From: Sesamum alatum
Taxonomy: Eukaryota > Streptophyta > Magnoliopsida > Lamiales > Pedaliaceae
Length of the DNA: 64,000 nt
Assembly (NCBI GenBank): GCA_034509735.1
Contig: JACGWO010000004.1
Span: 13,807,395 to 13,871,394, forward strand
Direction: 5' to 3'
A program made the translations under genes and the position numbers. The notes beneath the pieces were generated by a model, which saw nothing but the letters and a program-made list of their open reading frames with translations, was not told the DNA's origin and did no database searches. Positions 1 through 64,000 of this stretch are shown here, in pieces (the stretch's first letter is position 1; each line of letters opens with the position of its first letter).

Positions 1-185
1 TTGTTACCGCTTTGGCGGTATTACTGCGATTTTTTATTTATTATGCAATTTTTTTTATATAAATGGGCCTTCATCGACCACCACTCTGAGAGGGTGTTTG
101 CCAAAACTTATTTAAAAGATTTTTTAAGATCACACATCTTGTAAGATTTTTTGGGAACTTATAAGATGTTATCATATTTTAAAAA

Positions 186-455
186 AGAATTTAATGTAAT
201 TTACCTCCCTATGATATTGCAAATGAGCAAATTACCTTCATATAAAAAAAATTAATAATAATTTACCTCCATGTATTCTTTAAAATGGAGTTTACCTTCT
301 TAGACAGAGAGGTAAATTGCTTCATATTAAAAGAATACAGGGAGGTAAATTGATATATTTTAAAAAACACAGGGAGGTAATTTCCTATTTTATTTTTTGT
401 AGGGGAGTAATTTGCTCATTTGCAATATCACAGGAAGATCGCTTGCATTTTTCTC
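186..455. mobile_element. Palindromic MITE, Mutator-type, diverged copy
   Basis: The two halves are inverted copies of each other: a stretch near 207-235 (ctcc..atgatattgcaaatgagcaaattac) reappears as its reverse complement near 403-435. The direct repeat ttttaaaaa lies on both sides (177-185 and 456-464). The internal motifs (ggaggtaaattg, tgagcaaatta) match the better preserved MITEs at 2427, 37693 and 39831. The flanking repeat is low-complexity, so the exact ends are less certain than for those copies. Confidence 0.6.
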
Positions 456-464
456 TTTTAAAAA

Positions 465-761
465 TAAGTTCATTAAGTGTTTGGATAATTAAGACTATGA
501 AACTTATAAAATATTAGTAATGCAAACTTATAATTAATTTGCAGAAATTGGTTAAAATCATATAAATAAATTAGCAACTCATTTTGTTTTCAAAAATTTA
601 TAAGTTCGTAACATCTTATTTTCAGAGTTTATTAGATATTTTCTTAAAAAAAATATCAAAACATTTTGTAACATCTTATAAGTTCTCAAAGAGCTTATAA
701 GCTCACGTAGAGACACTCTAATTCATAGACCAAATAACTCAAAATTTATGAATAATTTTTA
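465..761. other. AT-rich spacer, nothing recognised
   Basis: AT-rich sequence with short A and T runs. It contains the loosely inverted pair aacttataagatgtta (about 157-172, left of the previous MITE) and taacatcttataagttc (about 669-685). I see no coding potential or RNA gene. Confidence 0.5.
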
Positions 762-988
762 AGGTGAATTACAGTGACACCCCTTGAGGTTAGATCAAAA
801 TATACAAACACCTCTTAGTTGTGTAAAATTACGACTACACCCCCTATTCAAAGATAAAGCTTACACTAATACCCCTTGAAAAATATTACACTAACACTTC
901 TTAGGGGGTATAGCTGTAATTTTATAAAAGACAAGAGGTGTTTGTGTAATTGGACCTAACCTCAGGGGGTGTCAATGTAATTTACCCT
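762..988. mobile_element. Palindromic MITE, second family
   Basis: A whole-length palindrome of about 227 bp. The left end aggtgaattacagtgacacc is the inverse of the right end ggtgtcaatgtaatttaccct, and interior motifs such as acaaacacctctt are mirrored near 930. The flanks aataattttta (751-761) and aatatttatta (989-999) agree at 9 of 11 bases, so they could be a worn target-site duplication. It has no coding capacity. Confidence 0.65.
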
Positions 989-1620
989 AATATTTATTAT
1001 GATAAGAGTAATATATATATATATATAGATGTATATGTATACAAAGCGTATTATCTATATTAAATATGAATAAGGAACACTCTCTACACTCACAAACGGC
1101 GGTTAATGACACCGCCATACCAAATTTTAGATACTAAAAATGTCTTTTAACTAATAAGACTAGAAACTGTGGCACACAGTACATCAACACATAATTTTTA
1201 GTAATGCTTTTATTTTATTGAAACTCATATAATTTGTTCCTATGTATTAAAATATGTCAATGTTCTACAACTTGACATTTAAAAACTGTCTAATAACCTT
1301 TACTAATGCAGTAATCATCCATACATACCGTACACAAATTAAATTAAAAATTAAAACTTTGTACAATATATAGTATAATGATGATTATATATACATTTGC
1401 AACACAAATACTAATATGTTATTTCTATTCTAATTGACAATAAACTTAAACAAAATAGGAGTAAATTTAATTTTTGAGTACATGTATAATTACATGAAAT
1501 TAGTCTAAAGGAACTTAATGAATAATTAGTTCAATTACATGAGTTGGGAAGTTGAAGGGCATTTTTTATGTATAATAATTTGGTATAATGGTATGAAAAC
1601 TACAATCTTGTGTCTATAAG
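989..1620. other. AT-rich spacer with (TA)n
   Basis: Contains a short (TA)n tract near 1010-1027. A motif gtggcacacagtacatcaac near 1170 resembles gtggcacgcaatacc of the diverged duplication near 56.1 kb. No coding region seen. Confidence 0.5.
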
Positions 1621-1624
1621 ACTA

Positions 1625-2360
1625 TAGGTGCACAAAGGCCCGGGTCAGTCCAGGATCGATACTGACCAGCCCGCAAAAGCTCAATCCAGGACCAAACCAC
1701 TACTATTCACAGCCGGTCTTGGAGTGGTCCTGGGTATTTAAATGGGCCCCAATTGGGTAAATTTTTAAATCAAGGCCCAGCCCATGGATTGACCTGGTTG
1801 AGGCCCGAACCAAGCCAGACCAGGCCCGGGTCAAGCCCGGATGTGCCTGTTTTATTTTCTATTTATGAATTTGAGGTGTTCTTTTGAGCAATTATTTAAA
1901 TTTATGGTTGTCTAATAAACAAATAAAAAATTAAATCACACAAGAATTATGATTAGAAAAAACAGTTACGATTATATAATAAACTTAAATAATAATTTAA
2001 CTAACAAGCTTACAATAGTAAACTTAGATAAAAATTCAAAAAGGATTTAAAATGAATAAAGAGTATTAAGGAATTAATATACTAAAAATTTAGAAACAAT
2101 AAAGATAAGAATTTAGAATTTCAAAAATATGAAAAACCTATTAAAAGAAAAAATGGCTTAAGAAGCTCGGCCCAAGCCCAGCCCAGGACCAGGTGGTCTT
2201 GGCTTATTGGGCTAGGCTGGTCTTAAGTACTGATATCTAGGACCTACTCAGAACTAGCCCCGTCCCAAGTGGGTCTGGGCTGGACCAGACCAATTTTTTA
2301 TTGGATTAAGTCGATCCTGAACTGAGTTGGCCCAGCCCGACCCACTATGCATCTTGATAT
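1625..2360. mobile_element. Candidate non-autonomous DNA element with GC-rich inverted arms
   Basis: Two GC-rich arms built from gggcctggc, cccgggtc and gggctggg words (about 1627-1850 and 2160-2350) face each other across an AT-rich centre. The outer ends are loosely inverted (ggtgcacaaaggcccgggtc against a reversed tatgcatcttgat). This arrangement is seen in plant hAT-like non-autonomous elements, but I could not fix a target duplication, so class and ends are tentative. Confidence 0.4.
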
Positions 2361-2426
2361 AACCCCTTCTCTCTATAATAGTTAGATTACTAACTTTCAA
2401 CTTTTTAAATTTTACATTAACTAATA

Positions 2427-2638
2427 GGGGTAAATTTTACATATAATAAATGAGCAAAAATCCCCATGTGAAAAAATAATTAGCAAATTACCTACCCTTT
2501 TTTTTATAAATGAAGCAGATTACTGCCCCCCCCCCCCCCCGCCATGAAGGAAAAACACAGGGGGATAATTTGCTAATTTTTTTATAGGGGATTTTTTGCT
2601 AATTTCTTATATTATAGGGGGTAAATTGCATTTATCCC
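2427..2638. mobile_element. Mutator-type palindromic MITE, 212 bp
   Basis: A perfect 10-bp direct repeat ttaactaata lies at 2417-2426 and 2639-2648. The ends ggggtaaattttaca and gtaaattgcatttatccc are inverted. Interior words (aatgagcaaaaatcccc, aataattagcaaatta) are shared with the 242-bp copies at 37693 and 39831. The centre holds a run of 15 C (2526-2540). The 10-bp duplication and long inverted arms fit a Mutator-like foldback element. Confidence 0.85.
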
Positions 2639-2648
2639 TTAACTAATA

Positions 2649-2999
2649 TATTAGTTTTATTTTCTTTCTTTTCTAATGTAATATACTCTATTTATATATT
2701 GTACTCCTATTTATAATATATTTTAAAGTATAAAAAATTATTTATCATATACACGGTGAAATAACGTACCACGCACAACGGGGAGTAGTTGTTACATCGT
2801 TAGTTTAAATTTCTCTAAATCCAATCCCCCTTATGATTTTTCCTGACATGTAGTTAAAGTGGAGAAACATATGTGCAAGAAAAAGCTTGTTGATGAAGTT
2901 TTTAATTCTATATAGTCAACAAAGAAAAAAGTATCGAAAAGTTAAAACAAATTAGAAACCAATTTAGAAAAAGAAAGAAAGATGCGGGCAAAAATTGAA
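2649..2999. other. Spacer downstream of the AHL gene
   Basis: AT-rich DNA between the MITE and the AHL stop codon. It should hold the 3' untranslated region of that gene, which is transcribed leftwards. I found no canonical AATAAA on the minus strand close to the stop. Confidence 0.4.
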
Positions 3000-3920
3000 C
3001 TAGTAAGGCGGCGGCGGAGGTGGCTGCAGCTGTCTGGCATTGGGTGCCAAGATCACATCCAAAGGCTGATAGCTATACATGGAAATCCCACCAGACTCCG
3101 GCGCCACGGCGCTATCACTTCCGCCGGAGGATGCCTTCCGAGAGCTATATCCATCGTCTCCGGCCGCCGTATCCTGATCATAATCCATTTGCTGCAGCCT
3201 CTGAAATGAGGGATTATTAAATGTGGCAGCGATGAGATAAACAGTCCCAGCTGATAGCAATGGCCCAACCACAACCCCACCCACCACCTGCCCCTGAGGG
3301 CCCGCCACCGATACACTGAACTGACCGTTTGCTGAAGCCAAACCACCGGCCGCCGGCAAAATAGTGGCGGAGATTGATAAAATATCGAAACGGCCGTGGA
3401 ACGCGACGGTGGTGCCGGGGTTGGTGGAGTGCTGCTTGAGGGTGACGTTAGCGACGACGCCGTTGCCGTTGAGCACGCAAAGGCCCGTGTTGCGCTTCCG
3501 GCAGAATTGAGTTGTGGATTCGACGACATCAACGCCGGCGGGTAGCGCGAGAACGTAGGGGTCCATGGTGGGCTGAGGCGAGTCCCTGGTGATAATGACT
3601 GGCGGCTTGGGTTTGTTCTTGGAAGCGGGGGGCCGCCCGCGGCGGCGGCGGACGAGTTCGATGGTTGCGCCGTTGTGGGCCGGAGGCGGCAGGGGGAAAG
3701 GATGAGCTTCCTGATCCTTAACGTCATTACTCCGACGGTTGAGGCTGTGGTGGTCGCTGTTGGCTTCTTGGGAGGTGGGAAGGCAGTGGGCGGCGGTAGG
3801 CTGGTGGTACTGCGGCTGAGAAGGATGCCGGAATTTGCTGTTGTGAGTTTGATGGAGTTCGGAAAACATATTGGTGGTATTGGACAGATGTGGTTTTTCT
3901 TCTACATATCCTCTCTTCAT
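3000..3920 (-). CDS. AHL: AT-hook motif nuclear-localized (AHL) protein, clade A, AHL17-like
   Basis: A 306-residue intronless reading frame. AHL proteins are plant nuclear proteins that bind AT-rich DNA through AT-hooks, multimerise through the PPC (DUF296) domain and modulate chromatin and growth programmes. Visible parts: a polar His/Gln/Pro-rich N-terminus; a type I AT-hook around residues 91-107 with core RGRP followed by KNKPKPP; and a PPC domain at about 121-238 with RNTGLCVL and the multimerisation-type motif GRFDILS at 176-182 (family form GRFEILS). The Ser/Gly-rich tail ends in polyproline. One AT-hook plus a single exon is typical of clade A (AHL15-29). The start MKRGYVEEK resembles starts of AHL16/17-type proteins; a second Met at residue 18 (MFSEL) is possible. 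The frame is clean and the G+C content is well above its surroundings. A viral/MULE insertion begins about 210 bp upstream of the ATG. Confidence 0.93.
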   Translation of the reverse strand: MKRGYVEEKPHLSNTTNMFSELHQTHNSKFRHPSQPQYHQPTAAHCLPTSQEANSDHHSLNRRSNDVKDQEAHPFPLPPPAHNGATIELVRRRRGRPPASKNKPKPPVIITRDSPQPTMDPYVLALPAGVDVVESTTQFCRKRNTGLCVLNGNGVVANVTLKQHSTNPGTTVAFHGRFDILSISATILPAAGGLASANGQFSVSVAGPQGQVVGGVVVGPLLSAGTVYLIAATFNNPSFQRLQQMDYDQDTAAGDDGYSSRKASSGGSDSAVAPESGGISMYSYQPLDVILAPNARQLQPPPPPPY

Positions 3921-4129
3921 TTTCTCATGTTTGTTTTTCTTTTATGTTAGAATATATGCAAAGATATGGCTGATTGGCTGCATTCATTTGAGAACCATAA
4001 AACATAGCAATACAACTTGTACTTTATGTTGGTATATTATAGAAAAATGGTGATCGATTTAACATATAATGTAGAGAAGATTGTGCTCAATTTATTGATA
4101 TGTTTGTCGGTAAAACTATAGTCATCAAA
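3921..4129 (-). promoter_or_regulatory. Remaining native upstream region of AHL
   Basis: About 209 bp separate the AHL start codon from the inserted element. On the minus strand a TATA-like ctataatata is present near 4034-4044 and a weaker gcatatatt near 3951-3958. Any promoter elements further away have been displaced by the 3.5-kb insertion. Assignment is by position only. Confidence 0.3.
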
Positions 4130-4355
4130 TTGTACAATAGGGATAAATGCAAAGAAGGCACCATATTATAGGCCCCTTTGCAATTTTAATACCAAACTTT
4201 TTAAAAAAGTCAATTTCAGTACCACACAATGAGGGGTTTGGCAAGTTTGATACTACATTTTATGGAAATTCTTAGCAATATCGCCAACAGTCCGAGGTTG
4301 GTCGATGCGTCACTTCTTCCAAAGGAAGAAAGAGAGGAATGACACAGAAATCGCC

Positions 4356-4457
4356 ATGTTCGAGAGACGTTACCAGGAAATGTGGTGAGATGTCTACAGG
4401 GAGCTGAGATCCATGGAAGAATCCCAACCAGGAGATCCGGAACAGGTAGATTCCTGA
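4356..4457 (+). pseudogene. ORF1 C-terminal remnant of the endogenous pararetrovirus
   Basis: A short frame of about 33 codons that starts at an ATG and ends at TGA, 21 bp before the ORF2-like start. It is interrupted by an in-frame TGA at 4386-4388, directly after a Trp codon. The peptide is charged and Glu-rich near its end. Position and phase suggest the tail of a small upstream viral protein; sequence alone does not identify it. Confidence 0.35.
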
Positions 4458-4478
4458 AAAAATACAGTTCTAAAGATA

Positions 4479-4865
4479 ATGATTAAAGGAACTGATTGGA
4501 GAGAACTCGAACCGGATACCTCGAAGTACTCTCAGGACCTTAGAGAGGTACAAAAGACAGATCAAGACTATGGATATAGGCTAATCCATATACCTATGAA
4601 AATAGACATCTTGAACCAAAAGATGGATGAGATCTTAAAAGTCCTACCAGATTTACAAAAGGATCTCACAGATCTGAAGATTGAGGTTACAGATCTGAAA
4701 AGAAATCGAAGGGATACCCCTGAGATATCCAGATCTCATCAAGAACGCATCAGGGATGCCCTTGGACCAGTATCTTTCCTATATCAAAAAGGAAAGGCGA
4801 AGGAGATCTCAAAGCCAAAGACACAAGAAGAACAAATCATCAAGATCATCAAATCCATCAAATAA
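4479..4865 (+). pseudogene. ORF2-like protein of the endogenous pararetrovirus (virion-associated-protein type)
   Basis: A 128-residue intact frame, highly charged. Residues about 40-75 form a regular heptad-like stretch (LNQKMDEILKVLPDL, then LTDLKIEVTDLKRN), so a coiled coil is likely, followed by a basic Lys-rich tail. Small coiled-coil proteins just upstream of the polyprotein are typical of the ORF2 or virion-associated protein in badnaviruses and tungroviruses, where they bind the coat and nucleic acid. The stop TAA shares its last base with the ATG of the next frame (4865-4867), the usual caulimovirid arrangement. The frame is intact, but its neighbours are broken and I list it as part of a dead copy. 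Confidence 0.5.
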
Positions 4866-5712
4866 TGGAGTTATCTAGAGTGGATCTATCAGATCTAAAG
4901 AGTTAGCTGAATCCTTTTCCCAGCTAGGGATTGTGGATTTAGTCAACATCAAAACCAATGAGGTCGCTACAGCTTTACCACCGCCGGAGGGAAGCACAGG
5001 CTCAAATGATCCGCCGTAGGATCATCCAATGAGAGAAGGTACGGATTTTCACACCAATGCTACCCCTACTTTTGTAGGGACAAGATTGCGAGAAAACCCA
5101 GGAAGAAATCCAAGATGAGTGCCTGAAAACACACCATGGGCAAGGACCATGCTCCAGCCCTTACATCCATATGGCACTGTTCTCAACCTGGATGTTATCG
5201 ACTTCCAAAACATCGAAAAGCTGATAGATGAATGGGTTGCAGCCATGAAAATTGCAGCAACCACATTGGGACTAGACAAGGATAACTTCATAAAGCTTTT
5301 GGAGTTAAGCTTGGAAGGGTCGGTAAAGATCGGATGGGATAATACCCCAGAAGAGACCAAAGCAAGCATCCTTGAAGGAGAGTCTAAAAGTGCAATCGCG
5401 GATAGACTCGGAAGGTTAATCAAGATTCATTCCATTGGAGATGGATACTTCGAAGGAAGCAGAACAGAAAAGTCTAGGGAGTATGCACAAGCTCTCTTTG
5501 GCCTCAAATTAAGAAGTATCTGTGCTGTAAATGAATATATCTACTGGTTCCGCAAATACTTCTTCCAGAGTGGGGTAACAACCGAAGTAGCTGCTCCAAT
5601 GTTCTTTGCAAAGATCTGCAGCCCATGGAGGAAAATGTTGATACAATCATACAAAGTACCTGCAGGGCAACTGGATTCAGTTGCAAGGAGAATTAAGAGA
5701 GCAGGGCTCTAA
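4865..5712 (+). pseudogene. ORF3 N-terminus and coat-protein-like region, frameshifted
   Basis: The ATG at 4865 opens a frame that stops at 4904-4906. The coding trace continues in another frame from 4900, with stops at 5017-5019 and 5116-5118. From 5119 to 5712 it is open for 197 codons. This part has a helical, charged composition with words such as KLLELSLEGSVKIGWD and PWRKMLIQSYKVPAGQLDS. I compare it with the capsid domain of Caulimoviridae polyproteins, with moderate confidence. No zinc knuckle is visible directly after it, and coding evidence shifts frame again at about 5700. Confidence 0.5.
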
Positions 5713-5820
5713 ACCTGCAATTAGAGAACAAGGCTCTAAACCTGTAGCATCAGATTCAGGTACCGCTTGCACAAGGCCATCACCAGACTCTGGTGAAAAG
5801 GCAAAGTTGAGTTACAGGAA

Positions 5821-6732
5821 GTGCAAACTCCTGATAATTCAAGTCAACCCAGCACCTCTGGGTTAAAACAGGAAGAGATTAACCTTAGGCCAATGACGGG
5901 CACCTCTAAGGTTAATACTAACGAAGCTTTATCTTCTGTTTTCACTTGGCAGGATTATCAGAGATCATGGGAAAAACTTGTTTCCCGTAAAGGCATAAGC
6001 CCAGGCAAGACCATAAGAGACACATCCGGAAGATATAACAGAATCTGGATGATCGAAGGGTCTAAACAAGAAGAGGTATGAGAGTGGTATGATTTTGGAG
6101 CCCTCGCTTCAGTTCATACTACGTCACCAAGCTTTCCGAAAATCTCAAAGCTTCCGGAATGGATTAGTGGGGCGGTATATAACGCATGGCAAAACAATCC
6201 CCACCTTAAACGAGGAGATATTTTCGAGCTCAAGTTCATTTCCATAGCTCCAGAAATCACAGGAAAAGGGTCTCATCCTGCATTCCATTTCATCAAATTA
6301 CAGAGACCAGACATGGTAGCATTCAACAGAGTCAAGAATGCCACAAGAGAAGCTCCCCTGGTATCTTCCCTCAGTGAAGATGACATATCCACCACAGAGA
6401 TGGATAAAGTCAAGTATCCATTTAAAATATCTTCCAATAAATTAAATGGATCATTCCTGTTGAACTCCATGACGAGAAGAAGCAGAGAGTTCGTGGAGAG
6501 CTTGTTTGAAAAGAAACGGTTGCTTATTTGGGAAAACAAGCTACCCGCGACAAAGGCCACAAGAAAGAAGGCCTGCAACATGATGCACGTTGGGCAATGG
6601 CATAACCATGTATGCCCTTGCTGTGAAAAACAAGAAAAGCCCCTGTTTGGAACAAGGATTTGGGTAATCCAAAGCAAACCCGAACCGAAACCAGAAAAGG
6701 GTAAAAGAAAGGATTTTTACAAAAAGAGGTAG
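5821..6732 (+). pseudogene. ORF3 C-terminal region of the pararetroviral fragment, function unknown
   Basis: One frame runs through this stretch with a single TGA at 6079-6081. After the stop it reads EWYDFGALASVHTT, then KLPEWISGAVYNAW and RGDIFELKF, and ends in a basic tail with HVGQWHNHVCPCC (a possible metal-binding His/Cys cluster) and KGKRKDFYKKR. I do not recognise the domain securely. It is not RT, RNase H or protease, since no YxDD or DTG motif occurs. It ends about 150 bp before the as-1-like element. It may be a truncated polyprotein segment or a protein specific to this viral lineage. Confidence 0.45.
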
Positions 6733-6881
6733 AAATCTTAAAATGTAAAAAGGCAAGGAAACGATTATCGGCAGAAAACGACAAAAAGCCAACACTCAGA
6801 CAGGACAGGAAGCACCAGCTGGAGAACACATGGCCGACAAGCGATAATGACCACAGCTGGAAAGAAGAAAGACAAAATGAG

Positions 6882-6898
6882 TGACGAACGCAGTGACG
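6882..6898 (+). promoter_or_regulatory. as-1-like element (paired TGACG)
   Basis: Two TGACG motifs (6882-6886 and 6894-6898) are separated by exactly 7 bases, the same spacing as the as-1 element of the cauliflower mosaic virus 35S promoter, which binds plant TGA-type bZIP factors. It lies 52 bp upstream of the TATA box. Confidence 0.75.
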
Positions 6899-6950
6899 AC
6901 ATCGACATCCAAAGCACGAATGAAGTCCGGGTTTGAAGTCCGCGGACTAT

Positions 6951-6958
6951 TATAAATA
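6951..6958 (+). promoter_or_regulatory. TATA box of the pararetroviral promoter
   Basis: TATAAATA within ggactattataaatagaga. With the upstream as-1-like pair this reproduces the core of a 35S-type promoter. Transcription would run rightwards from about 6983, away from the AHL gene. Confidence 0.75.
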
Positions 6959-7166
6959 GAGAACTAGGAAGCAGATGGAGGACATCAGAAAAACTTCTTC
7001 AACTCTTTAGAAAAATAAACTGTGTTTTTAAATTTTCTAAGTATTAGAATATCCAGTGTATGGGGTTATCCCCAACGAGTCAAGTCCTCTTATCCATGAG
7101 AGGCTAAGTAGTTTTCTCCTCCGATAAAGGAATAAAATATCTATGTAATATTTCAAGTATTTTTTC

Positions 7167-7177
7167 AATAAAATAAA
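7167..7177 (+). terminator. Polyadenylation signals of the pararetroviral unit
   Basis: Overlapping AATAAA hexamers at 7167-7172 and 7172-7177, about 180-190 bases past the expected transcription start. In Caulimoviridae the polyadenylation signal lies at about this distance downstream of the pregenomic RNA start, giving terminally redundant RNA. A degenerate tRNA-Met-like primer site (ggtggcaaagc, 7364-7374) may follow, but it has three mismatches. Confidence 0.55.
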
Positions 7178-7760
7178 GACTTCTATCAAATTTGTTTGTC
7201 CAAAATTTTATTAAGTCTCTATTTTGAGTACTTTTACGCCCTAAGGTAGGAAACGAAGTACGGCTGTGCTGTTTGTTGCTGGAAGGAGCCAAGTACCTGC
7301 GAACCATCTGCTGTGGTAGTGTGGTTGGAGAAAGAGCCGTAAAAACGAGGACTTGGAATACCCGGTGGCAAAGCGGTCAAACCAAGGTATGAATTTATGG
7401 ATGCTTAATTTTATTTTCGGAAGCATGTTGGGCCTGATCAGAATTGAATTGAATGGGTGCTATTTCTGAAAAAAAAAAAAAAGTTTTGGGACCAAATCTG
7501 ATAGTTTCTAAAGGTTGAGGGGCTAAAATGAAAGGAAAGTACCTTATTTGCAAGTCTCTGTAAACGACGGTATCAAAATTGACTATTTTAGAAAATGTGG
7601 TACCAAACTTGCAAGAACCCCTATAGTGTGGTACCAGAAATGCAATTTTCTCTTGTACAATATCTCAATAAATTTTAATGAATTAAATATAGTAGCGAGT
7701 AGTTTTCCTTTGTTCAGGTAGCCACAAGAGGCTTATTCCCATCTAACTTTCCACTTATCC

Positions 7761-7806
<46 letters not shown>

Positions 7807-7818
7807 CAATAATAATAG
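7761..7818. repeat. (AAT)n microsatellite
   Basis: About 58 bp of nearly perfect ATA/TAA trinucleotide repeat, with a short CAA interruption near its right end. Confidence 0.95.
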
Positions 7819-7845
7819 TACCCTTTTATTTGTTCTTAGATAATA

Positions 7846-7950
7846 TTTGTCTTCTTCATAGACAAATTCTAGCATTACTCATCTTTTCTCCTTTTACACT
7901 TGTCTTCTTTATAAACAAGTTCTAGCATGACTCATATTTTCTTCTTTATC
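7846..7950. repeat. Two tandem 52-bp units
   Basis: The unit that starts ttgtcttcttcatagacaa at about 7846 is repeated with few changes from about 7898 (ttgtcttctttataaacaag). Both include ttctagcat followed by actcat and a pyrimidine stretch. Non-coding. Confidence 0.75.
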
Positions 7951-8059
7951 TAAAGATGAAAACAAGTCATGTATATGTTCAATGAATCTTGTCTTGTGGG
8001 CTTGTAGGGTTGGGCTAAGCTCTAGGGCTTTATCTTAATTCTCAATTGGACTAAGTCCA

Positions 8060-9414
8060 TTTTTAATTAATTCCCAACTAATTATTTAGCCCATGATATT
8101 TAATTCTTTAATTAAATTAAGCCCAAATTAATTAATCTACTTAATTTATTTTCAAGCTCAAATAGATTAATCTTAATTAATCTATCACAAGTCTTACTTA
8201 ATCAAATTAATGCTTGTGAATTTAGACTCCAAATTAAATAATCATATTATTTAATATTCCCATGAAATGATTTCATAAATCATTTCAATCAATTAAATTA
8301 ACTCCTTAAATTAATTGATTAATTCTCCATAATTAATTCCAATAATTCCATCATGGATTTGTGTGCGACCTTTTAGGTTCACTACTCAGTTAGACTTGGG
8401 CTTGTATCACATATACAATTTAATTAGCAACTTACTTGCATTAGATTAATTAGATCTTATCATAATTAATCACCCTCAATTAACTCCTTAATTAGGTTGC
8501 CATCTAGCAAAGGTCTATAGCACTAGAGAATAGGTGAATTATTGTGTGAACCTGTGAGCTACGCTACCATACAGATACAGTCCCTCCGCCACTAACCTCC
8601 TGATCAAAGTCTAGGGCATGTAATTAGTTATGTATGTCTACAAGTTATGCTTTCAATTTATCAATATAGGAAAAATCCTTCTCCTATTTGATGAACAACC
8701 ATGGCCATGAGCTTCAAGGAACGCAAACTGTAGAGAACATAGGAGGTTCGTTATCATCTCTTGATAAGTAGCAGATCCTATCTTGGAACTCACCAACCTC
8801 CATGCATGCTTCAACTATGTATGAAACATACCGAATAGTAGTCCAGGATGAAACCTGAGACCACATTGGACATGATCAAGTCATAGCCGTCCTATGCACA
8901 AGGTTACAGTGGAACCTCAACTCTATGGACTAGTTAGTGCACTATCGTAGCCTAGGAGTTCTAGTCATACCGATCATGCCATATAGGGCCTCCATACGAA
9001 AACTCCTGCGAGTCAATTCAGTGAACTTGATAACTCCTTATCAAGCACCCACTAAAGTGCGTAGACGTCATACGTTTCTGTCTATGAAACTCGACACTCA
9101 TCATATGAATGCATCACTTAGTGACAAGCCTTTAAGGAATGGTCGATGCCCTGCCTCGACCGATTCATCGACTTAGAATATTTTAGATCAAACCATAGAG
9201 GTTGATTTCATGGTTGCCATCATATGCGCGAGCCAACCCCGTAACATAATTGATCTAAGGGCTTCAATCAAATGCTCATATAAATATAGTATTTAAAGTA
9301 TATGATGAAGATGACCAAAGAGCATTTCTTAAATTAACATATTATTGAAAAAGATAATCTAGAATAGTTTACAAAGAGGCAATCAATTGGCTTTGACGGT
9401 CACCTATTCTAACA
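8060..9414 (-). repeat. LTR of subfamily D, minus orientation, 5' part not resolved
   Basis: The right end ...ggtcacctattctaaca is the reversed terminus TGTTAGAATAGGTGACC shared by all long LTRs in the window. It holds the diverged conserved core (about 8494-8545: gccatctagcaaaggtctatagcactagag) and the AT-rich taattaatt half. The expected opposite end (TGAAAG...) is not found, so the left boundary is approximate and the LTR may be truncated. No target repeat could be set. Confidence 0.6.
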
Positions 9415-9416
9415 CC

Positions 9417-12400
9417 TGTTAGAATAGGTGACCAGAAAGCCAATTGGATTGGCGATTTTGGGTACTATTTATCAATCATTATTAAAGTAATATTGACTTG
9501 ATGAATATAGTAAGTACTCATCCTTGGAACTATGTGTTTGTTGTGCTTACTGATTACGTTAAACGGCATTTTAATGTCACAACAAATGCCCACAGATCAA
9601 TTGGATAACCCATTTAGTTGGGCTGCGCATTGGATGACAACTATGAAACCAACTTCTGAGGGTTGGTCTGAAACATTCCAAGTCGAGGACCTCGAGACAG
9701 GGCATTGAGAGTTTTATAGAGACTTGCACTAAGGATTGCATTCATTGGATAAGTGCCGTGTTTCATCGACAACACTCGGCGACAGACGTTGGACGTCTAT
9801 ACAATGTTAGTGGGTTAGTCGACAATGGTGCCAACTAACTGAATTGACTCGTGGGAATCGTCATATGGAAGCCTTGGAGGCTTGGTCAGTATGATTGAAA
9901 TTCTTGGCTCCGATAGTACAAGATTAGTCCTCGAACTTGAGGAATCATGGTAGTCGTATGCATACGATGGCTGTATCTAGGATCTGGCAAGAGATGTACG
10001 TATTTGGGATACATTTATCATAAGCCTTATCTAGTGCAGTCGGAATATGCATTGAGGACGGTGGATTCCAAGATAGGATCCGTCACCTGTCAGCATATGA
10101 CAATTGAGTCTCCTATGCGCTCTGAGACAGTTTAAACTCTTATAAGTCTGTGGCCACAACGATTGATCGAGTAGGGAATGGTTTCCTACGTTGATCGATA
10201 GAGTAAACGTGTCTTGAGTTATTTAGCATAGTTGTCTAGTCCAGGATGGGAACCGACGCCCAATTCCATGCCCTAGACTTAGACTGGGAGACGGATGATG
10301 GAAAGACCGTACTCGTATGGAACTCGGGAGCCGAAATGTTCACGCCAACATTCACCTAGTCTCTAGTGAAAGCTTTGGGTAAGCGTGTGGATCGTCCTGG
10401 GAATAGCTCGAATGCGGAAGCGCGGTATAATTTAAATTATAAAAATTTAAACATGCATAAACATATATTAAAATAAACACGTTCATGGGGTGTACCCTTG
10501 AAACTCCCGGACGTTCGGTGTATCTGATGAATAATAAAAACATACATAGCAATCATGGAGGCCATAGGATTCTAAAATAAAAGAGGACGAAAAATATAAA
10601 TCGGGAACCTACCGATTGTCGTTTTCGTCTTCTAACCGGTACTCGCGTTGTTCCCCAATTTGCTCCAAGATCTCGTGTAGGAGACCCTCTAATTCGTAAC
10701 ACGCAATCCGCCCACGTATCTTGATCTTCGTGCTAGTGAAAGAGCAAGTGTATTTTGGAGAGGACGGATCGATCAAACGTTATTGACTTAATGAGATCAA
10801 TCCTCCTTTAATGTTCAATTGTTAAAACAAAAGTACAAGAAAATACTTTCTTGGAAGGAGGGAGAGGCACGGCCGAGAGAGGGAGAGGGAGGAGACGAGT
10901 GTGTGTGTGTGTGTGTTTTTCAAGAATCATCATCTCCTTCAAAGTGTGTGCCAAGGAGTATTTATAGAAGAGAAATCCTATTCCTCTTCCAGTTTCCTAC
11001 ACTTTGAAGACTCCACCATAACTAGGATTTGACCTAGTCAAATCCTAGTCAAATTCTTGCTTCTTGGTCAAACCAATCTTAGCCATAGAATCCTCCCTTT
11101 TTAATCTCAACCATTGATTTAATTTAATGAAATATTTAAATCCTATTTAAATATTCCAAGGGCAATAAATAAATATATTAAATATAAATATTTATTCCAA
11201 CCCCATTAAATTAATTTCTAATAAATCTAATTTATTAGATAAATCCCTTTTATCTAATAAAAGGAATTAATTCTTACCAAGAAAATAAGGACCCGATTAA
11301 ATCCAATTTAATCGCTCCACTTCTCCAAATATTTAATTCTAAATTAAATATGTTTATGCGTGCGGATTGTGTGTGACTCTTTAGGTTCACCTTCAGCTAG
11401 ACTTTGGTTGGATTCCTAGAATCCGCCCGTTACCATGGGTGGCTGTCTAGCAACGGTCCATGGCACTAGAGACTAGGTGAATATACGGGGATGAACATTT
11501 AGGCTCTACAGTACATCTATCCTTCCGTCTACAATCTCACCACTTAGGGTCTAGGGCATGGAAAATGCAGGTACCCATTTTGGACCTAAGTGTCGGTCTG
11601 TCCTCTACTAAACGCCGCAAGGGAAACCTTCCCTTCTGTTCAGTTACTGTGGCCACAGATTTTAGGGACAAGACACAGAGCATTTGTGAGACACAACTGT
11701 CAATACCTTTTGACAGGAGACAGATCCTTTCTTGGAAACTACTGTCACTCTGCACACCAGAGCTGCACTAGATATGGCTTATGACCACTCAAGTGCATCT
11801 TGGCAATCTCTCACAATACCTAAGATACAACCCTGATGTACAGGTAAACTCAGCAGTTCCTTAAGTCAAAGGACTTGACCTGTACCGTTGGAACCGGGAA
11901 TACACGCCATACCTAACTGACCCTACTCAAGGTCCTCAGTAAGACGGTTCCCGCGAGTCACCTCAGTCAGCTGCTCCCTAGCAAGCCAACCCACTAACAC
12001 TGCTTAGACGACCCTCGTCACCCATCGATGAAATACGACAGCAGATGCTTAGTGCAAGTCTCAAAGGGAATCTCGGTATCTACAATTTCGAGATTCCTTG
12101 ACTTGGAGAATTTCAGACTGATCCGTCGGGATTGATTTTATGGACCTACCTCCAAGCGTAGTCCCAATCCCCGAAATGCGTTTTCAGTCTGTGGGCTTTG
12201 TTTGCGTAGTGAACAGTTATAAATCAAATAAAGTGAACACAAACAAAGTAAATGCCAAATGAATTTCACTTCTTATTCATTAATAATTTATTAAAACCTC
12301 GAAATTGTTCAGATATAGGTTACAATTCGCCTACCAAGATTGGCTACATAGTCACCTATTCTAACTTCTAGTGCCATGGACCGTTGCTAGACGACCACCC

Positions 12401-13666
12401 ATGGTGACCGGCGTTTTTCGATGAATGGTTAATTGAAAAATAGTTAATTAAATTGGATTTAATTGACTTATTGTGTTGGACACAAGCCCAAGTCTAGTTG
12501 AGGGTGAACCTAAAGAGTCACACACAAATCATTATGAAATTGGTAGAATTAATTTGGAATTAATTCTAGAAGAAGCGAATTAATTTAATTGGATTAAATG
12601 AATTCAAGGAGAAAAATAAATGATTGGATCATTTATTGGGAAATCCATTTGATGGATGGTCCAAGAATTAATTAATTGTATTAGTTAATTTTTGGACTTA
12701 GAACCTATAAGTTAATTGGATTAATTTATCGGGTTTGGATTAATTAATTGATTGGATCAATTAATTAGAGTTTGGACTTATATTTTTGTAATTGAATTAA
12801 ATAAACTTATGGGCTTCAATTGGATTGAGATTAATTGGATTAATTAATTCCCAATGGACTTTATTTGGACTTAATTTAATTAGATTAAATAAAAGTCCAA
12901 GACTAGTAGTCCTAGTCCATGGAAAAATTCAATTATAGCAAGTGAAGGAAGAATTAAAATCTTCCACATGTGAGACACATGTGACCAGCTGTTATATGGT
13001 TTGGTGGGTGGTTTTATTTGCTATAATGGTGCATGGTTATGTAGATAGTGGTGTGTGTATGTAGGTTGCTTTGGAAGTTGACAAGAGAAGTTGAATTTTG
13101 AATTCAACAACTCTACATACACAAAACCATTCACATAATTTGTAAGGACTTGGTCTTGCACAAATTTTTCATCAAAAAACTCTCCAAAATCTCTACAAAT
13201 TTTCTCCATTTTTTGTTCATACCTTTTGGAAAGGTTTGAACTGAAACATTCCAAAAGCACTAATCAATAGTGTTCATTTGGAGTTGTTTGTTTCTTCTTT
13301 TTCTTCTTTTCTACTACTATATAGCAATAGTTTAGAGAACTCTTCCATGGTATGGTGTGGACAAATTAGAGGAGTTCTACTTTGAGCTCTCAAGTGGACA
13401 TACAAGGAAGAAAAGAAGGAACAACGTTAGAAGCCGTTCTACGTAAAACGAACAAAGGTTGGTTTCTATTTACATTCTATGTATCTTTCATTTTTAATCC
13501 TTTAGCCACATGTCTAGCATCTTCTCCTCTTTTATTCATGCTCTTGACATGCACCAAACGCCCTGGAACTTCAAAGGGAACACCCCTTTGAACCCAATTT
13601 GAATTATGCTTTAAATTCACTTTTTTTCGCTTTCGTTGCGTTTTTGGGCCGTACCTGATTCTTTTA
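9417..13666 (+). repeat. 5' LTR of A1, interrupted
   Basis: Begins TGTTAGAATAGGTGACC and ends cttttA (normal end CTTTCA). The two parts 9417-10366 and 12372-13666 together match the 3' LTR. The first part contains moderately GC-rich conserved sequence; from about 12440 to 12900 it is AT-rich (attaattggatt words). Confidence 0.9.
10367..12366 (-). repeat. Solo LTR of subfamily B, minus orientation, 2.0 kb
   Basis: Starts TGAAAGC and ends cctattctaact (expected ...taaca), with the 5-bp target repeat tctag at 10362-10366 and 12367-12371. It splits the conserved ctctagtg|ccatgg core of the A1 5' LTR. Its sequence is the reverse of the LTR at 17414-19381. No internal region remains, so this is a recombined solo LTR. 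It includes a (GT)n run near 10900. Confidence 0.9.
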
Positions 13667-13667
13667 G

Positions 13668-13680
13668 TGGTATCAGAGCC
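13668..13680 (+). other. Primer binding site of A1 (initiator tRNA-Met)
   Basis: TGGTATCAGAGCC lies one base after the LTR end. It is complementary to the 3' end of plant initiator tRNA-Met, the usual copia primer. Confidence 0.92.
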
Positions 13681-15217
13681 CGGTTCAATGTTGTGGCTTT
13701 AAGGATTTACATGTTTTTATGTGTAAAGCATGTACAACGTGTTTAAAACTTTTTTGGAAAGCATGTTTTATGCTTTTTCTAGCATGATTAAATGTATGAA
13801 AGTATGTGTTAATTTTGCTTTTGAAATTATGGGTATCCATGCATTTTTGAGAATTGGATTTTCTGTAAATGCATGTTTATATTTCAGTATTTTATAGTAG
13901 AAATTAAAAAAAAAAAAGTGAAAAATGATGCCGGCCGCCCAACAAGGGCAGCTGGCGCGCGGGCGTCGGCCCGTGCACGCTACAAGGCGTGCATGCTCGC
14001 GCTTGAGAATAGAATTGTTGAATTTTCGCACGGCTGGGCACTGATGTATTATGTATGGGAATCAGACTCAGAGGTGCATAAGTTAAATTACAAGTCATGC
14101 ATATATGTATATTATATTATGCAAGTACTGTTGTGTATTAAAGTTAAATTAGATGTCATGCATATATGTATATTATATCATACAAAGTTGTTGTTGTTGT
14201 AGTTAGTTAGGCCTAGTAGATAATTAAGATTAGGAGATTTGTGTCCAGATGCATGTATATATGTATATAATATACATTAGCTTAGTGATTGGAATTTGCT
14301 TCGTTTCGATAGAGTGAAATCAGGTGCTGCGCGGGCGCTCGGCGCGCGCAGCCGTCTGGGACGGCCGGCGGACAGCACTATTTTGTGTCCTTTTTTGTTG
14401 TTTTTTAGGAAAATTGAATTTTTCTGATTTTTGCTACTTTCTGAAATTATTAATTTTGGCATATTTTTATTTTTAGTTAAATTTGATTTTTCTAAAATTA
14501 TTTTCATGCCTTAGATTATTTTGGAAATAGTTTCCAAACAAAAAATAATTGTTTGTACATTGGATGTATATTTGATATCAATATTTTTAATTGCATTATT
14601 AATATGATATTTTCTGCATTTTATTATGTTTATTGTTTTAGATATTGGATATCTATTTATTAATGCAGGGGATGTATTTATATGCGTGGCATGTTTATAT
14701 TTGATATAAATGTCTTTTGTTTGTTGTTGATTTGATAACAATAAGGATGATCACTAGCCCTTTTTGGCCTATTTATGGTTTATTTATTGTTGGGTTGGGC
14801 CTACGCGCCTCTTTGTTTTTATTCCTTCTTTCGTTTTTAACCTTGAAATAATAAGGCTTTCTTCCTCTCTATTAATATACCGCCCACCCTCAACTTATGA
14901 TTGGGGTTTCTTTTAAGTTGTAATGACAGTAGATTAGGTTGTGAGACTTTATTTTATTAAATGTAAGCTTCCGAGGAGATGAAGGTCCGGTGGCCGGAGC
15001 CCATGGTGGAAGGTCAAGAAGAACAAAGAAGGATTTTACAAGGCCCCATTAGAATGATAATGGGATGTAAATATTGTAATAGTGTAGCCCTACCCTAGTT
15101 TGACCATTGATCCACTGGGGGCTCAGTGGATCAGTAAATATTGTAATAGTGTAGGTCTACCCTAATAGGGGCGTGCTAAGTTTGTTTTGCATGTGCTTAA
15201 GTTTTTTATGCTTTGAT
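13681..15217 (+). other. Long non-coding leader of A1
   Basis: About 1.5 kb between PBS and the next LTR, homologous to 27736-29321 in A2 and to 46105-47899 (reversed) in A3. No gag start lies in it. Two GC-rich islands stand out in AT-rich sequence (about 13926-14005 and 14326-14385, rich in gcgcgcg and ggccgg). It stops at ctttga|t, where subfamily-B LTR sequence begins. Confidence 0.75.
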
Positions 15218-16941
15218 TGTTAGAATAGGTGACCATGTAGCCAATCTTTGTAGGCAATATGTAACCTATGTCTAGACAATTTCAGGGATTTGATAAATTA
15301 TTAATGAATGAAGAAGTGAAATTCATTTGGCATTACTTTGTTTGTGTTCACTTTATCTGCATTACGTATCTGTTCACTATGCAAACAAAGCCCACGGACT
15401 GAAAAATGTATTTCGGGGACTGGGACTACGCTTGGAGGTAGGTCTATGAAATCAGTCCCGTTGAATCAGTCCAAAAATCTCCAAGTCCAGGAATCTCGAA
15501 AATGGGTACCGAGATCCCCTTGAGACTTGCACTAAGCATCTGCTGACGTATTTCATCAACGGGTGACGAAGGTCGTCTAAGCAGTGTTAGTGGGTTAGCT
15601 TGCTAGGGAGCAGCTGACTGAGGTGACTCGCAGGAACCGTCTTATGGAGGACCTTGAGTAGGGTCAGCTAGGTATGACGTGTGTTCCCGATTCCAACAGT
15701 ACAGGTCAAGTCCTTTGACTTGAGGAACTGCTGAGTTTACCTGTACGTCAGGGCTGTATCTTACATATGGTGAGAGATTGCCAAGAAACACTTGAGTAGT
15801 CATAAGCCATGTCTAGTGCAGCTCCGGTGTACAGAGTGACAATAGTTTCCAAGAAAGGTTCTGTCTCCTGTCAAAAGGCATTGACAGTTGAGTCTCACAT
15901 ATGCTCTATGTCCTGTCCATAAAATCTGTGGCCACAGTAACTGAACAGAAGGGAAGGTTTCCCGTGCGGCGTTTAGTAAGAACAGACCGACGCTTAGGTC
16001 CAAAATGGGTACCTGCATTTTCCGTGCCCTGGACCCTAAGTGGTGAGACCGAAGATAGAAGGACAAGTGTACTGCTAGAGCCTAAATGTTCATCCTCGAA
16101 AATTCACCTAGTCTCTAGTGCCATGGACCGTTGCTAGATGGCCACCCATGGTAGCGGGCGGATTCTAGGAATTCGACCAAGTCTAGCTGAAAGGTGAACC
16201 TAAAGAGTCACACACAATCCGCACACATTAAGTATTTAATTTAGAATTAAATATTGGAGAAATGGAATGATTAAATTGGATTTAATTGGGTCCTTAATTT
16301 TCTTGGAGAGAATTAATTCCTTTTATTAGATAAAAGGGATTAATCTAATAAATTAGATTTATTAGAAAATTAATTTAATGGGCCTAGAATAAATATTTAT
16401 ATTTATTATATTAATTTATTTCCCTTTGGAATATTTAAATAGGTTTTAAATATTCTATTAAATTAAATTAATGGTTGAGATTAAAAGGAGAGATGGATGG
16501 CTAGGATTAATTGGACTAGGTCAAATTACTACTTTGACTAGGTCAAAATCCTAGTCAAATTAGTCTTTTAGATTTGGAGTTTGAAGAGGATTAAACTCCT
16601 CCTCTATAAATAGTCCTAGCCCCTCACCATAAAAGAGATGATGAAACTCCAACACACACTCTCACTCGGCTTTCCCTCTCTCGTCCGCCTCTCTCTCTCT
16701 CTCTCTCTCTCTCTCCAAGTTTGTTCTTTTGTGTTAACAATTGAACAAAAGGGGGATTAATCCCGTTAATTAATAACGTGTGATTGATCCGTCCTCTCCT
16801 ATATACTTGTTCGTTCGCTAGCACGACGTGCAAGATACGTGGGCGGATTGCGTGTCACAATTTGGAGAATCTTACATACGAGATTTGGTGCAAATCGGGG
16901 AACAACACGAGTACCGGTTAGAAGACGAAAACGACAAATCG
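15218..16941 (+). repeat. LTR of subfamily B, truncated at its 3' end
   Basis: Starts TGTTAGAATAGGTGACCATG and follows the LTR at 17414 closely up to gacgaaaacgacaa. There it jumps directly into mid-gag sequence, losing about 250 bp of LTR end. A TATA box TATAAATA lies at about 16605-16612, followed by a (CT)n run (16689-16715). A deletion probably removed the LTR end together with the A1 gag start. Confidence 0.85.
16604..16612 (+). promoter_or_regulatory. LTR-B TATA box
   Basis: CTATAAATA in cctcctctataaatagtcc. The same motif is at 18801-18809 in the sister LTR. It would drive retroelement transcription. Confidence 0.65.
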
Positions 16942-17413
16942 TTTGAACACCAGCATGGAAGGATGATGCTATCCCTAGTGGAGAAGCTCAAAGATCTCCG
17001 AGCTGATCTTAGAAAAGAGACGTACATCGACGTGATCCTTCAGTCTCGTCCTCCCTCTTTTGACCCATTTATCGTGAACTACAACAAGAATGAGCTTGAA
17101 AAAGACCTTCATGAGTCGATAAATATGTTGGTCCAATACGAGAAAATGATTGAAAAGTCTATGTCGTCTATTTAGTGGGGGAGGCTTCAACCTCAAGAGC
17201 GAAAGGCAAAGGGGCCGGACGCTGGAGGAGGAATAAGGGTAAGACAGAATCAGCTGCTGCAAGCGCTCAGAGCGCTCCTGTTGCCATGCTGGGCATGGGC
17301 AATAGAAAGAGGAAGGTGGTTCCACAGTCAAGAATTGCAAAAGATATTTGCATATATTGCCGTGAAAAGGGGCATTGGAAGAGGGAACGTCCTAAACTCC
17401 TCTCCAACCAAGG
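16942..17413 (+). pseudogene. gag remnant of A1 (UBN2-type copia Gag, zinc knuckle broken)
   Basis: Reads a copia Gag segment (MMLSLVEKLKDLRADL, then YIDVILQSRPPSFDPF) corresponding to the second half of the A3 gag at 45238-46104. A frame change occurs at about 17170, after which GEASTSRAKGKGAG and a zinc knuckle follow. The knuckle reads CIYC....GHWKRER, so the last Cys of CX2CX4HX4C is Arg. About 130 N-terminal codons are missing. It ends at the target repeat of the next LTR (caagg, 17409-17413). Confidence 0.85.
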
Positions 17414-19381
17414 TGTTACAATAGGTGACCATGTAGCCAATCTTGGTAGGCGAAATGTAACCTATGTCTAGACAATTTCAGGGTTTTGATAAATTATTAA
17501 TGAATAAAGAAGTGAAATTCATTTGGCATTACTTTGTTTGTGTTCACTTTATCTGCATTACATAACTGTTCACTATGCAAACAAAGCCCACGGACTGAAA
17601 ATGTATTTCGGGGACTGGGACTACGCTTGGAGGTAGGTTCATGAAATCAGTCCCGCCGAATCAGTCCAAAAATCTCCAAGTCAAGGAATCTCAAAAATGG
17701 GTACCGAGATTCCCCTTGAGACTTGCACTAAGCATCTGCTGTCGTATTTCATCGACGGGTGACGAAGGTCGTCTAAGCAGTGTTAGTGGGTTAGCCTGCT
17801 AGGGAGCAGCTGACTGAGGTGACTCGCAGGAACCGTCTTACGGACGACAATGAGTAGGGTAGGCTAGGTATGACGTGTGTTCCCGATTCCAACAGTACAG
17901 GTCAAGTCCTTTGACTTGAGCAACTACTGAGTTTACCTGTATGTCAGGGCTGTATCTTAGATATGGTGAGAGATTGCCAAGAAACACTTGACTAGTCATA
18001 AGCCATGTCTAGTGCAGCTCCGGTGTACAGAGTGATAGTAGTTTCCAAGAAAGGATCTGTCTCCTGTCAAAAGGCATTGACAGTTGAGTCTCACATATGC
18101 TCTGTGTCTTGTCCCTAAAATCTGTGGCCACAGTAACTAAACAAAAGGGAATGTTTCCCTTGCGGCGTTTAGTAAGGACAGACCGACACTTAGGTCCAAA
18201 ATGGGTACCTGTATTTTCCGTGTCCTAAACCCTAAGTGGTGAGACCGAAGAGGGAAGGACAAGTATACTGTTAGAGCCTAAATGTTCATCCCCGAATATT
18301 CACCTAGTCTCTAGTGCCATGGACCGTTGCTAGATGGCCACCCATGGTAACGGGCGGATTCTAGGAATCCGACCAAGTATAGCTAAAAGGTGAACCTAAA
18401 GAGTCACACACAATCCACACACATTAAGTATTTAATTTAGAATTAAATATTAGAGAAATGGAATGATTAAATTGGATTTAATCGGGTCCTTAATTTTCTT
18501 GGAGAGAATTAATTCTTTTTATTAGATAAAAGGGATTAATCTAATAAATTAGATTTATTAAAAAATTAATTTAATGGGCCTAGAATAAATATTTATATTT
18601 ATTATATTTATTTATTGCCCTTTGGAATATTTAAATAGGTTTTAAATATTCCATTAAATTAAATTAATGGTTGAGATTAAAAGGAGAGATGGATGGCTAG
18701 GATTTATTTGACTAGGTCAAATATACTACTTTGACTAGGTCAAATTCCTAGTCAAATTAGTCTTCTAGAGTTGGAGTTTGAAGAGGATTAAACTCCTCCT
18801 CTATAAATAGTCCTAGCCCCTCACCATAAGCATGATGATGAATCTCCAACACACACACACACTACAACTCGTGTGCTCTGTCCGTCTAATCTCGTCTGCC
18901 TCTCTCTCTCACTCTCCAAGTTTCGTTTCTTGTTCTTTTGTTCTTGGAACAATTGAACATAGGAGGATTAATCCCGTTAACTTAATAACGTATGATTGAT
19001 CCGTCCTCTCCAATATACTTGTTCGTTCGCTAGCACGACGTACAAGATACGTAGGTGGATTGCGTGTCACAATTTGGAGAATCTCACATACGAGATTTGG
19101 TGCAAATCGGGGAACAATGTGAGTACCGGTTAGAAGACGAAAACGACAATCGGTAGGTTCCCATTTATTTTTCGTCGCTCTCTTTATTTTAAACCCTATG
19201 GCCTCCATGATTCTTGTATGCTTTTAATTCATGAGATACACCGAACACCGGGGAACTTCAAGGGCATACCCCTTGAACGAGTTATTTATTTTTCGTAAAA
19301 GCATGTTTAAATTCCGTTTATTTAAATTTATACCACACTTCCGCATTCGCGCTATTTCCCGGGACGATCTACAATCTTTCA
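17414..19381 (+). repeat. Solo LTR of subfamily B, 1968 bp
   Basis: Starts TGTTACAATAGGTGACC and ends caatctttca, with perfect target repeat caagg (17409-17413 and 19382-19386). It interrupts A1 between gag and pol: ccaaccaagg continues as caaggtatatttga on the other side, matching the uninterrupted A3 sequence. It carries a TATA box at 18802-18809. Confidence 0.93.
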
Positions 19382-19386
19382 CAAGG

Positions 19387-21755
19387 TATATTTGATGTGA
19401 GCATTAACATGATTACTATTATGCTTCTTGGGTATTGGATACTAGCTGTAGAGCTCAAACCTGCAAATGGTTTGCAGGTGATGGAAAAGAGTAGAAGGCT
19501 AAGACAGAGATGGTTCTAAAGCTAGGCAATGGCTGGGCTATTGCCATAGAAGCTATAGGACTAGTAAGGCTTAACTATTAGTGATCATGTTATGATAGAG
19601 TTTATAGGTCACAATTATGTAACCTAGCATGATCAAATTATGTTTTTCTATTGTTGGACAATAAGGATTACATGTTTTTGATCAATGAAAGTTTCTTTTA
19701 TTTGACAAAGAATGGTTATTCTTGTCTGCTAGGTTGTTTGAATAATTATTTCAATACTATCCCATAATTAGATTATGAATGCTCAAAACAAATTATATAA
19801 TGAATAATCAAGAAAAACTCACAGATTTGGCATGCAAAGCTAGGTCACATTCCTCTACATAGGATAAGAGGTTAGTAGATTCAATGAGTCTAGCAATAGA
19901 CAATTTGAGCCTGCTAGCTTGCAAGTCCTTCCTAAGCAGGAAGATGGCTAAGAAGCTCTTTATAGGAAAAAATATCCTTGCTAGTGATCTGTTGGATTGG
20001 ATCCAACCAGACATCTGTGGGTCACTGAATACACAAGACCAGAAGAGGGTTCACAAGTCTAAGGGACTTTGGAAGGCACAGGGAATTAGATTTGAAGAGG
20101 GAACCAAACTGCTTGTAAAATTAACCTTCGATTAGATTGAGTGGTGTGTATTTACTGGGAGCTCTTGATGTATCTAAATGGGAATGGAATTCTTCCTCAG
20201 TAAAATTCTTCCTAGAATGCCACAATGGAACGACGTCTCTGATAAGGGAGGAATCGAACCTTGTTAGACATGGTTCGATTGGTGTTTCACTAAACTACCT
20301 TGGCCCATCTGGGCATGTTCTGAAGACAGTAGCCAAGTTGTAAAACATGGAACTTTCTAAAGATCGTGGCCCAGATGCCATATTGGATATGGCATGGCAA
20401 GCCTGTATCCTACAAAGTACTTGATTATGTGGGAGCTCTTGCATACGTTAAGGGACTAGTGGGAGGCAAACTAGGTTTGCACAGGTTCATGTATTGTCCT
20501 AAGGAAAATTGGATTTCAGAGGATAACCGGTGTGAGGAGTAGCTCCTTGAGGAATCAAGTAGAGCGACACCTCAGTACGATATTGCAAACATCATTTGAA
20601 ATCATGTTTGCTCACTGACTATATTCCAGTTCTCCTAAGGATGACCAGAATATCTTAGATACCTCAGAAGTACAGGTTTCTGGGTCAGTCCAGTCAATTG
20701 GATTATATTCCAAAAGACATTAGGAGAAGCAATGTTGGACATTGGATCGAATCAATGGCTTGGAGCCGTGTGATTCGACATGGAATTCAAACTAGGTTTG
20801 AAACTCCATGTAACTGGAATATTCATTTTGATGAGTTCATGCGGGGTATGACTCGATCAGTAACGAGCTTTAGGGTCAGTGGGAGTTTGGTTGTGTTCCT
20901 AGTGTTTAAAGTGTGTAACGTCTTATTCATTTGGAATGAATTTAAGATGTTAGGAAACACTGAAACATGAATGTTGTTCACGCAATTCTCCATGAAAGGA
21001 ATTGAATTCCTATATATTGGGTTAAGCTGTCTAAGATTCATTCAGGGTTGACAGACGAGGAAGCTTAGATGTTTGACATCCCCTACGTTTTTGCCGAAGG
21101 CAACATGGGTATGTTGTTTGGTGCATTAGACCTGATGTTGTGTATGCTTTTGGCATAATAACAAAAATCGAGTGTGTACCAAGGGGGCAGTAGACTACTA
21201 TTGAGAATAGTCTTTAATACCTGAATAAGGATTAAAGAAGTGTTCTTGATGCACGTTCTATGGAGAGTTGATTTTGAAAGGCCATAGCGATACTAGCTTA
21301 CAGGATCATGTGAATAATATCTAGTCTCAGTATGAACATATATTCAGGCTTAATGATAAGGTGGTGGCTTGGAAAGGTTTCAAGCATGACACCACGACGG
21401 ACCATGAAAGTTGAATGTATGGTAACTTTAGAAGTTGCTCCGGAGAGAGGTTTGGATGAAAAAAACAAAATAGTTGGAGGTGGTGCCTAGCACGGGCTAG
21501 CCAGTAGTTACCTTGGAGGATAACAACATGGCTGTAGCGCAAGCTAAAGGACCGTGATCTCATCATGGATTCAGGAAAATTCTTAGACAGTACCATCTGC
21601 TTGGAGCAATGGTATGAAGAGGTGACGTGCGGTTGGACCGCATCATCTTGGCATAAATGAGGTAGACCCGTGAAACTGAGCCAGATATCGCAGATTATTC
21701 ATGCTCGGATAAGTCTGAGAGACATGCGTGATTGGCTTTAGGTCAAGTGGAAGAT
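19387..21755 (+). pseudogene. pol remnant of A1 (copia integrase, RT and RNase H, all dead)
   Basis: Recognisable copia landmarks in order: pre-integrase motif QIWHAKLGHIPL (about 19823-19860), a decayed integrase core, RT words NIHFDEFMRG (about 20820), the YVDD position now reading KVCN (about 20908-20920), and an RNase H end with DNNMAVAQAK-like codons (about 21520) before the PPT. Many frame changes and stops occur. Part of the integrase core after GSLNTQ is missing. The same missing segment and the same KVCN change are found in A3, so they predate the insertions. Confidence 0.85.
21742..21755 (+). other. Polypurine tract of A1
   Basis: gtcaagtggaagat directly before the TGTTAG start of the 3' LTR. 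The A3 counterpart is gtcaagtgggagat on the minus strand (42887-42900). Confidence 0.8.
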
Positions 21756-23985
21756 TGTTAGAATAGGTGACCAGAAATCCAATTGGATTGGCGATTTTGG
21801 GTACTATTTAGCAATCATTATTAATGTAATATTGACTTGATGAATATATAGTAAGTATTCATCCTTGGAACTATGTGTTTGTTGTGCTTACTAATTATGT
21901 TAAATGACATTTTAACGTCACAACAAATGCCAACAGATCAATTGGATAACCCATGTAGTTGGGCTGTGCATTGGATGTCAGGTATGAAACCAACTTCTGA
22001 GGGTTGGTCTAAAAGTTCCAAGTCGAGGACCTCGAGATAGGACATCGAGAGTCCTACAGAGACTTGCACTAAGGATTGCATTCATTGGATGAGTGTCGTG
22101 TTTCATCGATGACAAACATTGGATGTCTACGAAATATTAGTGGGTTAGTTGACAAGGGTGCCAGCTAACTTAACTGACTAGTGGGAATCATCATATGAAA
22201 TCCTTGGAGGCTTGGTCGGTATGACTGGAATTCCTGGCTCCGATAGTACGAGATTAGTCCTCGGACTTGAGGAATCATGGCAATCGCATGCATACGATGG
22301 TTGTATCTAGAATCTTGCAAGAGATGTCCACATCTGGGATACGTTCATCATAAACCTTATCCAGTACAATTGGAATATGTATTGAGAACGGTGGATTCCA
22401 AGATAGGATCCGTCACCTGTCAGTATATGACAGTCGAGTCTCCTATGCGCTCTGAGACAGTTTAAACTCTTATAAGTCTGTGGCCACAGCGATTGGTCGA
22501 GTAGGGGATGGTTTCCTACGTTGATCGATAGAGTAAACGTGTCTTGAGTTATTCAGCATAGTTGTCTAGTCAAGATGGGAATCGACGCCTAATTCCATGC
22601 CCTAGACTTAGACAGGAAAACAGATGATGGAAGGACCATACTCGTATGAAACTCGGGAGCCCAAATGTTCACGCCAACATTCACCTAGTCTCTAGTGCCA
22701 TGGACCGTTGCTAGACGACCACCCATGGTAACGGGCGTTTTTTTATTAATGGTTAATTTGAAAATAGTTAATTAAATTAGATTTAATTCACCAATTGTGT
22801 TGGACACAAGCCCAAGTCTAGCTGAGGGTGAACCCAAAGACTCACACACAAATCATTATGGAATTGGTAGAATTAATTTGGAATTAATTCTAGAAGAAGC
22901 AAATTAATTTAATTGGATTAAATTAATTCACGAAGAAAAATAAATGATTGGATCATTTATTGGAAAATCCATTTAATGGATGGTCCAAGAATTAATTAAT
23001 TGGATTAGTTAACTTTTGGACTTAGAACCTATAAATTAATTGGATTAATTTATCGGGTTTGGATTTATTAATTGATTGTATCAATTAATTAGAGTTTGGG
23101 CTTATGTTTATTTAATTGGATTAAATAAACTTATGGGCTTCAATTGGATTGTGATTAATTGGATTAATTAATTCTCAATGGACTTTGTTTGCACTTAATT
23201 AGATTAAATAAAAGTCGAAGACTAGTAGTCCTAGTCCATGGAAAAATTCAATTTATAACAAATGAAGGAAGAATTAAAATCTTCCACATGTGAGGCACAT
23301 GTGACCAGCCTTTATATAGTTTGGTGGGTGGTTTTATTTGCTATAATGGTCCATGGTTATGTAGATAGTGGTGTGTGTATGTAGGTTGCTTTGGAAGTTG
23401 ACAAGAGAAGGTGAATTTTGAATTCAACAACTCCACATACACAAAACCATTCACATAATTTGTAAGGACTTGATCTTGCACGAATTTTTCATCAAAAAAC
23501 TCTCCAAAATCTCTGCAAATTTTCTCATTTTTGTGTTCATACCTTTCGGAAAGGTTTGAATTAAACATTCCAAAAGCGCTAATCAATAGTGTTCATTTGG
23601 AGTTGTTTGTTTCTTCTTCTTCTTCTTCTCTACTACTATGTAGCAATAGTTCAGAGAACTCTTCCATGGTGTGGTGTGGATAAATTAGAGGAGTTCTACT
23701 TTGAGCTCTCAAGTGGACATACAAGGAAGAAAAGAAGGAAAAACGTTAGAAGCCGTTCTACGTAAAACGAACAAAGGTTGGTTTATATTTACATTTTATG
23801 TATATTTCGTTTTTAATCCTTTAGCCACATGTCCAGCATCTTCTCCTCTTTTATTCATGCTCTTGACAGGCACCGAACGCCCGGGAACTTCAAAGGGAAC
23901 ACCCCTTTGAACCCGATTTAAATTATGCTTTAAATTCACTTTTTTTCGCTTCCGTTGCGTTCCCGGGCCGTACCCAATTCTTTCA
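21756..23985 (+). repeat. 3' LTR of A1, 2230 bp
   Basis: TGTTAGAATAGGTGACCAG to attctttca. Uninterrupted. It includes the conserved core ctctagtgccatggaccgtt (about 22692-22711) and a TATA-like TTATATAG at 23312-23319 just before a pyrimidine-rich segment. AT-rich stretch about 22770-23220. Confidence 0.92.
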
Positions 23986-23990
23986 ATACC

Positions 23991-25533
23991 ATCCACGTGC
24001 AATAGCCAGGTTTCCTCGCTAGGGGGAGGAGACGTACTTTGGGACATAAAGTCGACTAAGGCTTGAGCCTTAATAGTTGTTTGAGGGAGGTACGAGATAT
24101 CGTACTCATTGAGCTTTATGGCACATTTAATTAACCGGTCTTATGTGTTCGGCTTTCCGATGACTTGCTTGAGGGGGTGGTTGGTACGTATCCCCACTGG
24201 GTAGGACAGAAAGTAAGGGTGCAGCCTTCGGGCGGTTATTACCAATGGGAAGGCTATTTTCTTGATGAGGCTATATCGTCCTTCAGTCCCATTCAGGACC
24301 TTGCTGACGTAGGATATAGGCATCTGGTGCCCGCCTTCCTTCCATAGGAGAAACGAACTTACTTCCTGAGGAGTGGCAACCAGGTAGACATACAATGTAT
24401 CCCCTAGTGCAAGTTTAACTAGCAAGAGGAGACCAACTAAGTATCTTTTGAGTTCTTCAAAGGCTTTATGGCATTCTTTCCCCCACGCGAAGTCCTTGGC
24501 CTTCCTCAACACCTTGAAGAAGGGTAATCTTTTCTCAGCTGACTCAGCTATTAACCGGCTAAGTGCATTTATTCCCCGGTAAGCCATTATACTTCATTAA
24601 CATTGGTGGTAGCCTTCATGTCCAGGACTACCTTGATTTTGATGGGATTGGCTTCTATCTCCTTTTTGGTCACCAATGAACTTAGAAAGCGTCCTTCTCA
24701 TACACCAAAGGCGTACTTGGAGGGATTGAGCTTATGCGGTACTTTCGGAGGACTCTAAATGTTTCTTCGAGGTCCGAAACATAGTCCTCTGCCTTTTTGA
24801 TTTTGACGAGCATATCATCGATGTATACTTCCATGTTCCTCCAGAGTTGGGGACGAAATATTTTATCTACCAGGCGTTGGTACATGGCACCCCCGTTCTT
24901 GAGCCCAAAAGGCATAGCTTTGTAGCATAAGGTCCCTGTTGAAGTGATGAAACTGACTCTTTTATGGTCTTCGAGCCAACATAATCTAATCATATCCTTG
25001 CGATGCATCCATCATGATCAGGAGTTCACACACAGAGGTGGAATCCAACAACTGATCAATGTGTAGAGAGGGCAGAAGTCCTTCTGCCAAGCCTTATCGA
25101 GATCCCAAAAATCTATGCCCATCCTCTGTTTCCCTCCAAGTTCGGGGATGAGAACTACATTTGACAGTCATTCCGAAAATTGGATTTCCTGAATATGGCC
25201 TGCCTCCACTAGTCTTTCTATCTCGGCTTGGATGATCTTGTCTTTTTTTGGACCAATTTGTGTCTTCTTCTAATTAACAGGCTTCATTGAGAGATTGATA
25301 TTGAGATGATGCATTATGACATCTGGACTTATTCCCTCTAGATTCTAAGGGGACCAGGCGAATACGTCTAAGTTACACTTGAGGCATTATATCAGGTCCT
25401 CCTTGAGGGGTTCTTGCAGTTGGGACCCTATTCGAGCAGTCTTGCTAGGATTTCCTAGGCATAACTCAATAGTTAGCAGTTCCTCTACGGGTTGAACTTT
25501 GGCATGGTCCTCTTTTTCATGGAAAGTCTCCCC
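23991..25533 (-). pseudogene. Ty3/gypsy pol remnant: RT, RNase H and start of an additional RNase H (Tat-like)
   Basis: On the minus strand: RT N-terminal part (about 25390-25533, LQEPLKEDLI), RT core at 24682-25008 with KAMPFGLKNGGAMYQ and YIDDML, then RNase H at 24141-24587 (HKAFEELKRYL, VSKVLNGTEGRYS, ITARRLHPYF). At 23995-24047 it reads EETWLLHVDG, the beginning of a second RNase H as found in Tat-lineage gypsy elements. Several stops and frame changes separate the pieces. The rest of pol (integrase) is missing because the sequence ends at the A1 insertion site. It continues upstream at 31097 beyond A2. Confidence 0.85.
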
Positions 25534-25538
25534 TTTGG

Positions 25539-27721
25539 TGTTAGAATAGGTGACTCGAAAGACAATTGGTTGGCAATTTTGGCTACTATTTAGCAATCTT
25601 TATTAAAGTAATATTAACCTGATGAATATAGTAAGTATTCATCGTAGCACTATGTATTTGTTGTGTTTACTGATTACGTTAAATGCCGTTTTAACGTCAC
25701 AACAAATGCCCACAGACTAATTAGATAACCCATGTAGTTGGGTTGCGCATTGGATGACAGCTATGAAACCAACTTTTGAGGGTTGATCTGAAATGTTTCA
25801 AGTGGAGGACCTCGAAACCGGGTATCGAGGATCCTATAAAGACTTGCACTAAGGATTGCATTCATTGGATGAGTGCCGTGTTTTATAGGCGACAGACGTT
25901 AGACGTCTATGCAATATTAAAAGGTTAGTTAACAAGGGTGTCAGCTGACTGAACTGACTCGCGGAAATCGTCATATGGAAGCTTTCGAGGCTTGGTCGGT
26001 ATGACTGAAATTCCATGCTCCGATAGTACGAGATTAGTCTCGGACTTGAGGAATCATAGCAGTAACATGCATATGATGGTTGTATCTAGGGTCTGGCAAG
26101 AGATTTCCGTATCTGGGATACGTTCATCATAAGCCATATCCAGTGCAGTCGGAATATGTATTGAGAACGGTGGATTCCAAGATAGGATCCGTCACCTGTC
26201 AATATATGTCAGTCAAGTCTCCTATGCGCTCTGAGACGGTTTAAGCTCTTTAAGTTTGTGGCAACAACGATTGATCGAGTAGGCAATAGTTTCTTACGTT
26301 GATCAATAGAGCAAACGTGTCTCGAGTTATTGAGTATAGTTGTCTAGTCCAGGATGGGAACCTACCCCCAATTCCATGCCCTAGACTTAAACTGGGAGAC
26401 GGATGATGGACCGTACTCGTATGGAACTCAGGAGCCTAAACGTTCACGCCAATATTTACCTAGTCTTTAGTGCCATGGACCGTTGCTATACGGCCACCCA
26501 TGGTGCCGGGCGTTTTTTCCGATTAATGGTTAATTGGAAAATAATTAATTAAATTGAATTTAATTGATCAATTGTGTTGCATACAAGCCCAAGTTTAGCT
26601 AAGGGTGAACCTAATGAGTCACACACAAATCACTATGGGGTTGGTAGTTAATTTGGAATTAATTCTAGAAGATGTGAATTAATTAATTGGATTAAATTAA
26701 TTCAAGGAGAAAATAAATGATTGGATCATTTATTGAAAAATCCATTTGATGGATGGTCCAATAATTAATTAATTGGATTAGTTAATTATTGGATTAAGAA
26801 CCTTTAAATTAATTGCATTAATTTATCAGTTTTGGTTCAATTAATTGATTAGATCAATTAATTAGTATTTGAGCTTATATTTATTTAATTGGATTAAATA
26901 AACTTTTGGATTTCAATAAGGTTTAAGATTAATTGAATTAATTTGGAACCTATGGATCTTGGTTGGTCTTCATGTAATTTGATTAAATCAAAACCGGTTA
27001 AAATTGATCCATGGCTTGAAGTCCAAGCTCTAGAGGTTGGAGCAAGTTGAGGAGGAGTTTTAACTCCTCCACATATGAAGGCCATGATGGTTCATGGAGA
27101 GATAGTGTGCATGTGTATGTAAGTTAGCCTGGGAGGTTAATTTTGGAGGTTGAATTTTGAATTTAATTTCCTACATACACAAAAACAATGCACATAACTT
27201 GTATGACATATACTTGCACAAAATTTCCAGGCAAAACACTCAAAAATCTCTGCAAATTTTCTCCTTTTGTGTTCATACCTTTCGAAAAGGATTGAACTAA
27301 AAAACATTCCAAAAGGCACTAAACAATAGTGTTGTTTTGGAAGTGTTTTTTCTTTATTTTCTCTTTTCTATCTAGCAATAGATTAGAGTATTTCTTCATA
27401 GTGTGGTGTGGACAATACTTAGAGGAATTCTACGTTGAATTCTCAAGTGAACGGAAGGAGAAACGAAAAAAGAGAACAACGCACGTACCGGTTCAACGTG
27501 TTATGATCAAAGGTTGGTTTTCTTTACGTTTTTCATGTATCTTTTGCTCATATCCTTTTAGCAACATGTCCAACATCTTTTCCTCTTTAATTCATGCTCT
27601 TGACATACACCGAACGCCAGGGAACTTCAAAGAGAACACCCCTTTGAACCCATTTAAATTACGCCTTTAAATTCATATTTTTCGCTTTCCTTGCGTTCCC
27701 GGGCCGTACCTGAATCTTTTA
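25539..27721 (+). repeat. 5' LTR of A2, 2183 bp
   Basis: Starts TGTTAGAATAGGTGACTCG and ends atctttta. Subfamily-A sequence with the conserved core near 26465-26500 (ctttagtgccatggaccgtt). Confidence 0.9.
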
Positions 27722-27722
27722 G

Positions 27723-27735
27723 TGGTATCAGAGCC
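27723..27735 (+). other. Primer binding site of A2 (initiator tRNA-Met)
   Basis: TGGTATCAGAGCC one base past the LTR, identical to the A1 site. Confidence 0.92.
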
Positions 27736-29321
27736 CAGTTCGGCATCGTGGCTACAGGATTTACATGTTATAATATGTTAAGCATGTTGAACGTGTTTAA
27801 AATGCTTTCGGAAAGCATGTTTTATGATTTTACTAACATGATTATATGTATGAAAATATGTGTTAATTTTGCTTTTGAAATTATGGATAACCATGCATTT
27901 TACGAGAATTTGATTTTCTGTAAATACATATTTATATTTTAGTTTTACAGCAGAAATTTTAAAAAAATATTGGAAAACATTCAACAGCCGTGTGCTTAGT
28001 GCTGCCTTCCGGCCGGGCATTGGGCCAGCGGGCGCACAGCGCAGGCAGGCGGCTTGCACCATGCGCGAGCATGTGGCCCGCCGTCGGTCGGTCTGGGACG
28101 TCTGGGCCGTTTTGCATCGTTTTTTTGTAAAAAGTTTCTATTTTTCTGATTTCTGTTGTTTTTTGAATGTGGGGTAATTTTGGCATATTTTAATGTTTAG
28201 TTATATTAGAATTTCTAAAATTATTTTTATACCTTAGATTATTTTGAAAATGGTTTCCAAACAACAACAAAAATATGGTTTGTACATTGGATGTATAGTT
28301 GATATCCATATTTTTAATTGCATTATTAATATGGTATTTTTTGCATTTTAATTATCTTTATGGTTTTAGATATTGGATATCTATTTATGAATGCATGGTA
28401 TGTATTTATTTGGTGAGCATGTTTATATTCAATATAAATGTGTTGTTGTTTATTTGATAAACAATATGGATGGTCACAAAGCCGATTGACCTATTTATGG
28501 TTTAATTTATTGTTGGGTGAGGTCTGCGTGCCTCTTTGTTTTTTATCCTTCTTTCGTTTTTAGCCTTGAAATAATAAGGCTTTATTTCTCTCTTTTAATG
28601 TACCCCCCGACTTATGATTGGGGTTTCCTTTCAGTTGTAATGAGAGTAGATTAGATTGTGAAGTTGAATTTATTTTTTGAAAATAAATGTAAGCTTCCAT
28701 GGATATGAAGATCCAAAAGAGGTTCGTTGGACGGAGCCCACGATGGAAGGCCACAAGAAGAACAAAGAAGGATTTACAAGGCCCCATTAGAACGATAATG
28801 AGATGTAAAAATTGTAATAGTGTAGGCTTACCCTAGATTGACCATAGATCCACGGTGGGCTTAGTGGATCACTTAGGAATGGGCTTGTGATCATCCTAAC
28901 AGGGGCGTGCTAGGCTTATTTTGCATGTGCTTATGTTTTATGCTTTGATGTATGGTGTGTTTGAATGCATCGTATTACGTTTAATGTATGAAACTTGAGC
29001 ATGCAAAATACTAATAATGATGAGGTCTCGGTCTTAATACAATAATAAACTCTCACTTGGATGGTCCAAGTAAATATTGCGCCCAAAATGGAATTAAATC
29101 AAATGGTTTGATTATTCCAAGCTTTCCATCTGTAATAACGTAATGAGGAAGCTACTTTCATCTAAAGCGTGGTCTAACGAGTCGTGGCACGTTTTGAAAT
29201 GAAAGAAAGCTACATTATTGTTACGAATAAAGGAATATCCTCTCGTTTCCCTGTCTCACGAGTCGTGGGGGGCAACAGTTGAGATATGATTCGGTTGATG
29301 GGTCGAGCCTTATGCTGAGTA
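27736..29321 (+). other. Leader of A2
   Basis: Homologous to the A1 and A3 leaders. It contains a GC-rich island (about 27985-28110) and ends at a deletion joint near 29322, where ctgagtaa switches to LTR sequence gctgactgaactgactc. No open gag. Confidence 0.75.
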
Positions 29322-31091
29322 AGCTGACTGAACTGACTCACGGGAATCGTCATATGGAAGCCTTGGAGGCTTGGTCAGTATGACTGGAATTCCCGTCTCC
29401 GATAGTACGAGATTATTCCTCGGACTTGAGGAATCATGGCAGTCACATATATATGATGGTTGTATTTTGGGTCTGGCAAGAGATGTTCGTATTTGGGATA
29501 CGTTCATCATAAGTCTTATCCAGTGCAGTTGAAATATGTATTGAGGATGGTGGATTCCAAGATAGGATCCGTTACCTGTCAATATATGACAGTCAAGTCT
29601 CCTATGCGCTCTGAGGCGGTTTAAGCTCTTTAAGTCTGTGGCCACAACGATTGATCGAGTAGGCAATGGTTTCTTACGTCGATCAATAGAGCAAACGTGT
29701 CTCGAGTTATTGAGTATAGTTGTCTAGTCCAGGATGCGAACCTACGCCGAATTCAATGCCCTAGACTTAGACTGGGAGATGGATGATGGACCGTACTTGT
29801 ATGGAACTCGGGAGCCTAAACGTTCACGCCAATATTCACCTAGTCTCTAGTGCCATGGACCGTTGCTATACGACCACCCATGGTGACAGGTGTTTTTTCG
29901 ATTAGTGGTTAATTGGAAAATAATTAATTAAATGAGATTTAATTGACCAATTGTGTTGCATACAAGCCCAAGTTTAGCTAATGGTGAACCTAATGAGTCA
30001 CACACAAATCACTATGGGGTTGGTAGTTAATTTGGAACTAATTCTAGAGTAAACGAATTAATTTAATTGGATTAAATTAATTCAAGGAGAAAATAAATGA
30101 TTGGATCATTTATTGAGAAATCCATTTGATGGATGGTCCAATAATTAATTAATTGAATTAGCTAATTGTTGGATTAAGAACCTTTATATTAATTGGATTA
30201 ATTTATCGGTTTTGGTTTAATTAATTGATTGGATCAATTAATTAGTGTTTGAGCTTATGTTTATTTAATTGAATTAAATAAGCTTTTGAATTTCATTAAG
30301 GTTTAAAATTAATTGGATTAATTTGGAACCTAAGGATCTTGGTTGGGCTTCATTTAATTTGATTAAATCAAAACCGGTCAAAATTGGTCCATGGCTTGAA
30401 GTCCAACCTCTAGAGGTTGGAGCAAATTGAGGAGGAGTTTCAACTGCTCCACATATGAAGGCCATGATGGTTCATGGACAGATAGTGTGCATGTGTATGT
30501 AAGTTAGCCTTGGAGGTTAATTTTGAATTCAATTTCCTACATACACAAAAATAATGCACATAACTTGTATGGCATATACTTGCACGAAATTTTCAGCCTA
30601 AAACACTCAAAAATCTCTGCAAATTTTCTCCTTTTTGTGTTCATACCTTTTGGAAAGGATTGAACTGAAAAATATTCCGAAAGGCACTAAACATTAATAG
30701 TGTTGTTTTGGAAGTGTTTCTTCTTCATTTCTCTTTTTCTATCTAGCAATAGATTAGAGTATTTCTCCATAGTGTGGTGTGGACAATACTTAGAGGAATT
30801 CTACGTTGAATTCTCAAGTGAAAGGAAGGAGAAACGAAAAAGAGAACAACGCACGTAGCGGTTCTACGTGTTATGATCAAAGGTTGGTTTTCTTTACGTT
30901 TTCATATATCTTTTGCTCATATCCTTTTAGCCACATGTCCAGCATCTTCTCCTCTTTAATTCATGCTCTTAACATACACCGAACGCCCGGGAACTTCAAA
31001 AGAAACACCCCTATGAACCCGTTTAAATTACCCCTTTAAGTTCACGTTTTTACGCTTCCACTGTGTTCCCGGGCCATACCCGAATCTTTCA
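29322..31091 (+). repeat. 3' LTR of A2, first ~400 bp missing
   Basis: Matches 25938-27721 throughout, with the conserved core at about 29842-29880, and ends cgaatctttca before tttgg. Confidence 0.9.
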
Positions 31092-31197
31092 TTTGGGAGA
31101 TTCGGGACTTCCCCACTTCCTTCCCCTTAAAGTGGTCTTTTCCTTTTCTCTTGCGGGACTCTTCGGGGATATCTCTGTGGACCCCCGCTTCTAGCCC

Positions 31198-31570
31198 TTA
31201 CATATGGCCTCTACGTAGCATTTTCAAGATTATTGTCAATCTCCACCAACTTCCTATGCCCCCGGGCATGGGGAACTTGATATTCATGTAAAAAGTAGAA
31301 ATGACTGCCTGGAAGGCATTTAGAGTAGGCCATCCTAGGATGATGTTGTACGGTGAGGGAGTATCTACAATCAGAAACTTTGTTAGGCAAGTCCTCCTCA
31401 CTGAACCTTGTCCTAAGGAAAGAGGGAGAGTTATTGACCCTCTCGGATCGACTACTTCTCTCGCAAAATTGTACAGTGAGGTATCCATTTTCTCCATGAG
31501 GGCTTCTCCCAATTGTATTTGACTATACGCCTCCCCAAAGAGTACGTCTGTTGAACTCTAGAGTCTATGA
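31198..31570 (-). pseudogene. Gypsy protease region
   Basis: The frame at 31198-31512 reads FLIVDTPSPYNIILGWPTLN and AFQAVISTFYMNIKFPMPGG, the usual C-terminal half of a plant gypsy retropepsin. Just upstream, near 31560, the active site reads NRVFIDSR, so the expected DSG is DSR and a frame change follows. Non-functional. Confidence 0.75.
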
Positions 31571-31699
31571 AGACTCTGTTTACTTCATAATTAGCCATAG
31601 TGGTTGTGATCACTAGTGCATCATTGTGAGGGAGGATGACTCCCTTCTTTTTGCTCGGGCCAAACTAAATGTTGGACGCTCTGCCATAACATCCACGTT

Positions 31700-33350
31700 C
31701 TAAATTTCTAAAAAGGGCACATTTTCGGCCCCCGAGCCAATATCCTCCGAGCCCTAAGAGAGTCTCCCCCCATAGGCCCTCCTACTATCATTCGGATGAC
31801 TCATTTCCTAGGGAGGTTTGTTTCCTCAAGTTGTATTGTGGAGGTTTATTTACATCCTTTTACCTGAGGGGGCTCAAGACTAGACTCCAACAGGGCTTTA
31901 TCCTGGCATTGGTCCTTCTTTTGGTAGGGGCCCGTGCAATGAGACTTTTCTCGACACACAAACTCCTACAAATACCCATTCTGAATAAGTTGCTCAATTT
32001 TGTATTCCAAGTGTCGACATTCCTCCGTAGTATGTCCATAATCATTATGGAAGCAAGAAACTTGTCAGACTTAGGCCGCGTAGGGCCTTCCCTAGCACCA
32101 CGGGGCCGTATCAGCAACCTCTTTCCTTTTACCACCATAAGTGGATAGGTGATAGGAGCGTTGAGAGGGGTATAAATGTGAGGACCCTTTTAAAAAGGGA
32201 GCTTCTAATCCTGGCCTTCTGTACTGGTCTTCTTGGTGGCTCCTTCCTCCCAGGTGTCCTTTTTCTTTTTACCTCGACCTCCCTTTTCGGAGGCTTAGGC
32301 TTCATCCATGTTGATATATTTGGCTGCTCTAGCCAAGAGGCTATCTAAAACTGGTGCCGACTTCTTGGCCAGGGACTTAAAGAAGTCCCCATCCAGGAGC
32401 CCTTGGGAGAAGGCACTAGCCTTGGCCTCCTGTGGGCCGCAGGGACCTCCAAGGCTGTGGTGTTGAATCTGTGCAGGTAGTCCCTCAGGGACTCAGTGTC
32501 CTTTTGACGAATAGTGAAGAGACTGAGGGGGGTTTTTGCAGTGTTTTCTGCTATTGGTGAATTGGTGGAGAAATAGCGAATGCAACTCCTTCCTCACTGA
32601 TCCTGCCGGAAGTTGGTTGCACCACTACTATGCCGCCCTTGCGAACATGGTAACAAAAATACGCCATTTTATTCCGTCTGTATACCAGTGGAGAAGACTT
32701 ACATTCTCGAACCGTGACAATTGCTCTTGTGGATCAGTAGTGACGTCATATTCAGCATTGGTTGGAGTCCGGCAGTTGGGAGGAAGGTTGTCTGCTATGA
32801 CTTCCTCAATGAAAGGGATGCCACTTTGCGCCTCCAGCGGGATTCCTATCATCTTGTGCTGAACATCATGTGAGCTCTTTTGCAAGTGCGTCAGTTGAGC
32901 CTCCTAATGAGGGGGAGCTTCATTCCGCGCCAGGGGAGGAAGAATCGGGTCCTCTCCTAAGAGCACAGGGAGCCTCTGCACAGGAGGAGCCTCCTCGCCT
33001 TCCAGCGGTCCCCCTTTCGCTAGGGGGCCTTCCCAAGGCCTGAGGGCTACTGCTGCCAGAGGGACAGTGTTTACTGTCGTCATATGCGTCCATATGGCTT
33101 ATGTGATCATTTGTTGGATGGCTGTCATCAATCCTGGGGACAACCTATCAGAGGAGGTGTCCGAAGGAGTACTGTCTCGAAGAGGGATCTACAAGGGTTC
33201 GGAGGGACCCGTGGATCCTGCCTCACCTCTTCCAGAAAGAGCTAGGGGAGCTCCTGAAACCACCTGCAATGCCTAATGGTCCATAAGGGTATCCGTGGCC
33301 TTCTTCTTGCCAAGCCCGCTGTTAGGGGTTTCCATAATCCCCACGTCTTA
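31700..33350 (-). pseudogene. Gypsy gag remnant
   Basis: Scattered Gag words on the minus strand: GIPFIEEVIADNLPPN and LSRFENVSLLHWYTDG (frame 32628-32885), and a downstream segment with RRNVDTWNTKLSNLFRMG (31860-32138). These correspond to the retrotransposon Gag core of Tat-like elements. Stops and frame changes are frequent. No intact reading frame remains. Confidence 0.7.
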
Positions 33351-33360
33351 GTTTTGTGTT

Positions 33361-33376
33361 TCCACAGACGGCGCCA
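33361..33376 (-). other. Primer binding site of the gypsy element
   Basis: On the minus strand TGGCGCCGTCTGTGGA, a well-known plant gypsy primer-site sequence, two bases after the LTR end (...tatca). Confidence 0.85.
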
Positions 33377-33378
33377 AT

Positions 33379-34015
33379 TGATACGAGGGAAAAGAGCTTA
33401 ATAGGGTTGACTTCCTTGGGCTTGAATTTCTGCAAGTTGGAAACGGGGACCTACAAAAAAAGCGTTAGTACTTCGACACTCAAGTCAGTAAGTAGTTGTG
33501 GTAAGAAACTTGAATGTAACACGAAAATAGTAATAAGTCGAGAGCAATGAGCATCAAGTGTGCTAGCTCTAATTCAGAGAGAAATTCGAGAGGTTAGAGT
33601 CTATAAAAAACATTACTCAATCAGCCAGCGAGGCTGGTATTTATAGGGGAGGTTCCTTGAGGAGGGGAATTCTTGAAGGGCTGGACTCTAGAAAGGTCAG
33701 TGGGCGTCCCTCCTAGAGTCCTACGGAACACGGCCTCCTAAAATCTAGAGGTGGTTGAGAGAATCCTGCCTGGATGAGGATAAAGTTGGATAACTTTTAC
33801 CACTTCTTCTCAACCGGGCCGGATCTCCTTCTGTGGGACTTCCTTCTAGGGTCCTGGCTGGGTTCCCTATACCTTACTTAGGTGTCTCTCACTCATTTTT
33901 TGGGAGGCTTGGCCTACTCCTTCCTGTGGGCTGGCTTGAGATCTCCTTGGGCCACCGTTTTGGGCCTTACGCTTGGGGCAGTTCTTTTATGCTATATCAT
34001 CCACAATATCCACAC
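33379..34015 (-). repeat. Gypsy 5' LTR, right limit uncertain
   Basis: The inner end is TG at 33379-33380 (CA on the minus strand). It carries a minus-strand TATAAATA (33638-33645) in cccctataaatacc, with a short leader to the PBS. Outer end not verified by a second copy. Confidence 0.55.
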
Positions 34016-34170
34016 ACTACAATATAAATATAGTTTTAGTGGCCAATTATTTGGGGAACTTTTAAAATTGGCCTGCAAAAAATAAATTAAGTTGGTTGTT
34101 TTTATTAAACAACCTTTATAGAGTTTAGCCCAATTTTTAGAGACACATATTTAGAGGCCCATCTGTAAAG

Positions 34171-36382
34171 TGAAGGACAAGCGGATCCGCCCGGGAGCGC
34201 GAGCGGAAGGGAGAAAGCTTAAAAAGTACGTAAATTTAAACAATTTAAATAAACGTGATCCCAAGGGGTGTACCCTTGGGTGCTCAACCGGGCGTTCGAT
34301 GTAGAATGTATTAATAAAGAAGCATATAATACATAGGGCATAGAGAAAATGTAAATCTACCAAAGCGTTAAAAAACCGTTACCTTTGTTGATTTCACGTA
34401 TGCGCGGCTACTTGCGTTGTTCCTTCTCCGGAATGTTCACAAAATCCAAACGTATGGATTCTCCAAAGGTGATCCACACCACACCGGAAGTAAAACACAC
34501 GTTCTCCTTGCTAGAAGAAAATGGGTTTGTGAAGGAATTGGTTTTAAGAAGATGAACACTATGAATTAGTGTTCTTCTTAAAGCTTCTTTGTTCTTCCCT
34601 TTTGATCCAAGATCAAATGAAGAACAAATGTGAAAAAGGGAGAGAGTGGCCGAGAGTTAGAAGGCGAGAGGAGACCGAATTTTGATCTCTTTTCCTTGAA
34701 AAGATGAATTATGATTCTAGAAAACACAAGGTGTTGTATATACTCATATATATACATAATTAATGTGATTATTGGAATGTGTCTAGGTTCATCCAAGGAT
34801 GTCTAGATACATCCTAATCAATCATCATTAATTCTCCTACCAACTTTTAAGGTATGATCAAATCATACCAAAAGGGAAGAGCTTGACTGGAGTTGATTTG
34901 TCTCTTTCCAAAAGAGACAAGTCAACTGCCACCTTGCATGGAACATGGCTAAATTTTGCTTCCTCCAAGGGAGCGTTTTCGACCATGCTCAATATGGGAA
35001 GAAGTCCAACTTTTTCCTATTCCAAAATATGAATTAATTCTCCTCTCAGGTCAAAATTTAACGGACCGAGTTTTATTGTAATCCAATTACGACGAACCCA
35101 AAATTAAATCCAATTTAATGTCCACTTAAATTATTCCCGTTGGTCTTTTAATCTAATCAAAAGATCCAACATCTCGACTTTTCATATTCAATTGATAAAT
35201 CCAATTTATCGATTAAAAACGAGGGCCCGATACAATATCGGCCTATCCATCCAATGGACTATTCCTTAAGTAATCAAATTACTTATTTATCTTTCGAGAT
35301 TGACTCCAAGTCAATCTCTCAACCTCTCGGTGATTTGTGTGTGACCCTTTAGGTTCACCCTTAGCTAGACTTGGGCCCGTGTCCCACAAGGGCCCGTTAC
35401 CATGGGTGGCCGTCTAGCAATGGTCCATGGCATTAGAGACTAGGTGAACGTTGGCGTAAACATTTAGGCGCCGATTCCATACGGGTACGGTCCTTCCGTG
35501 TACCGTCTCCCGGCCTTAGTCTAGGGTATGGAATTGGGTGTCGGTTCCCATCCTTGACTGGGCATCTATGATTAATGCTCGAGACTACGCATGCTTCATT
35601 GCGTCGACATAGGAAACCATTCCCTGTTCGACCAACCACTATGGCCACAGCTTTAAACAGCATGAACGTGTCTCCGAGTGGATAGGAGATACCTCTGTCA
35701 CATACTGACAGGGGACGGATCCTCTTCTTGGAACGCACCGTCCTCGCTACACATTCCGACTGCACTGGACAAGGCTTATAATGATCATCTTACAGAATGA
35801 TCACCTCTCGCTAGATCCAAGATATAGCCGCCCTGTGTATGTGACTGCCATGCTTCCTCAAGTTTGAGGACTACTCCCGTATTATCGGAACCGGGGAAAT
35901 CCAATCATACCGACCAAGCCTCCAAGGCTTCCATATGATGACCCCCGCGAGTCAGTGCAGTCGGCTCGACCCCAGTCGACCAACCCATCAAGATCGTGTA
36001 GGCGTCCCACGCCTGTCGCCGATGAAACACGACACTCATCCAATAAACACGACTCTTGATGCAAGTCTCGATAGGACTCTCGATACCCTGTCTCGAGGTC
36101 CTCGACTTGGAACGTTTTAGACCCAACTCTCAATCAGTTGATTTCATGACCACCATCCAATGCGTGGTCCAACTGCATGAGTTGTTAATCGTGGTCTGTG
36201 GGCTTTGTTACGATATAAGTAAAACACCGTTTTAACATATGTAAAATGAGCGCAACAAAGTAGGTACCAATAGTGACGAACACTCACTTTATTTATTACA
36301 TAATAATATTACATTTACATCAGGTTGTCGAATAAGTTACAAATTGCCAAACTTATTGGCTTTCTAGTCACCTATTCTAACA
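34171..36382 (-). repeat. Solo LTR of subfamily C, 2212 bp
   Basis: TGAAGGACAAGCGGATCC to cctattctaaca, with perfect target repeat taaag (34166-34170 and 36383-36387). The conserved core is at about 35397-35445, reversed. A close sister copy lies at 48164-50393. Confidence 0.93.
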
Positions 36383-36387
36383 TAAAG

Positions 36388-37059
36388 AGCCAACAAAAGA
36401 AAACTTTTCAGCCCAATTTCATTTTTCAATTAAAAATGAATAACCAAAAAATAAAAATACAAACAAATGAACGATCTTTCTCAAACCAAAACACACACTA
36501 CAGTGCTACAACACTTTTCTTCTTTTCTTCTCAGCTAAATCCATCGATGTTTTAGCTAAAATGTCTTTCTTTTTTTTTCATTCATCTTTCTATTCTACAA
36601 GAGCTCCATCTTCCACAATATCTGGTTTCTTGGTGTTGGTGCGGTGCTCGGCAATTTGAGTTCGATCTCTCACAATCATTAATTTCTTTATAATGGTAAG
36701 GTTGCTTGCAGTTTAAGAGAAATTTTTCACAACCGCCCATTAGATCTTGCTGATTTGTAGTTGTATTATTCTCTTTTTATTTTGCAGAATTGGGGATTTT
36801 ACTAACTATTCAAACTTAGGGATTTTTCTCTAGCTAGAATGAGTAAATTCAGGTAATCTGCAAGACATTATTTGATGATTTTGTTACAAATTTGAAATGT
36901 AAATTTCCTTTTGCATGTTGATTTCTCAGAAAACTTTGTTTCCTAGTGAGTGTTTTAGTTATTTTTTTTTTTTTTTTGTAAATAGAGGTTCTAATTTTCA
37001 TGTCTTACTGCTATGAAACGGAATTTTATATTATTGGAATTAAATTCTGCTCAGCAGCT
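36388..37059. other. Unassigned unique-looking sequence
   Basis: Mixed AT-rich DNA with pyrimidine runs (tttcttcttttcttctcag near 36511) and a polyT at about 36962-36977. No convincing reading frame or splice-supported gene. It may be untranslated or intronic DNA of a gene I cannot recognise. Confidence 0.4.
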
Positions 37060-37315
37060 GACAATTAAGTGTGAATTTCAGCTGCAAAATTTCTGCTGCT
37101 GAAAGTATCCTGTTGCAGAATTTTCAGCAGCAGAAAATTCTATGTGAAATTCTGCTGCTAGATTTTCTGCAGCAGAATTTCACACAAATTCTGAAGCAGA
37201 CTGCCGAAAACTTTAAGCAGGAAAAAATTCTGCTGAAAGTATTCTGCTACAGAAATTTCAGCAGAAGAAAATTTTGCTGCTGAAAGTTTTGAGCAGCAGA
37301 AAAATATCTTTTGAC
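37060..37315. repeat. Degenerate minisatellite of cagcagaaattt / aaattctgctg words
   Basis: About ten copies of a 10-14 bp word occur in both orientations (ttctgctgctgaaag, cagcagaaaattc, gaaattctgctgc), so the segment can pair with itself in several ways. A few related words recur near 39650-39710. The frame across it encodes only repeat-derived residues. Confidence 0.7.
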
Positions 37316-37682
37316 TCTGTTCGGATCTCAAGCCCAAATTTTTTTATCAAGTTTTTCTTGATGCTTATTTGGCATCATGTGAGTCTTAGACTTTTACTTG
37401 TGTGCATACTGTGTAGATATTAATAGGCTATGGTTTGATGTATATGCAGGAATATTGTGTCAACAGTCAATTTGGACTGCAAATTGGAACTCAAACCTAT
37501 AGCCCTGCAAGCTCGTAATGCTGAATAATATCCAAGGTACCCTACTCCCATGATTTGTCCGCTTCAAATGGTACTCTGATGTTTTAGACTCCCTGTAATC
37601 CTCAAGGTGCCATTTAATAATGATAGAATGCATTTGAGCTCCTCAGCTTTCAATGTAAATTTTGTTTGCTTCGGTGAGTTAA
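37316..37682. other. Spacer, nothing recognised
   Basis: No open frame, RNA gene or terminal repeat seen between the minisatellite and the next MITE. Confidence 0.4.
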
Positions 37683-37692
37683 GTTGTAATTA

Positions 37693-37934
37693 GGGATAAA
37701 TGCAATTTATCCCCATGTGATATAAAAAATGAGCAAATCCCCCTATGAGAAAATAATTAACAAATTATTTCCCTGTGTTTTAAGAAATGAAGCAAATTAC
37801 CCCCTATCAATGGAAAACACAGGAGGTTAGTTTGCTTTATTTTAAGATCATAGGGAATAATTTGCTAATTATTTTTTTACAGGGGCTTTTTTTGCTCATT
37901 TCTTATACCATTGATGGTAAATTGCATTTATCCC
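37693..37934. mobile_element. Mutator-type palindromic MITE, 242 bp
   Basis: Perfect 10-bp target repeat gttgtaatta (37683-37692 and 37935-37944). The ends gggataaatgcaattta and taaattgcatttatccc are inverted, and the interior is palindromic over most of its length (gagcaaatccccc against ggggctttttttgctc). Confidence 0.92.
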
Positions 37935-37944
37935 GTTGTAATTA

Positions 37945-38770
37945 TGATCTACTTCATGACTTCTTGTTCTAGGCCCTTTTTTCCTTCCTTGCTGTTGAAT
38001 TTTTTTTTTTTTTTCCCTTTTTGTTATTGAATTAGATGCATAGGTCAACCAGAATGGAATTTGCGCCTTTGTAATTCTCAATAGAAAATGCATCAGCACA
38101 TGTTGGAAGTTGATTGTGGAAAAAGGCTAGTTCTGTTATAGTGTCGGTTTGTACTTTTTGTGGTTTCTATTTTGTTTCCTTTGGAATTTGAAAGTAAAAG
38201 ATCTACCGAATTTATGTTTATCTTGGGACATGACTGGTATATAGGAATAAAATTGAATGAGAATGAAATAAAATTGAGAATGGAATAAAAATAGGAATGG
38301 AATGATTTTGGTATGTCATTCATATGTTTGGTATACCAAAGGAATGAAAAAGAGATTGAATCAAAACTTTTCAAATTACTCATTTATATGTTTTCTAAAT
38401 AATGAAACTTAAAAATTAAAATAAAAAACAACTAAGCTATGTCTCATTAATGACAAAAGAAATATTATTTTGAAATATTAAATTAATATAAGTTTATAAT
38501 ATATATATATATATTGTTGGACGTTATCATATATTTAAATTTTTTTAATAAATACTTATTGTTTGGTAAATGCTTATACTTATAGTAATATTTGATAAAA
38601 TGCCTATAAAGATATTAATAATTTTATATTTTATTTAATAAAATATTTAAGAATTTATTTTTTTATATTATATATTTTATATTTTAGTAACACATATTTA
38701 AATATTTTATATTGATATTTATTTTATTTAATGTACTCAAAATAATATATAATTTTGTGGTTATAAATCT
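37945..38770. other. AT-rich DNA with ggaatgg words and (AT)n
   Basis: Contains repeated ggaatggaat and gagaatg words (about 38258-38345) that are mirrored by cattcc words at about 39150-39255, plus an (AT)n tract near 38499-38514. The mirrored words could be worn ends of a DNA element of about 1 kb into which the SINE inserted; ends not found. Confidence 0.35.
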
Positions 38771-38785
38771 TGCAACTATAATTTT

Positions 38786-39027
38786 TTTTTTGAAGTTAAA
38801 GCGATGAATATTATTAATTGAAATAAATCGAATACAATCAATCTTGTCGACTATTACAATAATCACAACTTGATCAACAATATCACATAAACTAAATCTA
38901 AACAACATCTTACGATTACAGTAAACATAATCCTACTATACAGTAGACCATCCCCCCACGCATTGGAGGGGTTCGAACCCATGACCTCTAAAGTCATGGG
39001 ACCTCAACCTTAACCAATAGGTCAAGA
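38786..39027 (-). mobile_element. tRNA-derived SINE, minus strand
   Basis: On the minus strand the head reads ttgacctattggttaaggttgagg (A-box-like) and, about 35 bases on, GGGTTCGAACCCC (B box of a tRNA-type internal Pol III promoter). The body ends in an A-run (T-run on the plus strand at 38782-38791). A 15-bp direct repeat tgcaactataatttt flanks it (38771-38785 and 39028-39042). It is too long and lacks acceptor-stem pairing for a functional tRNA gene. Confidence 0.87.
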
Positions 39028-39042
39028 TGCAACTATAATTTT

Positions 39043-39820
39043 ATTAAGAGTTATTTTAGCAACATATAAAAAAAAATCTATTCTCAATCTATTGGGAATA
39101 GCTAAAACCATGGGTGAGTGACGGAATGCCTAATCCCATATTTATGAGAATGAGCATTCCCAAAAGAATGGCTATTGCTATTCCTAAATTATACCAAACA
39201 TGTGTTTAAAATAAGATTAGAAATGTACTTTCCATTTCTAATCCATTCCATCGTACCAATCATATCCTTAAAGTGTATTTTATGCGATGTATATTGGATA
39301 TTTACCCTTTAATAATGTGATTTGAGGGTTTTGCTGCTATGATTATGCGGATTAGAGAACCAAAAACAACCTTAGCTAGATTCTAGTGGTATTGTTGACG
39401 CAATTTTTAGAATTTGGGCTTTAGATATTTGTTTATTATTTACTGTTTATATTTGGTGATGTTGAGTGTTTGTACATCTTTCCGTTCTTCCTTAGTTTTT
39501 CCATCTCTGGAGATGCAAATGGGTGTTCAATGAGAGTTCATTTAAGATAACTTTCTTGTAAATTACTGTTCTCGTTGCTGCTTCAGATTTGCACAGGAGC
39601 CAAGAGCGAACAACAGTCAAAATTCGCTGCTCGGCAACCAATGAGAAATCTTTTTCTGCACAGCTGAAATTTTTGAGTAGCTGGATTTTCTGCAGCTGCT
39701 GAAGATTATTCCTTTTCCATTATAAATGGAATTGGTTTTTTCTTCTTGGTTATATACTGAAAATTTATATGTGATCGTAGAATATGATCTTTGCATTTTT
39801 TCTTGGTTTTGTCTTAGAGA
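39043..39820. other. Spacer with cattcc words, nothing coding
   Basis: The first part continues the ggaat/attcc-rich sequence. The rest is AT-rich, with a few ttctgcagctg words near 39650-39710 like the minisatellite at 37060. No gene seen. Confidence 0.4.
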
Positions 39821-39830
39821 TATTCAAAGA

Positions 39831-40072
39831 GGCATAAAATGCAATTTTCCCCCTGTGATATAAGAAATAAGCAAAAAATCCCTTGTGAAAAAATAATTGA
39901 GAAATTAGCCCCTGTGATCTTATAATGAAGCAAATTATCCCTATGTATTTTCCCTTGATAGGGGGTAATTTGCTTCATTTTTCAAAATACAGAGAAATAA
40001 TTTACTAAATATTTTTTCATAGGAGGTTTTTGCGCATTCTTATATCACAGGGGCGTAAATTCCATTTATCCC
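39831..40072. mobile_element. Mutator-type palindromic MITE, 242 bp
   Basis: Perfect 10-bp target repeat tattcaaaga (39821-39830 and 40073-40082). Same length and internal order as the copy at 37693; ends ggcataaaatgcaattt and aaattccatttatccc. Confidence 0.92.
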
Positions 40073-40082
40073 TATTCAAAGA

Positions 40083-40649
40083 ATTAAAATTTGAGCTAGA
40101 AGAATTATATATGATGATAAGAGTTGGATCTATCTATCAAGGTAATTTCCTCATTTCTTCTTTTACACTTCCATCAATGTGGTTTGGCACTGAGCTATAT
40201 GAAATATATATCACTCCACTTGTCCTTGTTGGAAGGCTCCAATTCTTAGAAAAGATTCAGGGGTTTGTTTTCTTTAAGAACCCAAATAGTTTCTCATCCT
40301 GTCATAGGAAGAAAATGGGAGCCTTCAGACAAGCTCAGTCAATCACAGTATGAAGTGTAACAAAGGCTCTGTTTGAAGTTTGTGGTTGCTTAATTCCAAG
40401 GTTAGTAGTTGGTGAAGTTCAGTAACACCTGATTTCAAAGTTTTTTCTCCTTAGAAAGCTTTTAATTATGCCTGTGTTGCTTCATTTGAGATTAATATGG
40501 GATTTTCATTTTCTCAAGATATTTCAATTAAATTTATGAAGGCTTAATTCTATTCAAATAAGCTTCTTTACCATATCGGCTCATCAGAAACTTATTTCTA
40601 AGGCATTCTTCCAATTTCGTAGTTTGCATTCTAGGTTGTGTTTGTGCCT
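40083..40649. other. Unassigned sequence left of A3
   Basis: A 107-codon frame starts inside the MITE and runs to 40353, but it has no recognisable domain. I treat it as chance. The sequence continues on the far side of A3 at 52381. Confidence 0.35.
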
Positions 40650-40654
40650 ATATG

Positions 40655-42886
40655 TGAAAGAATCGGGTACGGCCACCGAACGCAATGGAAGCGTAAAAAC
40701 GTGAATTTAAAGCATAATTAAAATGGGTTCAAAGGGGTGTTCCTTCGAAGTTCCCGGGCGTTGGGTGTTTTTCACAGCATAAATAAAAGGAGGAGAAGAT
40801 GTTGGACAAGTGGCTAAAGGAAGAAAACAAAAAGATACATAAAAATGTAAAGAAAACCAACCTTTTGTTTACTACACGTATAACTGGTACATGCATTGTT
40901 TCCTCTCCGTTTCTGCTTCCGTTCACTTGAGAATTCAACGTAGAACTCCTCTAAGTATTGTCTACACCACACCATAGAAGAGTGTATTCCTAAATCTATT
41001 GCTAGATAGAAGTAGAAAAGAAGAAGAAGAAACAGTCCAAAACAATACTATTGTTTAATGCCTTTTGGAATGTTTTTTAAGTTCAACCTTTCCAAAAGGT
41101 ATGAATACAAAAAGGAGAATATTTTCAGAAATTCTGGAGAGTATTTTGATGGAAAAATTCGTGCAAGCAAGACCATACAAGTTATGTGAATGGTTTTGTG
41201 TATGTAGAGTTGTTGAATTCAAAATTCAACTTCTCTTGTCAATTTTCAAAGCAACCTACATACACACACCACTATCTACATAACCATGCACCATTATAGC
41301 AAATAAAACCACCCACCAAACCATATAAAGTCTGGTCACATGTGCCTCACATGTGGAAGATTTTAATTCTTCCTTCACTTGCTATAAATTGAATTTTTCC
41401 ATGGACTAGGACTACTAGTCTTGGACTTTTATTTAATGTAATTAAATTAAGTCCAAACAAAGTCCATTGGGCATTAATTAATCCAATTAATCTCAATCCA
41501 ATTGAAGCCCATAAGTTTATTTAATCCAATTAAATAAACATAAGTCCAAACTCTAATTAATTGATCCAATCAATTAATTAATCCAAACTCAATAAATTAA
41601 TCCAATTATTTTAAAGGTTCTAAGTCCAAAAATTAACTAATCCAATTAATTAATTCTTGGACCATCCATCAAATGAATTCCCAATAAATGATCCAATCAT
41701 TTATTTTTCTCCTTGAATTAATTTAATCCAATTAAATTAATTCGCTTCTTCTAGAATTAATGCCAAATTAATTCTACCAATTCCATAGTGATTTATGTGT
41801 GACTCTTTAGGTTTACCCTCATCTAAACTTGGGCTTGTGTCCAACACAATTGGTCAATTAAATCCAATTTAATTAACTATTTTTCAATTAACCATTAATC
41901 GGAAAACGCCCGTCACCATGGGTGGCTGTCTAGCAATGGTCCATGGCACTAGAGACTAAGTGAATGTTGGCATGAACGTTTAGGCTCCCGAGTTCCATAC
42001 GAGTACGGTCCTTCCATCATCTGTCTCCCGGTCTAAGTCTAGGGTATGGAATTGGGCGTCGGTTCCCATTCTAGACTAGACAACTATGCTCAATAACTCG
42101 AGGCACGTTTGCTCTATTGATCGACGTAGGAAACCATTCCCTACTCGACCAATCGCTGTGGCCACAGACTTAAAGAGCTTATACCGTCTTAGAGCGCATA
42201 AGAGACTCGATTGTCATATTCTGATAGGTGACGGATCCTATCTTGGAATCTACAGTCCTCAATAAATATTCCGACTGCACTGGATAAGGCTTATAATGAA
42301 CGTGTCTCAGATACGGACATCTCTTGCCAGATCCTAGATACAGCCATCATATACATGCGACTGCCATGATTCCTCAAGTTCGAGGACTAATCTCGTACTA
42401 TCGGAGCCGGAAATTCCCGTCATACCGATCAAGCCTCCAATACTTCCATATGACGATTCCCGCGAGTCAGTTCAGTCAGCTGGCACCCTTGTCAACTAAC
42501 CCACTAATATTGCATAGACGTCCAACGTCTGTTGCCGATGAAACACGGCACTCATCCAATGAATGCATTCCTTAGTGAAAGTCTCTATAGGACCCTCGAT
42601 GCCCTGTCTCGATGTCCTCGACTTGGAGCGTTTCAGACCAACCCTCAGAAGTTGGTTTCATAGCTGCCATCGAATGCGCAGCCCAACTACATGGGTTATT
42701 CAATTGATCTGTGGACATTTGTTGTGACGTTAAAACGTCGTTAACGTAATCAGTAAGCATAACAAACACATAGTTCCAAGGATGGATACTTCTTATATTC
42801 ATCAAGTTAATATTACTTTAATAAAGATTGCTAAATAGTATGCAAAACCGTCAATTCAATTGACTTTCTAGTCACCTATTTTAACA
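40655..42886 (-). repeat. 3' LTR of A3, 2232 bp
   Basis: TGAAAGAATCGGG to cacctattttaaca, reversed. The conserved core is near 41915-41965. TATA-like ccatataaag (about 41325) on the minus strand. Confidence 0.93.
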
Positions 42887-42900
42887 ATCTCCCACTTGAC
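42887..42900 (-). other. Polypurine tract of A3
   Basis: Minus-strand gtcaagtgggagat directly before the 3' LTR. Confidence 0.8.
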
Positions 42901-45237
42901 CTAAAGCCAATCACCCATGTCGCTTAGACTTATCTGAGCATAAGTAATTTGCGATATTCGGCTCAATCTCACGGGTCTACCTTATTTCTGTCAAGATGAT
43001 GCGGTCCAACCGCATGCCACATCTTCATACCATTGCTCCAAGCAGATACTGTCTACGAATTTTCCTGGATTCGTGATGAGATCTTGGTCCTGTAGCTTGA
43101 GCTACAGCCATGTTGTTATCCTCCAAGGTAACTACTGGCTCGACCGTGCTAGGCACCACACCCAACCATTGGATGTAGTTTTTCATCCAAACCACTTTAC
43201 AGAGCAACTTCTAAACTTGCCATACATTCAACTTTCATGGTCCGTCGTGGTATCCCGCTTGAAACCTTTCCATGCCACCACCTTACCATTAAGCCTGAAC
43301 ATATGTTCATACTGAGACTTGATATTATTCACATGATCCTGGAAGGTAGTATCGCTATAGCTTTCCAAAATCAACTCTCCATAGAACGTGCATTAAGAAC
43401 ACTTCTTTAATCCTTATTTAGGTATTAAAGACTGTTCTCAACAGCAGTCTACTGCCTCCTCGATAAACACCCGATTTATGTCGTTATGCCCAAAGCATAC
43501 ACAACATCAGGTCCAATGCACTATACAACATACCCATGTTGCATACGGCAAAGACGTAGGGGATGTCAAACATCTAAGTTCCTCATCAGTCAACCCTGAC
43601 TGAGTCTTGGATAGCTTAATCCTATATATAGGAATCAATTCATTTCATGGAGAATTGCGTGAACAACGTTCGTGTTTCAGTATTTTCTAACATCTTAATC
43701 ATTCCAAATGAATAAGACGTTACACACTTTAAACACTAGGAACACAACTAAACTCCCACTAACCCTCAAGCTTGTTACTGATCGAGTCATACCCCGTATG
43801 AACTCATCAAAACTAATATTCCAATTACATGGAGTTCCAAACCTAGTTTGAATTCCACATCGAATCACACGGCTCCAAGCCATTGATTCGATCTAATGTC
43901 CAACATTGCTTCTCCTTACGTCTTTTGGATTATAATCCAATTGACTGGACTGACCCAAAAACCTATATCTCTCAGGTATCTAAGATATTCTTGTTATCTT
44001 TAGAAGAACTGGAATATAGTCAGTGAGCAAACTTGATTTCAAATGACGTTTGTAATATTGTACTGAGGTGTCGCTCTACTTGATTCCTCAAGGAGCTACT
44101 CCTCACACTAGTTATCCTCTGAAATCCAATTTCCCTTAGGACAACACATAAACCTGTGCAAACCTAGTTTGCCTCCCACTAGTCCTTTGACGTATGAAGA
44201 CCATCCCACATACTCAAGTACTTTGTAGGATACAGGCTTGCCATGCCATATCCAATATGGCGTCTGGGCCACGATCTTTAGAAAGTGCCATATTTTACAA
44301 CTTGGTTAATGTCTTAAAAAACATGCCCAGATAGGCCAAGGTAGTTCCGTGAAACACCGATCGAACCATGTCCAACAAGATTCGATTCCTCCCTTATTAG
44401 AGACACTGTTCAATTGTGGCGCTTCAGGGATAATTCCACTGAGTGAGAATTCCATTTTCATTTAGATACATCAAGAGCTCCCACTAAATACACACCACTC
44501 GATCCAATCGAAGGTTAATTTTGCAACCAGTTTGGTTCCCACTTCAAATCTAATTCCCTTAGCCTTCCAAAGGCCTTAGACTTGTGAACCCTCTACTGGT
44601 CTTGTGTATTCAGTGACCCATAGATGTCTGACTAGATCTAATCCAACAGACTATTAGCAAGCATACTTTGTCCTACAAAGAGCTTCTTGACCATCTTCCT
44701 GCTCAGGAAGGACTTGTAAGATAGCAGGCTCAAATTATTTATTTCTAGACTCCTTGAATCTACTAACTTCCTTAACTTATCTAGAGGAATGTGACCTACC
44801 TTTGCATGCCAAATCTGTGAGTTTTTCTTGATTATCCATTTCATCATTTGTTTTGAGCAGTCTTAATCTAATTATGGGATAGTATTAAAACAATTATGCA
44901 AACAACCTAGCAGACAAGAATAACCATTCTTTGTCAAATAAAAGAAACTTTCATTGATAAAAAAAGATGTAATTCTCATTGTCCAACAATAGAAAAACAT
45001 AAGTTTGATCATGCTAGGTTACATAATTGTGACCTAACAACTCTATCCTAACATGATCACTGGCTAAGCCTAGTTGGTCCTATAGCTTTTGCAGCAACAG
45101 CCCAGCCATTGCCTAGCTTGAGAACCATTTCCGTCTTAGCCTTCTACTCCTTCCCATTTCCTGCAAACCATTTGCAGATATGAGCTCTACAACTAGTGTC
45201 CAATAACCAAGAAGCAGAATAGTAATCATGTTAAAGC
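42901..45237 (-). pseudogene. pol remnant of A3 (integrase, RT, RNase H; dead)
   Basis: Minus-strand landmarks: pre-integrase motif KNSQIWHAKVGHIPLDKL and LVDSRSLEINNLSLL (44638-44847); a shortened integrase core; RT words NISFDEFIRG and the former YVDD reading KVCN (about 43695-43883); RNase H end WMKNYIQWLGVVPS and DNNMAVAQATGPRSHH (43025-43207). Stops and frame shifts separate them. The lesions match those of A1 at 19387-21755. Confidence 0.87.
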
Positions 45238-46104
45238 TCAAATCAAATTTTCTTGGTTGGAGAGGAGTTGAGGATACTCCGTCTTCCAATGCCCCTTTTC
45301 ACGGCAATATATGCAAACATCTTTTGCAATCCTTGACTGCCGAACCACCTTCCTCTTTCCATTGTCAATGCCCAACATGGCAATCGGAGCGCTCTGAGTG
45401 CTTGCAGCGGCTGATTCTGTCTTATGCTTCTTCCTCCTCCAGCATCCTGCCCCTTTGCCTTTCACTTTTGAGGTCGAAGCCTCCCCCACCAATACTGACG
45501 GCTCAGACTTTTCAATTGTTGCCACATACTGGACCAACACGTTTATCAAGTCATGAAGGTCTTTTTCAAGCCCATTCATGTTATAGTTAATGATAAACGG
45601 GTCAAAAGAGGGAGGAAGAGACTGAAGGATCACGTCGATGTACGTCTCTTTTTCAAGATCAGCTCGGAGGTCTTTGAGCTTCTCCACTAGGGATAGCATC
45701 ATCACTCCATACTGGTGTACAGACAACCCTTCTGTCATCTTAGCTTCGAAAAATGCCTTCGTCGCAGCATATCTAATATGCCGGTCCGGTACCGCATAAA
45801 CATCTTTCATATGGAGCATTATCGAGCTGACATCATCCAACCGATCATATTGCTTCTGGATCTCATTAGTCATGGATGCCAGTATGATGCTGCGGACCTT
45901 GCGGTTGTCCTCCTGCCATTCATTGAACGTCAAACACTCTTCTGACGAGGACCCCTCCGGCAAGATCCGAGGAAGAGGCTTATCCAAAACGTAAGCCTGG
46001 TCTTAGAAATCGAGGACAATCCTTAGATTTCGCAGCCAATCATTATATTTTGTTCCGTCAAATTTATTAGTCTCAAGAATTAGAACGAGTGGATTCTTAG
46101 ACAT
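45238..46104 (-). pseudogene. gag of A3 (UBN2-type copia Gag with one stop and an altered zinc knuckle)
   Basis: Starts MSKNPLVLILETNKFDG, the usual copia Gag opening, followed by YNDWLRNLRIVLDF. One in-frame stop (TAA, about 46003-46005) precedes DQAYVLDKPLP. From 45987 on, 249 codons are open: the Gag helical core (RSIILASMTNEIQKQYD, MMLSLVEKLKDLRADL, LQSLPPSFDPF) and a basic linker KGKGAGCWRRKK. The zinc knuckle CIYC....GHWKTEY has its last Cys replaced by Tyr. About 285 codons in total. Gag is far better preserved than pol. Confidence 0.9.
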
Positions 46105-47899
46105 CTATATTCAAAGTGTAAAGCAGAAATTTAGTAGATTATTATAATATTGAATTCAAGTTAAGACTTGGTCTTTAGTCATTAACCCCTCCCACTATTT
46201 CTTCAAAACGCCCATCACTCTCAAGTGGGGTTTTCGGGAAATAATTTCCTAGTGGGCTTGAAGTCCACAAACGCAATTCTCCATGCCCCGCTTTTACGAT
46301 TCACATGGGAAAGGCTTTGTGGGAGGTATCCAATACCATTCTCATCCAATGAGATCCCCAAGATATTTTACCTCGCTTCTTCACATGATCCCGATGACTC
46401 CAAGCGAATCATGTTACTTAGCGTTAGGCCCGACCCATCAACCAAATGAATATCTCAACTATCGCCCCCCACAACTCGTGAGACAAGGAAATAGGAGCAT
46501 ATTCCATTCGTTCACAACAACAGTGCAGCTTTCTTCCATGCCAAACGTGCCACGACTCGTGAGACCACGAATGGGTGAAAGTAGCTTCCTCACTATATTG
46601 CTATGGATGGAAGGCTTGGAATAATCAAACCATTTGATTTTAATTCCATTTTGGGCCTAATATTTACTTGGACCGTCCAAGTGAGAGTTATAGTTTATTA
46701 AGACCGAGATCTCATCATTATTAGTATTTTGCATGCTCAAGTTTTAAACATTCAATGTAAATAGATGCATTCCAAACACATCATACATCAAAGCATTAAA
46801 ACATTAAACACATGCAAAACAAGCCTAGCACGCCCCTGTAGGATGATCACAAGCCCGTTCCTAAGTGATCCACTGAGCTCGTAGTGGTTCAATGGTCAAA
46901 CTAGGGTAGGCCTACACTATTACAATTTTTACATCCCATTATCATTCTAATGGGGCCTTGTAAATCCTTCTTTGTTCTTCTTGGGCCTTCCTTCGTGGGC
47001 TCCGTCCAACGGATATATTTTGGGCCTTCATCTCCATGGAAGCTTACATTTATTAAACTAAAACCTCACAACTAATCTACTCTCATTACAACTTAAAAAG
47101 AAACCCCAATCAGAAGTTGGGGGGAGTACATTTAAACAGAGAAAACAAGCCTTATTGTTCCAAGGCTAAAAACGATAGAAGGAATAAAAACAAAGAGGAA
47201 TGCATGTCTCACCCAACATAAAATAAACCATACATAGGTCAATGGGCTAGTGATCATCCTTATCAAATAAACAACAATAAAACACATTTATATCAAATAT
47301 AAACATGCCAAGCATATAAATACATCCCATGCATTTATAAATAGATATCCAATATCTAAAACAATAAACATAATAAAATGCAGAAAATAACATATTAATA
47401 ATGCAATTAAAAAAATAGATATCAACTATACATCCAACGTACAAACAATTTTTTTTTTTTTTTGTTTGGAAACCATCCCCCAAAATAATCCAAGACATAA
47501 AATAATTTTTAAAAAATCCAATTTAACTAAAAATTAAAATATGCCAAAATTAATAATTTCATAAAACTAGCAGAAATCAGGAAAATCCAATTTTCTGGAA
47601 AAATGGGAAAAAACTGTTGCCCCTGCCGGGCAGCCGGCACCGTTTTTCACAACTCTTTCTTTTTTTTTTTTTTTTTTTAATTTTTGCTATAAAACTGAAA
47701 GATAAGCATGCACTTAAAAGAAAATCCAATTCTAAAAAATGCATGGATATCCATAATTTCAAAAGCAAAATTAACACATATTTTCTACACATATTATCAT
47801 GCTTTAAAACATAAATCATTCTTTCCAAAAGCAATTTAAACATATTTTTCATGCTTAACACATAATAACATGTAATTCCTATAGCCACAACACTGAATT
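46105..47899 (-). other. Leader of A3, about 1.8 kb, non-coding
   Basis: Lies between PBS and gag and is homologous to the A1 and A2 leaders. It has a GC-rich patch near 47610-47640, poly-T tracts (47449-47463 and 47650-47680) and no gag-linked frame. Confidence 0.75.
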
Positions 47900-47913
47900 G
47901 GACTCTGATACCA
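47900..47913 (-). other. Primer binding site of A3 (initiator tRNA-Met)
   Basis: Minus-strand TGGTATCAGAGTCC one base after the LTR end ...gattctttca. Confidence 0.92.
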
Positions 47914-47914
47914 T

Positions 47915-50900
47915 TGAAAGAATCGAGTACGGCCCGGGAATACAACGGAAGCGTAAAAATGTGAATTTAAAGCATAATTAAAACGGGTTCAAAGGGGTGT
48001 TCCCTTTGAAGTTTCCGGGCGTTTGGTGTTTTTCACAGCATAAATAAAAGGAGGAGAAGATGCTGGACAAGTGGCTAAAGGAAGAAAACAAAAAGATACA
48101 TGAAAATGTAAAAAAAACCAACCTTTTGTTTACTACACGTATAACCGGTACATGCGTTGTTTCTGAAGGACAAGCGGATCCGCCGGGGAGCGCGAGCGGA
48201 AGCGAGAAAAGTGCGTAAATTAAATCAAATTTAATAAACGAATCCCAAGGGGTGTACCCTTGGGTGCTCAACCGGGCGTTCGATGTAGGATGTGTAAATA
48301 TTGGAAACAAATATTAAACACATAGGCCATAGATAAATATATATAATCAATCAAAGCGTAATAAACCGTTACCTTTGATTGTTTAGCGTATGCTTTCCGG
48401 CTACTTGCGTTGTTCCTTCTCCGGAATGCTCACGAAATCCAAACGTATGGATTCTCCAAAGGTGATCCACACCACACCGAAAGAAACACATGTTCTTCTT
48501 GCTAGAAAAGAACGGGTTTAAGAAGGAATCGATTTAAGAGAAGAACACTATGAATTAGTGCTCTCTTAAACTTACTTTGTTCTTCTTCTTGATTCAAAAT
48601 CAAGTGAAGAACACAAGTATGAGAGAGGGAGAGAGGCCGGGAGTTGAGAGAGAGGAGAGGGGATTCGAAAATTGTCTTCTCTTTTTCCTAGAAAAAGATG
48701 AATAATGAATCACTTATGCTTGGTGTTGTATATTCTAATATATATATATATATATATAATTAATGTGATTATTGGAATGTGTCTAGGTTCATCCAAAGAT
48801 GTCTAGATTCATTCCAATCAATCACCATCAATTCTTCAATCAAGCCTACCAAAATTTATGGTATGATCAAATCATACCAAAAGGGAAGAGCTTGATTGGA
48901 GTTGATTTGTCTCTTTCCAAAAGAGATAAGTCAACATACCACCTAGCATGAAACATGGCTGATTTTGCTTCCTCCAAGGGAGCATGTCGGCCATGTTTAA
49001 ATAAGGGAAGAAGTCCAACTTCTTCCTATTCCAAAATAGGAATTATTTCTCCTCTCGAGTAAATTTAACGGATCGGGTTTTATCGTAATCCAATTACGAC
49101 GAACTCAACATTAAATCCAATTTAATGTCCATTTAAATTATTCTCGTTGATCTTTTAATCAAATTAAAAGATCCAACGTCTCAACGTCTCAACTTTTCAT
49201 ATTTAATCAAAAATCCAATTTACCGATTAAATGAAAGCCCGATACAATATCGGCCCGTCCATCCAATGGACTTTCCTTAAGTAATCCAATTACTTACTTA
49301 TCCTTTGAGATTGACTCCAAGTCAATCTCTCAACCTCCTCGGTGATTTGTGTATGACCCTTTAGGTTCACCCTCAGCTAGACATGGGCCCGTGTCCCACA
49401 AGGGCCCGTTACCATGGGTGGCCGTCTAGCAACGGTCCATGGCACTAGAGACTAGGTGAATTGGCGTGAACATTTAGGCGCCGATTCCGTATGGGTACGA
49501 TCCTTCCGTCTACCGTCTCTCGGCCTTAGTCTAGGGTATGGAATTGGGTGTTGGTTCCCATCCTTGACTAGGCATCTATGCTTAATACTCGAGACCACGT
49601 ATGCTTCATTGCGTTGACACAGGAAACCATTCCTTGTCCGACCAACCACTGTGGCCACAGCTTCAAACAGCATGAACATGTCTCCGAGTGCATAGGAGAT
49701 ACCTCTATCACATACTGACAGGGGATGGATCCTCTTCTTGGAATCCACCGTACTCGCTACACATTCCGACTGCACTGGAAAAGGCTTATGATAATCATAT
49801 TACAGAATGATTACCTCTCGCCAGATCCAAGATACAGCCGTCATGTGCACGCGACTCCCATAATCCCTCAAGTCTGAGGATTACTCCCGTACTATCGAAA
49901 CCTGGGAAAACCAATCATACCGACCAAGCCTCCAAGGCTTCCATATGATGATCCCCGCGAGTCAGTCCAGTCGGCTCGACCCCCAGTCGACCAACCCATC
50001 AAGATCGTGCAGGCATCCCACGTCTGTCGCCGATGAAACACGGCACTCATCCAATGAATACGACTCTTGACGCAAGTCTTAATAGGACTCTCGATGCCCT
50101 AGCTCGAGGTCCTCGACTTGGAACGTTTCAGACCCAACTCTTAATCAGTTGGTTTCATGACCACCATCCAATGCGTGGCCCAACTGCACGAGTTGTTATC
50201 CATGGTCTGTGGGCTTTGTTGCGATATAAGTTAAACGCCGTTTTAACAAATGTAAGATGAGCGCAACAAAGAAGGTACCATTGGTGACGAACACTCATCT
50301 TATTCATGACATAATAATATTACATCTACATCAAGTTGTCGAATAGGTTACAAATTGTCAAACCTATTGGTTTTTTGGTCACCTATTCTAACAGTTTCCT
50401 CTCCGTTTATCCTTCTGTTCACTTGAGAATTCTAACGTAGAACTCCTCTAAGTATTGTCCACACCACACCATAGAAGAGTGTATCCCCAAATCTATTGCT
50501 AGAGAGAAATAGAGAAAAAGAAGAAGAAACAATCCAAAACAACACTATTGTTTAGTGCCTTTTGGAATGTTTTTTAAGTTCAACATTTCCAAAAGGTATG
50601 AATACAAAACGGAGAATATTTTCAAAGAGTTTGGAGAGTATTTTGATGGAAAAATTCGTGCAAGACAAGACCATACAAGTTATGTGAATGGTTTTGTGTA
50701 TGTAGAGTTGTTGAATTCAAAATTCAACTTCTCTTGTCAACTTCCAAAGCAACCTACATACACACACCACTATCTACATAACCATGCAACATTATAGCAA
50801 ATAAAACCACCCACCAAATCATATAAAGTCTGGTCACATGTGCCTCACATGTGGAAGATTTTAATTCTTCCTTCACTTGCTATAAATTGAATTTTTCCAT

Positions 50901-52375
50901 GGACTAGGACTACTAGTCTTGGACTTTTATTTAATGTAATTAAATTAAGTCCAAACAAAGTCCATTGGGCATTAATTAATCCAATTAATCTCAATTCAAT
51001 TGAAGCCCATAAGTTTATTTAATCGAATTAAATAAACATAAGTCCAAACTCTAATTAATTGATCCAAGCAATTAATGAATCCAAACCCGATAAATTAATC
51101 CAATTAATTTAAAGGTTCTAAGTTCAAAAATCAACCAATCTAATTAATTAATTCTTGGACCATCCATCAAATGGATTCCCAATAAATGATCCAATCATTT
51201 ATTTTTCTCCTTGAATTAATTTAATCCAATTAAATTAATTTGCTTCTTCTAGAATTAATTCCAAATTAATTCTACCAATTTCATAATGATTTGTGGGTGA
51301 CTCTTTAGGTTCACCCTCAGCTAGACTTGGGCTTGTGTCTAACAGAATTGGTCAATCAAATCCAATTTAATTAACTATTTTTCAATTAATAATTAATCGA
51401 AAAACGCCCGTCACCATGAGTGGTCGTCTAGCAACGTTCCATGGAACTAGAGACTAGGTGAATATTGGCGTGAACGTTTAGGCTCCCGAGTTCCATACGA
51501 TTACGGTCTTTCCATCATCCGTCTCCCGGTCTAAGTTCAGGGCATGGAATTAGGCGTGGGTTCTCATCCTGGACTAGAAAACTATGCTCAATAACTCGAG
51601 ACACGTTTGCTCTATTGATCGACGTAGGAAACCATTCCCTACTCGACCAATCATTGTGGCCACATAATTAAAGAGCTTAAACCGTCTCAGAGCGCATAGG
51701 AGACTCGACTGTCATATTCTGACAGGTGACGGATCCCATCTTGGAATCTACCGTCCTCAATATATATTCCGACTGCACTGGATAAGGCTTAGATGAATTT
51801 ATCCTAGATACAGACATCTCTTGCCATATCCTAGATACAGCCATCATATGCATGCGACTGCCATGATTCCTCAAGTCCGAGGACTAATCTCGTACTATTA
51901 GAGCTGGGAATTTCAGTCATACCGACCAAGCCTCCAAGGCTTCCATATGACGATTCCTGGAAGTCAGTTCAGTCAGCTAGCACCCTTGTCAACTAACCCA
52001 CTAATATTGCATAGACGTCCAACGTCTGTTGCCGATGAAACACGGCACTCATCCAATGAATGCAATCCTTAGTGTAAGTCTCTATAGGATCCTTGATGCC
52101 CTGTCTCGAGGTCCTCGACTTGGAATGTTTCAGACCAACCCTCAGAAGTTGGTTTCATAGCTTGCGTAGCCCAACTACATGGGTTATCCAATTGATCTGT
52201 GGGCATTTGTTGTGACGTTAAAACATCGTTTAACGTAATCAGTAAGCACAATAACCACATAGTTTCAAGGATGAATACTTACTATATTCATCAAGTCAAT
52301 ATTTCTTTAATATAGATTGCTAAATAGTACCTAAAGCCGCCAATTCAATTGGCTTTCTGGTCACCAATTCTAACA
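47915..52375 (-). repeat. 5' LTR of A3, interrupted
   Basis: Parts 47915-48163 and 50399-52375 (reversed) join to about 2226 bp. Ends TGAAAGAATCGAG and caccaattctaaca. Conserved core near 51412-51465. Confidence 0.92.
48164..50393 (-). repeat. Solo LTR of subfamily C, 2230 bp
   Basis: TGAAGGACAAGCGGATCC to cctattctaaca, with perfect target repeat gtttc (48159-48163 and 50394-50398). Close relative of 34171-36382. It contains an (AT)n near 48738-48760. Confidence 0.94.
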
Positions 52376-52380
52376 ATATG

Positions 52381-53007
52381 TTGTCAATAGATGTAAGAAG
52401 AATATACTTGTTCACTTTATAATGCAATGAAAAGGTACAAAATACTTGTGGATAAATCAAATATGAGTAAAATGCAAGAATTTTTTCATGTTCCCGAGAG
52501 TATCTACGCACCATAATAGCAGAGCTTTTTGAGCAAATGTTCTTGAATTCCAACACTCTTTCGGTTCCAAGAAGTTTGTTATTGTCTAAAGTCCATAAGG
52601 GAAGAAGGAATGAAAATAAGAAACTATCTTGTCAAAGTTTTTCTCTCATATTGAGTTCGTTTATGTTTTGTTTTATTTTTTCTCAAGAGATTGTGTTTGA
52701 CGCAGCTTTTGATAGTTGTTTTCTTTTATCTTAAAATCTCGATGTTTCTTATTTGATATGCCAATAGAATTACTATATCTATGTTGAAATTCACGATGAC
52801 TTTCTCACTTGACCTTTATGGATATGTTACTTTTGTAACAATAAATATATGACCTTTGTTTTATTACATGTCTTTGGTTAGATGTCCTTTGAAGGGTTTT
52901 AGTCGATTCCTTGATTCCGTTGACATTTTATGGAGGATGTCTATGTTCATCTCAAAGATGACCATGAAGTTGCTTCCCTACTTTTTGCAAATGATTGCTA
53001 TTTAAAT
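52381..53007. other. Unassigned sequence right of A3
   Basis: Continuation of the DNA at 40083-40649. No recognisable protein; frames are short and lack domains. Confidence 0.35.
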
Positions 53008-53371
53008 GATGATTGTTGTACCTGGTTATGAAAAGTTTTGTGTATCAAATTTAGTCATAAGTTTTTTGTTTAGTTAGGATATCTTGACTGAGTTTGGAGC
53101 TGATTACATTTTTGTTCAAGTAGTAATGATGACTGTTGTATCTGGATGTGGGGCACTTTTGTGAATTAGGCTTTACTGTAAAGTTTTTGGTTTGTTTATG
53201 ATATTTTGATTGTGTTCGAAGTTGATTGCATATCGCGTTCAGGTAGTAATGAGAATATTGTATCTGGTTGTGAAGCATAACTGTGAATTGGGCCTTACCA
53301 TGAAGCTTTTGGTTTATCAAGATATTTCAGCTGAGCTTGGAGCTGATTGCATTTTTCTTTTAGGTTGTAAT
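53008..53371. repeat. Three tandem units of ~121 bp
   Basis: Units 53008-53127, 53128-53250 and 53251-53371 (120, 123 and 121 bp). Each begins ga.ga.tgttgta.ctgg, has aagttttttgttt in the middle, then gagcttggagctgattgcatt-like words, and ends aggtagtaat. The units differ at many positions, so the array is old. Non-coding. Confidence 0.85.
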
Positions 53372-53791
53372 GATGAGGTATAAAATTGCTATGGAAGCAC
53401 TTATCAAGTAGGTGCCTCTTTTGAGATGTTATATAGCAACTCATTTTTATTTTGAGCCTCCAAAGATAAGGTATGGAGGCGATCAAAGAGCCTTTATAAA
53501 GTAGAAAAATGCCCCCATAACCTCTTTGTAAAGGCATTTTTTTAGAGTGCCTCTAGATTTTTTGCGACCGTAGCTATGGAGGTTTTTTTACTCTATTGCC
53601 TGTTTATGTATTAAAGGGCAATTTCCATAGATGTAGAGGCAATAAAATAGCCTAAAAAATCCATATTTTACTATTGACAATATTCACAAAAACCACAATA
53701 TCCATAATAATACTAACATTTAAGGGTGGGGGAGGGGGGGAAGGAGTTTCAAATGTACACGGAGGTGGAGCAGGCAAGCGGAGTAGGTGGG
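53372..53791. other. Spacer with mirrored gcctc / gaggc and gctatgga words
   Basis: Words such as ggtatggaggcg, gctatggaggttt, gcctccaaag and tgcctctaga recur in both orientations (about 53385-53640), as in subterminal regions of plant DNA transposons. No terminal sequence was found. Confidence 0.35.
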
Positions 53792-53960
53792 AGCAAGCAG
53801 TGGCGGAGGTGGGAACAAGGGGAATCTAAGAGAGAGAGGAACGAGGGGGACAGTGGAAACGGCGGGAGTAGGCAGGAGCAAGCAGTGGCGGAGGTGGGAA
53901 CAAGGGGGAATCTAAGAGAGAGAGGAACGAGGGGGACAATGGAAACGGTGGGAGTAGGCG
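53792..53960. repeat. Two tandem 84/85-bp purine-rich units
   Basis: 53792-53875 and 53876-53960 are nearly identical (agcaagcagtggcggaggtg... to ...gggagtaggc). Strongly purine-biased on the plus strand. Confidence 0.9.
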
Positions 53961-53976
53961 GTGGATGTGGGAACAT

Positions 53977-53978
<2 letters not shown>

Positions 53979-54033
<55 letters not shown>
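53979..54033. repeat. (GA)n microsatellite
   Basis: About 27 GA dinucleotides directly after the purine-rich tandem units. The open frames across it are composition artefacts. Confidence 0.95.
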
Positions 54034-54036
<3 letters not shown>

Positions 54037-54049
54037 GCAAAAATCTGCT

Positions 54050-55985
54050 AAGTACCACTTTTATATTAACTTTTTGACACGGTTATTTTTTACCCGATCA
54101 TTCCTATAACCGTTCCAAAGCAACAAAACGACACCATTTTTACAGAAAAAAGATGACATTTTGCTTCGTTTGGAACGGTCATATTATTAACTTTTGAAAT
54201 GGTCATTGATTAGTGGAATCGTTCCCACGACCGTTCCAAACCTAATAAAACGACATCATTTTATCATAAAAACGACGACATAAAAATCCATATTACAAAA
54301 CTATTTATATTTGTTAAAACCCGTTCCTATTTGAGTTCCAAGTAATTATTCATTTTAAAGAATAAATAAATAAAAATTAAGAAAAATTCATACCGGACAC
54401 GTTAATGAATGGAGAAAAATATATAATGTGTGGATTAAGACAATTGAAAATACAAAATATTTCTCATGAGATTGATATATGTTCATTATATGAAGTATAT
54501 TTGTATATTTAAATTTGTTAGTATTACACAGATGTAACTAGCATCTTACATTGTTATACTACATCGCCTAATACCCGTTAAAATTGTGATCAAACCGTTA
54601 GATATAATTAAATAGATAAAAGACTACATTTGATGAAGTTTTGAACATTTTGGTACACGGATATTGAGATATCGTATCTGGTTCATAGTAAGCAAGATTC
54701 AAAATGGTGCAATCGTCAATCAGGCCATATGATTTTAAATCAGACCATTAGATATATTCAAATAGACAGAATCTTATACGTGTTTAAATTTAGAATTAAT
54801 CAAGCTCGTGGATGTTGAGATATCATAACCGAAACGTACACTAGACATTGTTTTACACATTTTGGAACAATTTTGCGTAACATTTGGAATGGTTCTTTAG
54901 AATTAGGAACAGTTATTTAAGTATATAACTAGGAACAAGTTTTGTAACATATAACCGTTCCAAGTTTTAATTTTTCCATCTATTTTTCAGAAGACGCAAA
55001 ATAAAACTGTGTTGGAACTCTTTTTGGAACGGTCATTTTAACATAAAATTTAGCCGTTGTAACGTACTTGGAACAGGTATTGTAATACAATATTTTCTAC
55101 CTGTTAAAGCCATGTCAATTTATAACTCACTTGGAACGGTGCTTGAAACGCATACTATTTTCCACAAATACAATATTTAGGAACGAGTATTGTAATACAA
55201 GTATTTCTAAGTACTTAAACCGTCTCAAATGGTACCTTGTTTTGGAACGATCTTTTCAACCATCCATATTTCAACAGATGTTAGACTGCATTTTGGAACG
55301 GTATGCATCTACCATTGCCGGGTTGTTCCAATTGTTACAAAAGCGTTTCAAACTGTTTTGCAATATTTTACCCGTTCTGCTTTTGGCACGATCGTAGGAA
55401 CCCAACTTGTAACACAAGAATTGAAACGCTTTTGGGAACGATCTGGCCGGTCCAAAAACAAATAATGGAATATAAGAGGAGTATGACATCAACGGCGTGG
55501 ATCCATTCCTCAATAGTTCCAATTATCATTCCTAATAGGAACGGCATTGAAACGGTCATAAAATCTGCCCCAAATCCCGATATTTTTATATTGGTATTCC
55601 TAGAAGAGTTGGAAGATGCGTTATTGTTACATTCAAATTTATATAAATAGTGTTGCGAAAATCCTCCGAATTCATGCAAAACAAAATAAAGGCTTAAACC
55701 ATTCCAAATAGTAAAAATGTGTTCCAAATACAGAAATTATATTTTGACATAGACAAACGTAATTAGGAACGGTATTTGGTAGGTGAGTCAACTGTCGTGC
55801 TAATTAGGGACGGTTGCTTGCCAACCGTTCCTAAACATTAGAAATATCGTTAATTAGAACAGAAAGTGTCCCATTCCAAAGGCCGGTCCAATTTTGTCCA
55901 GCGAGTATATATTTTCGCATTCCAATTTTTAAAAAAAAAAAAGCATTTTGAAACCCGCGCTAATTCCTTCATTTTTTTTGTAGTG
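54050..55985. mobile_element. Probable CACTA-type transposon remnant (right terminus and subterminal repeats)
   Basis: The right end ...ttttttttgtagtg (55972-55985) is the reversed CACTACAAAAAAAA of CACTA elements. The region carries many copies of ggaacggt / accgttcc in both orientations (about 54110, 54172, 54230, 54950, 55030, 55132, 55300, 55550, 55770, 55835), as expected for subterminal transposase-binding repeats. The left end was not found, so the start is approximate. No transposase. Confidence 0.6.
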
Positions 55986-56089
55986 AAAATTCAAAAGTAT
56001 AAGTTATAGATGAAAAATATGTTTTTCAACTTATTTTAACATAAATTGATAAATACTTAAACAGATTCTCACAAACACACTTCTATATT

Positions 56090-56655
56090 ATAATACCAGT
56101 TATTGTGGCACGCAATACCTAGCGCATGCATATAGTTAGATTTACAAAAAAAAATATATTTTTTAAAAACAAAAACAAATAAATGATTAAAAGTGGAGCA
56201 AGTGATAAACATGAGTGAAAGTGTGGAATGAACATGATAGTAGATTAGCAGTCAAAAAGATGATTGGACCATTTTGAAATAAAAATGTAATTAATTAGAT
56301 TATTGTGGATATTTAAGATATAATTGGTATTTCAAAATTTAGTATTGCGGTGTCACAAACTGTCATTTGTGAATGATAAGTGATTTTGTTTTCTTCATAC
56401 ACGTAGCCATTGTGACACGCCGTACTTACACGTATATAATCAGATAGATACAACACGAAGTTTAAAAATAAAAATCAATATACGATTAAAAAGGAATCAT
56501 GTGACTAATATGTGTAAAAGTGGGGGATAAATATAATAGGGTATTGGTGATTAAAAAATAACGTAGACCATTTGAAATAAAGAAGTGATTATATTGGTAA
56601 AAATATTTAAGACTATAGTTGACATTTTAAAAAATTAGTATTGAGTGTTATAAAT
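56090..56655. repeat. Diverged direct duplication, two units of ~260 bp
   Basis: 56093-56355 and 56400-56655 share an ordered series of words: attgtg.cacgc, cgattaaaa or tgattaaaa, accatttgaaataaa, gatatttaag or aatatttaag, and tttagtatt. The LINE target site sits at the end of the second unit. Confidence 0.6.
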
Positions 56656-56744
56656 CACCAATTGACCCTCTGGGAAGTCCTCGTGTTGCACCCCTTTTAA
56701 AAAAACAGTGTAAGAAAGAAAAACTGTTGAGGTTCTCGTTGAGA

Positions 56745-57978
56745 ATGGATTTTCCTCTCCATCCTCCACCGCCCGCCAATTCCCGATGTGCAAAGGCACC
56801 ACTCCGGCCACCAGAGAGTTTACCCACCACTGTATCTTCACCATCTTCCTCTAACCAAACCTTGAACCCTTCTAACAGAAAGGAACCTGAACAACCAGCT
56901 GAAACTTCCTCATCTCAACCAGTATCTGCACCCCCCAATCAGTCATTCGAACAACGTCTTCTAGCATCTTCTCAACATGTTTGTTTTCCTACTTGGCTCA
57001 ATGAATGGGAACCCCAAATCCCTATACATCCCACGGCGCCTCAAATTAGTCATACAAATTTGCCGACAATCAGTTTTCCCCAGACAGACATGCAACGAAT
57101 TCACATATAGTGGAGGAAAACATTGATTATTCAAACGACTGGAATTACTAGATTCATACCTGATTTAGAGAGCCGTCTGATGCGAATCTGGAAATTGAAA
57201 CATAGTATACAGAGCATTTTTTTGGGAAAAGGAAATTATAACATTAGATTCACAAATTCAGAAGATTACTTTGTTGTTTTGGCTGGGGGACCTTGGTTTC
57301 TTTTTAATTCTTACCTGCACATTCAACAACGGCACCCTTTTTTCATCCCCAGTATTGAACCCCCTTCTTCTATGTTCATTTGGCTCTAACTGACAAATTT
57401 ACCTTTAGAATATTTGGATTTCCAAGCTTTGTTTGCTATTGCCAAATGTATTGGGAGACCTATCAAAAGAGACTCCCATACACAGCCTATCCAAGGGAAA
57501 ATTTGCTCGAATTTGTGTGGAAGTAGATTCCTCCAAACCCCTTCCTCCAGCTATCATCCTTGATAACCATATACTAGCTATTGCTTATGAACTCAATACT
57601 GCCTTCTGCCATAAGTGTGGTACCATAGGACATTTTCAATCATTTTTCTTACAAAACCCAAACAACATAACACAACCCCTGCGACCAAACACAAACAACC
57701 CAACACGATCAGCGGAGGTAACTCATGGTGAACCGGAATGGATCATTGTAAATCGGAGAAGAGGACGGCGTGATGGCGGATCTTATCCCCCTACACACCT
57801 TCTATGTCACCATAATCCTAGGACCACTACCTCACCTTCCTTGTCTACACCAAATTTACAGACCCACAACAAACAGTGGGTCCAAAAATCTTCCTCCACA
57901 AATGTTTCTTCCACCACTTATAAGGAAAACCCATCACAGGAGAACCAACAAATCCCTCTTAAATCTTGTTTTAATTGA
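56745..57978 (+). pseudogene. LINE ORF1 (DUF4283 plus CCHC knuckle), broken
   Basis: The frame from ATG 56745 (MDFPLHPPPP) is Pro/Ser-rich. It is cut by TAG at 57108-57110 and continues in frame to 57389, with the DUF4283-type segment FTNSEDYFVVLAGGPWFLFN. A frame change follows near 57400-57433. Then KGKFARICVEVDSSKPLPP and a zinc knuckle CHKCGTIGHFQSFF, in which the last Cys is Phe, and a tail to 57978. In intact LINEs this protein binds the element RNA and shuttles it to the nucleus. Confidence 0.85.
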
Positions 57979-58294
57979 CGAACAATTGCTTTAAATATGC
58001 AGGAACACAAAGAGCCACCAGCTCAGACGAAGACTAGTAAATTGGATGATATAAACACAAGGTATATATAGGTCCAAGGGGGATTTCAGAACAACAGCTA
58101 CCGGATACTTAACCGACGACGACAATCGGAAACCAAACGATGAGAAATCTCCCCACGGACAAGCCACGTGAGCATAATTCCACATCAGCACCAAGTGAAC
58201 CTACACCAACCAACCACGTCCGGACACCTGTGAGCTCACCAATTAACACGTTTCAACCCATGGTTTGTGATGAATCAACTACCCTAATGCTTAG

Positions 58295-61200
58295 ATGAAG
58301 ACACTGGAACCCCTGGTTTTTATGAAACCACCACAAATGAAAGACCCATGTGCCGAATCACGTGAGTACATCATGAGCCTACTCCCACATGGGTCCACAG
58401 AATCCACTTGGCCAAATAAGGATGATTTGTTGGTTCCAAATCAGCAACCTCATAGTTGCATTCATGATCTGACAGAACATAGCCACCCAAGCACGCTTAC
58501 TTCCTTTTCTCCTTTTCAAATAATAGACGTTCCCACTTCCCAAAACACTTCTGCACAAATCTTAACCAAAAATGGCGCTTCCTCCAAACCACAGCGAAAA
58601 TCTCCATGCATAGCCACCCCAGACTGTGTTTTCCCAGAATCCGCCATTCTCTCCGCCACCACCTCGCAGAATCCAACTACGTATACCCATGGCCATGAGG
58701 AATCAACCTTCGAGTTCAAATCCACCACCAGCCCAACCCCCTCTTCCAGACCTCGTACCTATGCCCGCCATACCAAATCCAATACCAACAACAAGAATTT
58801 GCAACCAAATGATTCCATTGGATCAAATGAATTTCTGTTCCAGCCTTTCCACTCAACGCCGCATCTTTTTCTCAGCCCTTGCACACCTCAAAACTCGATC
58901 ATAGAGATATCACAAGAAAGAGAGGTCTTCGCCAGAGAGAGGGAAGCCCAGTTGAGAATGTACATCCATCCTCTTGAAAGAGACCTTCAGGCTTTCCTGA
59001 GATCCAGCCAGTACTCAAATGGCCCCGTGATGACGTCGGCACCCAACCAGCCGGGAGGATTACGCCAGAATTTACTCAACTTACCACCCTCCATAAATAT
59101 ACTAAGCTAGAACTGTAGAGGCGCTGGACGCCAGGAGTTCATCACGGCAGCCCGCGATCTCATTCATACTGCAGCCCCACAAATCTTTATCATTATGGAC
59201 ACTCGCATACATGTTGACCGAGCCCCTCCGATTATCCAACGACTGCCATTTACTGACTTTGTTATACTTTCTTCCATAGGGTATGTTGGAGGAGTATGGA
59301 TCCTATGGAATGCGAATGAAACGAGGGTCCGACAATCCTAACTGGGTAGTCGCATGGTGCATGCTGAGGTGGACCATGGTCCGGGGGATAATCCTTTCCT
59401 CCTTTCAGCGGTTTATAACTATCCGCAACCTTCCATGCAGCACCTGGTACGGACTAACCTATGCGAAGTTTCTGATACTTTATATAATAGAGAATGGTTA
59501 TCGGTTGGGGATTTCAATTGCGTTCTGAGTTGTGATGAAAAAATAGAGGGGCGGTTTCTACCTTCTAGGATTTTCAAATTTAAGGAATGCATGCAATACT
59601 GTAATTTGCTAGATCTGGGGTTTGTGGGGCATAAATATACATGGTCTAATAGGCAGTTTGGAAAAAAACTTATTTGCGAATGGTTTGATCGTGCTTTGGC
59701 TAATCTTGAGTGGTGTAATAGATTTCCTAATACCATTGTTAAACATCTGTCTACTAGTGCTTCTGACCACTCCCCTATCCTTATTGATACAAATCCTTAT
59801 AGCTGCAGTAAGAAATATATATTTAGGTACGAATCTGTATGGGCTTCTTATACTGATTTTCATAAAATAGTGGTTGATTCTTGGGGGTACAATATAGTTT
59901 CACAACAGGACTATGGATTTAGGTGCAAATATTTTGATTTTATTAAAAAGGCGTGCATATGGAAACGTAGGTCCATAGGGAACATTGATCAACAGATTAG
60001 GGACTTAAAGAAGGATTTGGATGATATTAATAATAGGATTAGTTTGGGTCCAAATGATGCTCTCCTACAACAGGAGCATGATATTCGGTTTGCTCTTAAC
60101 CGATTTTTTCTTTACAAAGAACAGTATTGGAAACAAAGATTAGCCCTTAATTGGAACCAATATGGTGATCTAAACTCTTCTTTCTTTCATAAGTACGCTA
60201 GTAGTAAGAAACATAATAACATGATCCTTGGTCTTAAAAAACCTGATAACTCATGGATTACTAATCCAAAAGAAATCATGACTCTTCGAAAAGATTACTT
60301 GCAGGCTCATTCAAATGTATCTAATAAGCCTACGGATTTCTCATTTTTTTCTGATTTATGGCCCTCCCTAGATGCTAATCAACAAGCTTCTTTAAACTTA
60401 AACATTTTGGATGAAGACATTTGGGCTGTGGTCAATAAAATTGGGTCTTTAAAGGCAGCTAGCCCTGATGGCCTACATGCACATTTTTATAAATCCTTTT
60501 GGCCAGAAATCAAGAATACTATTACCCCTATTGTTAAAAATTTCTTTGAAAATGGTTTTCTCCCTAATTTCATTAATGAAACTTCTATCATTCTAATACC
60601 CAAGAGACAGAACCCTATTGAGGCATCTCATTTTTGTCCTATCAGTTTGTGCAACGTCATATACAAGATTATTTCTAATATTCTTGTTGCTCGTATTCAA
60701 CCGATTCTTAACAGTCTTATATCACCGTATCAAAATGCTTTTGTGCCTAATTGTCATATTTCGAACAACCTTTTCCTGGCTCACGAAATGATTCATATAC
60801 TTAGAAGAAACTCCACTATATGGCCCTACAACTTGATCTAATGAAAGCTTACGATAGGTTAGAATGGGATTACATAAAATTTGTCATTTAAAAATTTAAA
60901 TTCCCTCTGGAATTTGTGGATAGGATTATGGTTTGTGTTACTACAGTTTCTTTCACCCTGAATGTTAACAAAGATGTATCTCAATCATGGCGGGCCCTTA
61001 GAGGACTGAGGCAGGGTGATCCTCTGTCACCCTATATTTTTATTTTATATCTTGAACCTCTTATTTATAAATTATTTACAGAGAATAGGGATAAAAGAAT
61101 TGATGTAATGTATTTTTCTAAGAATGAACATCCTTTGCCTATTCTTACTTTTGCTGATGACTGCCTTCTTTTTCTCAAACTGAATGAAAAAACTATCTCG

Positions 61201-62700
61201 AGACTATTAATACTTCTTAATAATTTCTCTGATATAACGGGTCAAGCTATTAGTTGGGATAAATCTAGTTTTTTGTTTTCTAACTATACGCCTTATAATA
61301 TTTGAACAAGAATAGCTAAGGCCCTTAATCTCCCACCTAGTCCTACAAAGAATAAATACCTTGGTTTGCCTTTCACGACCAATCGTATCACCAAGGAGAT
61401 GTTCTACGATATTATTGAAAAAATCGAGAATAAAATCCACTTATGGTATAAAAAACCACTATCTTATGCGGGAAGAGTTGTTCTGCTACGTAGTAGTCTT
61501 GTGTCTAGAGCCAATCACTACATGTCTTTGTTTAAATTACCGGCTGCAATCCACCATAAAATTACTTCTCTACAAAAACATTTCTTATGGAATGGTAAGC
61601 CTTCGGATAAGAAAATAAGCCTTGTTAACTGGAAAACAGTAACACTTCCAAAAAGGGAGGGAGGATTAGGCTTGAGAGACTCACGCACCCTTAATACAAC
61701 TTATTTACTAAAGCTGGCTTGGATACTTCATATAGGTGATGATTCTCTTTTCTGTAAGTTGTTCAAGAAAACTTTTTTCCCTCATCAACCTTTCACAGAA
61801 GCTATATATAAAACTAACCATAGTTGGGTTTGAAAAAATTTACATGAACAAATTAAATTGGTTAACAAATCCACCCAATGGTTTGTAGGAAATGGTCAAC
61901 AAATTCGGTTATGGGAAAACAAATGGATACAAAATTTTAGCCTTATGGAAATGGTTTATGATATTCACAGATTCCGTTTATCATCCCCCTTATGTCCATT
62001 ATGTCAAGAGGATTGGGATTCAAGTGCACATTCTTATGCAAAATGTAAGTATTTCCTCCCTCTCATTCAAATTGCTATTCCTGAATTGCTCTCTCTAGCT
62101 ACACATAATTTTATCAATCTGTTGCATTCTTGGAGGAAAAGACCTAAAAAACAAATGTTTATAGCTATTGCTTGCTGGTACATTTGGAAGGTACGTAATC
62201 TTGCTATTTTTGATAACAAACCCATAAACCTGGAACATATCTGGAGAATCATTAAACAAATCACACCTACTTGTTCTGCTACAAGCATTAGAGAAAAATA
62301 TACTATCTGGATTGGTTGGGAGAAACCTTGGCCAAACTGGGTAAAACTTAACATAGATGGTTCTGCTATAAGCAACCCGGGATGGTCAAGAAGTGGGGGG
62401 ATTTTTCGAAATCAGGATGGTAACTTCATTCTAGCTTTTTCTCATTCCACAGGTATAAACTCCAACTCCACGGTGGAAATCTGAGCGTGTAAAATGGGAC
62501 ACACTATTGCAAGATCTTATGGTTTTACACATTTAATTATTGAAAGAGATTCTCAACTGCTTTTTAATACTCTTTGCAGGCAAGCAGTTCCACCCAAGCA
62601 CCTCGTGCAGATGCTGGGGGATTGCCGAAACATATTGACTGAATTTGAAGAAATTAGAATCACATTTTGTCTAAGTGAACCGGGTAGCTGACGCATTGGC
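58295..62700 (+). pseudogene. LINE ORF2 (endonuclease, reverse transcriptase, RNase H), broken
   Basis: A long Pro/Ser/Thr-rich frame (58295-59110) leads into the endonuclease, whose opening motif has a TAG in place of the Trp before NCRG (59108-59110). A second stop follows near 59339. Then 59354-60841 is open: VGDFNCVLSCDEK and SDHSPILI (endonuclease), then RT N-terminus. A frame change near 60820 precedes LMKAYDRLEWDY. RT core: GLRQGDPLSPYIFIL and FADDCLLFLKL (60916-61305). Next come RLWENKWI and CPLCQEDWDSSAHSYAKC (zf-RVT type) at 61858-62062, and RNase H: LNIDGSA, STVEI, IERDSQLL, then VADALAKYA in another frame. The catalytic endonuclease Glu appears as Asp (IIMDTR). Confidence 0.9.
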
Positions 62701-62843
62701 CAAATATGCTGCAGCACATCACTTTGAAAGTTTTGTTTTTCAAGAGTGTCCGGTTTTTTTAAGAGAATTTTGCATCAGGATTTATCAAAATTGTATGCTA
62801 GATCATGTAAAAAATCCTGTAGTAGACTTCCCCAGCTGCAGTA

Positions 62844-62880
62844 GTAAATAAATAAAGCATACTTTTGTTCAAAAAAAAAA
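62844..62880 (+). terminator. LINE polyadenylation signal and A tail
   Basis: aaataaataaagc (62846-62858) followed by a 10-A tail (62871-62880) that abuts the target duplication. Confidence 0.7.
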
Positions 62881-62895
62881 TATATATCACCAATT

Positions 62896-63586
62896 AAAAA
62901 AATAATTCTTTTCTTTAGAAACATATAACTGAAATAGTGGATGAACGAGTAAATGATGAGTTAGCAATGAAACTATGGAACGCAATTTCTTGAAAAGTAA
63001 AATGACGAGAAACGTCAATGCCCGACTTCTTTTAGTGGACTCCTGAGTTATTTAATACTCAGAAATTGAAACTACGTCCGCATGCAGTGCACAACTTCTT
63101 TTCGAGGAACGTGACTCTTTCAAATCTCAGAAATGGTGTAGTCCAAATGCTGTTGGAATTGTGATTAATGAAGTTGGAATTTTATGGATTTTGTGGATTA
63201 ATTAAGCCAGAAAAATTAATGCTCCTAGCCCTTTTCTTAATTATAAAATAGATTAAATTTTGTGTTTCTTTTATTCTACTACGTCCTACATATTTGGATT
63301 TGGCCGGACGTAAATTCAAGTATGTATAAACTTATGATGACCATTAACTCATGCAAGGATTTGTGGTTAACGTGCAATCATATAATTTAAGAAATCTATA
63401 AATGTCAGTTATCTATGCTCGAGTACAAAGTTTTGCTCTCTTTTATTTTCGTACCACCTTCAACATCTTTACTTCATGACCTTGTTGACTTGGTCATTGA
63501 AAGTCTATATAACTTGCACCTTTCCAATATAGTTCTAGAAATATTGTTACGCAGATCAGGTCTTGAATCAAACAAATTACATGATA
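62896..63586. other. AT-rich spacer, nothing recognised
   Basis: Short open frames only; no domain, RNA gene or terminal repeat seen. Confidence 0.45.
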
Positions 63587-63596
63587 GGTAAATCAT

Positions 63597-63903
63597 GGGG
63601 TAAATGTTTTTTTGGTCCTGTAAGAGTAGGGTATTATTTGTTTTGGTACCACAACTTAGGTAAGTGACTGTTTTAGTCCCATAAAACACATTTTTCAGTT
63701 TTTTTTTTTTTTTTTTGTCTCAATTTCAGTTTTTTGGGTCCCAAAAATATCATGCTATTTTGGAACCAAAAAACTGAAAAACATGTTTTATGGGACCAAA
63801 AAAATTGAAAAATGTATTTTGTGGGACTAAAACAGCCACCTAATCTTACGGGAGTAAAAAAACTAATGCCCTAATCTTACGGGAGCAAAAAAACATTTTG
63901 CTC
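63597..63903. mobile_element. Mutator-type palindromic MITE, 307 bp
   Basis: Perfect 10-bp target repeat ggtaaatcat (63587-63596 and 63904-63913). Inverted words run along its length: aaatgtttttttggtcc, taagagtagggtatt, agtcccataaaacacattttt and their reversed partners. Central T-run at about 63700-63717. Its tagtccc and ggtacca words also resemble the arms of the 4140-7652 element. Confidence 0.9.
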
Positions 63904-64000
63904 GGTAAATCATACTTTTCATGTGATTGGTCATCTTCCTTAACTGTACACTAATCTTACAGCAAGTATATTACATTTATCATATAATTTGTTCAAATCA

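What the first reader, a model, noticed from the sequence alone, without database searches (positions are those of the whole stretch)
9417..52375. A retrotransposon family that kept moving after its polymerase died
A1 (9417-23985) and A3 (40655-52375) have different target repeats (acacc/atacc and atatg), so each came from a separate insertion and not from a segmental duplication. Yet both carry the same pol lesions: the RT catalytic YVDD position reads KVCN, and the same part of the integrase core after the GSLNTQ-type motif is missing. Gag is much better kept than pol. The simplest reading is a non-autonomous copia lineage with a fossil pol, mobilised in trans. The long conserved leader and LTRs would be the parts under selection.
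Basis: partly seen in the sequence, partly recalled or inferred. Interest (0 to 1): 0.75.

Follow-up and report, generated by a model that had tools for sequence, protein, structure and literature searches.

The report
Copying retrotransposon with dead polymerase
A family of jumping DNA in a wild sesame relative kept inserting itself long after its own copying genes had rotted away, apparently by borrowing the proteins of an intact cousin; similar cases are already known in wheat.

Summary
A1 and A3 are separate copia-type insertions (TSDs; each element's LTRs are sisters, 100/100) with the same dead pol. YVDD reads KVCN, an integrase segment is gone, and a deletion of about 122 codons also removes the RT motif-A Asp. 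The host genome, 527.7 Mb, fits Sesamum alatum. There the KVCN-type site occurs 351 times, the intact relative's YVDD site 784 times. All 22 copies compared carry the lesion, though 20 were picked by it; of 12 picked by leader, 11 carry it and none shows YVDD. Four copies have LTR K 0.0023-0.0064, so the family moved recently. Intact relatives ("alpha") share LTR ends, PBS, PPT, U3 and distal leader, and lie outside the defective clade in pol and gag trees, but not in the U5+leader tree. Corrections: the leader is the least alike region between A1 and A3, and gag is broken in the youngest copies too. Best reading: a non-autonomous family mobilised in trans by an alpha-like helper. A new member of a known kind (wheat RLC_Angela, PMC9744471).

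The parts
9417..23985 (+). A1: defective copia element, TSD ACACC/ATACC
9417..10366 (+). A1 5' LTR, first part (continues 12367-13664)
10367..12366 (-). B1, later solo LTR nested in A1 5' LTR, TSD TCTAG
12367..13664 (+). A1 5' LTR, second part (its last two bases may be 13665-13666)
13668..13679 (+). A1 primer-binding site TGGTATCAGAGC (initiator Met-tRNA type by recall)
13665..15217 (+). A1 leader
15218..16937 (+). B-type LTR fragment, 3' truncated; about 1.06 kb of A1 is missing here
16938..17413 (+). A1 gag remnant
17414..19381 (+). B2, later solo LTR, TSD CAAGG
19386..21755 (+). A1 fossil pol
20908..20919 (+). KVCN at the YVDD position, A1
21756..23985 (+). A1 3' LTR
25539..31091 (+). A2: truncated relative, TSD TTTGG, no gag or pol left
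34171..36382 (-). C1 solo LTR (beta family), TSD TAAAG
40655..52375 (-). A3: defective copia element, TSD ATATG/ATATG
40655..42886 (-). A3 3' LTR
42887..45240 (-). A3 fossil pol
43719..43730 (-). KVCN at the YVDD position, A3
45241..46104 (-). A3 gag (open 45241-46002, one stop upstream); PF14223
46105..47914 (-). A3 leader
47915..48163 (-). A3 5' LTR, 3' part (rest 50394-52375)
48164..50393 (-). C2 solo LTR (beta family) nested in A3 5' LTR, TSD GTTTC
50394..52375 (-). A3 5' LTR, 5' part

Best explanation
A1 and A3 belong to a non-autonomous copia family of Sesamum alatum. One ancestor lost pol: the RT lost its catalytic residues and the integrase part of its core. Its RNA keeps the LTR promoter ends, PBS, PPT and leader, so it is transcribed and packaged, reverse transcribed and integrated by proteins made in trans by an intact alpha-like copia element of the same genome. 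Pol died first and is dead in the same way in the copies examined. Gag stayed open longer and was lost later, also in the youngest lineage. Shown here: separate insertions, shared lesions, recent movement, and an intact relative with matching cis ends. Inferred: transcription, packaging and trans-mobilisation, and that alpha is the helper.
For: Separate insertions: TSDs and sister LTR pairs, 100/100. Lesions older than the insertions: 20 of 22 A1 frameshifts shared with A3 (P0151), and pol disablements 27-37 against 4.4-4.9 expected if intact at insertion. Family scale: KVCN-type site 351 times, reversed-pattern control 0; 22 of 22 copies; 11 of 12 leader-chosen copies, none with YVDD. Recent movement: LTR K 0.0023, 0.0036, 0.0045, 0.0064 in four of nine dated copies. 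Helper: intact-type YVDD site 784 times, control 0; open frames up to 1313 aa with no stop in the matched stretches; alpha L030 shares PBS, LTR end and PPT. Inverted conservation: three young defective copies v alpha LTR 0.84, leader 0.86-0.87, gag 0.81, pol 0.69-0.76; alpha v beta LTR 0.64, leader 0.71, gag 0.79, pol 0.85. dN/dS of pol PR-INT 0.41-0.46 with the defective copies v 0.12 between intact ones; gag 0.23 v 0.12.
Against: No RNA, particle or transposition data. Pol and gag trees hold only three intact copies, two of them near-identical. In the U5+leader tree the intact alpha clade nests among the defective rows. LTR similarity to alpha is 84% overall and not uniform, so a closer helper may exist. 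Alpha's LTR was read in one copy only (L030); L029 has no LTR match on its 5' side. The 20 long copies were picked by a lesion-bearing query; the leader test covers 12 of 40 listed hits, most of them equal in score and so probably of one young burst.
Confidence: 0.92

Rival explanations
1. The shared lesions arose by gene conversion between A1 and A3 after insertion.
For: Both lie in one 64-kb window and nested repeats can convert. A1-A3 K is slightly lower in pol (0.109) than in LTR (0.12-0.13).
Against: The same lesion sits in 20 further copies on nine contigs and at 351 places. A1-A3 differences run along the whole of pol, 6.8-12.4% per 250 bases. In the pol tree A3 falls with the young copies (94/96) and A1 outside them.
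Confidence: 0.02
2. A long-dead genomic copy was re-mobilised once (dead master): pol and gag decayed together in the chromosome before the burst.
For: The four youngest copies have broken gag as well as pol and share one gag nonsense change; three of them compared are 99.2-99.7% alike.
Against: Gag carries far fewer and mostly private lesions; A3 gag fits an open frame at insertion (3 disablements seen, 2.6 expected). Gag dN/dS is 0.23 against 0.41-0.46 for pol. Insertions range from K 0.002 to 0.077, so movement was repeated.
Confidence: 0.08
3. Helper not alpha: an unrelated or unsampled copia family mobilises these elements.
For: Only three intact copies were read in length and 14 more at U5+leader (12 alpha, 2 beta); the LTR 3' part is only about 67% like alpha.
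Against: Alpha matches PBS, PPT, LTR ends, U3 and distal leader and has very short tips, so it was active recently. Beta differs at the LTR end.
Confidence: 0.2

Closest known systems
Wheat RLC_Angela non-autonomous subfamilies (PMC9744471, abstract and sections 2.6, 2.7 and 3.2 read)
   Same: Copia elements with highly degenerated CDS, similar in size to autonomous ones, forming their own clade in internal sequence while LTRs follow autonomous partners.
   Different: Here gag outlived pol, and the lesions are described at motif level; host is a Lamiales genome. No PCA or genome-wide age pairing was done here.
RLG_Quinta / RLG_Cereba in einkorn (PMC11302176, abstract read)
   Same: Autonomous and non-autonomous pair tied by LTR, PBS and PPT; the non-autonomous one was proposed to supply Gag.
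   Different: Centromeric family (gypsy by recall); gag of the youngest copies here is broken.
TR-GAG elements (name seen in search listings; definition recalled)
   Same: No working pol, gag-type sequence kept.
   Different: Gag is not open in the 17 copies compared, and a 2.35-kb fossil pol remains.
BARE2 of barley (mentioned in PMC9744471 section 3.2)
   Same: One gene lost, rest supplied in trans.
   Different: There gag is disrupted and the rest intact; here pol went first.

Membership tests
Non-autonomous LTR retrotransposon with degenerate coding region (RLC_Angela type) | Two LTRs with TG..CA ends, PBS, PPT and TSD | tested here: met
Non-autonomous LTR retrotransposon with degenerate coding region (RLC_Angela type) | No functional RT/integrase frame in the copies examined | tested here: met
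   22 of 22 copies with the RT lesion; A1 and A3 in detail
Non-autonomous LTR retrotransposon with degenerate coding region (RLC_Angela type) | Several insertions derived from an already defective parent | tested here: met
Non-autonomous LTR retrotransposon with degenerate coding region (RLC_Angela type) | Autonomous relative with matching cis sequences in the same genome | tested here: met
   L030
Non-autonomous LTR retrotransposon with degenerate coding region (RLC_Angela type) | RNA packaged and reverse transcribed in trans | not testable with these tools
   needs RNA, particle or eccDNA data
TR-GAG (definition recalled) | Intact gag frame only | tested here: not met
   17 of 17 gag copies carry at least one stop or frameshifting gap against alpha, A3 the fewest with one stop (one search also counted end-of-alignment artefacts in A3 and L020)
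Copia superfamily | Copia-type gag (PF14223) and INT before RT | tested here: met
   PF14223 in A3 gag; order of remnants against P0151
Angela lineage of copia | Placement in an RT tree of plant copia lineages | not tested
   no reference set on hand

The most novel reading that the evidence does not exclude
The defective lineage stays mobile because its RNA is co-packaged with helper and sister RNAs, so that strand transfer swaps U5 and leader blocks between lineages. A dead element would thus keep renewing its cis signals while its genes are lost in order, first pol, then gag. The A1/A3 LTR mosaic (66 fixed differences in the last 417 sites against 29 in 1783, 0 of 1000 shuffles) and the blockwise likeness to alpha would be its traces.
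Probability: 0.35. Interest if true: 0.6.

Novelty: new member of a known kind. Interest (0 to 1): 0.45.

Why it matters
It gives a clear, recently active example outside grasses of a retrotransposon family that seems to live on a helper, with order of gene loss, helper candidate and conserved cis blocks all visible in one genome. The set of copies makes it testable which parts of LTR and leader are needed for recognition in trans, and how such lineages keep their signals matched to the helper.

Tried and rejected
The 103-aa A1 piece spanning the RT junction found no protein relative at E<=1 (one candidate; unannotated fossils would not be listed). Gag in viral contigs gave no relative. Pfam on six stop-free pol pieces gave one weak gag_pre-integrs match below the cut-off and one weak match to an unrelated family. 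The idea that the first deletion removes a catalytic integrase Asp was dropped after aligning to solved integrases: the first and second Asp codons are kept; the Glu position reads D in A1 and N in A3. Gag-v-pol identity among 24 Sesamum gene models showed no general bias (12 of 24 with pol at least as high as gag), so the nucleotide comparison with alpha and beta was used instead. A Ti/Tv difference between pre- and post-insertion changes (p 7e-5) vanished outside the U5 block (17:5 against 189:71, p 0.80), so it was not used. The promoter/terminator scan is for bacterial signals and says nothing here. A1-A3 gag differences show no third-position excess (18, 20, 21). Papers: PMC3701649 outline and abstract only (its TARE1 is an LTR-end mutation, so not a close case); PMC11490215 passages only; PMC11302176 outline and abstract only. 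The search (Sesamum alatum, genome, retrotransposon) listed 0 papers; and one search listed sesame and retrotransposon papers of which only those named here were opened.
Full report
What is there. The window holds two long copia-type elements, A1 (+, 9417-23985) and A3 (-, 52375-40655), a truncated relative A2 (25539-31091) and several solo LTRs. LTRs are about 2.23 kb. A1 is cut by solo LTRs B1 (10367-12366) and B2 (17414-19381) and a B-type fragment at 15218-16937; A3 by solo LTR C2 (48164-50393). TSDs: A1 ACACC/ATACC, A3 ATATG, A2 TTTGG, B1 TCTAG, B2 CAAGG, C1 TAAAG, C2 GTTTC. A 4/5 match is not rare by chance (2.0%), so for A1 the LTR tree is the stronger evidence: A1's LTRs, A3's LTRs and A2's LTRs each pair with 100/100 support.

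Host. The window lies at C80:13807395-13871394 of a genome of 527,674,879 bases. Contig C79 is 53,283,286 bases long, the contig length listed for the Sesamum alatum protein P0012. S. alatum is given as 528.0 Mb in PMC11490215 (passage read). I take the host as S. alatum.

The lesions. Sesamum pol proteins came from the protein searches. A frameshift-tolerant alignment shows KVCN at the YVDD position in A1 and A3 with all five references that reach it. A deletion of about 122-125 codons takes out the RT region with the motif-A Asp (the motif name is recalled). Further shared losses are 20 codons in A1 and 13-24 in A3 of the integrase core after GSLNTQ, about 24 codons near the SH3-like region, and about 37-44 codons after the YVDD region. 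Integrase Asp 1 and Asp 2 codons remain, with a frameshift beside Asp 2; the Glu is D in A1 and N in A3 (catalytic positions by alignment to solved integrases). With P0151 as reference A1 has 22 frameshifts and A3 27, of which 20 of A1's 22 are shared within 15 bases; 4 of 5 A1 stops are shared, A3 having 9. With P0144, 21 of 25 frameshifts but only 6 of 12 A1 stops are shared, so part of the stops came later. A1 and A3 pol differ by only 12 gaps in 2358 aligned sites.

When. Within-element LTR K is 0.077 (A1), 0.073 (A3), 0.077 (A2, part); A1-A3 K is 0.12-0.13 in LTR, 0.109 in pol, 0.138 in gag, 0.161 in leader. If pol had been intact at insertion, 4.4-4.9 disablements would be expected from the LTR divergence; 27-37 are seen. 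For gag, 2.6 expected and 3 seen in A3, 1.5 expected and 3 seen in A1. So pol was dead, and gag probably open, when A1 and A3 were inserted. These expectations use one mean rate and are rough. A1-A3 gag differences by themselves show no sign of selection.

Family scale. The RT-junction piece of A1 gave 40 scored matches out of 2423 first-look candidates. The 38-base KVCN-type site occurs 351 times with up to 3 mismatches, control 0; copies with a one-base loss there are not counted, and the search for that form did not complete. The matching intact alpha-type site occurs 784 times, control 0; an intact site does not mean an intact element. Twenty 10-kb stretches around lesion hits, A1 and A3 all show the lesion site and the deletion junction (22 of 22): 13 read KVCN, 7 have lost one base there, one reads a stop and one T for the K. 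Those 20 were picked by a lesion-bearing query. In a second sample picked by leader likeness to A3 (40 scored of 4281 candidates; 12 read), 11 of 12 carry the lesion in line with A1 pol, one (L052) has no pol match in the 251 bases read, and none shows the YVDD site. Most of these 12 tie in score and are probably of one young burst, so they are not 12 independent tests; three of them also appear in the list.

Still moving. Of the 20 copies, 13 were looked at for boundaries and nine could be dated. K is 0.0023 (L027), 0.0036 (L026), 0.0045 (L018), 0.0064 (L022), and 0.054-0.070 in L014, L016, L019, L020, L024. Of ten copies with both flanks printed, TSDs match 5/5 in five, 4/5 in two and 2/5 in three (L017, L024, L026), where the boundary may be misplaced. 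L018, L022 and L027 are 99.2-99.7% alike in LTR, leader, gag and pol.

Gag. All 17 gag copies compared with alpha carry at least one stop or frameshifting gap, from one in A3 to ten in L024, mostly private, with a few shared by subsets. The four young copies have 2-4 each and share one nonsense change, also found in L015 and L019. So the youngest lineage has lost gag too. dN/dS in gag is 0.23 (defective v alpha) against 0.12 (alpha v beta); in PR-INT 0.41-0.46 against 0.12. Stem lengths agree: pol 0.22 for the defective clade and 0.037 for alpha; gag 0.16 and 0.092.

The helper. A protein search with P0151 scored 62 of 33,286 candidates, with open frames up to 1313 aa that have no stop in the matched stretches. 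Alpha copies L029 and L030 and beta copy L031 read YVDD. Beta's LTR is the C family (C2 93.5%, C1 87.8%), so the C solo LTRs come from beta or its kin. Alpha L030 shares with the young defective copies the LTR end, PBS, PPT and U3 start (L022 lacks a base in PBS and PPT); beta's LTR end differs. L029 shows no LTR match on its 5' side. Along alpha, the young copy L027 is 0.93-0.94 alike in the first kilobase of the stretch, 0.67-0.68 in the LTR 3' part, 0.89 around the LTR end, 0.65-0.76 in the proximal leader, 0.88-0.96 in the distal leader, 0.79-0.82 in gag and mostly 0.70-0.82 beyond. Alpha v beta shows the reverse order overall, with pol best kept, but there too part of U3 (0.76-0.86) and the leader next to gag (up to 0.90) are the better kept noncoding parts, which speaks for constraint on them. 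In pol and gag trees the 17 defective rows form one clade, 100/100. In the U5+leader tree the 14 alpha rows form one clade that nests, with A2 and L025, among the defective rows. This is a result against a simple split and fits either unequal rates or exchange of these blocks. Four alpha tips there are at most 0.0043 long, so alpha seems to have been active recently too.

A mosaic. A1 and A3 LTRs differ by 29 fixed differences in the first 1783 sites and 66 in the last 417 (0 of 1000 shuffles as strong), while the within-element divergence is not raised there. The dead pol, which should be free to change, differs by 10% in all, against about 7% within LTR pairs, so fast neutral change alone does not explain the block; exchange between sublineages during reverse transcription is the likely cause (inference).

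Verdict. What changes is the role of gag, which was lost later and is not maintained now, and of the leader, which is well kept only in its distal part and only in comparison with the helper. Wheat RLC_Angela has the same architecture (PMC9744471, three sections read), so I rate this a new member of a known kind.

Noticed in passing
window 3003-3941 (-): Gene with a PCC domain (AHL-type, name recalled), PF03479.
   Followed up: no
window 57409-62481 (+): Broken, probably LINE-like element with a partial RVT_1 match below the Pfam cut-off at 59342-60838.
   Followed up: no
window 24144-24593 (-): RNase H fragment of a retroelement, probably gypsy-type (PF17919, PF17917).
   Followed up: no
window 8318-9416: Diverged, inverted LTR-like piece that ends next to A1; A1's TSD includes its last bases.
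   Followed up: partly
window 34171-36382 and 48164-50393: C1 and C2 are solo LTRs close to an autonomous copia family (beta, L031) with an open frame of 1313 aa.
   Followed up: partly
window 25539-31091: A2's U5 and leader group next to the intact alpha clade, but its gag and pol are gone, so its state cannot be told.
   Followed up: partly
A1 and A3 LTRs: Of 260 polarised changes after insertion 150 are G to A or C to T; this may reflect cytosine methylation, whose context was not tested.
   Followed up: partly
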